A stretch of DNA of 64,000 nt. Origin: Hydractinia symbiolongicarpus (taxonomy: Eukaryota > Cnidaria > Hydrozoa > Anthoathecata > Hydractiniidae). Below, one piece after another: positions 1 to 64,000 of the stretch (within the stretch, counting starts at the first letter, position 1; each line of letters opens with the position of its first letter). Below the pieces are notes generated by a model that was given only the letters and a program-made list of their open reading frames with translations, was not told where the DNA came from and made no database searches. The stretch spans positions 8,680,001 to 8,744,000 of the forward strand of contig NC_079881.1 in assembly GCF_029227915.1 (NCBI RefSeq). Direction: 5' to 3'. A program made the translations under genes and the position numbers.

Positions 1-3000
1 TTTTCGGTGTACCCAAAGCAGAACAATTAATAACTTTTGATGAAGTGACTACTTCGGAAAGGAATGCTGGCTTTTTGGTGAATTGCAATGGTCTCGATTT
101 TAACTGTATGCTTTGTATGGCTTTACCTGTGATAGCGCAATTACAGGATTCAAAAAGTAAAGAGACATACTAACGATAAAAAAATGCCAACCACACAAGA
201 ATGTAAAATGACAAATTATTACGATTAACCCTCTCTCACCCCTATGTACTTTTTTTATAACGTTTTATGTGCTTATTTGCAAATTTAATAATATTTAATT
301 TGACCAGGCTGTTACTGCATATTTGGGCAACACTTGTCTGGAGTTACGCCAATAAAGCCCTGGAGTTACGCTATTCCAGCATTAGGGAGCCCCAAGTAGC
401 CAAGCAGAAACAGACTTAGCAACCATTAGCATGTGACACAAAAGCATTGGTTGAAACTAAGATACAAATACAACTTTCAGTTCATACCTAAATAATTTTC
501 TGCTTCGCAAACGTAATAGCCTTCATCTTCAACACGCACATTGAAAATTTCTAGCAAACCTTCGTCTGTCTGATGTCGTCCAGCAGGTAGTTTTCCATAT
601 CCTCGTTTCCATGTTATTTTAGATTGTGGGTTTGAAACTACTTTACATTCAGGAAATTTAAAGTTGGAGCGAAGATTTGCATAAATTGGACCATTTGGTA
701 GATGTATAATAGGAGCAGCTGTAAAAGAGTAACAAGTTGAAAAATTTTAAATACACTCGTAAATGTCTTGAAGTGCAGTTTTGATGACAACAATTTTGTT
801 ATAAAAAGAAATTTGTACAACACTTACCATGCACAGTAAGGTAACCAGTAGCATTTGCATCTCCTAAGATACTCTCAGCGATACAGGTGACGTTGCCACG
901 ATCATCCCACGTGATGTTTTTGACATGTAAATATGATGAAATAAACGATTCGTGAGGATCAGTCTCAATGGTCACATTTGTGTTTGTGAAATGGTGCTCC
1001 CATCTTACAGCCGGTATAGGGTTTCCAAAGAATTGACATTTTAGAATTTTGTCATCACTTTCATTGGCTACAGGATACAAATCTTTTTCTTGGAGTCTTG
1101 GAAAAAACAAGCCAAGTCCTCTTTCTCCTTCTTTACCTGGTGGTCCTGGAGGACCTGGTGGACCTGACGGACCCTAAAAATCAATCCGTTGTTAAGTCTT
1201 GGAATATGATACATTGCAAAAATAAATTGAATTATACATTATCCAAATACTGTACCAAGGCATTTTGTTACTAATTTGCATGTTTCTTCTTCAGTTGCTG
1301 CAATGAGCTGTGTTATGATTTGGCATAGACAGGCAAAGCGCATAAAATTTGTATGAGGTTATTTTTAAAGTTATTGTCATTTAAATCTCTTGTACTAAAG
1401 ATTACGATTTTGTTTTTGTATTGGTTAATATGTCACCTCTTTTTTCCTCTATCTTACTCATGTTTCGCATCCTTACAAAAATGTATATGAATAAACTCTA
1501 ATTTTGAGCAATGTTTCATCTTTTTAAAATTCGCTTCATGTTCATGAAGTGGCATTAAAATCTCTCGAAGTAATTTGATAAAAACTATGTGAAGACAATG
1601 TATAAAATTACCATCGGTCCAGGTTGGCTTGTGCCTATAAGAAAGAAAATACAACGTTAAAACAACGAGGACGTTGATATTTTAATGCACTTTAAATGCA
1701 CACTAATCATTTAAATGCACATTAGCAAAATTTAGCATAAGTTAAGTAAGCCACGTCACACAAAATCTCTTACTTCATTCAAGCTGCAGAGCTATAATTT
1801 TAGCTTTTATCAGCATCAGCATGTTAAACAATTTTAAGGCGGGTTTAAACTATCTTACTAGCACAGAGACTTAACCCTTAGAGTAGCTATGTACCTATTT
1901 TTAAAAAGATCTATCTAGAAAAAGATCTATCTAGAAAAATAACTAACTTTCCACAATTGCAATATTTGGACAAGGAAAAGACTTAAACGGTTCATATGTT
2001 TGGAACAGTTGTGTAGACCAATTTAACCTCTCTCTAAAACATGTGGAGCACTTTCAATAATAACGTAACTTTTGGAAGGCAATATTACATGTCGCCTAGA
2101 TTTTAATATGCGCTTTGGACAGGTATTCGTTTGTAAGAATCACACTTTCTAATTTTCCTAGAAAATTACACACGTAACATGCAATTTTTTAAACAACCAA
2201 CTTTTTTATTAAAACGGCAATTGATTTTATTGGTATTCTCGTTTTTACTGTCTTTTGTTATTTTACTTCCTCAAGTTGCTGTAGTAGACATATCGCACTA
2301 TAAAGTGGGGAAGCCTTCTTTTTAAGATTTGTTGTGATTGGGTAATCTACACGAAATATATGCTATATTTTGGTTTCTACCAAGAAACGAGTATAATTTT
2401 TACTTATTTTTCAATTTTACAGTGCAAAAAGCTCATATTTTTTCCCTGATTGGTTAAAAACTCGCTGAGTAAAGTTTATTGTTTTCTTGAAAAACGAGAA
2501 CTTGTCGGTAAATTTGTTCCATAATTTTCTCCTTATAAAAAAACAAAAGTTATTTTTACAAAACAAACTAACAATCAATCATAAATATTTACAGTTCAAT
2601 TATCCTTTTGTTTTAACATCGGCATTAAAGAGAAGTGCGCTCTTAACCGTACATATTTTTTGTTTAACTATGACTTTAGGTTAGTGAGGTTATATGTATA
2701 GCGCGTTGAAGGAGTTTTTTGTTTAATTCGATTGTTTAACTCAACTTCAATTAATTTGTATTGATTAAACATAAATATTTTACTTTAAAATTTATTTCCA
2801 TTTAATTTCAATAAGGCGTGACATAAACAAACTTTTTCTTTTTTACTGATACTAAGATGAGTTTTGGTTGTAACAGAACAAGAAAGGTTTTTAGTTAAAA
2901 TAAATGCATATATCTTGACTTACAGTTACATTTCGCCACAGTCTTGCATATTTGTTCCTCTGGAAGCGCAAGAAAGATGTTTTGTACGATCTTGGTTAGT

Positions 3001-5471
3001 TCTTCATAGATTGAGTCTATATTTTCTTTTCTCTTGATCATACCAAACAGATTTTCAAGATCAGAAGCACCTGTTGCATTGACATCTCGTCGCCTTCTCA
3101 GCTTTCCATATCCATTGCTTTCAGCGTCTGCTGTCAAATAGAAAAGATTATATAAATAGGTCAGTAAGTTCTTTCATCCCTGAAGATTCAATCCTAACGG
3201 CTGTCTATTCTTCTCCTCCGACGGTAACTATGCCAACATTACCCGCTCAAAAGACGTAAAGCATTGCTTTAACTTATTTAACATTCACTTGCCACACAAG
3301 CCAATTGGGGTCAGTAGATGGCTCTAATAGGGCAGACAGCATTACATTTAAGATGCGCCAGAATGGAAACTGGAACCTAAAGCCTTTGCCCCAAGCTTAA
3401 ACTTTTAGGATTATAAGTTAAATGTGCTACCAATACACCATCTCTACCGCTAGACTGAATAAAAATCTATAAAAAAAACTAAAATTACTTTTATCTCTGC
3501 TATGGTTCTGTTGCCGGCTTATTAGTTCTAATTCAACTTATCATAATGGTGGAAATGCTTTGCAAAGGCTAGGATAAATTGCAGGATAAAAGAAATGTTA
3601 AGGTTGCCTTTATGTTTAAGAAGATTACAGCATTATTGCAGTTTTTAAGCTAGACAAACTTTTACAACGTTTGGGTATTTAAAGCACAGGAAAAATATCT
3701 TTGTTGTCAAATGTTGCAGAGAATTAAAGTTAAATAATATGCAAAATAATAAAATAACCAACTTTAGTGTACAACACGTAAAAAAGGTGCTAGTTGCTCT
3801 TTTAGCGATTTTTACTTATTGAAAAAACGTTATATTGCACGTTGAAATTATTCGTGGTTCGTTAAGTACTCTAAGCTAAAACGAGAAACAAGCGAGCAAC
3901 TAGAAAGAGGACCCAGTTTTTTTACCACTTAAATATTGGAATAGATAACGTGGGGGAAATTTACGCAACTGTATTTTCTGCGATTAGAATATTGGCCGCA
4001 CTTTTTGACTGATTACGTCTTTTGTTGTTTGGTCATTATTAGAAAATCATTTCTTCTTTATTGTTTTGTGGGTGAAAAGTCTCACTTACCCGAACAGATA
4101 TTTAGAATATTGCTAAATAAGTAAAAATAGTATATTATTTACAAAGCTTAGTGTGTTGTTTTTTTATGACAATGATACTTGTCAAACCGGAAGAACACCC
4201 TCCTTTTTTAACAATAACTTTACCCTTTGTTTAACTTTCTTTCAAGTGATTTGACAAAGGTTTTAATTTAGTATAACGAAATTATAAAATTATACTTATT
4301 ATATATAACTCTAAGTGAAATTCTTTTTATATCTAATTTTGGTCTAAAATATTACTTTGACTTTAAAATATTTTTAGAGTCATCTTTCTTGAAGCTAGTA
4401 ACATAGCATTTTTTAACAAATACAGCTCCCAGTGTTGTCTCTGTTCCTTCCTAGCAAATTCATCATAAAAACGTAATTATTTATAAGCAGGTTGTCTAGA
4501 CGTCTATGTGGTTCTAAAATGTGTATAATTTCTTGCACCTTGACCTTTTGAGTGGTCCGTTTAATACACGCAATTCTGCGGAAATTGCGGGGATTTTGAT
4601 TATTGAATCGTTTCGTAGCCCCTTTAACAGGTTGTCTATCGTCTTGTAATTAAGTGATATAATTTCTAGTACCTTGACCTTGTTGATCGGTCAGGTTATT
4701 ACACAATGTTATTTTAATGCGTGAGGATGGAGAGTAACATCAATGGCGGAGATCTTTCTTGTACCGCTTTGTAGCTCCTTTAAAAAACGGATGAACTGCT
4801 TGTAATTTAAAATTATGGGGTTCCTTATACAAATTGACGTGTAGAGTTATGGTTTACCGTCTGGATTAGAAAAGGTATTCGTATTATGATTGTACCTGCT
4901 ACGCACAAAATGTTCCAACGAAGTATTATATTCATTATAGTAAATATTTTCACGAACGCGAACGCATATTTTGACCAATAACAGAAGTAAATTTACGGAG
5001 CAAAGCTCCCTAATTTTGTCTGTCATGGCGACAATGCTCGGGTTAGCTTTCCCTCGAGAACTGTTAGTTGAAAAAATATAAAGGTTTAACAGCTAACATG
5101 ACACTTTTATGAACCCGGTAATCTTAATTTTTTGATACTTCTATTTAAAATAATTTTGTGTAAAAAAAAAAAAAATATGTATCAAATAATCTCTATCCAC
5201 CTAAGGGTCCATGTCAGTAAAATATACTTTATCAAGCGACAGGGCCATGAACGTCGGATATCAGTAAACAAGTTATTGATATAAAATCCATTTCTTTCCA
5301 AACAATATTTTATATTGTTTAAAAGAAAAAATTTAAAAAAACTAAATAAAGTATATTCCTACCCAAATTTCCATGACTTTTTGAATCCTCAAATCGAACG
5401 CAGTTTAAAGTTGATAAACAATTTGTCAAGAAAATGAACGCATAAATTAAACCTTGAATTTTTATCTCCAT
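1..5471 (-). CDS. Collagen-like plus Ig-domain protein, 5' part (continues past left edge)
   Basis: Read on the minus strand as six coding exons: 5471-5363, 3130-2924, 1634-1612, 1173-828, 718-488 and 126 to the window edge. All junctions are GT-AG and the phases fit (1,1,0,1,1). Exon 1 gives a start Met and a hydrophobic signal peptide (MEIKIQGLIYAFIFLTNC). Exon 2 is a charged stretch with an RRRR run, possibly a furin-type site, and ends in CNC. Exons 3 and 4 form a collagen-like run (GPM GPS GPP GPP GPP GKE GER). Exon 4 then holds Ig domain 1 (Cys in KCQFF, VRWEHH, then NVTCIAES). Exon 5 holds Ig domain 2 (ITWKRG; YYVCEAENYLG). Exon 6 starts Ig domain 3 (VINCSALGTPK), cut by the edge. Such proteins act in the extracellular matrix or as adhesion molecules; the ligand is unknown. 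Exon 3 is only 23 bp and is the least certain. The start exon could be replaced by one further upstream. Confidence 0.75.
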
Positions 5472-8400
5472 GTTGAGATATGAACTTGTCTTTCTCGCCA
5501 AGAGAATGACAATCAGGAAAGTAGACCTATTTATATTTTGCTCATCTGGACAATTGAAAAGAATTCTTAGAAATGTTTTGTTTTTAAAAAAAGATGTTTG
5601 TTTACCTTTCATGACGTTGAGTTTTTTATAAGCATTGACTAACCTTCAGTAACTTATTGAAGCGATTGTAAACAAACTGATTCTTCGCCTTACTGGTTGT
5701 TTTACTCGTGATAGCCGTAGAAGAAGTAATACCTTACATAATGATGTCATTACCAAAGACGAGAGACTTAGCTGACTTGCATGACCGCTTTTTAGCTTGT
5801 AATGTATAAATTCTATCTCGGTTAGGTGTATTGGGTATAACAATATAAACATTAAACAACGCAGAACACTGAAGAATTTCATGACAAAAAAATACAATTC
5901 GAGAGCATTAAAAAACCCACCTCGCCTAGGTTAGGAGTGCTTGGTAGAATGTGTTGAATGTAAAAAATCATTCTGCATTGCCGGGATTCCAGCAAATTTT
6001 ATTGACTTATCGGCAAAGGTGAGCTGGCTCGCTTTTGGTACAAACACGTTCCGTTTTTATTTGAAATTTAATAGAGTAGCTAAAATGTCGGCTAGCCGAG
6101 CCAGCCCCGTGCATTGCTTTTGATTAAACATTCGGGGTTTGCAGCCATTGTCCTTTACGTTAGGGAAGCGTTTTCTTATCAGAGATTTTAAATTTGTAAA
6201 TGAGTCTTGTTTAAACCGAATTTGAAAAAAATATAGACAAGTTTCGACGTAATACAATATATTTATTTGCTTTTAGAATTATCCATTTGCATGTACATAC
6301 ATTGGACCAATAATTACGCTCTTTATTAGCCGGCAATGGCTTTTTGGGCCACTATAATCATGGCTAAAAATATTAATTATCTGAGCAGTAGTTTAGAATC
6401 TTGTATCGACCAAGGAAATGTTTTACTTAGAGAGTTATTAAGAATACGTAACATTCACTCCAAATTCTATAACTTGTGCATTTACTGTTTGTGTGTGTAT
6501 TCTGGTGTATTTAAAAGGCGTGTAATGTCACTCAGCAAAAGCGAAAAACTTGACTCCTTAGATAATCTTCGGGTTAATATCACTTTCTGGTGTGCCGATT
6601 TTGATGATTATTGCAAAAAATAATTTTAAATTAGTTCGAGTTTTAATTGTTCAGATGCTATGGTTTGATCTACTCTATCTTATTGGTAAAAAATCGGCAA
6701 CAAGTGACCAAATTTTGGCTGAGTGACTATGATTTTACGCCGACCAACAATTTTTATCTCTACCTAAAACACGTGGAAAATAAAAACTGTAAAAAAAAGA
6801 AGACAACATTTTGTGAAGAACATTATTTCGCGTTTCTCTAAATATTATCTAGTTGCACATCATCGGTTGTGTAGGTTCTAAAGAAAGTTTTTAAATAATG
6901 TTTCACGTTAGCGTAGCAGAGAAAAACAGAGCCGAGGCAAAAGTTGAAGATCAAAGCAGAAAAATTTTTAAATGAAATAAAAATAAATTTTTCATTGTCC
7001 TCTTGTGTTTTAATAAAAGAAAAAAGGATAGAAAATAAAAACTTTTGTGGTCATTTTCGATCTGGAAATTAGTCGGCAAAAAGTTACTAAATTTTTTGCC
7101 GACTTTTATTTTTTGGTTTCTTTTTATCCTATTTTTTACCGTTTTTTTAGAATTTCTTTTGTTGCATGTACATTATCTGCAATCAGTTTATTCTGTCCAT
7201 CCTTTGTTCGTAATTACCGCCATTTTGATGTTATGAATATGTTATTTTCATACCTACAAAATCAGTTTTAAGTTTTATACTTGATTTACGATGGCCCTGA
7301 GGCATCACTTCTCTTATTGACATATAGTTGACATCAGACATGTTTTTGATGTAAACGTGCACCTAGTTTCTTCCACAAGAGATCATTTTAAGGTTTTGTC
7401 ACTTCTCTTTCTTAAAGATTCTTTAAAGAATACCAACAACATTTAATTTCACTTTAACGTTTTGTAGTTTTCATTCACCACATTTATTCCTTCTTTTATG
7501 ACCGTTTTCCATAATAGATTCAACAGTATCGAAATCTTTGACAACACAAAACAGTGTTGTGGGGGTTACGGTTACGTCAATTCCTTTTGTTAAATTTACA
7601 CGTTCCCACTTAACATGTACATTTATAAGTTTTCCTTCCCATCCTTTGTTGTATCGGAGCCACTTGTGTGAATACGTTTCAACAGACACCCAGGTTAAGA
7701 TTCTATTTGCTTTTTTCTTTCTCTGGTGTTTTTTTTTTATGTAGTTCGTATTGAAAATATCTTTTAACGATTCTTTCCATCGTATGATTATGTAATCCAT
7801 TTATCCATTTTATGGTTATGTAAATCTTGGTAAAAAGAAAAGAGAGCAGCAATTGAAGCTAGCTAGCTACTTATCTGAACCAGGGTATAAAATTATACAA
7901 CGTTATATTTTTATAATTTTTAGCAACTACAGGCAGTTGTGTATACTTTTAATAGATGACTTGCCAATGCTCTCAAAAACGTAAAAAGTTTGCGGTTTTT
8001 TGCACATGCGCAGGTATTTTTGTAGGGGGAAAATATAAACAACAGACCACGGTAATCATACAAATCTATCAAAAATAATTAATTCCAATTTCTTTTTTTA
8101 TATTATGTTTCCAAAAAAATCTTTAAACTCCTTTAAAAACCATTTTGCTTTAACCTACAAAAAAGTATGCAGATGCCCATTGTTCTTAAACATTTCAATA
8201 TATTCAACGTTTTTCAATTGTATAGAATAAAATAAAAATAGAATAAAATTTGAGATAATATATTTTTTGATATGATTACAACAAAACAGTCATTTAGCCC
8301 CATGTAAACATAAAGTACATAAAGTAGTAAAATTCAACAAATTCAAAATTTATTAGGTTCGTTTCATACTTTTAATAGAAAAAATTAAGAAACTAAAGTT

Positions 8401-9946
8401 TTCTTTTAAAAATTTTGATAAAAATTCAGACTCTTTTAAAACTAAAAAATGTTGGCGCCGTTTATGATACAAATGTGTTCAAAAAGTTGTTCCCATAAAG
8501 AGAAAACAGCCAGGTTCAGTCTGAATGAATACAAATTCTTATATTTTCCCAATCAATCTTCGATGATTGTTCTGGGTGCTTATTTTAACTTTTGTTTTTA
8601 TTTAACTTTCTGTCCCCTTATTAAGTTAAAAATATATTGTATAAAGCGAGTAAGTTCATCTTTTGTGTGCGTATGTAGACGTTTTTCTCTGCCTGCAATG
8701 TTTTCTTTTCGCGCTTGGTTGACATTTTTAATATGACCCAATCATCTTCTCTTCTTTTGTGTCGCCTTTTTACCTAAAATGGTATCGAAACAGACCGTTT
8801 CCAAATCTTTCTTTATACGTAGGTGGGTATTTTAAACGCGAGCTCGTTAGGCTCAAATACAATACACAAATAAGTTTAAGGTAATAATAATAGGTAATAA
8901 TAGCTAGTTTCGAAAAGTTTAAAAAAGCATTCAGTAATAAACAAACTTAGAGAAACGCATAGCAGCTCTTTTTATACATGCAAGAAAATACAATTATTTT
9001 CTGTTAGGGTTAATTGGATTGACTTAATTTTCTTTGAATTGCTGAAGTGTCATTTATTTTAGTTGCACGGCTTTATAACAAACTTATCTTGTTGTGTTGT
9101 TACTCATAGTAAAATATATAACCCATTTATGACTTATGGAATTAAAACTTAGCATAATGCTTTGAAGAAATTAAACAGTTAAGGTTTCTTTCAGTCTATA
9201 CCTTTGAGCTATACGTAATCTTTAAGTTTCTGCTTTGAACTTCTTTACGTCATTATTGATGTGCGGCCCAACATAAAACGAATCCACTAAAGTAAAAAAA
9301 TTCTTCGGGGCAAAACACTAAGTTCACAATGAAAAGACAACATTCAGGAACTAACTTTTGCGTGATTTTATACACTAGGTTAAGCAAATATAAAAAAATT
9401 TTGGAGTTAACTTTTTCTGCAATTGTACAAAATTGCGTATAATATATATTGCAGCAGTAGAAACACCAAAAACCAAACTTTGCTATTCTGCTTTTTTCTT
9501 TCTCTTCTCTTCTTTCTTCCTCTCTTAAAATCTCTTTTCTTCTAAGCACTCTTACTCAAGACAACCCTCTGTTACCAAATGTAGCTGCAGAAAATATATA
9601 TGACAAAATAAATTAATTCTTGTTTTACTGTCACATTTGCGTATACTACTCGTGTTCAAAAACCTTTTAAACTATTTATACAACATTACCGTATATGAAC
9701 TAAAAGTTAAAGAAGATTCTAGATGGATAATATATTGCATAAATAAAAAAATATAAATACAAAACAAAAAGAAAAATACATTCTTCTTCAATTAGAATGA
9801 TCACATAGTTTTTAAGGACGTTAAAAAACGAGTATATATGAAAAGAACTATGAAAGAGGCTATTATATATGTGAAACAAAGGGTAAATTAATATATCAAT
9901 AGAAAAATTGTAGGAAGTTTAAAAATCATAAGCTTTGAAAAAGGCA
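5472..9946. other. AT-rich intergenic stretch, no supported gene
   Basis: This lies between the divergent collagen/Ig gene and R1. The open frames here (for example 6336-6623 +, 7471-7800 -, 8449-8736 +) show no domain, signal peptide or splice-supported structure. A short palindrome sits at 7071-7104 and a GAGCCAG-type foldback at about 6010-6110. From about 9360 onward the sequence is the start of the unit duplicated upstream of R2. Confidence 0.6.
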
Positions 9947-9953
9947 TATAGAG
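9947..9953 (+). promoter_or_regulatory. TATA-like box of R1
   Basis: TATAGAG lies 75 bp before the R1 start codon. The R2 copy has TATAAAG at exactly the same distance, which supports a core promoter inherited with the duplication. Confidence 0.45.
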
Positions 9954-10021
9954 TAATGCCGTTGTAAAGCAAAACGAGAGAAACATATCATCGAAAGTAG
10001 TGTGAAGACTAAGAAGTAAAC

Positions 10022-13000
10022 ATGACTAGTTTTATTCCGTTGCTTTTTTGTATATTGCTGGAAGTTTCAAATGGTTTGGAGTATGAAGTAGTAAGGTCAA
10101 ACATTAATACTGATGAAATCACTGATAAAATCACTTTTAAAACAAACAATGAGGATATCTGTATCAAACATGGGGCAATTAATTTAACAAAAACAGATGA
10201 CAGAGTGACTTGCGCGTGCCCACGGAAGACGACATTTTATAGCATGCATACCGAGTCACCTGCTTGTCATCCAACCAATGCACATAATTTAGGAGGTAAT
10301 ATCTATTAACGGGCATTTGCAAATGCCTTCCTACAGTCAACAATCAATAAAACGGTTTTTAGCATGTGGTTAGTAGTATCTTTATTAAGAGGTAATTTTC
10401 CCAGGTGTGTTTTACTATACCAAAAGCCCAAAAATGTTGTGTGCCATAAGTCATAAATTCCGATTTACTTATGCTTATGTGGTGAAGCACCGCTGTACAA
10501 AGCCCTTCCACAAACTACCAGAAGCCCATAAATGTTGTTGTTCATCCCACCCTCAAAAAAAAGAAAAAAAAAATTTCACAATATCTCAGGAGCCTACCAC
10601 ATGCGCAACAAAAGTTATGACTGGCTGAAATAGCCGCAGGCGCCGGTATGGAATTTAACCCTATTCGGGCTGGAGTGGGAGTAAAAGTGCCTCTTACTCT
10701 CATTTTATTAGTGACTAAAGGGAGTAAATAAAGTATATCATAAAGTACCCAGTTGTATGAATTAAATGAATTCATTTAGTTTAAAATTAGTTGAAGGATC
10801 TTTTGTACAACGTCTTGTCTGTTGTTATAATAACTTATCAAATAGCCGGTGATAAAGAGAATATCGAACAAAGCATTTTCTTAGTCACATATCCTTATTA
10901 AAATTTTTGGCATTTTAGAGCCTTCCAGATACTCAGCTTGTCAAAACACTAAATACTACAAGAAGTTTTGGTCAAAAAACGAATATATTTTATTATAAAA
11001 GATGATATTTTTAGGTTGTGGCTGTATTGGAAAGTGCATGTCTTTTATCACAGCTGAGCTGTCAATGAAAAGAGTATTTTTGGAACCAGTAGCGTCGTGT
11101 AGCATAAACACACCAAGATATACAATAAGAAAATGGACAATGAATGGTTGGGAAGTATTTAATAGACCAAATGATTTACTAATCAGATATTCCGTAGAGG
11201 ATAACAAAGGAGTAATGAGATTTCACGTGAGTAAATTATGGTTTTATTATGTTTATTCACGAATTTTCTTATAAAAAACGAATGTAGTTTTTTTAGAAAA
11301 AAATATAGCAAAGCATTGCTGAACCGATTGCCAAATATTACGCAAGAAATATATAAAACGGAGGGAAGTTATGGACGTTTTAGTGAAAAAAAAAACTGTA
11401 GATTTATGACTACCTGAAAAAAAATAATTAAATTTCATATTTATATTATCTTATACACAATTTAATTTTGCTTTGATATCTAACATTTAAGGATTATTGA
11501 ATATACTGAATATTTGTCTAAAACATTACAGTATCCTTAATTAATTAATTAAAGCGCGTTTAAGACTAATATTCAGGTTAATCCTAAATTCGCCTTAGCT
11601 TTAACAATAATACGGCCACCAGAAAATATAAAGCAACATGCAAATCTCTCACAAGAAATTAATATAAAAACGACAGGAAGTCGCGTTATTTCTTTGATGT
11701 TTGCTTTCATATTCTTCAAAAACGCGGAAAAAACCACCTGTTGCTGTAATAATAGCACTAATGTGACCGTCACACAAGTTTCTCTTTGGTGAATATCCTG
11801 AAGTAAACATGAAGATCTTTATGACGTCAAACATACTGTCCTTTTTCTTTTCTTTTTATTTTAGTGGAAAGTTGATGGATTTCAAGTTATACCACACTAC
11901 AGTGGAAACATATTTTTCATTACTGGATTCTGTGGTGTAAAGAAACATTGTTTCTTAGCAAGCTCTCCGGGCACCAAAAAGTGTGAGTACACTCAATTTT
12001 TTCCTTTCAAATTTTGTTTAAAAATTTTGTTTGTTTAAAAAAAACGAAACAGTGTTTCTTTTAAATAGTTCCTTCATAATTTCTGTCAGAGAAATGATAA
12101 GCTTTCAGTGATAAGGCGCAACCGAAAGCAAAAGTTCCCAGGGGAATTATATTGGATTTATATTCGCTTATAAAAGTGTTGTCCTAGAAAGCGATTCCCT
12201 GCGGTTTGAACAAAGAAAATGTGTGGGTTATTTAAACGTCTAGATTTAAAAATACATAAATAAATATATATTGTCATGGTCTGTCTGTAAATGTTCTTTA
12301 AAAGTTTTCCCTTTCTTGTCTTAGTCCTGTATTAAAAAAATCCAAAAGACGAGTTTTATATACCAGCCACGCGATAACAGTAAAATATTACCCTGCTTTG
12401 ATTAAAAAAGCAATTTTGTTAACTGAAATGAAGAAATTAATAAAAATAACAACGCTTGCTAGTGTAAATTTTTTGCGGTATAGAAGATGAGAGAGATGTA
12501 AAATCTACAGTAATAGATCTACAACCTTGATCAAAATATGTCAAGACAAGGCAGCTAATTTCGCAGTTTGCCATCACAAGTAACTGTTTTAATTTTTTCC
12601 TTGACATACCCAATCTTTTAATAGTATAGGAAGAGGCAAGAGTAACAAAATTGGTTTGTATGTGCTTGCAAAGACAAAAATGCACCTTTTTATAAACATC
12701 AAAAAATCTTTGGTAGCCTTATCGTAACCCTTCTTAATAAACACGTTCAATGTAATTGGAACTGGGCTTTCAGTTACTGATATCTTTCTTATCCGGTTAT
12801 TGATTAATGGTTTTATTTTTTGCCTGACAGTCATCAATCCTAGGGTTCCATTTACGCCTAGTTCATGCTCGTAAAAAACCAGACAGGCAGGGTTTTTTGC
12901 TCACCGTCATTATTTCTTACATTTTAGACAACACTCTTGAACAAACTACAACGACAACAACTAGCTCAAATACAATAAAACCATCAACAGCACCAACTAC

Positions 13001-14472
13001 AAGAATCGCCATCACAAGTAACACTCTTAAGTTATTCCTTGACAAACCAAGCTTTTTATTATTATAGGAGGAGGCATGAGTAACAAAATTGGTTTGTGTG
13101 TGCTTGCAAAGACAAAAATGCGCCTATTTTATAAACATAAATAAATCTTTGGTAGCCTTATCGTAACCCTTGTGATTAAACACGTTCCATGTAATTGGAA
13201 CTGGGCTTTCAGTTACTGATATCTTTCTTATCCGGTTATCAATTACTGGTTTTTTATTTTTTGCGTGGTAGCCATAATCCTTGGGTTACGCTACGCCTAA
13301 TTCATGTTCATAAAAAATCAGACTGACAGGCTTTTTCGCTCACCGTCATTATTTCTTACATTTTTAGACAACACTCTTGAACAAACTACAACGACAACAA
13401 CTAACTTAAAAACAATAAAAAAATCAACGGTAACAACTACAAAAATCGTACATACGACTAAACATTCAAACGCAACAAAAAAGGATTCAGAAGAAAAATC
13501 ATCAAATTTAGTGACGATTGTGATTATTTTCACTGTTTTGTTTTTAATAATAATCCTTTTAATTGCGGGGGTGTTAATTTACAGGTAAGATGGTTTGTTC
13601 AAACACATTTCCGAATTGTGTGTTTAGATGGATACACACTACAAGTTTTGAATGAAATAATTACGATCAAACACCATCAATCTTTTCAAATTAAAATTTT
13701 TTAATCTGCTATAGAGATCCTAATTTGCTTTTCTGAAAGCCAGACTGACGATAGACAAGTACTCTTAAAATCTTTTTAAATTCCATAAGGATTATGTTTG
13801 TCTGTCGTATGGGTAGTCCCAATGACTGTCTAACATTCCCTCTTGAAAATGTCAACATTAATGGACAACGGAATGCATTTTCCTGACTGAAGAAAATTCA
13901 ATCTCTCTTTTCAAACTAAAAAAGGTGGTCCCCTTACTCGTCTATTGCATCTCAAATACGACTTATAAAAGTATATGCTTACGTTTATTTTAAACATATC
14001 AAAAACACTGTCCTAATTCGGTTGTGGACTAGGAAATCCCATATCCAAGAAAATATAACTTTGTGGCTTATTATTTCAAGTGATTTTTAGGAGAAAACCA
14101 CAAAGCAGTACCAACCACACAACTACTGTTGCTCAAATGCAAAAAACGGCTGCTGCATGTGATATGTATTTTCAGTCAAATCCATCTACGCCCGTATCAT
14201 CTCAACACACAGATGACCATTATTCACACATTTATTCGCCATCCCAAAACAGCAATGATCATTATTCATATATTTCTTCGAGACCAATAAGCCAACTTCC
14301 AACGAGAGAACAAGTAATAAGAAGCAAACTGCATGCGCAAAACCAGGAAGGTTCTAAAAATTATGTTACCCCCAACATTACATTAGTTGGTCAAAATTTT
14401 TTGTATGAGGTGGACGAAATCAATGCATCAATGCAATATGACAATGCATTTATGAATACATCAAGTGGTTAA
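10022..14472 (+). CDS. R1: single-pass receptor with ten-Cys ectodomain and ITAM-like tail (new family)
   Basis: Five exons: 10022-10295, 11015-11226, 11865-11982, 13368-13584, 14091-14472; 1203 bases, 400 residues. Residues 1-18 are a signal peptide. Exons 1-3 (residues 18-201) form a Cys-rich ectodomain with ten cysteines, including VTCACP, GCGCIGKC and GFCGVKKHC, and the family hallmark WKVDGF...HYSGN. An N-glycosylation site occurs at NLT. Exon 4 is a Thr/Lys-rich stalk, probably O-glycosylated, then a membrane helix at about 248-272 ending in YR. The tail (274-400) has Y318-SHI and Y332-SYI with ten residues between them, which fits the ITAM spacing YxxL/I-x6-12-YxxL/I, and Y365-VTP, a YxxP motif of the kind bound by Crk-type SH2 domains. 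I do not recognise the ectodomain. Receptor function is inferred from the architecture. An extra, truncated copy of exon 4 lies in intron 3. Confidence 0.8.
12928..13067 (+). other. Extra stalk exon (exon 4a) of R1 ending in a stop before the membrane segment
   Basis: The acceptor TTTTAG is followed by the same opening as exon 4 (NTLEQTTTTT) in the same phase. The Thr-rich stretch then diverges and runs into TAG at 13065-13067, without a membrane helix. It belongs to a tandem duplication of about 440 bp (about 12567-13008 and 13009-13450) covering the end of intron 3 and the start of exon 4. If spliced to exon 3 it would give a protein of about 247 residues with ectodomain and stalk but no anchor, so a secreted form. 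It may equally be dead duplicated DNA. Confidence 0.5.
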
Positions 14473-14911
14473 AGAGCGTTAGATGGATTACTTACGATGT
14501 GGGTCGGTCAAGTCGTTTTATGATAATGCTGACGTTTAAAGTATTATATATTTAATGTTTAAGATATTAATTTTTAGTTGATAGCTATTAAGCCATTGTT
14601 CATTTACGGTACAGAAGTGTTTTAGTAGTAGCAGGGGGTCCCAATAAACAGGTTTTGACCTTTCGATGGTCAAACCCCCACTAAAAACGCTCCTTCGATA
14701 CCCCCTTCAAGTCACACCCCGAATCGGTAAATCCGACGGCATCCGAAAACAATTCCGTAAATAATCAGAAACCAATAAATCTAGCCCATGCGCAATCGCG
14801 CGAGTGGGGAAAGGCCCAATCATGCCGACATTGAGGGAATCGCAATTGAGTAGGGGATTTCCCTATAATCTCGACCGTGCTATTTGAAGTTAAAAGCTGT
14901 TTATAATAAAG

Positions 14912-17900
14912 ATGAGTTGGTTCAGGAACGCAATCAGCAAACTATATGACACCGTGTCGGCACCAGTAGGAGCAACTCGCGACGCTCTTGCAGATCGACT
15001 ACGGAGTGTTCGGGATACCATTGGCTTCTACTATAACAAGGCGAGAGAGCAAATTTCGAGAGCAATGTCGCTTCACGACGAGGTCGAACGGGAAGCACGG
15101 GAGAACGAATATCAGGGAATCGAACACCTCAAACACATGTTCGGGAGGGAGAAGAAGCAAGCCACGAACCCGGAGGGAATCGAAGATATCCAGCACATAT
15201 TTGATGAGAATGACACGCAATTTTTGGAAGACGGAAATTGCATCAAGACATGGCGGTTCAACAAGAACCTTAACCAACCACTGACAGATGCTATAATGCG
15301 GAAGATCACGCCCCACGTAGACATGGGCGTCAAGGTAGTCTACAGTTTCAGCTGTGATATCTACCGAGGTGGTGGCGACGTGTCTGATTACCACAAAACA
15401 AGAGCTCCAGGTCACTATCAAGCGTGGCGGAAATCGAAGCTTTTATCGAAGAATGCAAGATAAAGCGCCTCGATCTGGAAGATCAAGAGTTCTGGACCAA
15501 GGCCTACCTACCACCCGACAGAACCATCGAGACCCCCGCAGCATACGAAGGTAAAGTTGTCTTCAAACATGTGCGGGTCAAGATCATCTCTACGAGGAAG
15601 CCCTTACTCGGGTGCGGACCACTTCCAGACTGGTTGAGGAAGAAGAGGTGCATCTACGCCATGGACGGTGAAGATGCCAGAGCCGACAACCTATGCTTTT
15701 GGAGATGCTTGGCTGTAAGGGAGAGGGACGACGTAAAAAGGGGAACAGAGTTCCTAACAAGGCCAGCCCTCAAACCAGCAGGCGAGTACTACGAGAACTC
15801 TAAGCTAAAGCGAGGAGATGTACGTGCCACGAAGCTCGTAGACTTCGAGGGCATAGCGAAACTCTTTGAGATCAACATCAGAGTCTTTGAGCCCAAGACG
15901 AGCTCTGAAAAGGCACCATGGCGGCTCGTCTACGGTCAGAATCAGTACAAAGAGGGGTTAGACACAATCAACCTTGGCATGCTGGATGGGCACTGTTTCT
16001 TCATCAAGGATTTAGACGTACTAGCGCGACAGAAATGGAAATGCAAGGCCTGCAACCAAATGTTTACGAAAAGCAACCACCTCACGCGGTATAAAAAGAA
16101 CGAGTGCGAGGGTGTTAAGACGACAATCCTTTGCAAAGCCAAGAAGGTAGAGCGCATGCCGAGCAAGTCGGAGAAGGTCTTTCACGACGAGGGTTTTAGT
16201 TACGCGGCGTGTCAATGGATAAAGGCAATGTCGGAGCGAACCGGAAGGCACATACACCACGCGCTCTGTGGGAAAGGCGGAGAACGCGTGATTTACTACG
16301 GGAAAAGAGACAATAAGTTCTACAGGGTAGACGGCTACGACCCTCAGACCCAAGTTGTCTACGAGTACCACGGCTGCAAGTGGCACGGATGCCCTTGTTA
16401 ACAGAAAAGAACCGCGGCGGATAAGAATCGGTATACCGCAACCCTGAACAAGGAGGAAGGCATTCGAAAACTCGGCTACGGCCTCGTCACGGCCTGGGAG
16501 TGTGAGAGCCCTCAAAAAATCAAGAGGTACTTCAAGAAAGATTTTCGACCCTACCTCCACTATATCGTGTTTGACTTTGAAACCCTCCTAGCACCTTTAC
16601 ACCAGCGGCAAACATCTGATCTAACATATCTCTCGGAGCATATCCCTGTAAGTGTCGCCATTCACGATAGTCTGAATAAAAACCTAAAGTTCATCATCGT
16701 GCACGAGGATCCCAAGGTCTTTGTTAAGCAGTTTGTCAAAGAGCTGGAGAAAAGACAAGCCCTCATCGTCGAAGAAGTCGAGAGGATGTACCCGAGACCA
16801 GACGACTTCAACATGCTCCCCAACAAGACTCGAGCAGCTTGGGACGAGTGGGTGAACCAAGTGGCGGTGTTCGGCTTTAACAGCGGAAAGTACGGCATTA
16901 ACCTGATCAAGCGGTACTTTGTCGAGCGAATTGCTGAAAACGAGAAAATCAACGTGGTGAAGAAGGAAAACGACTATATGTTCCTCACGACCTCGAGGTT
17001 CAAATTTCTCGACATCAAAAACTTCCTCGCGCCTGGAATGAGCTACGACAGCTGGTGCAAGTCTCTGGAATCTGGGCTCGAAAAGCTCGTGTTTCCTTAC
17101 GAATGGCTGTTAAGCTACGACAAGCTGAACCATGTTGGCCCCGTGGAGCACGAGGCCTTCTATAGCAGTCTTGTTGGGAAAAACCCCCTATCTCCAGAAG
17201 GGTACGAACAGTTTCGCGCGGGATTTTACGAGCGAGGCTGCGTCACCATGATGGATTGGCTGCGTGAGTACAACCTAGCCGATGTGGAACCCTTCGTTGA
17301 AGCCGTCGACAGGACGAGGCTGCAGTACTACGACGATGAGATCGACATTCTGAAGGATGCTGTTAGCATTCCAGGCGTGTCGATGCGCTACGTCTTGAAC
17401 AAGTCTCTACGTTTAAACCCCGAGCTAGAGCTCTACGCTCCAGGGAAGCCTTGCAAGCACAAATGCGAAGAAGAATGCTTCAACAGCCGGTGCAAAGCCT
17501 GCAAAGAGGTTCAAAAAGCCTTCGTGGAGTGCACGAGAAATGAGGCCTATGAGCTATGCGGACGGGGATGGTCGGTGGCCCAGCGATTGTCTTCTGTAGG
17601 TACCACGAGAGGGATGTGACAGCTATCAAATCACAAGTGTACAGCGAACCCCGCAAATGCAAGTCGATGTCGAGGTACCTCCGAGCTTTATGACAAATTC
17701 AGCGAAATGTCTCCGCTGTTTGTTGTTAAAGAGATACACGATAATCAAATTCCGAGCACATGCACGAGTACTTGACAAATGCGGGGCGCAAGCCTGATAC
17801 TGGTACGTGCAAGCTCCTAGGGGTGATGAAAGCTGAAAAGATCCTGTTGTACACACCCGTGCTAAAATGGTACATCGATCACGGGCTGAAAGTCACAGCT

Positions 17901-18382
17901 TTTTACCAGTTCCTCAAGTACGCCCGAGGTAAGCCATTCGCGTGGTTCCCGGAAGAGATTACTGATGCGCGACGACAAGCAGATAAAGACCCTGGCAATT
18001 CCATAGCGATACGGCCAAGTTGAAGGGCAACTCGTTCTACCGGAAGATGATCGAAGATCTGGCTAGGCATTCTAACACCACATTTACCAGAGACGAGAAG
18101 GAGGTCGATGCGGCGATGAGATCCCCGTACCTCGAAGAGATTGGAGACGCGTACAAGATCAGAAAGGGTAGGCACGGGGTCAGAATCGATAGAGCCTACC
18201 AGTGCGGTGTCGCCGTCTACCAGCTGGCCAAGTTGCGCATGCTCGAATTCTACTACGACTTCCTGGACAAGTACGTAGACCGTGCTGAGGGTCTGAGGCG
18301 AGATACCGAGGCAGTCCTTATCATCAAGGACTCCATGCCGATTTGGGAATCCTCGTGTACTCAGCCTTTGGAAAATTCCTAG
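14912..18382 (+). pseudogene. Polinton protein-primed DNA polymerase B, broken
   Basis: The reading frame is scattered over all three frames: 14912-15463, 15424-17619, 17760-18023 and 18020-18382. A nonsense TAA lies at 16399-16401. Frame changes lie near 15400-15424, near 17560 and between 17690 and 18020. The N-terminal part has amphipathic segments, then a zinc-finger-like CKAC...H...C stretch and the YEYHGCKWHGCPC motif seen before the polymerase core in Polintons. The exonuclease domain shows FDFETL (Exo I), FGFNSGKYG (Exo II region) and FLAPGMSYD. Later come LLYTPVLKWYIDHG, KGNSFY and YQCGVAVYQLAKLRMLEFYY of the palm region. The expected catalytic DTDS-type motif and the thumb are missing because the homology ends at about 18300. 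It cannot make an active polymerase. Confidence 0.8.
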
Positions 18383-18499
18383 CTCCGCTGTCAGTCGCTG
18401 CGCACACGATCAATCACATTCAGCTTTCACATGTGTCCAAGAGCGGTGAAAATACGGATGATGAACAGCGAGAGAAAGATGAGCAGCGCGTGTAGTATT

Positions 18500-18783
18500 A
18501 TCATCAACCAACAGCAACCCTAGACCGTGGAAAAATTGTTGAGGTGCACAAAAAGCACCCGGGAAGAGTCGTGGCAGGTAAGAGACTTGACGAATGGAAC
18601 CGTCAACAGGGAAAGCTTTGAAAAGCCCCGCCAAAGAAAAAACCCATGACGTTTAGAGAGTTTTTGAGATACTTCGATAGAGATTTAAACACTCCCGAAG
18701 CCATACCCACAGGGATAAAAGAGACCATGGAGATCCTTGAGGACCAGGGCCTATCTCTCCATATTGATGTGAAAAAGAAGTGA
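18500..18783 (+). pseudogene. Fragment of a Polinton small protein with HPGRV motif
   Basis: One frame holds KKHPGRVVAGKRLDEWNRQ, a stop TGA at 18619-18621, then an open stretch from ATG 18646 (MTFREFLRYFDRDL) to TGA 18781-18783. The HPGRV-A-G motif recurs in the next gene (HPGRVAQGHNLA), so these are two related small proteins in tandem. The function is unknown to me. Confidence 0.45.
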
Positions 18784-18810
18784 TTTCTTCAAGTCTCGTG
18801 ACTTAACGAA

Positions 18811-19185
18811 ATGAGTGAAGAACAGACACAAGAAGAGAGAGTTATTACGCGTTCAGTAAAGCATCCGGGGAGAGTCGCGCAGGGCCACAATTTGGCGGCA
18901 CTGATGAAGAAGAGGAAAGAGGAACTGAAACAACAAGAGGGCACTGTAGAATCTACAGTCAAAACCTCTTCTGGAGTCAGCTCTGGAGTCAATTCTGTAC
19001 AGTCATGTGCCGTATACCTTGGCGGAGGTCTCGCTGCCGTACTCGCCTGCGTTGCAGTGGTCTATTACATTTTCCCTCAGCAGGGCGCAACCAAGCAGCA
19101 GCCTGCCGAAATCCCGGAGCCACGCGCGCCTCAGCCCACGCCCCAGCCTGATATTGACATTTTTTGCATGCGCCAAGCCCCATAA
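18811..19185 (+). CDS. Polinton small membrane protein with HPGRVA motif
   Basis: 124 residues, intact. The N-terminal half is basic and polar, with the motif KHPGRVAQGHNLA followed by a lysine-rich helix (MKKRKEELKQQ). A single strongly hydrophobic segment follows (YLGGGLAAVLACVAVVYYIF, about residues 69-88), then a proline-rich end (PEPRAPQPTPQP). The layout suits a virion- or membrane-associated small protein of the element. No enzymatic motif is seen. It follows the HPGRV fragment by 27 bp. Confidence 0.55.
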   Translation: MSEEQTQEERVITRSVKHPGRVAQGHNLAALMKKRKEELKQQEGTVESTVKTSSGVSSGVNSVQSCAVYLGGGLAAVLACVAVVYYIFPQQGATKQQPAEIPEPRAPQPTPQPDIDIFCMRQAP

Positions 19186-19230
19186 TAAATGAGTTCCAAC
19201 GTAACGCTTCAGTAAAAAGAAGTACTCGAC

Positions 19231-19440
19231 ATGTTGTACGAGACCGTAGTCGATCTCGGTTTCACCTTCACCTATGCGATGACAGGGAAAAGGTTCCTAG
19301 GCATCACGAGTCCCTCCACCAAGATGGATACCAGCGATGCTCTGAAGATGGTAGCTTACTTCTCAGCGGGAGGGGCCAGTCGTGATATGGCTGTATCCAA
19401 AGGTTGGATCCCTGCAAGTATCGTGCCAAAGCCAAAATAG
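19231..19440 (+). CDS. Small Polinton ORF, function unknown
   Basis: 69 residues starting at ATG 19231 (MLYETVVDLGFTF) and ending in PKPK. Unbroken, with a Gly/Ser-rich middle. It is followed at once by a stem-loop at 19450-19481. I do not recognise it; its position among other small ORFs and the matching base composition are the main support. Confidence 0.4.
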   Translation: MLYETVVDLGFTFTYAMTGKRFLGITSPSTKMDTSDALKMVAYFSAGGASRDMAVSKGWIPASIVPKPK

Positions 19441-19449
19441 TTGACCACG

Positions 19450-19481
19450 CTCGTGTTTCCCTCAAAGGAAAAAAACACGAG
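19450..19481 (+). terminator. Stem-loop after small Polinton ORF
   Basis: CTCGTGTTT (19450-19458) pairs with AAACACGAG (19473-19481) around a 14-base loop. It lies between two same-strand ORFs, ten bases after a stop codon. A terminator or RNA-end role is inferred. Confidence 0.4.
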
Positions 19482-19486
19482 TTAAC

Positions 19487-19636
19487 ATGGAAGGAACCAA
19501 GACATGCACAAAGTGTAAAATAAGTCTTTCGCCAGATACATTCAAGGCGATGAAAAATGATCAATTGACAAAACAGTGTATCAAATGCCTGGATAAAAAG
19601 AAGGCGCCACGTGAACGTAACAAATGCCACCATTAA
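19487..19636 (+). CDS. 49-residue putative zinc-binding protein of the Polinton
   Basis: ATG 19487 to TAA 19634-19636. Two CxxC pairs (CTKC at residues 7-10, CIKC about 24 residues later) could bind one zinc ion. The end is basic (KKKAPRERNKCHH). It lies between a stem-loop and the HNH-like gene, in the same direction. Such short Cys-pair proteins are common in Polintons; the specific role is unknown. Confidence 0.5.
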   Translation: MEGTKTCTKCKISLSPDTFKAMKNDQLTKQCIKCLDKKKAPRERNKCHH

Positions 19637-19648
19637 AAAAGGAAATCC

Positions 19649-19984
19649 ATGTGCAAGGAATGCGATATCCCCGGGTATCAGTATAACCTTATTCTAGCTA
19701 GGATTTGCGATGCTCTAAGGTATGATACGGAGATAGCATTTACTGAGTACCTAGGGTGTGATATTGTTACATTTATGAAGCACGTCCAGGCCCAATTTAA
19801 TGGTGGAATGAACTGGGGAAACCAAAGGCAGTGGCAGTTTGATCACAAGGTGCGACTAAAGTATAGGGAGAATGGAGAATATGCTAGCGAAGAGGTTCAA
19901 TTAGCGAGGCTTCACTATACAAACATGCAGCCCATGTGGGTTGCGGATAACCAAACGAAGGGCCATCAATATATCTCTGAGTAA
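19649..19984 (+). CDS. HNH-like endonuclease-fold protein of the Polinton
   Basis: 111 residues, intact. The motif YLGCDI...F, then WQFDHKVRLK, then HYTNMQPMW...N...KG resembles the compact HNH-type proteins found in large DNA viruses and Polintons (pattern: DH, then N-QPLW, then N-K). An N-terminal CKEC pair is also present. The DH of WQFDH would be the metal-binding His region. The likely activity is DNA cleavage or nicking, inferred from family pattern only. It starts 13 bp after the zinc-binding ORF. Confidence 0.6.
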   Translation: MCKECDIPGYQYNLILARICDALRYDTEIAFTEYLGCDIVTFMKHVQAQFNGGMNWGNQRQWQFDHKVRLKYRENGEYASEEVQLARLHYTNMQPMWVADNQTKGHQYISE

Positions 19985-20019
19985 ACAAGCTTATGTGTAT
20001 CCCAGAATGAATAGAATGA

Positions 20020-20616
20020 ATGCTAGACATCGTAAAAGAGCCACATACAGCGATTGTCACGGGACCCACCTCGTGTGGCAAGACGCAGCGTGTCCTGGAC
20101 CTCCTGGAGAATGAATTCAGGTACCATTTCGACAACATTGTCATTCTCTACCCTACAATACAGTGGAATAGCACCTACCTAGAGCGATCCTCGCTCTGGA
20201 AAGACCCCTACGTGTTTCTGATAGACCCCAAAGATCAGCTCTTCAAATAGATTCAGAAACTGTCGTCGTTGCTAGCGGGAGAAGGGCTGTTGTTCATCGT
20301 CGACGATCTTATAGCCGATGAAAGCCTTGACAAAAAGCGTCAATCCTTACTTGAGCTTGCCATCAGTGAGAGGCATAGAAAGCATAGCCTATGGTTATTA
20401 ACGCAGTCGTACACCGCCTTGCCCAAGAATCTTCGCCGACAAAAGAAGCAGCTCTTCATGTGGTACCCGCACGAAAGGAGTGAAATGAAGCTTATCGACG
20501 AGGAAACCAATATCATCAACGACTGGGAAAATATCAAGACTCAATTGAAAAAGTCCAAGCATAGTTGCTTGTACGTGAAGGTGGAGTACCCTATGTCCTG
20601 GAAAATCCTCGAATGA
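20020..20616 (+). pseudogene. Polinton packaging ATPase (A32/FtsK-HerA type), one nonsense codon
   Basis: One frame of 198 codons has a single in-frame TAG at 20248-20250. Walker A is GPTSCGKTQ at about residues 15-23. Walker B is LLFIVDDL after the stop. A downstream LLTQSY sensor-like segment follows. The family pumps DNA into capsids. Apart from the one stop the frame is clean, so decay is recent or the copy survived with few hits. Two perfect hairpins follow. Confidence 0.75.
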
Positions 20617-20623
20617 ACAGGAA

Positions 20624-20652
20624 ACAGGGTGTAGTCACTAACTACACCCTGT
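20624..20652 (+). terminator. Perfect 12-bp stem-loop after the ATPase
   Basis: ACAGGGTGTAGT (20624-20635) pairs exactly with 20641-20652, with a five-base loop. It begins eight bases after the stop codon of the ATPase frame. Confidence 0.5.
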
Positions 20653-20697
20653 CAGGTCCCCTAGGAGGTAGAGAACACACGCTATTACTGATCTCCA

Positions 20698-20722
20698 GGG
20701 TGTGGACACAGTGTCCACACCC
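20698..20722 (+). terminator. Second palindrome, 12-bp arms with one-base loop
   Basis: GGGTGTGGACAC, A, GTGTCCACACCC. It is a near-perfect palindrome 46 bp after the first stem-loop. It could form a cruciform, a transcript hairpin or a binding site for a dimeric protein. Confidence 0.45.
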
Positions 20723-20851
20723 AGCCAAACACAGTTCTACTGACGGAACCAGGCCTTTATTGCTTCCCCCTTAGATGTGAACAGACATCCAGACATAGTC
20801 CTACCAAGTCCGAAATAGTGGATCCTTGGTGAGTTCCAGGGCTAAAAGAAA

Positions 20852-21475
20852 ATGTCTTGCCTCGTCGCGGTTAAATTTAACAATACCAAGTTACATACCG
20901 TAACCATCAACGGTCGCCCTTGGACTCGTGCAAAAGAAGTAGTACAAGACCCGTTGTAGTACAAAAAAGACACATCTGATACCGCAACCACTGTAGTCGT
21001 GAAAATTACGCTCACAACTGGCAACTGAGTGGTTGAGGATGATCTCGAAGGCAGGAACCAACAACTCGCGGTGCTGGAGGACGACCTCGAAGACAGAGAT
21101 CGAAAACTCGCGGTACAAGGCGAGGAAAACGCGAGGCTTCGAAAAAGGTTCGTCCCACACGCGCAAGATCCAGGTAAAAACAGCGTCATTACCAGTCATC
21201 GCAAGCACAGCGCACGGGACGATGACGAGTATCATCATCTCCCCTATTATTGCACGCGTGTTCAGAGGCGCAACATTAAAACCAAGAGATGGTGGTTCAA
21301 GGAGAACTACCCAAACGCTGAGGAGATCGTTGTAATAGACAACGCCAACAACGTACACGCTTTCAACAGGTTCGAAGAGGAAGGGCACGTGGAGCGGTAC
21401 AAACACCACTTCAGGCTTATTGACCTCAGTCGAGACGACCTCTACGATCTTGGTGTTCCAGCACTAGAGGACTAA
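20852..21475 (+). pseudogene. BRO-N / coiled-coil protein of the Polinton, two nonsense codons
   Basis: One frame from ATG 20852 has stops at 20957-20959 (TAG) and 21026-21028 (TGA). The N-terminus has VTINGRPWTRAKEV, like the start of BRO-N DNA-binding domains of large DNA viruses and some Polintons. The middle has repeated LEDDLED...KLAVQGEEN heptads, a coiled coil. The C-terminus (YYCTRVQRR, NVHAFNRFEEEG, RYKHHFRLIDL) resembles the tails often attached to BRO/KilA-type proteins. The expected role is DNA-binding regulator. The N-terminal domain is cut short before its middle. Confidence 0.55.
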
Positions 21476-21483
21476 GTCGCAGT

Positions 21484-21509
21484 TTTGTAGCCCTGTACGA
21501 GCTACAAAA
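21484..21509 (+). terminator. Stem-loop after BRO-like gene
   Basis: TTTTGTAGC pairs with GCTACAAAA around a nine-base loop, just after the stop at 21473-21475. It is the same arrangement as after the small ORF and the ATPase. Confidence 0.4.
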
Positions 21510-21529
21510 ACACGCATGATAGATGCTGC

Positions 21530-22141
21530 TTGGCCAATACGCTCGCAATCGAAAAGGGATTTAAATGTCAAAAACAAAATGGAAGCCTATGTACGAGAGA
21601 ATCAATTTACGATGAACTCTGCATCAAGGCGGAGTCTGGGTATTGCCCTACCTGCCTGGAAAATTTCAGATATCGAAGTGGGCCATACTACGAGGGGGTT
21701 GAATATCTGGATGATGACGAGCTTCTAGACAGAGTAGCATCCGGTGAAAAGACGTGGGCAACATTCCCGAGATGTGAGGACGATGAGGAGCTAGAGGATG
21801 ATATTGAACACCTGGGTCTGTATATTGTTGTGGCCGGGTGGAACAAGTGGGGTATGCTCTGCTACGAAGTTATCAAGGACCCCGATCTAAAGCTCCCCGA
21901 TCTTGCAGACCTAAAGAAAATTGGCGACATACTCAAAATTCACATCAAGGACAGACGATTGGTTGACATCATCGACCTAGATAGCGAGCCAAATGTCATC
22001 AAGGGCATCGTCTATGGGTACCCGTTCTACACCCTGCATCCTTTGGACTATGTACATACATACATAGTAAGTGGAACGTCGTCTAGCTTGATCGCCTTCG
22101 AAGGTTTCATCCCGATCATCGGGGTCTTGGTACTATTGTGA
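21530..22141 (+). CDS. Unrecognised Polinton ORF, probably 5'-truncated or broken
   Basis: 203 codons open, without an in-frame ATG near its beginning. The first third has a Cys pattern (FKCQ...SLCT...ELCI...YCPTC), possibly zinc binding. The rest is acidic (EDDEELEDDIEHL). The last 30 or so codons overlap the opposite-strand integrase and are probably not coding. The true start may lie in another frame (ATG 21516). No function is assigned. Confidence 0.3.
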   Translation: MANTLAIEKGFKCQKQNGSLCTRESIYDELCIKAESGYCPTCLENFRYRSGPYYEGVEYLDDDELLDRVASGEKTWATFPRCEDDEELEDDIEHLGLYIVVAGWNKWGMLCYEVIKDPDLKLPDLADLKKIGDILKIHIKDRRLVDIIDLDSEPNVIKGIVYGYPFYTLHPLDYVHTYIVSGTSSSLIAFEGFIPIIGVLVLL

Positions 22142-22791
22142 CTTTTCACGATAGTGTAGAGGTGTTTGACCCAAGTGGTACTTTGCTCGTTAGAGACCAA
22201 CTCTTGCGCATCCTGAGGCTTGAAAAGTCTCTCAGCGAGCACCTTGTTGTACGACTCGACAAAGGCTGTAAAAGTGTGGTGGTACTTGGTAGTTGCCCTC
22301 TTGATCTCGACCCCTTTGCCCTCTAACAGCTTCGTCAAGCCAGACTTAAACTCGGAGCCGTTGTCGCACTGAAAGGTCTTTGGGCAACGTAGAGGTCCAG
22401 CCTTGTAAATGTCCTTTATCATGTCAGCAACCTCGCTGGCCCTTTTGGTACGCAAGGGTCTGGTTACCTTGTACCGGGAGGCCACGTCGATGCCGGTGAG
22501 AATGTATTTGTACACGTTGCCTCGAGATTTGTCGTGTGGTATATACAGGAGATCAAACTGGTGCGTTTCGTTAGGCTTCGTGATGGTGAAATGCAGTTAG
22601 TTGACTCGCTTAGGGCCTTTGATATGTCGGAGCCAGAGCAGTTGTCTCATCAGCGTAACCCTCTTCTTGGAGAGACCGCTCTGGTCCTGCAGTAATTTGA
22701 TAGCTTTGCGTCCAGTCCAGAGATGCTCCGGAATATTGTAAGTACTGCTCAATTTCCCCGCTTCTTCCTCTGTAACGATATGTTTTGACAT
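22048..22791 (-). pseudogene. Polinton retroviral-type integrase (rve), one nonsense codon
   Basis: On the minus strand one frame runs from Met 22791 to the stop at 22048-22050, interrupted only by TAA at 22597-22599. The DDE triad is visible: Asp in HQFDLLYIP, Asp in FQCDNGSEF, Glu in FTAFVESYNK. The N-terminal part before the stop is helical and lysine/arginine-rich. These enzymes insert Polintons and make six-base target duplications. It faces the other genes, as is usual in the family. No chromodomain is seen at the C-terminus. Confidence 0.8.
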
Positions 22792-22812
22792 GTTTATTAC
22801 ATGTCAAAAACT

Positions 22813-23193
22813 TTACGCGTATTTGTACACGGCAAAACGGAGTAGAGCCAGGGAGCCCACCATAAAGCTGAGCTCGCCATCTTGTTGCTGCTTGAAAGGT
22901 ACGTAGAAATCGGAGAGTTTAGGAGCTTTTTCGATCGTCGCGAAATGGTACTCTTGCATGCCTTCGTCGAGCTCCTTCAAGCTTTCTCCAGCTTGACGCT
23001 TAAGTTCTCGTTGCTTATTGCACCAGTCTATTTTGCCCTGGCGATCCCGGATCCATTGTGCCTGAGCAGCTTGAAGTTGCTCGAGCGCTTTGTCGTGCCT
23101 TTTCCGTTCTTCTTGTTGTATTCTCTGCATCAAAATCTTGGCAACTTGGTTGTGCTGTAGTAGTTGGTGGAGAATATTGTGTTTCTCGATCAT
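22813..23193 (-). CDS. Polinton coiled-coil protein with C-terminal hydrophobic segment
   Basis: 126 residues from Met at 23193 (MIEKHNILHQLL), chosen because upstream codons in this frame lack conserved character and approach the element end. A Gln/Lys/Arg-rich helix (QRIQQEERKRHDKALEQLQ) covers the first two thirds. Then comes KAPKLSDFYVPF and a hydrophobic end (FMVGSLALLRFAVYKYA). It looks like a structural or membrane-linked small protein of the element. It is unbroken and lies 22 bp before the integrase on the same strand. Confidence 0.5.
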   Translation of the reverse strand: MIEKHNILHQLLQHNQVAKILMQRIQQEERKRHDKALEQLQAAQAQWIRDRQGKIDWCNKQRELKRQAGESLKELDEGMQEYHFATIEKAPKLSDFYVPFKQQQDGELSFMVGSLALLRFAVYKYA

Positions 23194-24614
23194 ATTTTTG
23201 ATTTTCAACGTGCTGTTGTTAACATAAGAAAGCTGCTTGCGGTTGTATTCACCTGACGTATTGTGATAATTGCTTTCAAAGCTACTACAGCCACCGCAAC
23301 ACAGATGGAACCGTAAAGCTCTCAACGTGAGAAGAAAGGATTTTCATAAAGCAGAATTGAGCGATTTCGTTAAATTTATGGAGGAAGAAATGACGTTTGA
23401 AAGTGACCCACTGTATTCCAAAGATGCAGTGAACGACCTGAAACACAAAAGAGAGCCAGATACAAAAGGCAAAAAGGATCCACCCAAACTCAAGATAAAT
23501 TTAACTGGAGTCCAGAAAGAATGTGCGTATTGCTCCAATAAGCACAATCTAGAGGACAGTCAAAAGATAATGAAGCTTGCCATTGCAGATCGAAACAAAA
23601 TTCCCGTTTCAGGACCTGTAAAAAGAAGCATTCTACATGAATTTGTTAAGAAAAAACTCGATAACAAAGATGAAAATGATGCGTGAAATCCTTAACTCTT
23701 TCACAAAAGCAGAAGAAAGGATTTCTTGCAAAACGGAAAGCAATACAGTGCTATCTGTAATTTTATCCCATCCACAAGCAACGCACCCCTTAAAAGTGTG
23801 TGCAATGTTGGATAAATGCAGCCGAGGAACATTTGTAACTGACGAAATTTTACACCGAATGAAAGTATCAGGAATATCGTCATAAATTTTGGTGAAAACA
23901 CTAACGGGTGAAAGTCGAGAGAACTGTCAATTCATATCTAGTTTTATTGTGAAACCAATAAAAAAGAAATACAATGTAAAATTACCATACTGCTACAGTA
24001 GAGAAACACTGTCTGTTGATTTGCAAGAAATATCAACATCAGACAAAATTTGACTAAGAACAATGCATAGAAGACTCGTTTCAGGAATATGACCCAAATA
24101 TTTCTATCGGTTTTCTCAATGGAGCTAACTGTACGCTGGCATTAGAACCGTTAAATATGGGGCCAGCTAAAAGCAATGGCCCGTATGCATTCCAAACGAG
24201 ACTTGGATGAAACCACGTTGGACCTGTTCAATTAAATGGAAAGAATAAAGACTTTTTTAGAATGCAACAGAATTGCTGTAAGAGACACCGCGTCAAACAA
24301 GATCGCAGCACATCATTTCGTAAAGCGAAACGAATTAAAAGGCATCATAATAAAGGAAATACTAATAAGAATGGGCAACAACGACTTCTCAGAAATGACC
24401 GTGATGAATAACAAAAAGTGCGATCAAGTATCTATTCATGATCAACTACACTAATGGAGAAAGAAATCAAATTTGTAGATGGAAATTACCAACTCTCACT
24501 TCCATTCAAAGACGGATGTAAATTCCCAAACAACAAAGTACAAGCAATTGCAAGATTAAAACGGATAAAGCGAAAGATGGAATTAGACAAAAAATTCAAA
24601 AATGAATCTTATAT

Positions 24615-27104
24615 ATTAATTCCCTTGCGTGACTAAAACTGTGAGTCCACGACACGGAAATCACGGGTTACTTTCTTATGACGTGGCTGTACGCTAAAAT
24701 TTAACTAAAAAGATTAGGGATGTACTTCATAGAAATCGCACATAAGGTGTAAATATATACCCGCTGCTAATAACGATATAAATATATATACCCTTATGCC
24801 AAAAAACTCTATGTTAGCATATATATATAGGTATCGCTACATATGAAACGGTATTAGATATTCACAAAGCATACGGACTGTTAAATGAAGTTCCTAGCAT
24901 AAAACGGAAATTGTGTTTACGAAAAAGATGGCTGTTCTTTTTGAGTATTCTCTACTCTTTCATTCAAAATAAATCTTTAAAAAAACATTTAAAGAAGAGC
25001 ATGGTTTTACAAATTAATCATAGCAAGGTTCTGTAAGGTTTTTTCATGTTTTATTTTCAGTTTTGATTATATTATTGTTGCCGGACATGTTTTATAGCTA
25101 GCATCATAAAAAGCCAACCACCACCAACAACTAGCTAGCTAGCTAGGAATATATATATATATATATGTAGCCATGTTCTTTATACCTAGCTAAGTCTCCA
25201 GTTTATATTTAAGTGACTAGCTATTAGCTGCTGTAGCTAGCTAATGCTAGCTTTAAACTAAAGATTCCCAGTATATATATTCCCACAAAACACATCAAAC
25301 GTTATTAACCCTGAAAATTTTAAACATTTTCCTGGGTTTTTTTGGTTTGCGAAGTTCTTTTCCTCCAAATATTCTGAAAATAAAGTTCAGAAATTACTTA
25401 TTTTTAAAATGTAAATTTAATTTGTTTCAAATTGTGGGCAAAAACCTTAATCAGCATGCTAAAAGAACTGACTTTTCTTAATTTAGAATTATATACTAAA
25501 CACAACCATTTTCTTACATTTAGTGTAAACTTTTGTGCGTATGGCTTATATTTAATACACCAAAAGAGCTACTTTGTTGATTTCAATTTTATACTCTTTG
25601 TAAGCTATTTTTTTCTTTTTAAACCTGATCTTAGTTGTTTTTAATTTACAGGCTGTGTCTGTGAAACTTTAAGGGGAACATTTGGTGGAAGACAATGGCA
25701 TGACATATACTGATAGAACTGATTTTTGTTGTGTTAGATGTTATATTTGAACCTTTTTGACATTTTATGTTAATTTTGCGAGGAAGGACCATATATATAT
25801 ACACAGAAGAAGAATTCAATTTTACACCTTGCAAGCTTTGTTTTTCTATATTTTGTATAAATTCTTACTGGGGAGGACTCCGTGCAATATATCGAAATGA
25901 CTGATCCTTCTCGATTTAAATTTGATGTGTTCTAAATCGTATATAGTTTTGGAAATTTTGTGTAAGATTTAATGGGTAAGGGCTAGATGCAATATGTCAA
26001 AAAAACTTTTTTTGTTGAATCAGAAGCACTCCCTACAACTATTCTTTTTTTTACAGTTTGTGAAGCTTTTGTGAGGAAAGAGTGTATGCAATATTATCGA
26101 AATAACTAATAATAGTTTTGTTGCAAACTGTTTTTCTTTGGCATTTTGGATTAAAATATTGTTTTAGAGGGCATATGCAGTAGATATATGTACTGAAATA
26201 GTTAAATTTTGCAAACTTTGATTTTGTCGTTACCTCTCATTTTTTACATTTTGATTAAACTTTTGTGGGAGACCGTCGGTATGCGAAGGACCAAAATAAG
26301 AGATTTTAGTATTATTTAGAATTTGTGTTTTGTGTTGCAAAATTGGTGCAAAAATTGACATAAAATGAACTTATATACAGATTGATTGCTGTTGTTTAAC
26401 ATGACTCATTATGACTTATATATATATATTATGAAAATTTGTGACAGAATACTATGTGAGATTTGAAATTTTGTTTACTTTATTGATGGTAAAACAGCAT
26501 GCAAGTTGCTAAAAGGACTTCATTAATTTTAGATTTAAACACCGTTATTTTGTTGGCATTTTGTCTAAAGTTTAGTGAGGAAGGACCGTATGCAATATAT
26601 CAAATAATGTTTTATAGCATTTTAATTTATCCTTGCAAATCCCTTTTTAACACCTTAGATAAAAATTTCAACTTAGGCAAAATTTATTGTTTATTTTTCA
26701 CATTTTGTGTCAACCTTTGGCAGGGTTTGCAATAAACTAACTGATTTTAACATATACAATGAGAGGGATTTGTGTTTGACATTGATCAGCTTTTTTGTAT
26801 ATATGTGGCGTTTTGAGTGATTTAAATTTTATGGGTGAGATGTATGTTGAAATGCTTTTAAAAACTTTTTTCCGAATAATTTTCGCATTTGTCAGATGGT
26901 CAGAGCAAGTAATTTTAGTAGATTTAGATTTTAAATGTCACATAAATACTACAGTTGTTAAAAACCTTTATTTTTTTGGTCATTTTTATAATAATGCAGA
27001 TGTAAGATGCGCACTGCTGTATTGTTTGTTTTTTGATGGACATATATCTGCTACATAAATTAAATGGAATACAGTGGATTCTTCCACGGGAAACAGCTAG
27101 TATG
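24615..27104. other. 2.49 kb insertion inside the BEL/Pao element
   Basis: The BEL/Pao frame stops after FKNESYI (24614) and resumes as FMNNLTSKGF (27111), with TTATAT at both joints (24609-24614 and 27105-27110), a candidate 6-bp target duplication. The insert is very AT-rich and has no coding frame. It contains GCTA and TA microsatellites around 25130-25265 and a degenerate tandem repeat at 25640-26640. Its class is not clear, as I see no terminal repeat. Confidence 0.5.
25640..26640. repeat. Degenerate tandem repeat, unit roughly 110-180 bp
   Basis: The core GAGGAAGGACCRTATGCAA with TATATCGAAATAACT and a following TTTGCAAACTTTG / ACATTTTGT stretch recurs at about 25780, 25873, 25980, 26070, 26170, 26270 and 26577. 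Units are strongly diverged. A related isolated piece (GCGAGGAAGGACAGTGCGAC) lies at 34060. Confidence 0.45.
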
Positions 27105-28653
27105 TTATATTTATGAATAATTTGACATCTAAAGGATTTTCAAGAAAAGTTCCTAAGGATGAGCTAGCAGAAAAGACTGGTAGTGTATGGTACATACCAC
27201 ATCAAGATGTATGTGTTCGTACAAAGGTGTATCACGAAATTATGAACCAATGCAGGGTTCTGATATGACAAATCTGCTTGTTAGAATACTGTGTAGATTT
27301 AGGCGTGGTGGCCAGATGGCCATACAATAAAAGATCTGACTGAGTGCCAATTGACCGTGCATATATTTGGTAAAGATTTTTCTCCGAGCTGCTTGAACTA
27401 TGCATTAGAAGGAAGTGGCGTCTATAATGAGAGTGAATTCGAAAAAGATGCTGTACAAATCGTGTTGAAAAACGTTTATGTCAACGACTTGTTAAAGGAT
27501 GATCCAAGTGTCGACGAAGCCAAAAAATTATCAAATCAACAACACAGATTTGCAGAAATAGTGGTTTTAGACTGACGAAGTTTACTTCGAATAACAGAGA
27601 TGCTATCAAATGAGTTCCGGTAGAAGACAGAGCAAAACACGTGAGATCTCTGGATCTGTTTAAAAAAGAGTTTCCTGTAGAAAAAGCCCATGGTCAACTA
27701 AGAATAACATGATTGCGGATACCGCATTATACTCAAGATAAACCATTAACTAGGAGAGACATATTATCTACTATCAGCTTGATACATGAACTACTCGGAC
27801 GAGCTGCTCCGCTCTTCCTTAAAGGTGAAAGAATTATACAAAATTTGTGTAAAAAAAGGCATTATGGGACGACAATGTTTCTGAAATGGTCAAGAAGGTA
27901 TGGGAACAATTGAGAACAGAGATTTTCGAATTGGAAAAACCCGAAGTTGACAGGTGCATAAAGCGCATCGAATAAAGTAAAAAAATTGTTCAGAGCAAAA
28001 CAGAAGCTAGTTTATGATGAAAACACGTTTTTTTATAGACTAGCTATCTCAAATATCAAAAAACAAAACTTTGGAGTTAACTTTCCCTGCAGTTGCACAA
28101 AATTGCGTATAATATATTACAGCAGTGGAAACATCAAACAACAAACTTTGCAATTCTTATTTTTTCTCTTCTCTTCTCTTCTTTCTTCTTCTCTTAAATT
28201 CTCTTTGTAATTTTACTTACTTAAAACAACCCTCTGTTACGAAATGTAGCTGCAGAAAATATATGTAAAAAGATAAATTAAGTCCTTTCTCACTGTCATA
28301 TTTGCGTATATTATTTGATTTCAAAAGCCTTTTAAACTATTTATACAACATTGCCGTATATGAACTAAAAATGAAAGAAGATGTTAGATTGATAATAGAT
28401 TGCATAAATAAGAAAATATATATACAAAACAAAAAGAACAATACATTTTTGCTCAATTGGAATGATTGGTAATTTTTAAAGGACGTTTTGAGTATATCCA
28501 TTTTCTAGTGACTTACTCATATCGCGTTTCTCATAAAGGAGATTACGATAACACACTATGATTAAGGCTATTATATATGCGAAACAAAAAGTAAATTAAA
28601 AAATCACTAGAAAAAAAAAGAAAGTTTAACAATCATAAGCTTTGTAAAAGGCA

Positions 28654-28660
28654 TATAAAG
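28654..28660 (+). promoter_or_regulatory. TATA box of R2
   Basis: TATAAAG lies 75 bp before the ATG at 28729, at the same distance as in R1. Confidence 0.45.
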
Positions 28661-28728
28661 AGATTCAGTTGTAAAGCAAAACGAGAGAAACATATCATAG
28701 AAAGAAGGGTAAAGGCTAAGAAGTAAAC

Positions 28729-31700
28729 ATGACTAGTTTCATTCCGTTGCTTTTTTGTATATTGCTGGAAGTTTCAAATGGTTTGGAGTACGAATTAGTA
28801 AGGTCAAACATTAATCCTGATGAAATCACTGATAAAATCGCTTTTAAAACAGACAATGAGGATATCTGTATCAAATATGGCGCAATCAATTTAACAAAAA
28901 CAGAGAATAGAGTGACTTGCGCGTGCCCAAAGAAAACGACATTCTATAGCATGCATACCGAGCCACCTGCTTGTCATTCAACCGATGCACAAAGTTTAGG
29001 AGGTAATATTTATTAATGCGCACTTACAAACGCCTTCTTGCGGTCAACAATCAACTTTATGTTGTTAGTAGTATCTTTATTAGGAGGTAATATTTCTAGA
29101 TGTGTTTTAGTATATAATTAACGTTTTAGGTATTATTTATTCTTTGTAGCCCTGGGGGAAGGATGGTGGTGGGGGGTAGCGTGTGGTTAGTCATAAATTC
29201 CGATTTACTTATGCTTATGTGATGAAACACAGCTGTAGAAAGTCCTTCCACAAACTACAAAGTGCACAAATATGTAGTTGTTCATCTCACCCTCAAAAAA
29301 GAAAAAAGAGAAATGTTACAACATCTCAGGAGCCTATCACATGCCCACTAAAAGGTTTGACTGGCTGAAGTAGCCCCAGGCGCCGGTATGAACTTTAACC
29401 CTATTCGGCTGGAACGGGAGTAAAAATATTTCTTACTCTCATTTTACAAGTGACTTTAAGCATTTTTAGTTATTTTCTTCTTCATTGCATTCAATCAAAT
29501 AAAACTTCATTTATTAACTTTAAATAACTTTCGTATATGCGATACAAAGGAAGGTAATCAAGTGTATCTTGAAATACCCGGTTATATGACTTCAATAAAT
29601 TCATTTGGTTTAAAAAAAATTGAAGAATATTTTGTACGGCGTCTTGTCTGTTGTCATGATAACTTACGAAATAGCCGGTGATAAATAGAATATCGAACAA
29701 AACATTTTCTTAGTCAGATATCCTTATTAACAGTTGCAAAATCACTCCAGCCTCTGTGGCATTTAACAGCCTCCCAGATGCTCAGCTAGTCGAAACATTA
29801 AATACTTCAAAAATTTTTCGCCAAAAAGAAATACATTTTAAAACATGATATTTTCAGGTTGTGGCTGTATTGGAAAGTGTATGTCTTTTATCACAGCTGA
29901 GCTGTCAATGAAAAGAGTATTTTTGGAACCAGTAGCGTCGTGTAGCATATACACACCAAGATATACAATAAGAAAATGGACAATGAATGGTTGGGAAGAA
30001 ATTTTTAGACCAAATGATTTACTAATCAAATATTCCGTAGAGGATAACAAAGGAGTATTGAGATTCCATGTAAGTAAATTATTTTTTTAATTATATTTTC
30101 ACTAATCTTTATTAAAAAAAATTAGCTAACAAAGCGCCTTTTTAAAGAAAATGTGGCAAAGCATTGCTGCTATAGAACCGTTGAACTGATTTAGAAATAT
30201 TAGGCAATTAAAAAATTATTGAAGTTATTGGCGTTTTAATGAAAAACAAAAAATGTAGATTTAAAAAAAAATTTTATATTTATATTATCGTAAAAAAAAC
30301 AAAAAACGAGAACGTTTGGGAAGTAATGAATATACTTAAATGTTGCTGAACCAATACAGTATCATTAATGAAAGCACAGATTAGTCCTAAATGCGTTTTA
30401 GCAATAATACGGCCACCAGAAAATATGACAAAAACATGCAAATTTCTTAACAAAAGATGTAAAGAAACGAAAGTGTAGGATGCCACCTGTACCTGAAATA
30501 TATAATGTGACCGCAAAACAAGTCTTTCTTCGGTAAATAATTTCAAGCCAACATACAGATCTTTATGACGTCAAACATATTCTCCTTTTTCTTTTCTTTA
30601 TATTTTAGTGGAAAGTTGATGGATTTCAAGTTATATCACACTATAGTGGAAACATATTTTTCATTACTGCCTTCTGTGGTGTAAAGAAACATTGTTTTTT
30701 AGCAAGCTCCCCAGGGACAAAAAAGTGTGAGTAATATTAACTTTTTCCCTTTCAAATTTTGTTTAAAGAAAACGAAACCGTGTTTTTTTTTTTAATAGTT
30801 TCTTTACGTAATACTTATTGCTGTTGCAGAAATAATAAGCTTTCAGTGATAAGGCGAAACCGAAAGCAAAAGTTCCCCAAAAAAGTGTATTGTATTTTAT
30901 ATATCAGCATGATTCGATGAGTTCAAATATTACGTTTTATCCGCTTATAACAGTGTCGTCATAGAAACCAATTCCCAGCCGGTTTAAACAAAGAAAATGT
31001 GTGGGTTATTTAAACGTCTAAATTTAAAAATATATAAATAAATAAATACCGTAAATGTCTGTCTGTAAATGTTCTTTAAAAAGTTATCTGTTTCTTGTCT
31101 TAGTACTTTGTCCCATTTGTGGCTAACTCCGAAATAGGGGATTTATGTATCGGCTACGTGATAACAGCAAAGAATAACCCTGTTTTGATAAAATAAGCAG
31201 TTCTATTAACTGTAATCAAGAAATTAGTGAAAATAACAACGCTTACTAGTGTAAATTGTTTGCGGTATAAAAGATGAGTAATAGATCTACAATCTTGATC
31301 AAAATATGTTGAGACAAGACGGCTAACTTCGCAGTTACCATCACAAGTAACTGTCTTAAGTTTTTTCCTTGACCAACCCAGCCTTTTAACATGATAGGAA
31401 GAGGCAAGAGATCCTGGTAACAAGATTAGTTTTTATGTGCTTGCAAAGACAAAAATGCGTCTTTTTTAATAAAAATCAAAAAAAGTCTTTGGTAGCTTCA
31501 TCGTAACCCTTCTTTTTAAACACGGTTAACGTAATTGGAACTGGGATTTATGTTATTAATATCTTTCTTATCCGGCTATTGAATAATGGTTTTACTTATT
31601 GCCTGATAGCCAACAATCCTACGGTTCCACTTACGCCTAGCTATGTTCATAAAAGAACCCAATAGATGATTTTTACATTTTTAGACAACACGCTTGAACA

Positions 31701-32604
31701 AACTACAACGACAACAACTAACTTAAAAACAATAAAAAAATCAACGGTAACAACTACAAAAATCGTACATACGACTAAACATTCAAACACAACAAAAAAG
31801 GATTCAGAAGAAAAATCATCAAATTTAGTGACGATTGTTATTATTTTCATTGTTTTGTTTTTAATCATAATCATTTTAATTGTGGGGGTGTTAATTTACA
31901 GGTAAGATGCTTTGTTCAAACAAATTTCTGTATAGTTTTCCTAGATAGATACACACTACAAGTTTTGAATAAATTAATAAAGATCAAACACCATCTATCT
32001 TTTCAAATTCAACATTTCAATCGGTTAAAGAGATCCTAACTTGGTTTTCTCGAAGCTAGGCAATATGCTGACGGTAGATTTAAGTACTCTTAAAATCTCA
32101 TCAAATGCCATAAGGATCATGTTTGTCTGTCGTACGAGTAGTCTCGATGAATGTTAAACATTCTTTATTGAAAATGTGAACATCAATGGACAATGAAATG
32201 CATTTTATTGACTGGAGGAATTAAAATCTCTCTTTTCAAACTAAAAAAGTTGACTCCTTACTCGTCTATTGCATCTCAAATACGACTTATGTAGATGCAT
32301 ATTGTTATTTTAAACATATCAGATATACTGTCCTAATTCGGTTATAAAATAGGAAATCCCATGTCAAAAAATGTACATATAAATTTGTGGCTTAATACTT
32401 CCAGTGGTTTTTAGGAGAAAATCAAAAAGCAGTACCAAACACACAACTACTGATGCTCAAATGCAAAAAACAGCTGCTGCACGTGACAGTCAAATCCATC
32501 TACGCCCGTATCATCTCAACACACAGATGACCATTATTCACACATTTATTCGCCATCCCAAAACAATAATGACCATTATTCATATATTTCGTCGAGACCA
32601 ATAA
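28729..32604 (+). CDS. R2: receptor paralogue with frameshifted tail lacking tyrosine motifs
   Basis: Exons 28729-29002, 29858-30069, 30609-30726, 31685-31901, 32415-32604; 336 residues. Ectodomain, ten cysteines, Thr-rich stalk and membrane helix match R1 closely. By hand count R1 and R2 differ at 13 of 91 residues in exon 1, 6 of 71 in exon 2 and 2 of 39 in exon 3. In exon 5 a 10-base stretch present in R1 (just after GCACGTGA, near 32487) is missing. The frame shifts and ends at TAG 32602-32604. The bases for the R1-type tail, including the tyrosine motifs, still lie out of frame up to 32786. As read, R2 is an anchored receptor with a short basic tail and no YxxI or YxxP. Either it is a decoupled (decoy-like) form or an early pseudogene. 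Confidence 0.7.
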
Positions 32605-32999
32605 ACCAACTCCCAACGAGAGAACAAGTAATAAGAAGCAAACTGCAGGCACAAAACCAGGAAGGTTCTAAAAATTATGTTACCCCCAACATTACCTTAG
32701 TTGGTCAAAGTATGTTGTATGAGGTGGACGAAGTCAATGCATCAATGCAATATGACATTGCATTTATAAATACACCAAGTGGTTAAAGAGCGTTAGATGG
32801 ATTACTTACGATGTGGGTCGGTCAAGTCGTTTTATGATAATGCTGAGCGAGCAACGTTGTAGAAAATTGCGAGAAAATTAAAGTTTTCATGTTAACGACA
32901 TTTTCACTTGATAACTATTGAGCCATTGTTCATTTTCAGTAAAGAAATGCTTTTTGGCACGTTACTTTATTAAATTTGTTTTTCTAATTTTTTTAATGC

Positions 33000-34288
33000 A
33001 AATAAACAATATAGGACTCGTTACTCTTCCATTATGCTTTATATAGCCTTAAAAGACAAATGTTTTTAATCAAAGCACATAAAAGCATTAAATTACCCAT
33101 CAAATTTGCTTTTTTTTCTAACACGCAGACAGTACGATGAATCAAGGGCAGGTGATGACTTTATTCGTTGTAGCGAAAGGTCTGTACTAAAGTATATCAA
33201 TATCTAACCCTACTTGCTGCTAGGTAAAACATCTTATTTCTGGTGGAAATCTGTACAAATTCCCAGAAAACCTTCGCTTGAAAATCATGCTTGAAAACTT
33301 TAGTACGGTGAACCCTTCTTTTTGACTACAAAAATTTCGTACCACTTCCCTTTAAACAGAGCTTAAAAACATAGAACAAGAAAACCTGTCAATTTGGATT
33401 TATATGAACCACAATAACACCCTATAATGGATAGAACAATCGGTAGCCAGTGCATTCACGGGTTTGAGCGAACTTTATATCGCATTTCATGTTTACGTAA
33501 CCGAATTAAACTTTGCGTTATAAATAATAAATTTGAAACGAAGACTTTTTCTTTAAATTTATATTTTTCTGCATTGGGTATTGTTTCATGATATTACGGA
33601 CATTTAAAATGACCATATAAAACTTTCTTGTTTTTTGAAAGGCACCAACGTAAAACATATCACTAATGAAATTCGAAATACAACACTTGTAATGGACGAA
33701 CTTTCAAATGTGGTGAAAAGGTAAAAGTTATAGAAAAGCAAAATTTTACCACATAAAAGGTTAAGCAGCACTGTGTAAGAACTACTCAGACAGGATTATT
33801 CTTGTTATGGATTTTGAGGGCTACTAAACGGGTAGTTGATTTTTAACTCACCTGACTCACACCATAGTTGAGCTTATGGCGGTGAAAATTTTATATGCAC
33901 TAAAGACAATGGAAACATCTAATATCACCTTAAATATCACATTAAACACCCAAATGTATCTGCCAACGACATAAAAATGTAGCTACAATAAAGTGAGTGC
34001 AATGTCCGATATCTTGACTTTCTGAGTGATCTGGTTATTTCCCAATGTTATTCAGAATGTGCGAGGAAGGACAGTGCGACAATAATCAAATTGTGACTTT
34101 AGTCGATTTTTTGTCTCTTTTGTACCATTTGCGTACATTTACACAAGCAGAACATATAAACTATAGATCAAATCGATTATTAAAAAAAAAACAGTTAAAA
34201 AACAGCTATGCTGTGACAAAACTTGTTAAAAGTAAAGAATATTTAAAAAAATAATCACACAGCCTTGTATCCTTAAGGTTATGTGATT
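33000..34288. other. AT-rich intergenic stretch
   Basis: No gene supported. A fragment related to the 25.6-26.6 kb tandem repeat occurs around 33990-34140 and a short open frame (34045-34254) overlaps it. Confidence 0.5.
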
Positions 34289-34463
34289 AAATATATTAAT
34301 TCACGCATAAAACTTCACAGAGAAAAATAAATACGAGAAGTTTTATTAATGAGATTTTATTTTTAACGGATACTTCGTCTTGTTACTACAAGACATTATT
34401 AACGTATAAATTGTTACATTTGTCTCACAAGTTTATATAATATAATATACAACTAACACTACA
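34289..34463. repeat. Penelope-like element terminal repeat, left
   Basis: It shares ATAAATACGAGAAGTTTT, GGATACTTCGTCTT and ACAACTAACACTACA with the right copy, in the same orientation. Confidence 0.65.
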
Positions 34464-35369
34464 GGACGTATAATGAAATACTTAACAAAACCTATAACAC
34501 ATAACACCAAACCCCCAAAGTGTATATATACTCGCAGTCTATATACCGTGGGTAAGGGTGGCATAGACCACTCGGAGCACTTTTATTTCAAAACAATTTC
34601 AATGGAACAGATAATTCCTGTACATTAACCGTGGGGCTGCTATCACGAATATACATTGCCTCAGCTATCTTTCTCTTTTTATGTCAGCGAATATTATCTA
34701 TTAAAATACTAAAGTTCTTTTTAGTCAGCATTTGGGTGTTTCTCGGTGAATGAATGTCTTAGGATGTGAGAGCTTTTATCGCGCTTTTAGTAATCTATCA
34801 TTCTTACATTTGGGCTCTTAGTTGTTTCATGTAGCAACACATGATTTCACTGAACAAGTATATTTGTTCACAACACCATGTTGCGTTCGTCCTTAGTTAT
34901 ATCTTTCACTGAAATTAGCGAAGATAATTTTCGACATTAATAAGCAATGCGTGACTTAGCATTTGCAGGTACAAACCACTTGAAAGTGTTATTTACACGC
35001 TTTACAAAGCAGTTACCACAATCTCCTTTTTATGGTAAAACTATGAACCATGAATCTTCTTTATTGGTGCCTTCATCAGAAACAGTGTCAGCATTTTGGA
35101 TGCTAAAGTTTTGCCGTGTGTTATTGTTTCTCGATAAACATTGATTTTTATCAACACTTTTGTTAAATGATTTAGTTCGTATTTAAGATCTTTGTGGTGA
35201 AGAGCATTAATTACACTCTCCCAACGCCAATGATTTAACCCTTCCAACTTTCCATGGGGGTGGCGCAAATGAATCCCATTGCATGTATATTTCGATAAAT
35301 GGATGTGTTAAAGGAATCATCATTCTTATATTTCACTTTTACATCAAGAAAGGCTATGTAATTATCATT

Positions 35370-35696
35370 TCAAACTTTATATGTAAACTGGATATTTAAA
35401 TGGTAACTGTTAAGTGTGTTTATTTGGCTTTCCTTAACAAAACATACAGTATCATCTACATATCGTTTCCAAAATTTTACTGAATTTTCTAATTTTGGGG
35501 ATATTTTAATCTCTAACTCAACCATAAAAATATTTGCTAGGACTGGTCCTAAAGGCGAGCCTATCGTTACACCATCAAACTGAATATACAGTTGGTTGTT
35601 GAAACTGAAATGAACATGTTTTTCACATAAAATTTTTGTTTCTATAACTTTTTTAACATATATCTTTTTCAATATTGTGTCCATCGTTTGTTCCAA
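35370..35696 (-). pseudogene. Penelope-like reverse transcriptase core, fragment
   Basis: Motifs: HVHFSFNNQLYIQFDGVTIG, GSPLGPVLANIFM, and WKRYVDDTVCFVKE with the catalytic YVDD. Flanking parts are in other frames with stops, so the element is dead. The YVDD and SPLGPVLANI motifs are typical of Penelope-like elements. Confidence 0.7.
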
Positions 35697-36424
35697 AGGG
35701 ACGTTGGTAAACTAGTGACGTCAAAAGATACTGGTTTCAATTATGAGGTATCTTTCTCCGTTCAATGATGATACAAAATCTGAAGAGCTTTTAGTGGTAT
35801 ATGTTGACTTTGTCAGTGGTATTATAAATTTTGCAAGGTACTTTGATGTGTTATAAGGAGCAAATCCGATATTCGATATGATAGGTCGTAATGGTAAATC
35901 ATCAGCTACCGTAGAGCTAGATGGTATATTGTGAACATTGATGATACCAAAAACTGAGCAGGGATGAAACCTTTAGGGCGAGAGAATCTTTTCGCAACGA
36001 GTTTGGTTCTCGCGGGTATACAAAATCTGAAGTTTATCATTCTTCTTTCATGAGGTGACGACCATTTCTTCGATTTAATTCTGATGACATTTCGTAACCG
36101 ATATCTTAGCGATTCAAAAATTATATTGGAAGCCAAACTTCTTCTTAACGTTCCGATTGATTTACGTAGTTGTCTCTTAGCATTTCTTTGTCGGTGTTTA
36201 CTCTGCATCTCTGTTTAGATAATGATATTGGCGATTTTTAGTTTCACCTTCTTTGTCGTGTATATACTAAGTTTTGGTCGAGCAAACATCGGAATTAACT
36301 ATTCCGTTTTACAAGCAAGTAAGACCTGTAAATCGCAATTAATTTTACCAAGTTCTACATCAAGCTTTTCATATCTTTGTACTAAACGTAAAGCATCATG
36401 CCCATACTTATCTTGAATTATGTT

Positions 36425-36597
36425 AAATATATTAATTCGGGCATATAACTTCACAGCAAAAATAAATACGAGAAGTTTTGTTGATGACATTTTATTTTGA
36501 ATGGATACTTCGTCTTATTATTACAAGACATTATCAACGTATGAATTGTTACAGTTGTATCACAAGTTTATATAATATAGTTTACAACTAACACTAC
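36425..36597. repeat. Penelope-like element terminal repeat, right
   Basis: Direct copy of 34289-34463 with scattered substitutions. Confidence 0.65.
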
Positions 36598-36639
36598 ACA
36601 TAGGACACAAAAGACCTACAAAAAGAAACCAACACTGAC

Positions 36640-37200
36640 ACATGCATGCACTGTAATTCATTTGCACCACCCCCATGGAAAGTTGGAACGGCTGAATCGT
36701 TGGTGTTAAGAGAGTTTAATGTATGCCCTTTACCACAAGATCTTAAAAACGAACTAAATTATATAAAAAAGTGTTTATGGTTATCCAGAAACAGTTGTAT
36801 TTAATTTTATTGTAAACACACGGCGACACTTCAACATCCAAATGCTGACACTGTTCATGTTCTGATGAAGGCTCCAATGTACATTCAATAATACCTTTCA
36901 TGGTTCCACCATACAAAAGAGATCGTCCGTGTAAATAAAACTTTCAAAGAGTTTCTACCGGCCAATGTCAAGTACGCATTGTTTTTAACTGTCGAAAGTT
37001 ATCTGCGCTATATTCTGTGAAAGATAGAGCCAAATATGAACACAAACATGGTGTTGTGTACAAATATACCTGTCAGGTGGAATCGTGTGAAGCTACATAT
37101 ACGGTGAATTTATAGACAACAAGGGGAGGGGTGCATTTGTAGTCCGAGCGGTCTACGTTACCCATACCAACTAAAAACCATAAGCTCGTATCTGCTAACG
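36640..37200 (+). pseudogene. Inverted fragment of a Penelope-like element with GIY-YIG remains
   Basis: It reads on the plus strand, opposite to the neighbouring copy. CACCCCCATGGAAAGTTGGA matches the complement of about 35240-35265. Further on, HKHGVVYKYTC...C...TYT resembles the start of the GIY-YIG nuclease found at the C-terminus of these elements. Frames are broken. Confidence 0.5.
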
Positions 37201-39729
37201 CACCGTAAACAAAGTAATTAACTAATTTTAGTAACTGTATTTCTTTTATCAAAGTTCCATAATGAACATAAGGCAGACGTGAAAAAGGTATAACAAACTA
37301 ATTCAATAATTAATTATAAAATTGTGCAACTTTATTAGGGTTTAGAATAAGAATTTCATCCCACGTTGCAATTTCTTTCTGTTCCACACTTTTACACCTC
37401 TGCGCTTATCAATTCAATCACTCATCATTATCGTTTAAAAATGACAGTGAGAGTGTTCTAACGACATGACAGGAAGTCAATGCTAGAAAAGTAATTACAT
37501 TTTACGTCATTACAAATCACTACATGAAAGTAAAGGACTGGATTTCTTCTGTACTTCACCCTTCATGCTTGGTTTATGCAACGTTTAACCACAACTTGCT
37601 TTTCATGCAAAAAAAAAAAAAAAAGAGATGAAAAGTAAAACAAAATGATAATCAAATATTGAGTTATTTTAAAAACAATTTGATTTTTACATTGTTTAGT
37701 TTAAACTTTTGAATTCCAGTCTATATAAATTTTTGTCCTACACATTCACACCTCTGCTTTTTATCATTATTATTTCTTTGTGTATCCATGTCAATGCAGA
37801 GGAAGGGATTAAATATTGCGACAGTTAAGAGTCAAAAGAACTTTTTGTGTAATTTGGGTAGATTGCCAATTATTCTTTTTTGGCAAATACTGTCCTTGTC
37901 TACATAAAGGGATTCATTTATTTTGAAATACACACACACTCTATTACTGAGAAAACTGCAAATTCAGAATTTAAATTTCTGAATTAATTTATACGATAAA
38001 AAAAGTGACATATTAGTAAGAAAATCAAAAATCTACATCCTTATTGAAGACCTCCTTAGAAACATTGCACAATAACAAATCTATTTAAATCATGTATTTC
38101 TAATTTTGATGAAAAGAGGGTGGTATCATAAGAATGGCCGACATATTGAGATACTTGCTGTCAACATTACAAAATGTGTAAATCGAAGTTTCTTCTTTAC
38201 ACGAGGAAAACTCTCAAAGAGTTATATATAAAATTTAATTACTAACAACTTGCAGCGTGTAGTCTTCTTTCGATGCAAACAAAGTTGAATTTATGAAAAT
38301 GACCTAGTCGTAAGTGAAATCAATAAAAAAAGGCAGATGGATTAATTGTTCGCTACTATTGCGCCCACGTAGACCAGGTAGAAAGCATTTTCTTGCGCGC
38401 CTGCACAACGAAATAATCCACATCGAAGTCAATAAAGTCTGTGAAATTCGAGAGAAATAGGCTTTGCCGAAGTCAGCAACAAATACAGAGTTTCAAGAAT
38501 GGATTTAACCAAATTATCAATGAACATTGGCAAGCTCAAAATAGGCGATTATCATATAAACATAACTAATGTAATCACTGGTGGCGGCGAAATTGAGAAT
38601 TAGCTGCCATGTTTCATTTTGTCCATAATTGCAGTTAAAAAAAGGGAATGTCCGGGTAGGGATGAAACTATAATATTGGACGCTAGTAATTTGAGCCAGC
38701 AATGTTGTCAGTATCTAAAGGTAGCTAACAATGTTTTGTTTATTCAGTAATTATAAAAGAAAGAAGATAATTGACTTACCCCGCATTCTAATTAACATTG
38801 ACTTTAATTGCTGTCATAGAGTGATGTCACGATCCTTAAATAATGTATTTTGTCATATCCCTATAAAAACTTGGATGAATACATATAAAATAAGAGGGGT
38901 ACTTCGGACGTTTACCCCTCTTATTGCTATCTAAAAACTTCGGTAGACAGAAGCCCGTCGTCCTCGTTTCAGATGTTTGTACATACTAACTCAGTTCCTT
39001 CAGTGGTCATTTTAATTGAAGCTTAGCTTAATTCGTGATAGCTATTTAAACATCTTGTTGATTTGTTTTATCAAGAACCATAACTTGTATTCCATTCATA
39101 AAATCGGTTTAATCGTTTCAAAACCACAAACATTTATTTCCTATTACACCAATTGCTGCGATTTTATCTGAATAAACAAGGTATAGAGACATGTCTTACA
39201 TGACTATATCTAAAAAATAAAGTACATGCGTTGACGTAAAGACTGCAGTGGCTCTAACGTTTTTACTTCTGCAACAGAAATCTCTTAATTGGGCGATGTG
39301 ACGACACGCGACCTAATAGGGGAAAAAAAGTATTGAAAATTGTTTTTTGAAAGTGAATTCTCAAACAGTCTGATCCAATGCTGACTAATTATTTTTGTTT
39401 CCGTGTAAAGCGCTCAGTATGTAATAATTCATCCCCATGCTGACCTAAACAAAAACGAAACCTGAATTGACAATGCTGTTTCATTATTATCTCTTTCATA
39501 GCTTTTCTTTAACTTTATATTACCTTAAAGAACTGTTAAAAATCACCGCAAAATTTTGCAATATGTAGCTTAAACTCATTTCGATATAAAATTAAACATC
39601 ATAACGATATTGACTAATTATATGTCGACGATATGTTTATCATCGTGTTATCCAATAACTGTGATTCCGTAATTTGAATGTGAACTAATGAAACGTAACT
39701 AATGAGAAAGGAAGCAGTTAAGAAGGTCC
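37200..39729. other. AT-rich intergenic stretch before R3
   Basis: No gene supported. It contains a poly-A tract near 37610 and one stable hairpin at 38889-38925. Confidence 0.5.
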
Positions 39730-39736
39730 TATAAAT
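39730..39736 (+). promoter_or_regulatory. TATA box of R3
   Basis: TATAAAT lies 124 bp before the start codon of R3. It could start a 5' leader of about 90 bases. Confidence 0.4.
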
Positions 39737-39853
39737 GAAATCTCATCAGAAATTATCAAGCACACGAAGTGATTGGAGATCAAGTGATTCAATAGCTAAG
39801 TTAGCTAATAAGACTAATTTAGAAAAGAAGAAGAAAAAATATTGCTTAGAAAC

Positions 39854-42800
39854 ATGATACTTTTAATCTTCGTGTTTTTTGATTTACTGAAAATGGCAAT
39901 CTGTATGGAATATGAAGTAGAACGTTCAACATATTACGACGACAAAATTATATTTAAAACGGATAGAGTTGATATTTGTTCGATGCATGGTGCTATATAT
40001 TACAAAAAAACAGAAAATACAGTAACATGTACTTGTCCTTTAGGGACAACTTTTCACAGCCTACCCTCGCAAAGACCTGCTTGCATTTCGTCGACTGCAC
40101 AACACCTAGGTAAAGCATTATACCTCTGTCTGGAATATAGAATTATAGCTAAGTAATAATAAAAATAAGATTCTGGCAGACAGAGTAAACAGTAAAAACC
40201 CTTCCTCTTAAGACAGTCATATTTTATAACAGTATTTTTTTATTAACTCAATCGCCCTCCATTACCTCTTTTTTACTTCACAATGAAATAAACTTAAAAT
40301 ATAAAATGGCTAAACATTAAAGTACTATTTTTTTTCTAATTTTGCCGAGTAAAAGTAATTTAAAGTAATTGAAAAATTTTAAAATTTTGGAAAAATTGCT
40401 GATATAAACAAACACTCAGCATTACTTTTAATGATCAACAAGAAAACAATTGTTAACAATTAAATATACTTATATATATTTTTAGGTTGTATATGTTCAG
40501 GAACGAATTGTGCGTCGCACATCACACCTAATCTATCAATTCTTAGAATACTGGGTTCGAAAGTCCAATGGTGCAGCAATGTTACTATGCCCGCATACAC
40601 AATCCGAGTTTGGACACCAAGTGGTTGGAAGCCATTTTCCAGACCAGATGACATGGTCGTTAGATTTAGTGTAGAGGGTAATGTCGGAAAAATTAGAATT
40701 CAGGTAGGAATATACAGATAGTTTTTTGAAGCAACTTGGCTATACCTGGTATTTCAGTTATTAAACAAATGCTTTACAATTGGTTAGTTGTTTAGGAGAA
40801 GATGAAATAAAATGTTATCTTATAAAATTATGAAGCCTTACCGAAAATTTACAAGCAAATATTTCATTTCATGTCAACTTTTTACCTGAATGCACAGATT
40901 ACCTATGATTTGTTAAAAATAACAACCAAAGTATTAAGTATAAAAAATAAAAAATGAGTTTGCAGAAGTTAAAATATTTATCAGTTAAGCCTTGTCTACA
41001 CTAAGTACATCATCAGGCTTTAAAGAGCTCTTGTTTAGTTGTTTATAGTCTGATAATGCACTTAGTGTACGAAAAGCTTAACTAATAAATATTTTTACTT
41101 CTGCAAACTCGTTTTTTATTTTTTCCTCTTAATAAATATGATTTAAAAACTGTAAAAAGGGAATTGTTCCAAAACCGAGTATGAGCGATTTTAGGTGACA
41201 TATATTAATGTAGGTCCCATAATCCTTTTTTTAAAACCGTATTCCAAAAATAGTTTGTTGCTTGTGCTCAATAATGATTATATTAATGTTGCTTAGAAAT
41301 CCTACTAATTTTTACGAAGTACTATGTCTGATATAATAAGATGCACCATTCTGCATTTTTTACACACTTCATAATTTTAAATTTTAGTGGAAAGTTGATG
41401 GATTTAATGTTATATCACACTACAGCGGGAACCTATTTTTAATTACTGTATCTTGTAATGGTGGAAATACAGAGCAATGTTTTTTGGCACAATCTGCAGG
41501 AAGGATAAAATGTAAGTGCAATTTTATTACAATCTTTTTATCTGACCGCCATTTGACGTTGAAAACTCGGCGAAATCTTAGTAACTACCTTTTGCATTTG
41601 GCGGTTTTTTATGGGAAATATGTGGATATTTGCACATGTGGAAAAGGGGCTGTTACTGTAAAAACAAATATTTTATCACAGATTATTTATGCCATTGCTT
41701 AAGTGTCTATGCAATTGGGAAAATGTAGAAACATCGATATGGTTTTTGACTGATTAAACGCCCTGGGCGTCTATTTAAAAATCAACTTAATATGGGCGTT
41801 TATTTGAAATGATTATCATAACATTTAGGCTATAAAATTTAATTTTTTTGTTAAGAATCAGTGGAAATATCATTAAACTTTAAACATCATTGGACTAATC
41901 AGTGAATAGCAACTTATCCTTTTAAGTAAACGCCTATGGCCGCCTATTAATTCAACATACAGCAAGCCACGGCGTTTACTTGAGTATGACTAATTATTTC
42001 GAAATGGCGGTTGGTAGTCATTAATTAGGCTTTAATCAGTCAAATACAGTAATTTTAATTTGTTTTTTTATCTTTATTATTACTACGTCTATCTAAAACG
42101 AATCTTTAAGTAAATTTTTTATCGATTTTCTTAGATAATGAGATAAAGCCGACTTTACAGACGACCATGCGTGCCTCAGAAATCTCAGCAATGCAATCAA
42201 CGCAAACAGAAGCCCCTGCAAAAACAGTCAGTTTACTTTGGATTGGTAGCATATCTGGTGCTGTTTTTTTTATCATAATTCTAATAATCTTGGCAACGAT
42301 TATATGCAGGTGTGTAAATTTGAGGTTACTCGTTTCTTTAAAAGTACGCAATATTCCACACTGCCAATGTAGATCTGAAAAAATTCGGGTTATTCTCTCA
42401 TACAGTGTCAAGGCGTCTACGAAATTTATTTAAAACTTCGTCTGTGTCTATGGTTTACTCCCAGTTTATTCAGTTTACCAGGGTGTAATTCATAAAACAC
42501 GCCCTGGTAACTGATCATAAAATAAACAATAAATAACTTTTGCTTACAGGGTAGTTAATCTGAAAACGCTAGTATAAATAATATGTAGAAAGGAAAATTC
42601 AATACTAATTTTATTTGCAGGAGAAAATCATCTGACCGGGACACAAAAAATACCCCCTTTAATCAGGCACCACGAGCAATTGTAACTCAAAGTGAACGCT
42701 CTCAGGCACGTCTACCTGGCGTCATATCGGCTTCAAGTATGAGTAACCAAAATCGACATCCGCATTTATATCCAAGACCAATACCTTCACCAAGAAAAAG

Positions 42801-43044
42801 GGAACAAGATCTGCCATATTATATCACTCCAAATACCACATCAGATGGTGATATACCTCATCTGTCGAATCCAACTGATGTTGTATCATCTCAGAATGCA
42901 AATAACCAATATGCGCATGTCTATTTAACTGCAACAAGACCAATACCTTCTCCAATAGAGCAGGAGGTCGACTCCACATATTACATTACTCCAATCAGTT
43001 CATCATATGATGAATCAGACTTATACTCAGTTATCCAGAATTAA
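39854..43044 (+). CDS. R3: receptor paralogue with YITP/YSVI tail
   Basis: Exons 39854-40109, 40486-40703, 41388-41511, 42135-42309, 42621-43044; 398 residues. It begins at ATG 39854 with a signal peptide (MILLIFVFFDLLKMAIC). The ectodomain keeps all ten cysteines (DICSMHG, VTCTCP, PACIS, GCICSGTNC, VQWCSN, VSCNGGNTEQC) and WKVDGFNVISHYSGN. The stalk is shorter than in R1, and the membrane helix is about WIGSISGAVFFIIILIILAT. The tail has Y325-ITP and Y379-ITP (YxxP), Y355-AHV, Y393-SVI, and two RPIPSP proline motifs that could bind SH3 domains. With R4 and R5 it forms a second subgroup (stalk starting YN or FG, shorter exon 4). Intron 2 carries a long foldback at 40942-41125. Confidence 0.8.
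40942..41125. repeat. Long foldback (about 69-bp arms) in R3 intron 2
   Basis: 40942-41010 and 41056-41125 are inverted copies with about eight mismatches by hand count, separated by 45 bp that contain a smaller ATCAG/CTGAT inverted pair. It is either a foldback MITE or a hairpin RNA source. Confidence 0.6.
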
Positions 43045-46000
43045 GAAAAAAAATGATGAAGATATAGATCAATTTTTTAATTTATTAATTTATAAATACA
43101 ACAGCATTGAAATAAACATATTGTTTCATAAAATATGTAATTGACACGCACAATTATGGTTATTGTAGCTTGAATTTCCGTCTTAAGTGATACCTCAAAT
43201 CGACTTGCTATGTAATTAACTATTCTAATAAATGTATTTATTTTAAAAATGATAGAATGAAAATGTACAAATATAAATAAGAAGATTCCAGTATCTCGTA
43301 CTTTTCTACACAACATAAAACTCTCTTCAATGTGGGTTATTTTTAAACACATAATTATGTCTTAAACGAATCAAGACTGACGCAAATTACATTATGTTAG
43401 GTGCTTTTTCCCTTTAACTTGCAGAGGTAGCCAGCATTATTTTTTTTCAATATTTACAAGTAACTACTGACTTCTTCACATGGCGTTTTGATAAAAGAGA
43501 TTCGTTATTAAGCTTTATCAACATTGTTCATACGAATTTTTTATTATAAATGACTAGTCATCTCGTCTGATTATGGCAAAATTTAGGATTGTTAAATATA
43601 GAATTAAGTAATTAGTAACTTCCTTACACTGGACATAATTAACGAATGACTAACAAACGATTTTAAAACTGGCATAAACAGTAATTCAGCAAATTTATAT
43701 AAAAATCTAAATGTTTTGTACGCTAGTATATTTACGAATAATAGCATACAATTTATTTGGTCCTTGGCACATTATTTTTTTTTGATTGTAAATAATTTTA
43801 ACATAATAAGTAAGTACGTTACAACTTTTTCTCTTTGGTTCAAATACAATTGTGTCACGTTTAATTGTCAACTGTAGATACTGCATTATGCTGTGTCTAT
43901 AACTGGAATGGTATGTTTTTGTTTGTTGATACTATACACTAATCTCGATACTTTCTATATCTAGATTATTAACACTAAACTTATAGTGGCAACAGGCGTT
44001 CATAGAAACGTCAATAAATTGCATCCCACATTAACGATATCCTTTGACACACAATAGCCATCCCACCCATCGACCACTAAACCTTTATCTTTCCAACTAC
44101 GTTTTTAAAAGAACAGTGAAGATAAATTTAATGGCATAATTGAGTGAAAAGCTTATCTACAGATGGTTGTATTCTTTCTTATTACGTCATTTTGTGTCTT
44201 ATTAAAAGAACAAGTTTTTATTGATTTAATACACTGAGAATTTGGCTTCATTTATCAATATGTTGATTACATTCCCTAAAATGCTTAAAAATATGATATC
44301 CCACATAAACTGTATCGGTTGATTATTAGAAAATCGCCCACTAACTCCTACATCAGCGTTTATGATTTGAAATAATTCTCACTGTTTTGAAAAATTAATG
44401 ATTTTAATGAGGTTTATGGAGCCAAAGTGATTAAAACTTTTATTGCTGACCATACAAGTAAAAGACTAATGAAATCTAATTACAGCATTATTTACATTGT
44501 TTATTTGCAGGTACCAAGGTAAAGCAATCTTTACGACTAGTAAATAATAACAATTAACAGGCAATTTTCACTGAAAATCCTTGCTCTTTTCTTAACCGAA
44601 CCCCTTTGGTTCCATTCATACAAACATGTTTTCAAAACTGCTTTTTTACATAAATGTAATAGGATATGGTGTAGTGGTAGCAAATTCGGTTTTTAATCAT
44701 ACGGTTTTAGGTTCAAGTCCCCACTCCGGCGCACTTTAAATGTAGTGGCTTAATTTATTACAGGAATTGTTTGGTCATTCGATAGGTAACCACGCCTGAT
44801 TAAGGTAGTTGTCTACATAAATGGTTCACAAAATTTACCGTGAATGCCCGGTACGGATGGGAAGAGTCAATGTCTGTACAGGTAAAGTTGATTGCAATGA
44901 CAAAGCATCCGCTATAAAAATACAAGTCTTTTCTATACATTTTTAATTGGCGAAAAACAAGAAGTCATGCGATAGAATTTCATTTATTATTGTAAACAGA
45001 AGAAATCCGAAATGGTAATGCTAGTTTTGATGATTCCTTCGATTAGCCAAATATAACAAGCAGATGATTACTTTTTACGCAAAAAAACGTTTGTGGTTAA
45101 CCGGCTACAGTCCCACACACCCTCCCCTTATTTTTTTTTGAATAACTTTCGAGGCATACTGTTATATGGGTTGAAATATGATGACTTTATAGTTAGCTTC
45201 CAAAACATTTACTGCTAAGATGTTACGTCTGACATGCTAACTAATTGGTGCAAAGTTAGTCAGGCAAAAAAATCAAACAAAGCTTTTTCTTTCTTTAAAT
45301 GTGTCCTTAGTAACAATACAGTTCCAAAGTCATATCTTGTTCTTCTATGCTTTTATCAAGTAATCTTCACATCCAAATCGTTTCCAATTCTTTAAGTTAA
45401 TGCTCCACTGCTTTGGTTTATTTTAAGGTTTAGAATTATCTGATGACTACAATCTTGCACGTGCGTCAGTCTAGATAATTTAAAGAACCATAGCTAAGAC
45501 TTTTTAATTATTATGTCAGGTTTTAATTTTTGAATTATTGCCACAAATCATCTTTGCTGCGCTATATTGAGTCAAAAGTAGATCGTTTTTACATTGATTT
45601 TACCTACTCATTAAGGTAAAGGTCAATGTTAGTGTTTTTTCTTTGTTTTCTGTGATATAACGAGCAGAAAATTGTCCAAGAAGGCAGGCAGATAAAACTC
45701 AAATGGTTGACACAACAACACCGAAATGCGCTGACGTACGCATTAATTTACAAGCAGTAAAAAAAAAGCAATGATGATAGTCCAATGTTTTTACTATCAC
45801 ACACTCTTTTATTTTGTTGCTGTTACTGAGATTTACATTAAAAAATATCAGCAAGATACTAAAATAACGGAGTGATATGTACGTGACTTTTTTAATGTTA
45901 TTAAATAGACAAAAAATGTTTCATTAATGGTTGCTATCCGTTTCACCAACGGTTTATCTGATTATCGCGGTTTTTTTATTTTAACGTAATTGTCTAGATA

Positions 46001-46180
46001 CGTCGGATGATAAGGAAAAGTGATAAGGAAGTCAAGAAGACAGAATCTGCTGATAAACACACAATTACTTCAAATCTTGCTTAGTTAACCAACTTTATCA
46101 AGTTGTTAGCTGATATATGATAGCTGATAAAGTTAGAACCTTACTGTGACGTAATTTTAAGGAAACGAAGAAGAAAAACA
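43045..46180. other. AT-rich intergenic stretch with one tRNA-like element
   Basis: No supported gene apart from the tRNA-like head at 44662-44730. Confidence 0.5.
44662..44730 (+). repeat. tRNA-derived element (SINE head or tRNA pseudogene)
   Basis: An A-box-like TGGTGTAGTGG (44667-44677) and a B-box GGTTCAAGTCC (44710-44720) are spaced as in tRNA genes. The acceptor ends do not pair (GGATATG against CTCCGGC) and the anticodon stem is poor, so this is not a working tRNA. The following ~150 bp could be a SINE body. Confidence 0.45.
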
Positions 46181-46420
46181 ATGAAAAATACGACAACTTT
46201 TCTGTCAGCAGTTCTTACAGCGCTAAAAATTTCATGCGTCTTGGAATGCGAAGTAACATGGCCAAGATCGAAATTTCACAAAATTGTTTTTAAAACAAAC
46301 AGGGCGGGAATTTGTGTAACCCAAGATGCAATAGAGCGCAATAAGATAGAATAAATAGTCACATGTCACAACTTTTACAGCTTACATTTCCAAGCACCTT
46401 CGTGTCTTTCTTAACCCGCA
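46181..46420 (+). pseudogene. Dead first exon of the receptor family
   Basis: From ATG 46181 the frame gives a signal-like start and then LECEVTWPRSKFHKIVFKT and AGICVTQDA, matching exon 1 of R1-R4. TAA at 46352-46354 stops it after 57 residues. Beyond the stop, in the same frame, VTCHN..YSLHFQAPSCLS continues the family pattern, but residues of the CxCPxGTTF block are deleted. No exon 2-5 equivalents are seen before R4. It is a relic of a sixth member. Confidence 0.7.
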
Positions 46421-46540
46421 AATTTATCTATTTATTTATACAATGAAGGGTTGCACAGTTACTTGTCGCTTAATCCAGCAACACCAAGTTTAATACCGGG
46501 TCCCGTGGCTAGCTGTCATTTGTCTGTTTGTTCAAAAGGG

Positions 46541-47410
46541 TTACGTTGCAGCTTTAATTAAGAAAATCCCAGCAGAACCCCCCAAAAAGAAGCGTGCTTC
46601 GAAGACCAGTTTCGTTTGGATGTGATGGTCCCTTGAGTTCCTTTTCCACAAAATACCACTATAGTCAGGGAGGAGACAGCAAAATAAATTGGACAAGTGA
46701 TGGACGTCGTAATTTTTTTTAATATGTGCTATGTTATATGCAGATTCGTAAAACATTAGTCGGCTTTAACTATGATTGGGCCAATCCTTTTTTAGCCCAT
46801 TATGTGGATGACGTCATCCAAAAATCATCTAAAATTAAAAATTAAAACATCATTCAATAAAAAAAAAGTAAATGGAGAATGTAACATTTTTACCAAATAT
46901 AACTTATTATTTGGAAAAATATCATTAGTGATAGTCAGCTATGACATCATAATAGTTAGAAAGATAAAAACAAATATATACATTATACAATTTTACAATT
47001 ATACCGTTTTGTAGCACTAAAAATCACTGTCACTGTCGTCACTGCTGTTATCTGAGAAATTATTTTTACCAAGTTTATTGTTACAATTATCACTACATCT
47101 ACAAAGATCAGTACATGACAACCCATGTGATTTGCACACACAGTTCGAGGTAGCACATTTTTTCTTCAATTAATTCACAGCTTACACCATTTTCGTCGCC
47201 AGAGCTCAGTTTATCTCAAAGAAGTTATGGGTCCAGAAAGAGCTTACACATGATTTAGCATTGTATAGGAAGCACACAAACCGTTCAATCGTTGAAAAAA
47301 GATTCGCATCAAATGCTAACGTATACTTGATACGCTTCACGTTTTTTAAAGTGTTAAATGCTTTGACTTTACCAATACTATTCAAGATGTGTGGAATGCG
47401 CCCATACGTA
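46541..47410 (-). pseudogene. Relic of a transposon protein with Cys-rich tail
   Basis: On the minus strand 47410-47220 reads ILNSIGKVKAFNTLKN and FSTIERFVCFLYN. Then, after a one-base frame change near 47165, it gives CATSNCVCKSHGLSC and CRCSDNCNN, ending in an Asp/Ser-rich tail with TAG at 47017-47019. The Cys spacing resembles CXC-type C-termini of some invertebrate transposon proteins. The stretch 46541-46756 may belong to it or to another element. The class is uncertain. Confidence 0.4.
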
Positions 47411-48716
47411 AAACACAGAAGTTATATAGATCAACACTAACAAGATTGATTAATATCTTCACTACATTTTGCGTAAATAGGTTGATCCATTATAGTATCA
47501 GTTTCAGTAAGGCCAAGTTATTCAGCTTTGGCTCTGGATTACTTCAATAGTTCAAGTACAGTGTCAAGATGCGTGGGAGATTTGTCTAACGCATGAAGAA
47601 AAGCAACTTCTTGAAAATTTGTTTCCATTTATTTAGTTATCAGGTAGCTGAATCCTGTCCAATTCGGAACAGAACTTCGTGTTGGCATTGATCGAAGTAG
47701 TGACCAAATAATATGCATTTAATGCATTTAAAGGCGCTTAAATTTTCTTTACTGGAATTCTTTGGTCCTTTTAATGGACTGGGATCGCTTTTCTTTTGAT
47801 AATATAGATCCAGTTGATTTTCAAGTCATTTGAAAGATTTGTTTTTTGGCATTTGATGATGCTGATGATTTCAATTGAAGTACAAAAGGAAGTGCTACGA
47901 ATAATTGAATAATGATACCGTTGGTGCAATGTATCGATATACCAGACAGTGTTTCGAGACTTATATTATTATGGACCATATAAATGTCACAAATGGAAGC
48001 TAAACTGTGTTCTCTATATCTACTCCTTTGGTTATCTTACTTCCGCGAGAGGACGGGCGCTTATTTGAACATGCGGTTAATCGAGGGTAAGGGGCAAAGA
48101 GAGGGGAAAAACGAAGCCTTACGGTATACATCTAGATTAATCCTTTCTCCTATCGAACATTCTTTGCTCCGTTTCTGCGATGGTAGGAATAATATCTTTA
48201 TCTTTTTCTGCATTATGTTGGGCGTAATTCGATATCGTTTTACTGCGATTCCGCTCTCTCTCCGAAGGAAATAAATTGAAATTACCTTGCATTTTGTAAT
48301 TTGTACTTTTTTCCACGAATTTTCTGTAAACTTGTGTAATTTTTCCCCACTTTCAGTTCTACTATCATAAACTAATCAACACGAAGATTTTTGCTTTTTC
48401 CTTGACGTAAGATTAAACTTTTTAAAATCCATTTTTAAAAGAAAAAGAACCTTTCTCTCCTTACACTCGACGTAAGTCACTTAATTTCCCGCGCATGGTT
48501 TCGTGATGTTGAACCCATGTAATTCGAATTCTCAAGGGACCGAGAATTTTGTTCGAATTACATGAGTTTCGGACTAGATGAGTTTTCATATTTTTGACCT
48601 AATTCGATGAAAGTCTTTCCCAGGTTTACTTTCGAACTATTTTTTGTATTTTCGAGTTAGTATAATGAAATACTAAATTCATAATTTTTCGAAAAAGTCT
48701 TTGATTGTTGATTGTT

Positions 48717-48956
48717 TCATTTTCTGCTCTCGTTTCTTGGAAATCTCTTCGGAGATCTTCTGAATCTCTGGCGTTTTAGTGACGAGTTTTTGAAAGCAAG
48801 GAAGATCTTCTCTTTATTGTTCTTCCATGTTGACAAGGTGCTGCTTGGAACGGAGTACTTGATGGAAGCGTCTTTATTGGACATACCATCGTCCAAGTAA
48901 CGGAGAGCTTCATATTTTGTTTTTAAAGTGAGTTCTTTATGCTTTCTTTTCCCCAT
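48717..48956 (-). CDS. CENP-B N-terminal (pogo/Tigger) helix-turn-helix ORF
   Basis: 79 residues from Met at 48956 (MGKRKHKELTLKTKYEALRY). The pattern basic start, LTLKTKYEALRYLDDG, NKDASIKYSVPSSTLSTWKNN is that of the CENPB-N / pogo DNA-binding domain, about 55 residues long, followed by a basic tail. No second HTH or DDE nuclease follows, so this is a DNA-binding-only product. It could still bind the ends of related elements and act as a repressor. It could also simply be a deletion remnant with the frame still open. Confidence 0.6.
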   Translation of the reverse strand: MGKRKHKELTLKTKYEALRYLDDGMSNKDASIKYSVPSSTLSTWKNNKEKIFLAFKNSSLKRQRFRRSPKRFPRNESRK

Positions 48957-49219
48957 CTTGTCTTGATAAGAAATGGAAGCCAAAAGCAGAGGACGAGCTC
49001 CAATCGAATGTAAAAAAAAAACATTCGATTGCAAATTATCGAGTTGGTAAGCTTCAAAAACTCAAAAAATTCAAAAAATTCGAATTACATGATTAAAATT
49101 TCTTGATGGGACCGGAAAATCTGTTCGATTTACATGATTTTTCGAATTACATGGGTTCGAATTTCTTGTAAGGTTTTCAAGGTAAATTCTGAGGGGACCA
49201 CAGAATCTGTTCGAATTAA

Positions 49220-49973
49220 CCCTATTCGGTCCGGGGTTTTTCGAACATACTATGACCGGGGGGGGGGGGGGGGGCGGATTCCGCCCCCCCCCCCCCCCTT
49301 AATAACTTTTTATAGGATTGTTCAAATTGAATCAAACTTGGCACACTTATAGTACGTCATAAAAGGAACAAAATGGAAGCAATAAATTTTTGCTTGCGTG
49401 AGCACATTTTCTGTGACGTCATCAGAAGCTTGAAAATTGTTAAAAATGCCACTATCTGCTTAAAATATAATTACTTTTGTTCTAGAGCGAATTTTTACAT
49501 TCTGTTTGAAGTTTCTGAAAGCTAAATAAAATTTTTTTAACATATCTTCCGGTTTTTACATGGATCGAATAAAAAATTGCCAAAAATTGCCCGAAAATCC
49601 GCTTTTTTCCGATTTTCGGGTAAAATCCGACAAAATCGTGAAATTGGATTAGTCACGTGTCAAAATTATTCAAAATGATTCTTCTTGATGAAACAAAGTT
49701 GTGTTGCAAGTTTCAAGTTCTAAGGATAATCCTAACAGGAGTTATTATATTTTCTCCATTATAAGGATTTCATAGAGATTTTAGGGGTAGTTTCGAGTAA
49801 TGGCCAATATCAAAGCCTCTGAAAGGTATGGGACCTAAAAATTTAGCATGCAGGTGTCTAATAGATAAATGTTGAAATTCAGTAAGTATCATAGCCATAT
49901 AAGAAAGCAATCAGAAGTTATTAAAAAAAAACCGTCAGGGGGGGCGGAACCCGCCCCCCCTGACCGAATAGGG
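49220..49973 (+). mobile_element. TTAA-flanked MITE, copy 1
   Basis: Termini CCCTATTCGGTC, inverted at the other end as GACCGAATAGGG, flanked by TTAA on both sides (49216-49219 and 49974-49977), the piggyBac-type target. Subterminal G-run/C-run hairpins lie near both ends. No ORF. It is nested in the pogo-like element. Confidence 0.7.
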
Positions 49974-50020
49974 TTAAGTGAGTTTTCGAATTATAGGAGT
50001 TCGAATTACATGAGTTCAAC

Positions 50021-51156
50021 TGTATTCCATTTACTTGATATTTACAAGATAATATTTTTAGGGCGGAATGCTTTTTGTAAATAATATGAGTTTCTTAAAT
50101 ATCTTTTGTTATTATTATGGGAATTTTATTGCTTCTAAAATATTATAAATAATGCAAAAATAATTGAATAACTTATCCAAAATTTAAGAAATAAATATTT
50201 GGATAATCGTGTAAGCTTTGTTCTTTATACCCCCGACCAAATCCCGTATTCTAAATTCGAATGTTATTATTGGAGATCGCGTAAAGAAGAAATGTGATAA
50301 AGGTGACGTCAAATCAAGTTGGAAAGTGTTCGTAATAAATAAATAAGAAACAAGTTACTTATATACTAAGTCCAATAAAATATGTAGCCGACCAACAAAA
50401 AATGTTTTTATAATGCTTTTGACGTGTTTTTATAATGTCCCTGCACACTGTCGCAGTTTTTATTGCTGCCTGCTCCCTGACTACTAGCTTCAAACGATAA
50501 AGTTTGTTATTATGAGATGGCGCCAAATGTGAATAACTATACAGATTGGAAATATTTAACAACAAATCGAACGCTTCAACCTCATTCACGAATCTTTACT
50601 TTCTTTATCTTTATTAACAAATTAAATATCAATTTGTTCTGTACGTTCAGTAGTTTAAAATAATAAAAATGGTCTTCACATGTTGTTCAACATTTTTTGC
50701 TATTTTGATCTTAAACTTTTTTTGATTCATTATTTTGTGCGTATTGACACGTGACATCACAATAACAGAAATAGGAGAAATATACCCCATTGTTTTTTTA
50801 ATTTAGCCACCTGTTTGGCAAATTTGTAAAAATACTGAATTATAAAAAATTTAGCACTCACAAAGATGTAAACAAAACTGGTATTTTTAAAGACTGTTTT
50901 ATATTTTGGGTTTAGTGTAATGTCGTTCTGCAAAGTTTTGGTGAAAATTTACCGTTTTTATGTGAAAAAAAAACCCTACGAATATTATCAATATAAAACA
51001 TTCTTAGTCTTTTTTAAGACGTTTTTTGTTGTGATGGCTGAGACATGAGATTTATTATAAGGCTGACTATGCCAGTCGGTCTGGTTTTTGAAATCAACAC
51101 AATTATTGTGAACATTATTTCCGCAGCCGTGCGTGCGCGGTTCGCCTCTCCTGTAA
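50021..51156. other. AT-rich intergenic stretch
   Basis: No gene supported. Confidence 0.5.
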
Positions 51157-51808
51157 CCCTATTTCGTCTTAACGGTTTTTTTTAATAACACCTTAATGCT
51201 ACGTTGCATGACTACGATACTTACTAAGTTTCAATATTTATCTATTAGACACCTGCATGCCAAATTGTTAGGTCCCATACCGTTTAGAGTCTTTGATATT
51301 GGCTATTACTCGAAACTACCCCTAAATATCTTTATGAAACCCTTATAATGGGGGAAAATATAATAACTCCTATTAGGATTTTCGTTAGAAGTTGAAACTT
51401 ACAACACAACTTTATTTCATCAAGAAGAATCATTTTGAATGTTTTTGACACGTGATTAATCCGATTTCCCCATTTATTTGGATTTTACCCGAAGGTCGGG
51501 AAAAACGGATTTCCGGGTAATTTGTGACAGTTTTTATTGCGATATGTTTAAAAACCGGAAACAGACAAACAGGCACTAAAGTAATTGAATTTTAAGCAGA
51601 TAGTGACATTTTGAACAAATTTCAAGCTTTTGATGACGTCACAAAAAATGTGCTGACTCAAGCAAAAATTTTTTCCTGCCATTTTGTTCCTTTTGTGACG
51701 TACTATAAGTGTGCTAAGTTTGATTCAGTTTGGACAAGCCTATGGAAAGTTATTGAGGGAGGGGGGGGGGGGGCATATTATGTTCGAAAAACACCGGAGC
51801 GAATAGGG
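51157..51808 (-). mobile_element. TTAA-type MITE, copy 2 (diverged)
   Basis: Inverted relative to copy 1. One end is degenerate (CCCTATTTCGTC after GTAA); the other is GCGAATAGGG followed by TTAA (51809-51812). Internal sequence aligns with copies 1 and 3, for example the ATTAGACACCTGCATGC and CAAGAAGAATCATTTTGAAT stretches. It is shorter by about 100 bp, having lost part of one subterminal GC hairpin. Confidence 0.6.
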
Positions 51809-51812
51809 TTAA

Positions 51813-54585
51813 GATGAATATATCATTATATTTTCTAGCAAAGTCCTAAACAAACCAATTTCGGGCCTCTAAAGATCTCTGAATTTTCTTCAACATTGCT
51901 AAGTGGTGTCCATCATTTCATCTGTTGTTTTTGCAGCTGGTGTAAATTATTCTATAATATTTATAAGTGCTGTAGTTTTTACTACATGTATGATACACCA
52001 GAGAATGACTAGAAAGTCACTAAGGGTTGTATCTATTTTGGAATTGTACAGTGTATAGCTAGGTACCTCAAACTACAAAAACCCAGCAAAAGACTTTACA
52101 AATTCACGCCACTAAAATACCATCTTTGATTGAAACGTCACGCATACATTAATTTTCTCTGCATGCTTAATTTTAAGTTTGTTGTACCAGGGCCTCGTAC
52201 GCGTTTCGTTCTCATATCAAAAAACGCTACAGGCCCTGGGATTGAGGTTGTCATTATAATAGAAAAAAAATCACAGACATAAATTTTGGCTTAAAAATGT
52301 ACTTTAAACCAGGGCAAGGATTTAACAAATTTGTTGTCAAAACTCTTGAATCGTTTTATCACTTCCATGTAAAGGTTAAAAACTGTACCAAAAAGTACTG
52401 CAGCTGAAAACAATTTTTTTTCTTTTAAAAAACAACCACTTTATTTAAAAATAAAAATGTAAAAAATTGTAAACTTTTTGTAACAATTTTACATTATCAC
52501 TTGAGAATGTAACACTGTTACGAAAAGTTTCGTACATTTTTAATATTTAAATAAAAAGTTTTTTTTTTTGAAAATATGTAAGGAATTTTTAGCTGATTTT
52601 ATAGTAAGAAAACAAATTTATTGCACAACTTGTTTTCGCAACTAACCTTTATCCGCCGTTATGTTTTATCATCAAAAATACACCCGAAAAAAAAAGAATA
52701 GACTGCGTTATATAAAAAAAAAAAATTCCCGCCAAGCGTTTGTTTCAAATCCGTTTGTGATTCTGTATTGCTTTTGCAACTAACCAATGAGATTGAAGAG
52801 TTCAAGCGTGAATATTTCTGCCGCTATAAATTACGCGTTTGTAGTGGTAATGCGAAAAGTTTATATCAATTAAGAAAAAAATACTGATTCACCCCGCCAT
52901 CGCTTAAATAACCACAATTAGTAATTTGTCTCAAAATGAAATAGTAATGCGATTTCTGAGTAATTTAGTACATACATGAGAAGGAAACGGATGTATGAGT
53001 TTTATCGCCTACTCAAGGCGTATCATAGCTCAGGCCCGGTGGAGCGGATGTTTTTTTTATAAGGTTGATGTGTTATAATCAATTATTAATTGATCAATAT
53101 ATGCATATGCTCCGTATGAGATCAACAATATTTCGAGCTCGTTTCAATTTCCACGAAGATAGGACTGACAAACTAGACCTTATCAACATTGCCAACGCAT
53201 TTGTTACATCGTACGACAACAGAAAGCGAGTATTCGAAAAATGTACAAAGAAGGACTGGTAGTTCTCATATGCTATAGCCTATCTCCGCATTATCTTTAT
53301 TTTGCTTCGATGTTACTTTTGCTTGTTTTGAAAATATATCTTACATAAAATATGGCGTTTCTGTATTTCTATATATAATCTCCTTCATTTTGTGAAGGCT
53401 TTCAGCGCAATATTTCGGATTTTGAAGTATGTTTTAGCCAATCTAAGGGGGACAAAAGTTAAAAAATCTTCTTAGCCCATCAACTCCAACCATTCTTTGA
53501 CACTAAATAATTTAGCCCCTCCACTTTCTAAATAGCTCCGCCAGGTTTGTAGCTACAGCTTTGTTGGAAAGACATTTATTTGGCAGATAGGATTTAGGAA
53601 CATATATTGTTGCATAATAGGTTGAGAAGACACAACTTTATCATCTGTTTCCTTGAGTACTAACCTTCCCCACCCTAAATTATTTGACTGCTTTGAGACC
53701 ATCTATTGGATCTCATAAGCAGAACCATCGAATCTTATTTAAAAAACCTCTTATTCAGTTAACAGTTAGCAGGACTAGACCTTCGATGTATAAACATATT
53801 TAAAGTTTAATATTGATACAATATCAACTGTTTTGTCTATCTATACCGAGAAATATTACCCGAGGTCGATACGCTGACCGAGGGTAATAGCTATTTTGTT
53901 TGAGGTTGTAGAAACCAGGATAATTACTTGTGAAAAGGTTGTAAAGCGTTTGATTTGAATTTCATTGTATTAATTTTTCAAAGACATGTACAAAAAGAAA
54001 ACAAAACATCCGAATATCCATGTATAAAATTTTTTTAACGTTTTTGGAACTAAAATTATTCTTCCTCAGAAGAAGAGTCTATCACACAAATTCGACGCCC
54101 TTTTGCTTGAAAAGCAGCATGTAAGAATTTTCAGCCTGCATATTAAAGAAGACGAATGCTACTATCATATTTAACGCCCAATTATATAGAGCCCGCATGC
54201 CTCACATCGTGTTAATACATGGTAAAAAATTCTTTATTAATTAAAATAATGATTTAGTATATTATACCTTAAACTAAATGGGCAGGTAAACCCTGTTAAA
54301 ACAAAGGTATAAATTAGTGTTCCCTAGTGTTCCCAATAATGATTTCCGGTGCGAAGGAGTAAATTACCACAGCCTAACAAACAGACCTTTATTCAAGATC
54401 CTTAGTGGTTAAGAAGTGATTGTGTTGGATATTGCGTAACTTAAAATAGATGTTGAAGTTCAGTCACGTTCGAAGATAGTCAAATGAATCTAAAATTATT
54501 GTTACATCAAATGTATTTTTGAGCAAGAGGAGATAGATTGCATGAGCGTATATGTAACAACAATAAGAGAAAATTATTGAAGAAC
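51813..54585. other. AT-rich stretch before R4, one doubtful ORF
   Basis: The only coding-looking frame is 53083-53262 (ending DKLDLINIANAFVTSYDN...KKDW), with no start, domain or splice support. It may be a transposon or retrogene relic. Nothing else is supported. Confidence 0.3.
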
Positions 54586-57500
54586 ATGGCTATTTTATAT
54601 CTAGTGTTTTTTATCTTACTAAAATATTCAACTGGTTTGAAATATGAAGTAACACGATCAGCATATGTACTTGACAGAATTGTGCTTAAAACGAACAGAC
54701 TTAATATCTGCGCAACATATCGTGCAACGAATTACGGAAGAATTGATAATAAAGTGACATGCACTTGTCCCCCAGGGACTACTTTTCATAGCGTGAACAC
54801 TGAAGTACCAGCATGTCTTTCTTCCACAGCAGCACACCTAGGTAAAGTCCCGTATTCGATAATTATATTGTATTTGCATATCGAGACCGATTTATCCGTC
54901 AATTAATCAAATTTCATCCGTAACAATTTAAGACTATGATGCACCAAAACCAATTCATTTTCTTTAAAAATTTTAATAAAGGCAAAATGAAGTCCAACTT
55001 ATCTATATTAAAATACCCGTATACGTCTGTCTGTCTGTCACGCAAAATGGTAGTTTAGCTGCGCAAGTAGCGAGACGCACGCAATGTGGTATAAAAAGGA
55101 CGGGCGAACCCATGGATTTTTTCACGGGCTAACGACTAGCTTTTATAAAATGTGACTATGACAACAAGCCAATATGATATATTTTTTAAGGATCCTTTTA
55201 GGATCTGACTTAACGTGCTGTAAAACCATAAATTTAATATTTTTAGGTTGTGACTGTTTTGGAGAGAATTGCGCGTCATCAATCACGCCAAATCTATCAA
55301 TGCTTAGAAAGCTTCAGTCAAAAAAGACATGGTGCAATAATGCTACTAAACCTAGTTACACAATTAAAGTGTGGACACCAACTGGATGGAAGAATTTTTC
55401 AAGATCCGATGATATGGTCGTCAGATTTTACGTAAAGGATGATATTGGCAATTTGAAATTTCAGGTGGGAAATAGCATTAGCTGGATTGCTCACCAGTGA
55501 GAATCAAAACAATATTTTTAGGAATCCTCGTTAAATATGTTTTAAACATGCCAAATTTTTATGTTTCTTTAAAACTTTTAATTTTCTTCTCATAACATTT
55601 AAATTCAGCATGGCTTACATGCGCGTAAATTTTTATATAATTTTAGATTAAAGAAGTCATAATTTGCACAAAAACGCTTATTAATTTTTGAAATAAAATG
55701 TAATTGACACAAAAATAAAAAAGTCGAGCCAGTTTTTCGGGCTGGAGCGATCACAATTTTTAGCTGACCTAACCGAGATCTTGGTTCAACGAAGCAAGAT
55801 CTCAGCCAACTAGGCTGGCTCGTTTCCAATGTGGTCGTATTTGACTTTTTTATGAAAATTTTTTAATAAAACCGGAATTTCCGCAAGTCATATGATCAGT
55901 TTCTAAAAAGCTACAGCATTTGTATATTTACAAATTTCAGTGGAAAGTTGATGGATTTAATGTTATATCACACTACAGTGGAAACCTGTTTTTGATAACT
56001 GTGTCTTGTAATGGTGGAAATACAAAGCATTGTTTTTTAGCGAAGTCGCCAGGTCTTAAAATGTGTAAGTAAATTTTTTTATCAAAATTATGCTACCTAT
56101 CTTTGCTTCTATAGTTTAACGGAAATAAATGAAAGAAATACTACTGGTTCTTCGATGTCTTATTAAAGTGGGCTTAATTTAACTACAATAAAATTTACGT
56201 CAGCCACAATATTAGTATAACAACCCCCAACGCCCTTTTCTGTATCTCTGTGACTTTTTTGCAATAAGTGAAACGGTCACACATATATCCCACATTACAT
56301 GCAGAGGGAAGTGTACTTTCATTTGATTTGTTGTTGCATTTTGCCAAAAATAGGTTTGTTCGCGGAATGTTTATGATGATTTTGCCACATAAGATAGCCT
56401 GGTAAATTCACAATACGTGTAGAAAGATTTTTTTCACAGTGTTTTAAACATAAATAATAAGGAAAGGCACTTTCATTTAACCCTATTCGGTCCGGGGGGG
56501 GGGGGGGGGCGGATTCCGCCCGCCCTGACGGTTTTTTTTTAATAACTCCTGATTGCTTTGTTATATGGCTATGATACTTACTGAGTTTCAACATTTATCT
56601 ATTAGACACCTGCATGCTAATTTTTTAGGTCCCATACCTTTCAGAGGCTTTGATATTGGCCATTACTCGAAACTACCCCTAAAAATCTCTATGAAATCCT
56701 TATAATGGGGAAAATATAATAACTCCTGTTAGGATTATCCTTAGAACTTGAAACTTGCAACACAACTTTGTTTTATCAAGAAGAATCATTTTGAATAATT
56801 TGAACACGTGACTAATCCGATTTCCCGATTTTGTCGGATTTTACCCGAAAATCGGAAAAAAAAACGGATTTTCGGGCAATTTTTGGCAATTTTTCATCCG
56901 ATCCATGTAAAAACCGGAAGATATGTTAAATAACTTTTATTTAGCTTTCAGAAACTTCAAACAGAATGTAAAAATTCGCTCTAGAACAAAAGTAATTATA
57001 TTTTAAGCAGATAGTGGCATTTTTAACAATTTTCAAGCTTTTGATGACGTCACAGAAAATGTGCTGACGCAAGCAAATTTTTTTTGGCGCCTTTTTGTTC
57101 CTTTTATGACGTACTATAAGTATGCCAAGTTTGATTCAATTTGAACAACCCTATGAAAAGTTATTGAGGGGGGGCGGAATCCGCCCCCCCCCCGGTCATA
57201 GTATGTTCGAAAAACCCCGGACCGAATAGGGTTAATTTGTTATTATATTTTATCAAAAATAGGTTTGTCTTGCGGAATTTTGTGATGATTTTGTCGCATA
57301 GAATTGCCTGATAAATTAAAAATACGTGTAGAAATTTTTGTTTCATAGCGTTAAATTTAAATTTACACTTAAAAAGAAAAATTTTTGCAAAGGTAGAATG
57401 ATCACACAAAGAGGTGTGCTGACTTGATGGATTTTCTGAAACTATAACTTACAAATTTGAAACAAAACAAAAATTTTAGTTAAGACGTAACTGAGAAATT

Positions 57501-59609
57501 AGGAGTATTAGACAAAGCTAGAGATACATGTAATAACATCGGATAATTGAAAATCTTAAACTTGCCAAACTTAAATACGTGAATCTCCCTCTTTTATTTA
57601 TTAGATAATGTAATGCAGGCAACACCAAAGACAGTCGAGCGTACTCCAGAATATATACCAAAGCAATCAAAGAACACAGAAGTCGGCTTAACATCTTCAA
57701 CTTTAATTTTGATTGGTGTTATAGTCGGGGTGCTTATTCTCATAGTCAACCTTGCAATTTTGGTAATATGTATTTTCAGGTAAGAACAAGTAATAATACA
57801 TACGTCTTTGCTTTTTTCAGTAATTCTATTTAAAAGCAGTCATTTTCAAAGTTATAATAACGTTGAATGTAAATATAAATCTCTTTAGTAATAGCTGTCG
57901 TCTGTCTGTCTGTCCGCGAAGACGCGTCCTGTTACGGAAACACGAAATGCGATATATCAAGGAAAGGCGACCCCGTTGATTTTTCCACGGGTTAACGACT
58001 AGTCTATTTAATAATAGTCGTATTCTATGTGTTCACAATGGCTGCTTGCAGCTTCGTTCCGGGGCTCCTGGATTAACGACTAAGTTTATAGTATATAATA
58101 GTTGCCGTACGTCTGTGTGTCTGTAAGCCAAAATGGTAGCTGTGGGTAGCGCAGGTCTGTTTAAAAACAAAGAGTATAAGATACCATAACTTATTTATGT
58201 CCTTTTTACACAATTTTCTACTTCTGTTTCACTATCTTGTTTAAATTTTTGTTGATATTTACTTCTTTATTTACCTAATACAAATGTTGCTTTAGCTAGC
58301 TAGCCATAGGGACCAAGAAGAATTTTCGTTTTATGATCTCAAATTACTCTAGCTGACAAAGTACATTACTAACTTAATTGGTTAATAGAGAAAATGCCTT
58401 GATTGATGGTTTTTGATAATATTACTTTTGATTCTGAGAGCATGGCTATGTAGACTTTTAAGTGTTATAGTCTTGACATAGCAATTTAAAAGCATGGGAA
58501 AACAGGTCTATTAATTGCAGCACATTGTGCCAAATACATCTAGCTTGACAGCCTGTAATTTTATTTCGTCAAAGTTTCTTTGTAAAATGACAAATGTAAG
58601 TGTCAAATGGTGAATACTTGTTTTACCTATTACGGGCCTCAGTAATATTTTTTAAGATTACATTTGGAACATTTCGGAAGGCCTTGATACGCTTCCGAAA
58701 TGTTCCGAAAACTAAAATTCATGATACATTGCGTTGCCGTTCTGTATTATGAAGGATATTAACCCTAATAAAACCTGGTCGTGGGACGTCCAGATATGTG
58801 TCGGGTAGAGCTTAATCAACATTTATCATAAAAAACATAATGACTAGCTTATTTGCTCTAAAATACTTTTGCCATGTGTACAGCCTTTAATCACAGCATT
58901 GCTAAAAAAATCGTACCTATTTCTTCATTATTTGGTGAAAAACTTACTTTTTTTGCCCCACCTTTCTTAAAATGCCTATTTTCTGGGACTCAGGAAGTAT
59001 AGCGTATACATTTTACTATATATTTCACTATTCTGTTGCATTTGTTTGAAAGCGCGCAGAGAACCTTTTAAGTCAAAAATCCTTTGATTGTCAAAATACA
59101 GGTCTACATGACTAAATAATGCCAACTACAGTTTAACTGGTGGAATGTTTGTCTGTCTTTTATATATATATATATATATATTTGTTAATCGCTTAAATAC
59201 AAGTATCTTGCAAGTCTACACCATGCGTTAACGCCGGGTTTCAGCAAATATACATAAAAAACCCAAAACAAGTAAACAAAGCATAAAAAAATCAACCAAC
59301 ATCGAAAGGCGCTTTAAAACTACTACGTTACGAATCACCAAGCAATATTTATGTCATTTATCCGATTTAACAATAAAAAACCTTCTTAGAATATCAAGAA
59401 AAAACCAATTAATTACCTCTGTTGTTATTTTTAGGAAAGTATCATCTCATGAAGCCTCCAAGAAATTGAGTCTAAACAGACAGCTTCAACAATTACAGGA
59501 CAAAGTTTTCATTCTCGATAAAAGTTACCTTACCAAGTATATCATTGTTCCGGACAGAACGAACATAGCGCATTCAAAATATGTTTCTTGTACACTTATC
59601 AACGCATAA
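54586..59609 (+). CDS. R4: receptor paralogue with unrelated short tail
   Basis: Exons 54586-54841, 55247-55464, 55941-56064, 57605-57779, 59435-59609; 315 residues. Exons 1-4 have exactly the R3 lengths (256, 218, 124, 175 bp). Signal peptide MAILYLVFFILLKYSTG; all ten cysteines kept (NICATYR, VTCTCPPG, GCDCFGENC, VSCNGGNTKHC), WKVDGFNVISHYSGN present; membrane helix about STLILIGVIVGVLILIVNLA. The tail is only 58 residues, basic at first (RKVSSHEASKKLSLNRQL) and with YLTKYIIV but no YxxP or YxxI pair. It therefore shares the ectodomain but not the signalling tail of R1, R3 and R5. A MITE lies in intron 3, and a foldback and several short repeats lie in the introns. An AATAAA follows at 59742. 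Confidence 0.75.
55001..55145 (+). repeat. Dispersed short repeat (CACGGG...TAACGACTAGC), copy a
   Basis: It begins AAATACCCGTATACGTCTGTC and contains CACGCAAAATGGTAG and CACGGGCTAACGACTAGC. Related copies are at 57885-58165 and, inverted, at 62340-62590. It lies in R4 intron 1. Confidence 0.55.
55735..55825. repeat. GAGCCAG foldback in R4 intron 2
   Basis: CGAGCCAG ... CTGGCTCG arms enclose a second perfect pair, GAGATCTTG / CAAGATCTC, with an 11-base loop. A related GAGCTGGCTCG / CGAGCCAGC pair occurs near 6010-6110. Confidence 0.45.
56481..57231 (-). mobile_element. TTAA-flanked MITE, copy 3, in R4 intron 3
   Basis: CCCTATTCGGTC / GACCGAATAGGG termini, TTAA at 56477-56480 and 57232-57235; 751 bp. 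Inverted relative to copy 1 and very similar to it along its length, so both are young copies of one family. Confidence 0.7.
57885..58165 (+). repeat. Dispersed short repeat, copy b (two adjacent units)
   Basis: The first unit has GTCTGTCTGTCTGTCC...CACGGGTTAACGACTAG. A second partial unit starts near 58105 (GCCGTACGTCTGTGTGTCTG). It lies in R4 intron 4. Confidence 0.5.
58666..58706. repeat. Perfect 15-bp hairpin in R4 intron 4
   Basis: GGAACATTTCGGAAG (58666-58680) pairs exactly with 58692-58706 around an 11-base loop. Confidence 0.55.
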
Positions 59610-59741
59610 AATGGAAAAGACTCTGCTTAATGCTGTCCCAAGCTAAAATTAAAATATTGATGATTATCCTAGCATAAGTTTCGAATCCAGTTATGTGTGA
59701 CCAATATTTGTTTTGTACAGTACTCTCTAACTGATTTCCAG

Positions 59742-59747
59742 AATAAA
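59742..59747 (+). terminator. Polyadenylation signal candidate of R4
   Basis: AATAAA 133 bases after the R4 stop codon, in an AT-rich setting, so chance occurrence is possible. Confidence 0.35.
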
Positions 59748-59749
59748 TA

Positions 59750-62339
59750 AATACATAAAAAAATATAAACTTTTCGTACTAGATGATCTTCCAATATGTG
59801 AAAAGTATGTGAAAAGATACATTTGTAAAAGAAAATAGGCCCTTTCTGAAGTGTTCATTATATCCTCATTATAAAGAGGGTAGTTGTTTCGGGAGATATT
59901 TTCCCCGTCGTCTGCGCCAACTGTCGCACTGTTAACTCTCGCGATTCACCTACGCTTTTTTTGGCCAGACTTAACTGCGCCTGTAAAACTATTTTACGCT
60001 CTGTTTTTGTTTGTGTTGCATTCATCATTTGCTATTCTTTAAAGTTGTGAATTTGTCTTAAAAACTGAAGGCATCTAAAATGACAAAGCGAATAGTATGA
60101 TGTTTCTTTTTATTTAATATTGTATATTTTTCTTCTTCTGTATTTTCCCTTTTTTGATTGTTATCCCTCAGTTTCAACCACGCATTATTATTAACTTATG
60201 ATGTCATTAAGTTTTAAATAATGCTGACATTATAATTGAAAATGAGATCATTCGTAAAATACAAAAATTATGTCAAAATATCATTAAAATCATAAGTCCA
60301 CACTGCTAAATTTTTTTATATTATATAAGTTTGCAAGATACTTTAAGTGTTAATTTATGCTTACTGATGAAAATCTTTCAGGCCGAATATAAATAAAAAA
60401 AACTCAATAAAATTGATAAACAACTTTTTATCTTTTTAAGATACAAAAGTATTAATACAGTGATCCCTTTAAGTAAAAAAAACAAGAGACAAAACAAACG
60501 CCCCTCAAAAAACACATAAAAAACAGAATTCGTCATGTGTAACAAGCATAAAACATTTTGCGAGCTATGGCCAATTCAGTTACGTGGTTTAAAGTGAATG
60601 TTTTTAATGTTGTAGTACCGCTATTAATTTTATATAACACGTAAGTGACATATATGGCACGTTAATCTTTATTCGTTATGACTAGTGCAGCATAATACAT
60701 CAGTTATCCTAATCACGCTAGGCAATCTCTTGGTCCTGATAGAAAATATGACGTCTGGCGCCAAAGACCCTTCACACTGAATTGAAAAACAAAATTACCA
60801 GCCAGTTTATGACAGAATGTCAAGGATATTTAAATTGTACACGCCAAAATTTTGCAAAAATGTAGCTGTGAAATTAAAACTGTGTTAATGAGATACCTTC
60901 AATGTCTTTTGTACAAAATGTGGAACTTATTGTTGACATTAGAACCTCTTATGAAGAAAGTATAGAATTAATGTTAGCATTAGTATACTTCAAAAAATTA
61001 AACAAGCGTTCAGGACGCTCAATCCACCATATAGTACTTTGGCTATTTGTCCCCAAAAGTGCATTTTGAACGTTCTCTGTATCAAGGTCTCGCAAGTCAT
61101 CTTTTTGGCCTTAATAAGAAAATATGTTATGAACCTACAGTAACCACCATGATATTTTTCATTCTATTATACAAAAGGAGTTGCTAAGTATCTTCAGCCA
61201 GCAATTAATTTGTGATGAATAAGTTTTTGTTTCAATTCAAAAAGCAGGCTCTACAATTATAAAACTGTTTGGCTACCTATGTTTGTAAATTGTGATTGTA
61301 TGGTCAAACCATTCTAAATTTGACATGGTAGCCGAAAAAGAATTTTTAGGTAAGTATTGCATCTGATCATTTCTAACAGCAACTATGTAAGCTGATGATT
61401 AAAATAACATTTTTTTCATTTTTAATTGAAAACAAATCAAAAAAACAAACAAATCAAATATGTCATTTACTAAAAGTCGGTTTCTATTATCGCATTTCCT
61501 CTATTATAAGACCTGTCTTCTATTACTTGAAGATACGTCTGAAAGTATAAGATGGGGTCTATTATTCCTAGAACGAGGTTTAGGAGAGGAAATAATAAAA
61601 AAAATAACTCTATTTCTATTTGCTTCAATGTATATGGAAAAATTAAAATCAGGGAAAAACGCGAGAAATAGGACATATTGCCTCGTGTCTGTATATTCTT
61701 ACTGCTAAGCTAACTTATGAAGATTATGCAGAATGAAATAAAGAAAAAAAACGGTTTCTCATACTTGGAATTAACAATTAAAAAATACTATTTATTAGCC
61801 CAATGATTCTGTAATTTATCGTATTGTAGGCAAAATACCTCTTTCCCTTGAGTTATATTGTGTTTTCTACTAGTTCTTTGTAATAGGAAGAGAGCTAGTT
61901 TTGAGGTGGTCACTAATTAGAGGAAATACGGTAACATAAAGTGTATAGCAACAGTTGTGCGACAGTCGTACGACAGTCGTACAACTTTTGGAATTACATG
62001 TCGTACAACAAAGCAACCCCAAGAGATGTTGCACAACAAATGTTGTAGAGATAGAACGTGGCACAACGTTTATTAACTTTAGTGTTAAAGAAAAGAGCAA
62101 CTTATAAAACAATAGATGTTCACTATCACCAATTATTTCATCTAAATTGTTGCGCTAAAAAATCTAGCTAAAATTTATTTCTATTTATAGACGACTTGAC
62201 AAATCTTTCTTCCAACTTCTTGGCGAAACAGGAACCATTAAATGGTGAATTCTTTTGATGCTGGCCTTGAATGATTAAACAAATTAATAGCTAAATATGC
62301 GAATATGTTTTTTTATTAGCTATATTTATCATTTTAAAC
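59750..62339. other. Intergenic stretch between converging R4 and R5
   Basis: AT-rich, no supported gene. The frame at 61460-61708 and its reverse partner lack any recognisable feature. Around 61950-62040 there are repeated GTCGTACGAC/GTCGTACAAC words, possibly a short transposon relic. Confidence 0.5.
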
Positions 62340-62590
62340 TAGTTGGTGGCCCGTCGAAAAATCCACGGGTTCGCCTGTCCTTGTAATACAGCATTGCGTG
62401 CATGTCGCTATTTACAGTACCATTTTGCGTGACGAACAGACGTATACGGGTATTTTAATAGAGACTATTCGTCAATCTGTGATAAAATTCACAGGGTTGC
62501 CCGTCCTTTACATATTGCATTTCCGTAACGAGACGCCTTTTCTAGCGGCAGACAGACTAAATACGGCAGACTAAATAATTATATAGATAC
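62340..62590 (-). repeat. Dispersed short repeat, copy c (two units, inverted)
   Basis: On the minus strand it repeats AATACCCGTATACGTCTGT...CACGCAAAATGGTA...CCGTGGATTTTTC and then a second unit like 57885-58015. Confidence 0.5.
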
Positions 62591-62830
62591 GTTGCGACTA
62601 TTTGTACAGTCAATTCGAATTTGGGTCATTCGAGTATTCACTTCGTTGATTAAGATGATCCGATAATAATCACTAGTATTACATTTGAAGAAGGGAATGA
62701 CCGATACAAAAGAACCACATGATTTCTTAATTACAGTTTAAATATAAGCATTTATATTTTCAGTTGATTTTCCGTGATACTGTAACTTTGGCAGCAAGGT
62801 AAAGAACCAGCATCATTCTGGTGCCAAAAA

Positions 62831-63719
62831 CTAAGGTAAGTCGTAAGGGATAGTTGAGTACATGTCAATTTCAATATCAAACGGATCGTTTGGAGTAATA
62901 TAATACGTAGGCTCTGCGTCAACTCTTCTTTCTGGAGGTGTTGGTTCAACATGTGAAGAATGTGTTGTCTTGTTTTCAAATGGTCTGTCATTAGGTGAAT
63001 TTGGGCAAGAATGGAACTCTCGTGTTGTGGGTATTGTCGGTGTCGCGTAAGGTGGAACTGCTTGTACTGTTTTATCAGATGATTTTCTCCTGGAAATAAC
63101 ATAAAAGAGTAGTTATTATACTTGTACTTTTATAAACAGGATATAGTTATTTACAATTAAGATAAACTTTGTCGTTAACTAACGATTTCTTTAAAAAGCC
63201 ATGAATACGAAGCCGAAAATACTTAAAAGGAGTTACTTAGAGTAATACAGGGTATGTTTTTTCGATTTTCGACTGTTCGATCTACCTTATTCATTTTCCA
63301 AGGGTCTTGCAGAAAGACTATATAAGTTAAACAAATCACCCTACTTTACAGGAAAATCATAATATCTTACATAAAAACCGATATCGGAGAAAAAACAAAA
63401 ATGTCTTTTCTAAAGAGGTGTAAACATGCACAAGTTTAGTGTATTTGTGTTGCATGAAGGATGAGGGTTTTCGTCATAGATAGCTAGATAGCCAAAATAT
63501 TAAAGATAAAAAAAATTGCTTATACATTTTACCTGAACATCAGCTTCACCATAATAGCAAGGTTTATTATCAAAAAGAGTCCAACGATTGTACCAATTAA
63601 AATTAAAGTTAAGGATTTTTGTGAGACTTCTGTTCCCGTTGATTTGCCTTGTGAGATGTCTGGAGTATTCTTATCTGTCTCCGCACTTGGTTTCATACTA
63701 TTATTCTCTCTCATACCAA
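62831..63719 (-). CDS. R5: receptor paralogue on the opposite strand, 3' exons only
   Basis: Two exons: 63719-63533 (stalk and membrane helix) and 63089-62831 (tail, stop TAG at 62831-62833). Phases (1 in, 2 between) equal those of R3 and R4. The stalk has SMKPSAETDKNTPDISQGKS, and the helix is about LTLILIGTIVGLFLIINLAI, very close to R4. The tail opens RRKSSDK like R3, then has PPYATP, a PTPPERR proline stretch, TYYITPN and MYSTIPYDLP. It thus keeps YxxP and the YSTI motif near the end, as R3 does (YITP, YSVI). Exons 1-3 must lie beyond the right edge. The downstream part of intron 4 has normal GT and AG sites. Confidence 0.75.
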
Positions 63720-64000
63720 CTAAAAAGGTAATTAGTGATAAACTGCAGAACATATTTTAGAAAATATAATTTACTTTGTCTGTCACAGGCGGACAGAAAC
63801 AGTTTTTGTATTAATATAAGAGACTAGTTATTAAACACCCGTGAAAGTTTCTACTCAAAAAAACTTCGTTGTGCTTTTTACAAAGCGGTTTTGTTCTTAA
63901 TTTCATTAAAGAAAACGCAAATAAAATGATTTAAACGAAATAGACAACAACAAAATGTTTAATTGCCAGTGACTTTGCCCGTACATTAATTTATAACAAA
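63720..64000. other. Part of R5 intron 3
   Basis: No WKVDGF-type exon is found here on the minus strand, so the preceding exon of R5 lies outside the window. Confidence 0.5.

Follow-up and report, generated by a model that had tools for sequence, protein, structure and literature searches.

The cluster of similar exons on chromosome 7 of Hydractinia symbiolongicarpus raises the question of what kind of protein it encodes, and whether these proteins take part in self/non-self recognition in this animal. The window, meaning the whole stretch of 64,000 nucleotides that was analysed (G000:C7:8680001-8744000; 8.680-8.744 Mb), contains four genes whose ten-cysteine ectodomains are complete (R1-R4), a fifth gene (R5) represented by its membrane and tail exons, and one exon relic.

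Gene array on chromosome 7

The array of paralogous exons that the original prediction had placed here is real, with exon 1 of R1 matching R2 at E 1.6e-52 and R4 at E 5e-21, and the family is bigger than first described. Its contig, C7, measures 33,314,500 bases, which matches the N50 of the assembly HSymV2.0 (L50 of 7), where scaffold numbers follow length (PMC10411563), and this identifies C7 as chromosome 7. The following features were assigned.

10022..10295, +, R1 exon 1: signal peptide and N-terminal cysteine subdomain; donor GTAATA, phase 1
11015..11226, +, R1 exon 2: first half of the Ig-like part
11865..11982, +, R1 exon 3: WKVDGF..SGN block, second half of the Ig-like part
12927..13019, +, R1 Thr-rich stalk exon, partial duplicate (relic or unused); 68% identity to 31 stalk-exon residues, no membrane segment
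13368..13584, +, R1 exon 4: stalk and membrane helix
14091..14472, +, R1 exon 5: tail; YSHI and YSYI tyrosines at ITAM spacing
28729..29002, +, R2 exon 1
29858..30069, +, R2 exon 2
30609..30726, +, R2 exon 3
31685..31901, +, R2 exon 4: stalk and membrane helix
32415..32786, +, R2 exon 5: tail, frameshifted by a 10-base deletion relative to R1
39854..40109, +, R3 exon 1 (LOC130649322; RefSeq model begins within exon 2)
40486..40703, +, R3 exon 2
41388..41511, +, R3 exon 3
42135..42309, +, R3 exon 4: stalk and membrane helix; junctions match RefSeq protein P0001
42621..43044, +, R3 exon 5: tail with YITP, YSVI and PIPSPR motifs; matches P0001
46181..46411, +, relic: lone exon 1 with internal stop
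54586..54841, +, R4 exon 1
55247..55464, +, R4 exon 2
55941..56064, +, R4 exon 3
57605..57779, +, R4 exon 4: stalk and membrane helix
62831..63089, -, R5 exon 5: tail with YITP and YSTI motifs
63533..63719, -, R5 exon 4: stalk and membrane helix
C7:8748119-8746812, -, R5 exons 1-3, outside the window

R1-R4 share the proposed design: each begins with a hydrophobic stretch and continues with three ectodomain exons, which together hold exactly ten cysteines and one of which carries the WKVDGF..SGN block, and with a stalk/membrane exon. Exons 1-4 of these genes have consistent splice sites with intron phases 1, 0, 1 and 2, and exon 5 is present too in R1, R2 and R3. Ten ectodomain cysteines were counted in each of R1-R5 (R5 with its exons beyond the window); exon 3 seems to end in a further cysteine, but splicing turns that codon into one for tyrosine or phenylalanine. 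All four proteins measured (R1, R3, R4 and R5) had a hydrophobic start and one strong membrane segment. Five members with a tail each had been described within the window, together with a relic. The ectodomains of R1-R4 do lie inside it and those exons of R5 lie outside (C7:8746812-8748119); tails were found for R1, R3 and R5, while the tail exon of R2 is frameshifted and R4 has no recognisable tail exon downstream of exon 4 within the window. The relic consists of nothing more than an exon 1, which is interrupted by a stop.

Two RefSeq proteins agree with these gene models. R3 is 100% identical to LOC130649322 across the aligned part (70% of the query), and P0001 follows R3 from within exon 2 onward, beginning at an inner methionine. 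P0002 (LOC130649179) corresponds to a further gene, R7, at 8.776-8.779 Mb of the same contig, and its five parts and joints are the same as in the R1-R5 design.

R1 and R2 form a duplication of 5.0-5.4 kb with 74-84% identity in three aligned pieces, introns included. Since the assembly was built from HiFi reads, according to the available text of PMC10411563, sequencing error is an unlikely cause of the frameshift in the R2 tail. Further damaged copies in the cluster are R6, which is broken, and R8, which is partial.

The family across the genome

In the genome searched (480.9 Mb in 76 contigs, slightly off the published 482.9 Mb in 84 sequences), exon 2 gave 15 matches at E <=0.001: eight on C7, the contig of the array, four on C11, one on C6 and two on C3. 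A search with the protein P0003, which yielded 50 exon matches at E <=10, extended the list on C7 by genes at 5.71, 5.72, 16.09, 16.92 and 19.26 Mb; it also revealed broken exons (5.01 Mb) and, at 4.96 Mb, repeated modules. In the 4.96-Mb gene four tandem modules precede a stalk rich in Thr, a membrane segment and a candidate tail. In total 20 modules of the three-exon ectodomain, from C3, C6, C7 and C11, were aligned; this set excludes the near-identical C3 twin, the second 5.72-Mb gene, and the broken copies R6, R8, 25.210 Mb on C11 and 5.015 Mb. The module is bounded by phase-1 introns and is spread over four contigs. A profile built from R1-R5 matched the 15 other modules tested with E-values from 2.8e-83 to 1.2e-8; 5,000 shuffled decoys, included in this small search, gave a best E-value of 0.02. 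In the midpoint-rooted tree the four 4.96-Mb modules formed one clade (support 100/99), and the C11 genes included joined R1/R2 (support 89/85).

Eight cysteine columns were occupied in 18-20 of the 20 modules. The remaining two are both missing in the four 4.96-Mb modules, which suggests that these two cysteines pair; one of them is also missing in R9, and the other is shifted one residue later in four members. Ten cysteines were present in 14 of the 20 modules (R9 has some of them at other places), nine in the module C11_3, eleven in C6 and eight in each of the four 4.96-Mb modules.

Protein-database searches returned Hydractinia symbiolongicarpus proteins only, with a limited reach from which absence in other hydrozoans does not follow: one search did not list P0004, although this protein is a true paralogue that shares about 24-31% identity with other members, and another omitted P0002 and P0001 although P0002 was a row in its query. 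Literature searches found no paper, either by gene-model name for three of the four RefSeq models (LOC130649501 excluded) or, in titles and abstract starts, for such a receptor family. With no Pfam family reaching its cut-off on the ectodomain, the description of a clustered, unrecognised single-pass receptor family holds. The receptors are a new family of a known receptor kind, and their ectodomain module has no matching Pfam model.

Predicted fold of the ectodomain

The original prediction could not place the ectodomain in the Ig fold, which is probably wrong for exons 2 and 3. AlphaFold2 models of two members that are 28% identical both gave, at moderate confidence, an Ig V/I-set-like sandwich for these exons, with eight strands in the same order. 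Among the best 50 structure matches listed, chains with Ig domains, judged by their titles, were 50 of 50 for one model and 47 of 50 for the other; sequence identity in the listed matches was 2-20%, and the matches span mainly residues 87-196. No Ig signal was seen at the level of sequence profiles, as the 17 modules scanned (R2, C11_3 and 4.96_M3 excluded from the 20) gave no match at E <=1 to any animal Ig family; one of the 17 had a bacterial Ig-like match at E 0.19. Signs of the canonical Ig disulfide, which links strands B and F and goes with a tryptophan in strand C, are mixed. In P0002 the invariant W127 stands 12 residues after C115, as in 19 of the 20 modules, but the model sets C115 between strands. 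C115 and C180 of P0002 are not lost together across the modules. It is possible, with a lower probability than the Ig-like reading, that the ectodomain is a new fold and that the Ig matches reflect a general beta-sandwich resemblance; the same strand order in two such different members and the near-complete share of Ig-domain chains among the best listed matches argue against this. The module is thus predicted to consist of an N-terminal disulfide-rich piece encoded by exon 1 and an Ig V/I-set-like sandwich, and exons 2 and 3 probably form an Ig-like fold.

Matches to several other families were also seen. In Pfam, between one and three members matched Diedel, CoV_ExoN, DUF7091, PKD_6, Big_14, TMEM154 and others, each time weakly and below the cut-off wherever the cut-off was seen. 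The near miss to TMEM154 in P0002, which is also its precomputed database label, lies on the stalk and membrane segment. In PDB sequences, family profiles matched proteasome beta-1 over about 50 residues around FS-x-P-C...GC...C (E 0.02 and 0.05). This match was dismissed because proteasome beta-1 is a single orthologue family in an unfitting cytosolic compartment, the E-value is at chance level and the exon-1 profile alone had no match.

Cytoplasmic tails and selection

Nine tails were scanned for motifs (R1, R3, R5, R7, C11_3, C6, 16.09, 19.26 and C3), with the broken tail of R2 left out. Y..P was found in five of the nine, as was P.P.PR. The strict ITIM pattern [SIVL]xYxx[ILV] occurred in two (R7 and 19.26) and the ITAM spacing Yxx[IL]x6-12Yxx[IL] in one (R1), both being raw counts. 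The C3 tail had none of the scanned patterns. Tyrosine and proline motifs of this type dock signalling proteins, and their recurrence in the tails suggests a signalling function.

The paralogues had been called fast-changing, which the substitution rates contradict. In 13 paralogue pairs the overall dN/dS was 0.22-0.59 and thus below 1 in every pair; three pairs had an overall dS >1. The ectodomains of R1 and R2 gave 0.31, and the highest value for a single exon was 0.71 (exon 1, R3-R5). Exon-level estimates were usable in 12 pairs, of which 7 had their highest dN/dS in exon 1 and 5 in exon 2; exon 3 could be estimated in 9 pairs and gave the lowest value in 5 of them. No estimate was obtained for two exon values, one dS was 0, and exon 3 was omitted for four genes (three pairs). 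As pairwise averages, which do not describe single sites or alleles, these values show purifying and not positive selection.

Proposed role

We propose that the array encodes type I single-pass cell-surface receptors that most likely serve in innate immune or cell-contact sensing and not in the choice between fusion and rejection itself, in a family that expands through tandem duplication and whose copies also decay. The probability of this reading as a whole is roughly 0.55. The ectodomain would bind a ligand carried by another cell or by a microbe, and binding would lead to phosphorylation of tail tyrosines (Y-[IV]-x-P and the C-terminal [LM]Y[ES][VT]), on which SH2 proteins could dock. The P-x-P-x-P-R stretches of the tail may dock SH3 proteins.

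The same animal carries the allorecognition (Alr) complex, with 40 Alr or Alr-like genes on chromosome 3 (PMC11876637), a location also supported by the available part of PMC13119343. Our array could be a second allorecognition locus that supplies polymorphic self/non-self determinants beside Alr1 and Alr2 in colony fusion, as it shares with Alr the single-pass receptors, tyrosine tails, clusters with decaying copies and a predicted Ig-like fold, has one ITAM-spaced pair in R1, and has distant twins on contig C3 (bearing LOC130635465), probably chromosome 3 and so the Alr chromosome. However, the cluster itself is on chromosome 7, crosses in three genetic backgrounds rejected fusion modifiers unlinked to the Alr complex, as reported in PMC3276163, and the dN/dS of the paralogues is below 1 on average. 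The location and the crosses make a fusion determinant on chromosome 7 unlikely, and an innate or cell-contact receptor likelier.

Purifying selection and recurring tail motifs would fit equally well with a steady function, such as that of housekeeping or developmental adhesion or ligand receptors of the epidermis that have no immune role. Copy number, pseudogenes and restriction to Hydractinia, the last within searches of limited reach, are, as a general expectation, less usual for a developmental receptor, and we regard this explanation as rather doubtful. It is somewhat less probable still that the array is largely dying, with only one or two genes (R3 and R7) at work. The frameshifted R2 tail, the lack of a tail exon in R4, the relic, the damaged R6 and R8, and the finding of RefSeq proteins from the cluster for R3 and R7 only would all agree with such decay; against it stand the constraint on the R1 and R2 ectodomains and the intact ten-cysteine frames in R1-R5, and missing RefSeq names prove little given the reach of the protein search. 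Receptors for innate or cell-contact sensing remain our preferred reading. A bolder reading, which we offer tentatively and consider unlikely, is a second, independent Ig-like recognition family outside the allorecognition complex, with an unknown disulfide-rich fold fused to an Ig sandwich, differing tail motifs and haplotype-variable copy number, as a cnidarian counterpart of leukocyte/NK receptor complexes.

Comparison with known receptors

The closest comparison is the Alr family (Alr1, Alr2 and about 40 relatives), which like the array consists of Hydractinia single-pass receptors clustered with pseudogenes, and whose Ig membership was confirmed with structure prediction (PMC11067881; PMC11876637). 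ITAM and ITIM motifs are reported in the tails of Alr candidates in the available text of PMC12065747, so the style of signalling may be shared with the array receptors. In contrast to the Alr family on chromosome 3, the array is on chromosome 7, and it has one three-exon, ten-cysteine module with an exon-1 subdomain where Alr has V-set and I-set domains, a distinction drawn from descriptions of Alr only (PMC11999971).

Chains of the vertebrate single-Ig-domain receptors BTLA, CTLA-4 and TREM2 were among the best structure matches of exons 2 and 3. These receptors are single-pass with short tails. The array differs from them in its extra cysteine subdomain, in the low identity of the listed structure matches and in the scarcity of the strict ITIM.

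Drosophila Diedel is, like the array modules, extracellular with ten cysteines, as far as it is described in PMC3307722. Its profile (PF13164) weakly matched 1 of 14 exon-1 pieces (R2, R9 and the four 4.96-Mb modules excluded from the 20), with E 0.017 and a score of 16.0 against a cut-off of 21.3; the other 13 had no match, and an exon-1 profile searched against PDB sequences matched no Diedel chain.

Significance

The array, on a chromosome outside the known recognition complex, belongs to a large family of cell-surface receptor genes that has not yet been named. The outer part of these receptors probably has an Ig-like fold, as modelled, and the inner part seems designed for signalling. As its ectodomain module has no Pfam model, it defines a domain to add and to seek in other cnidarians. 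Hydractinia is among the few invertebrates with a cloned self/non-self system and is a model for self/non-self recognition; a probable Ig-like, tyrosine-tailed surface multigene family on another chromosome would give its immunity a second arm that is directly testable.

Probable mobile elements and flank of the array

The first two members of the ten-cysteine receptor array, R1 and R2, are separated by a GC-rich insert. Its GC content is about 43-50%. A Pfam scan of six of its frames detected an integrase core domain (PF00665) at E 3e-11, as well as an A32-type ATPase that matched only weakly; no Pfam family was found in four of the six. The insert looks like a mobile element of the Maverick/Polinton type. 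The window also holds a reverse transcriptase fragment and a CENP-B N-terminal domain that probably derives from a pogo-like transposon. The array is flanked by exons whose two Ig domains do match Pfam.

Features in the window
about 14894-23343: GC-rich insert
35373-35711 (-): part of a reverse transcriptase (RVT_1 match at E 9e-8)
48720-49061 (-): N-terminal DNA-binding domain of CENP-B type (match at E 2.5e-11)
477-1173 (-): exons with collagen-like stretch and two Ig domains (Pfam)

Family members elsewhere in the genome

Positions 51-97 of the family profile (A9, built from 17 of 20 ectodomain modules), around the S-x-P-C...GC...C pattern, resemble proteasome subunit beta-1 (E 0.02-0.05), which was taken as chance.

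Family loci in the Hydractinia genome (G000)
C11:25210134-25248330 (-): second cluster, at least four copies, one broken
C7, about 4962040-4970376 (-): single gene, four tandem ectodomain modules
C3, about 25840168-25844219 (-): copy one
C3, about 25857881-25861480 (-): copy two

The C11 copies placed in the tree (n=3) cluster with R1/R2. In the C7 gene the same two cysteines are missing from all four modules, which are followed by a stalk and membrane segment. The two C3 members (P0003, LOC130635465) are near-identical to each other and distant within the family, and contig C3 is probably chromosome 3, which bears the allorecognition complex.
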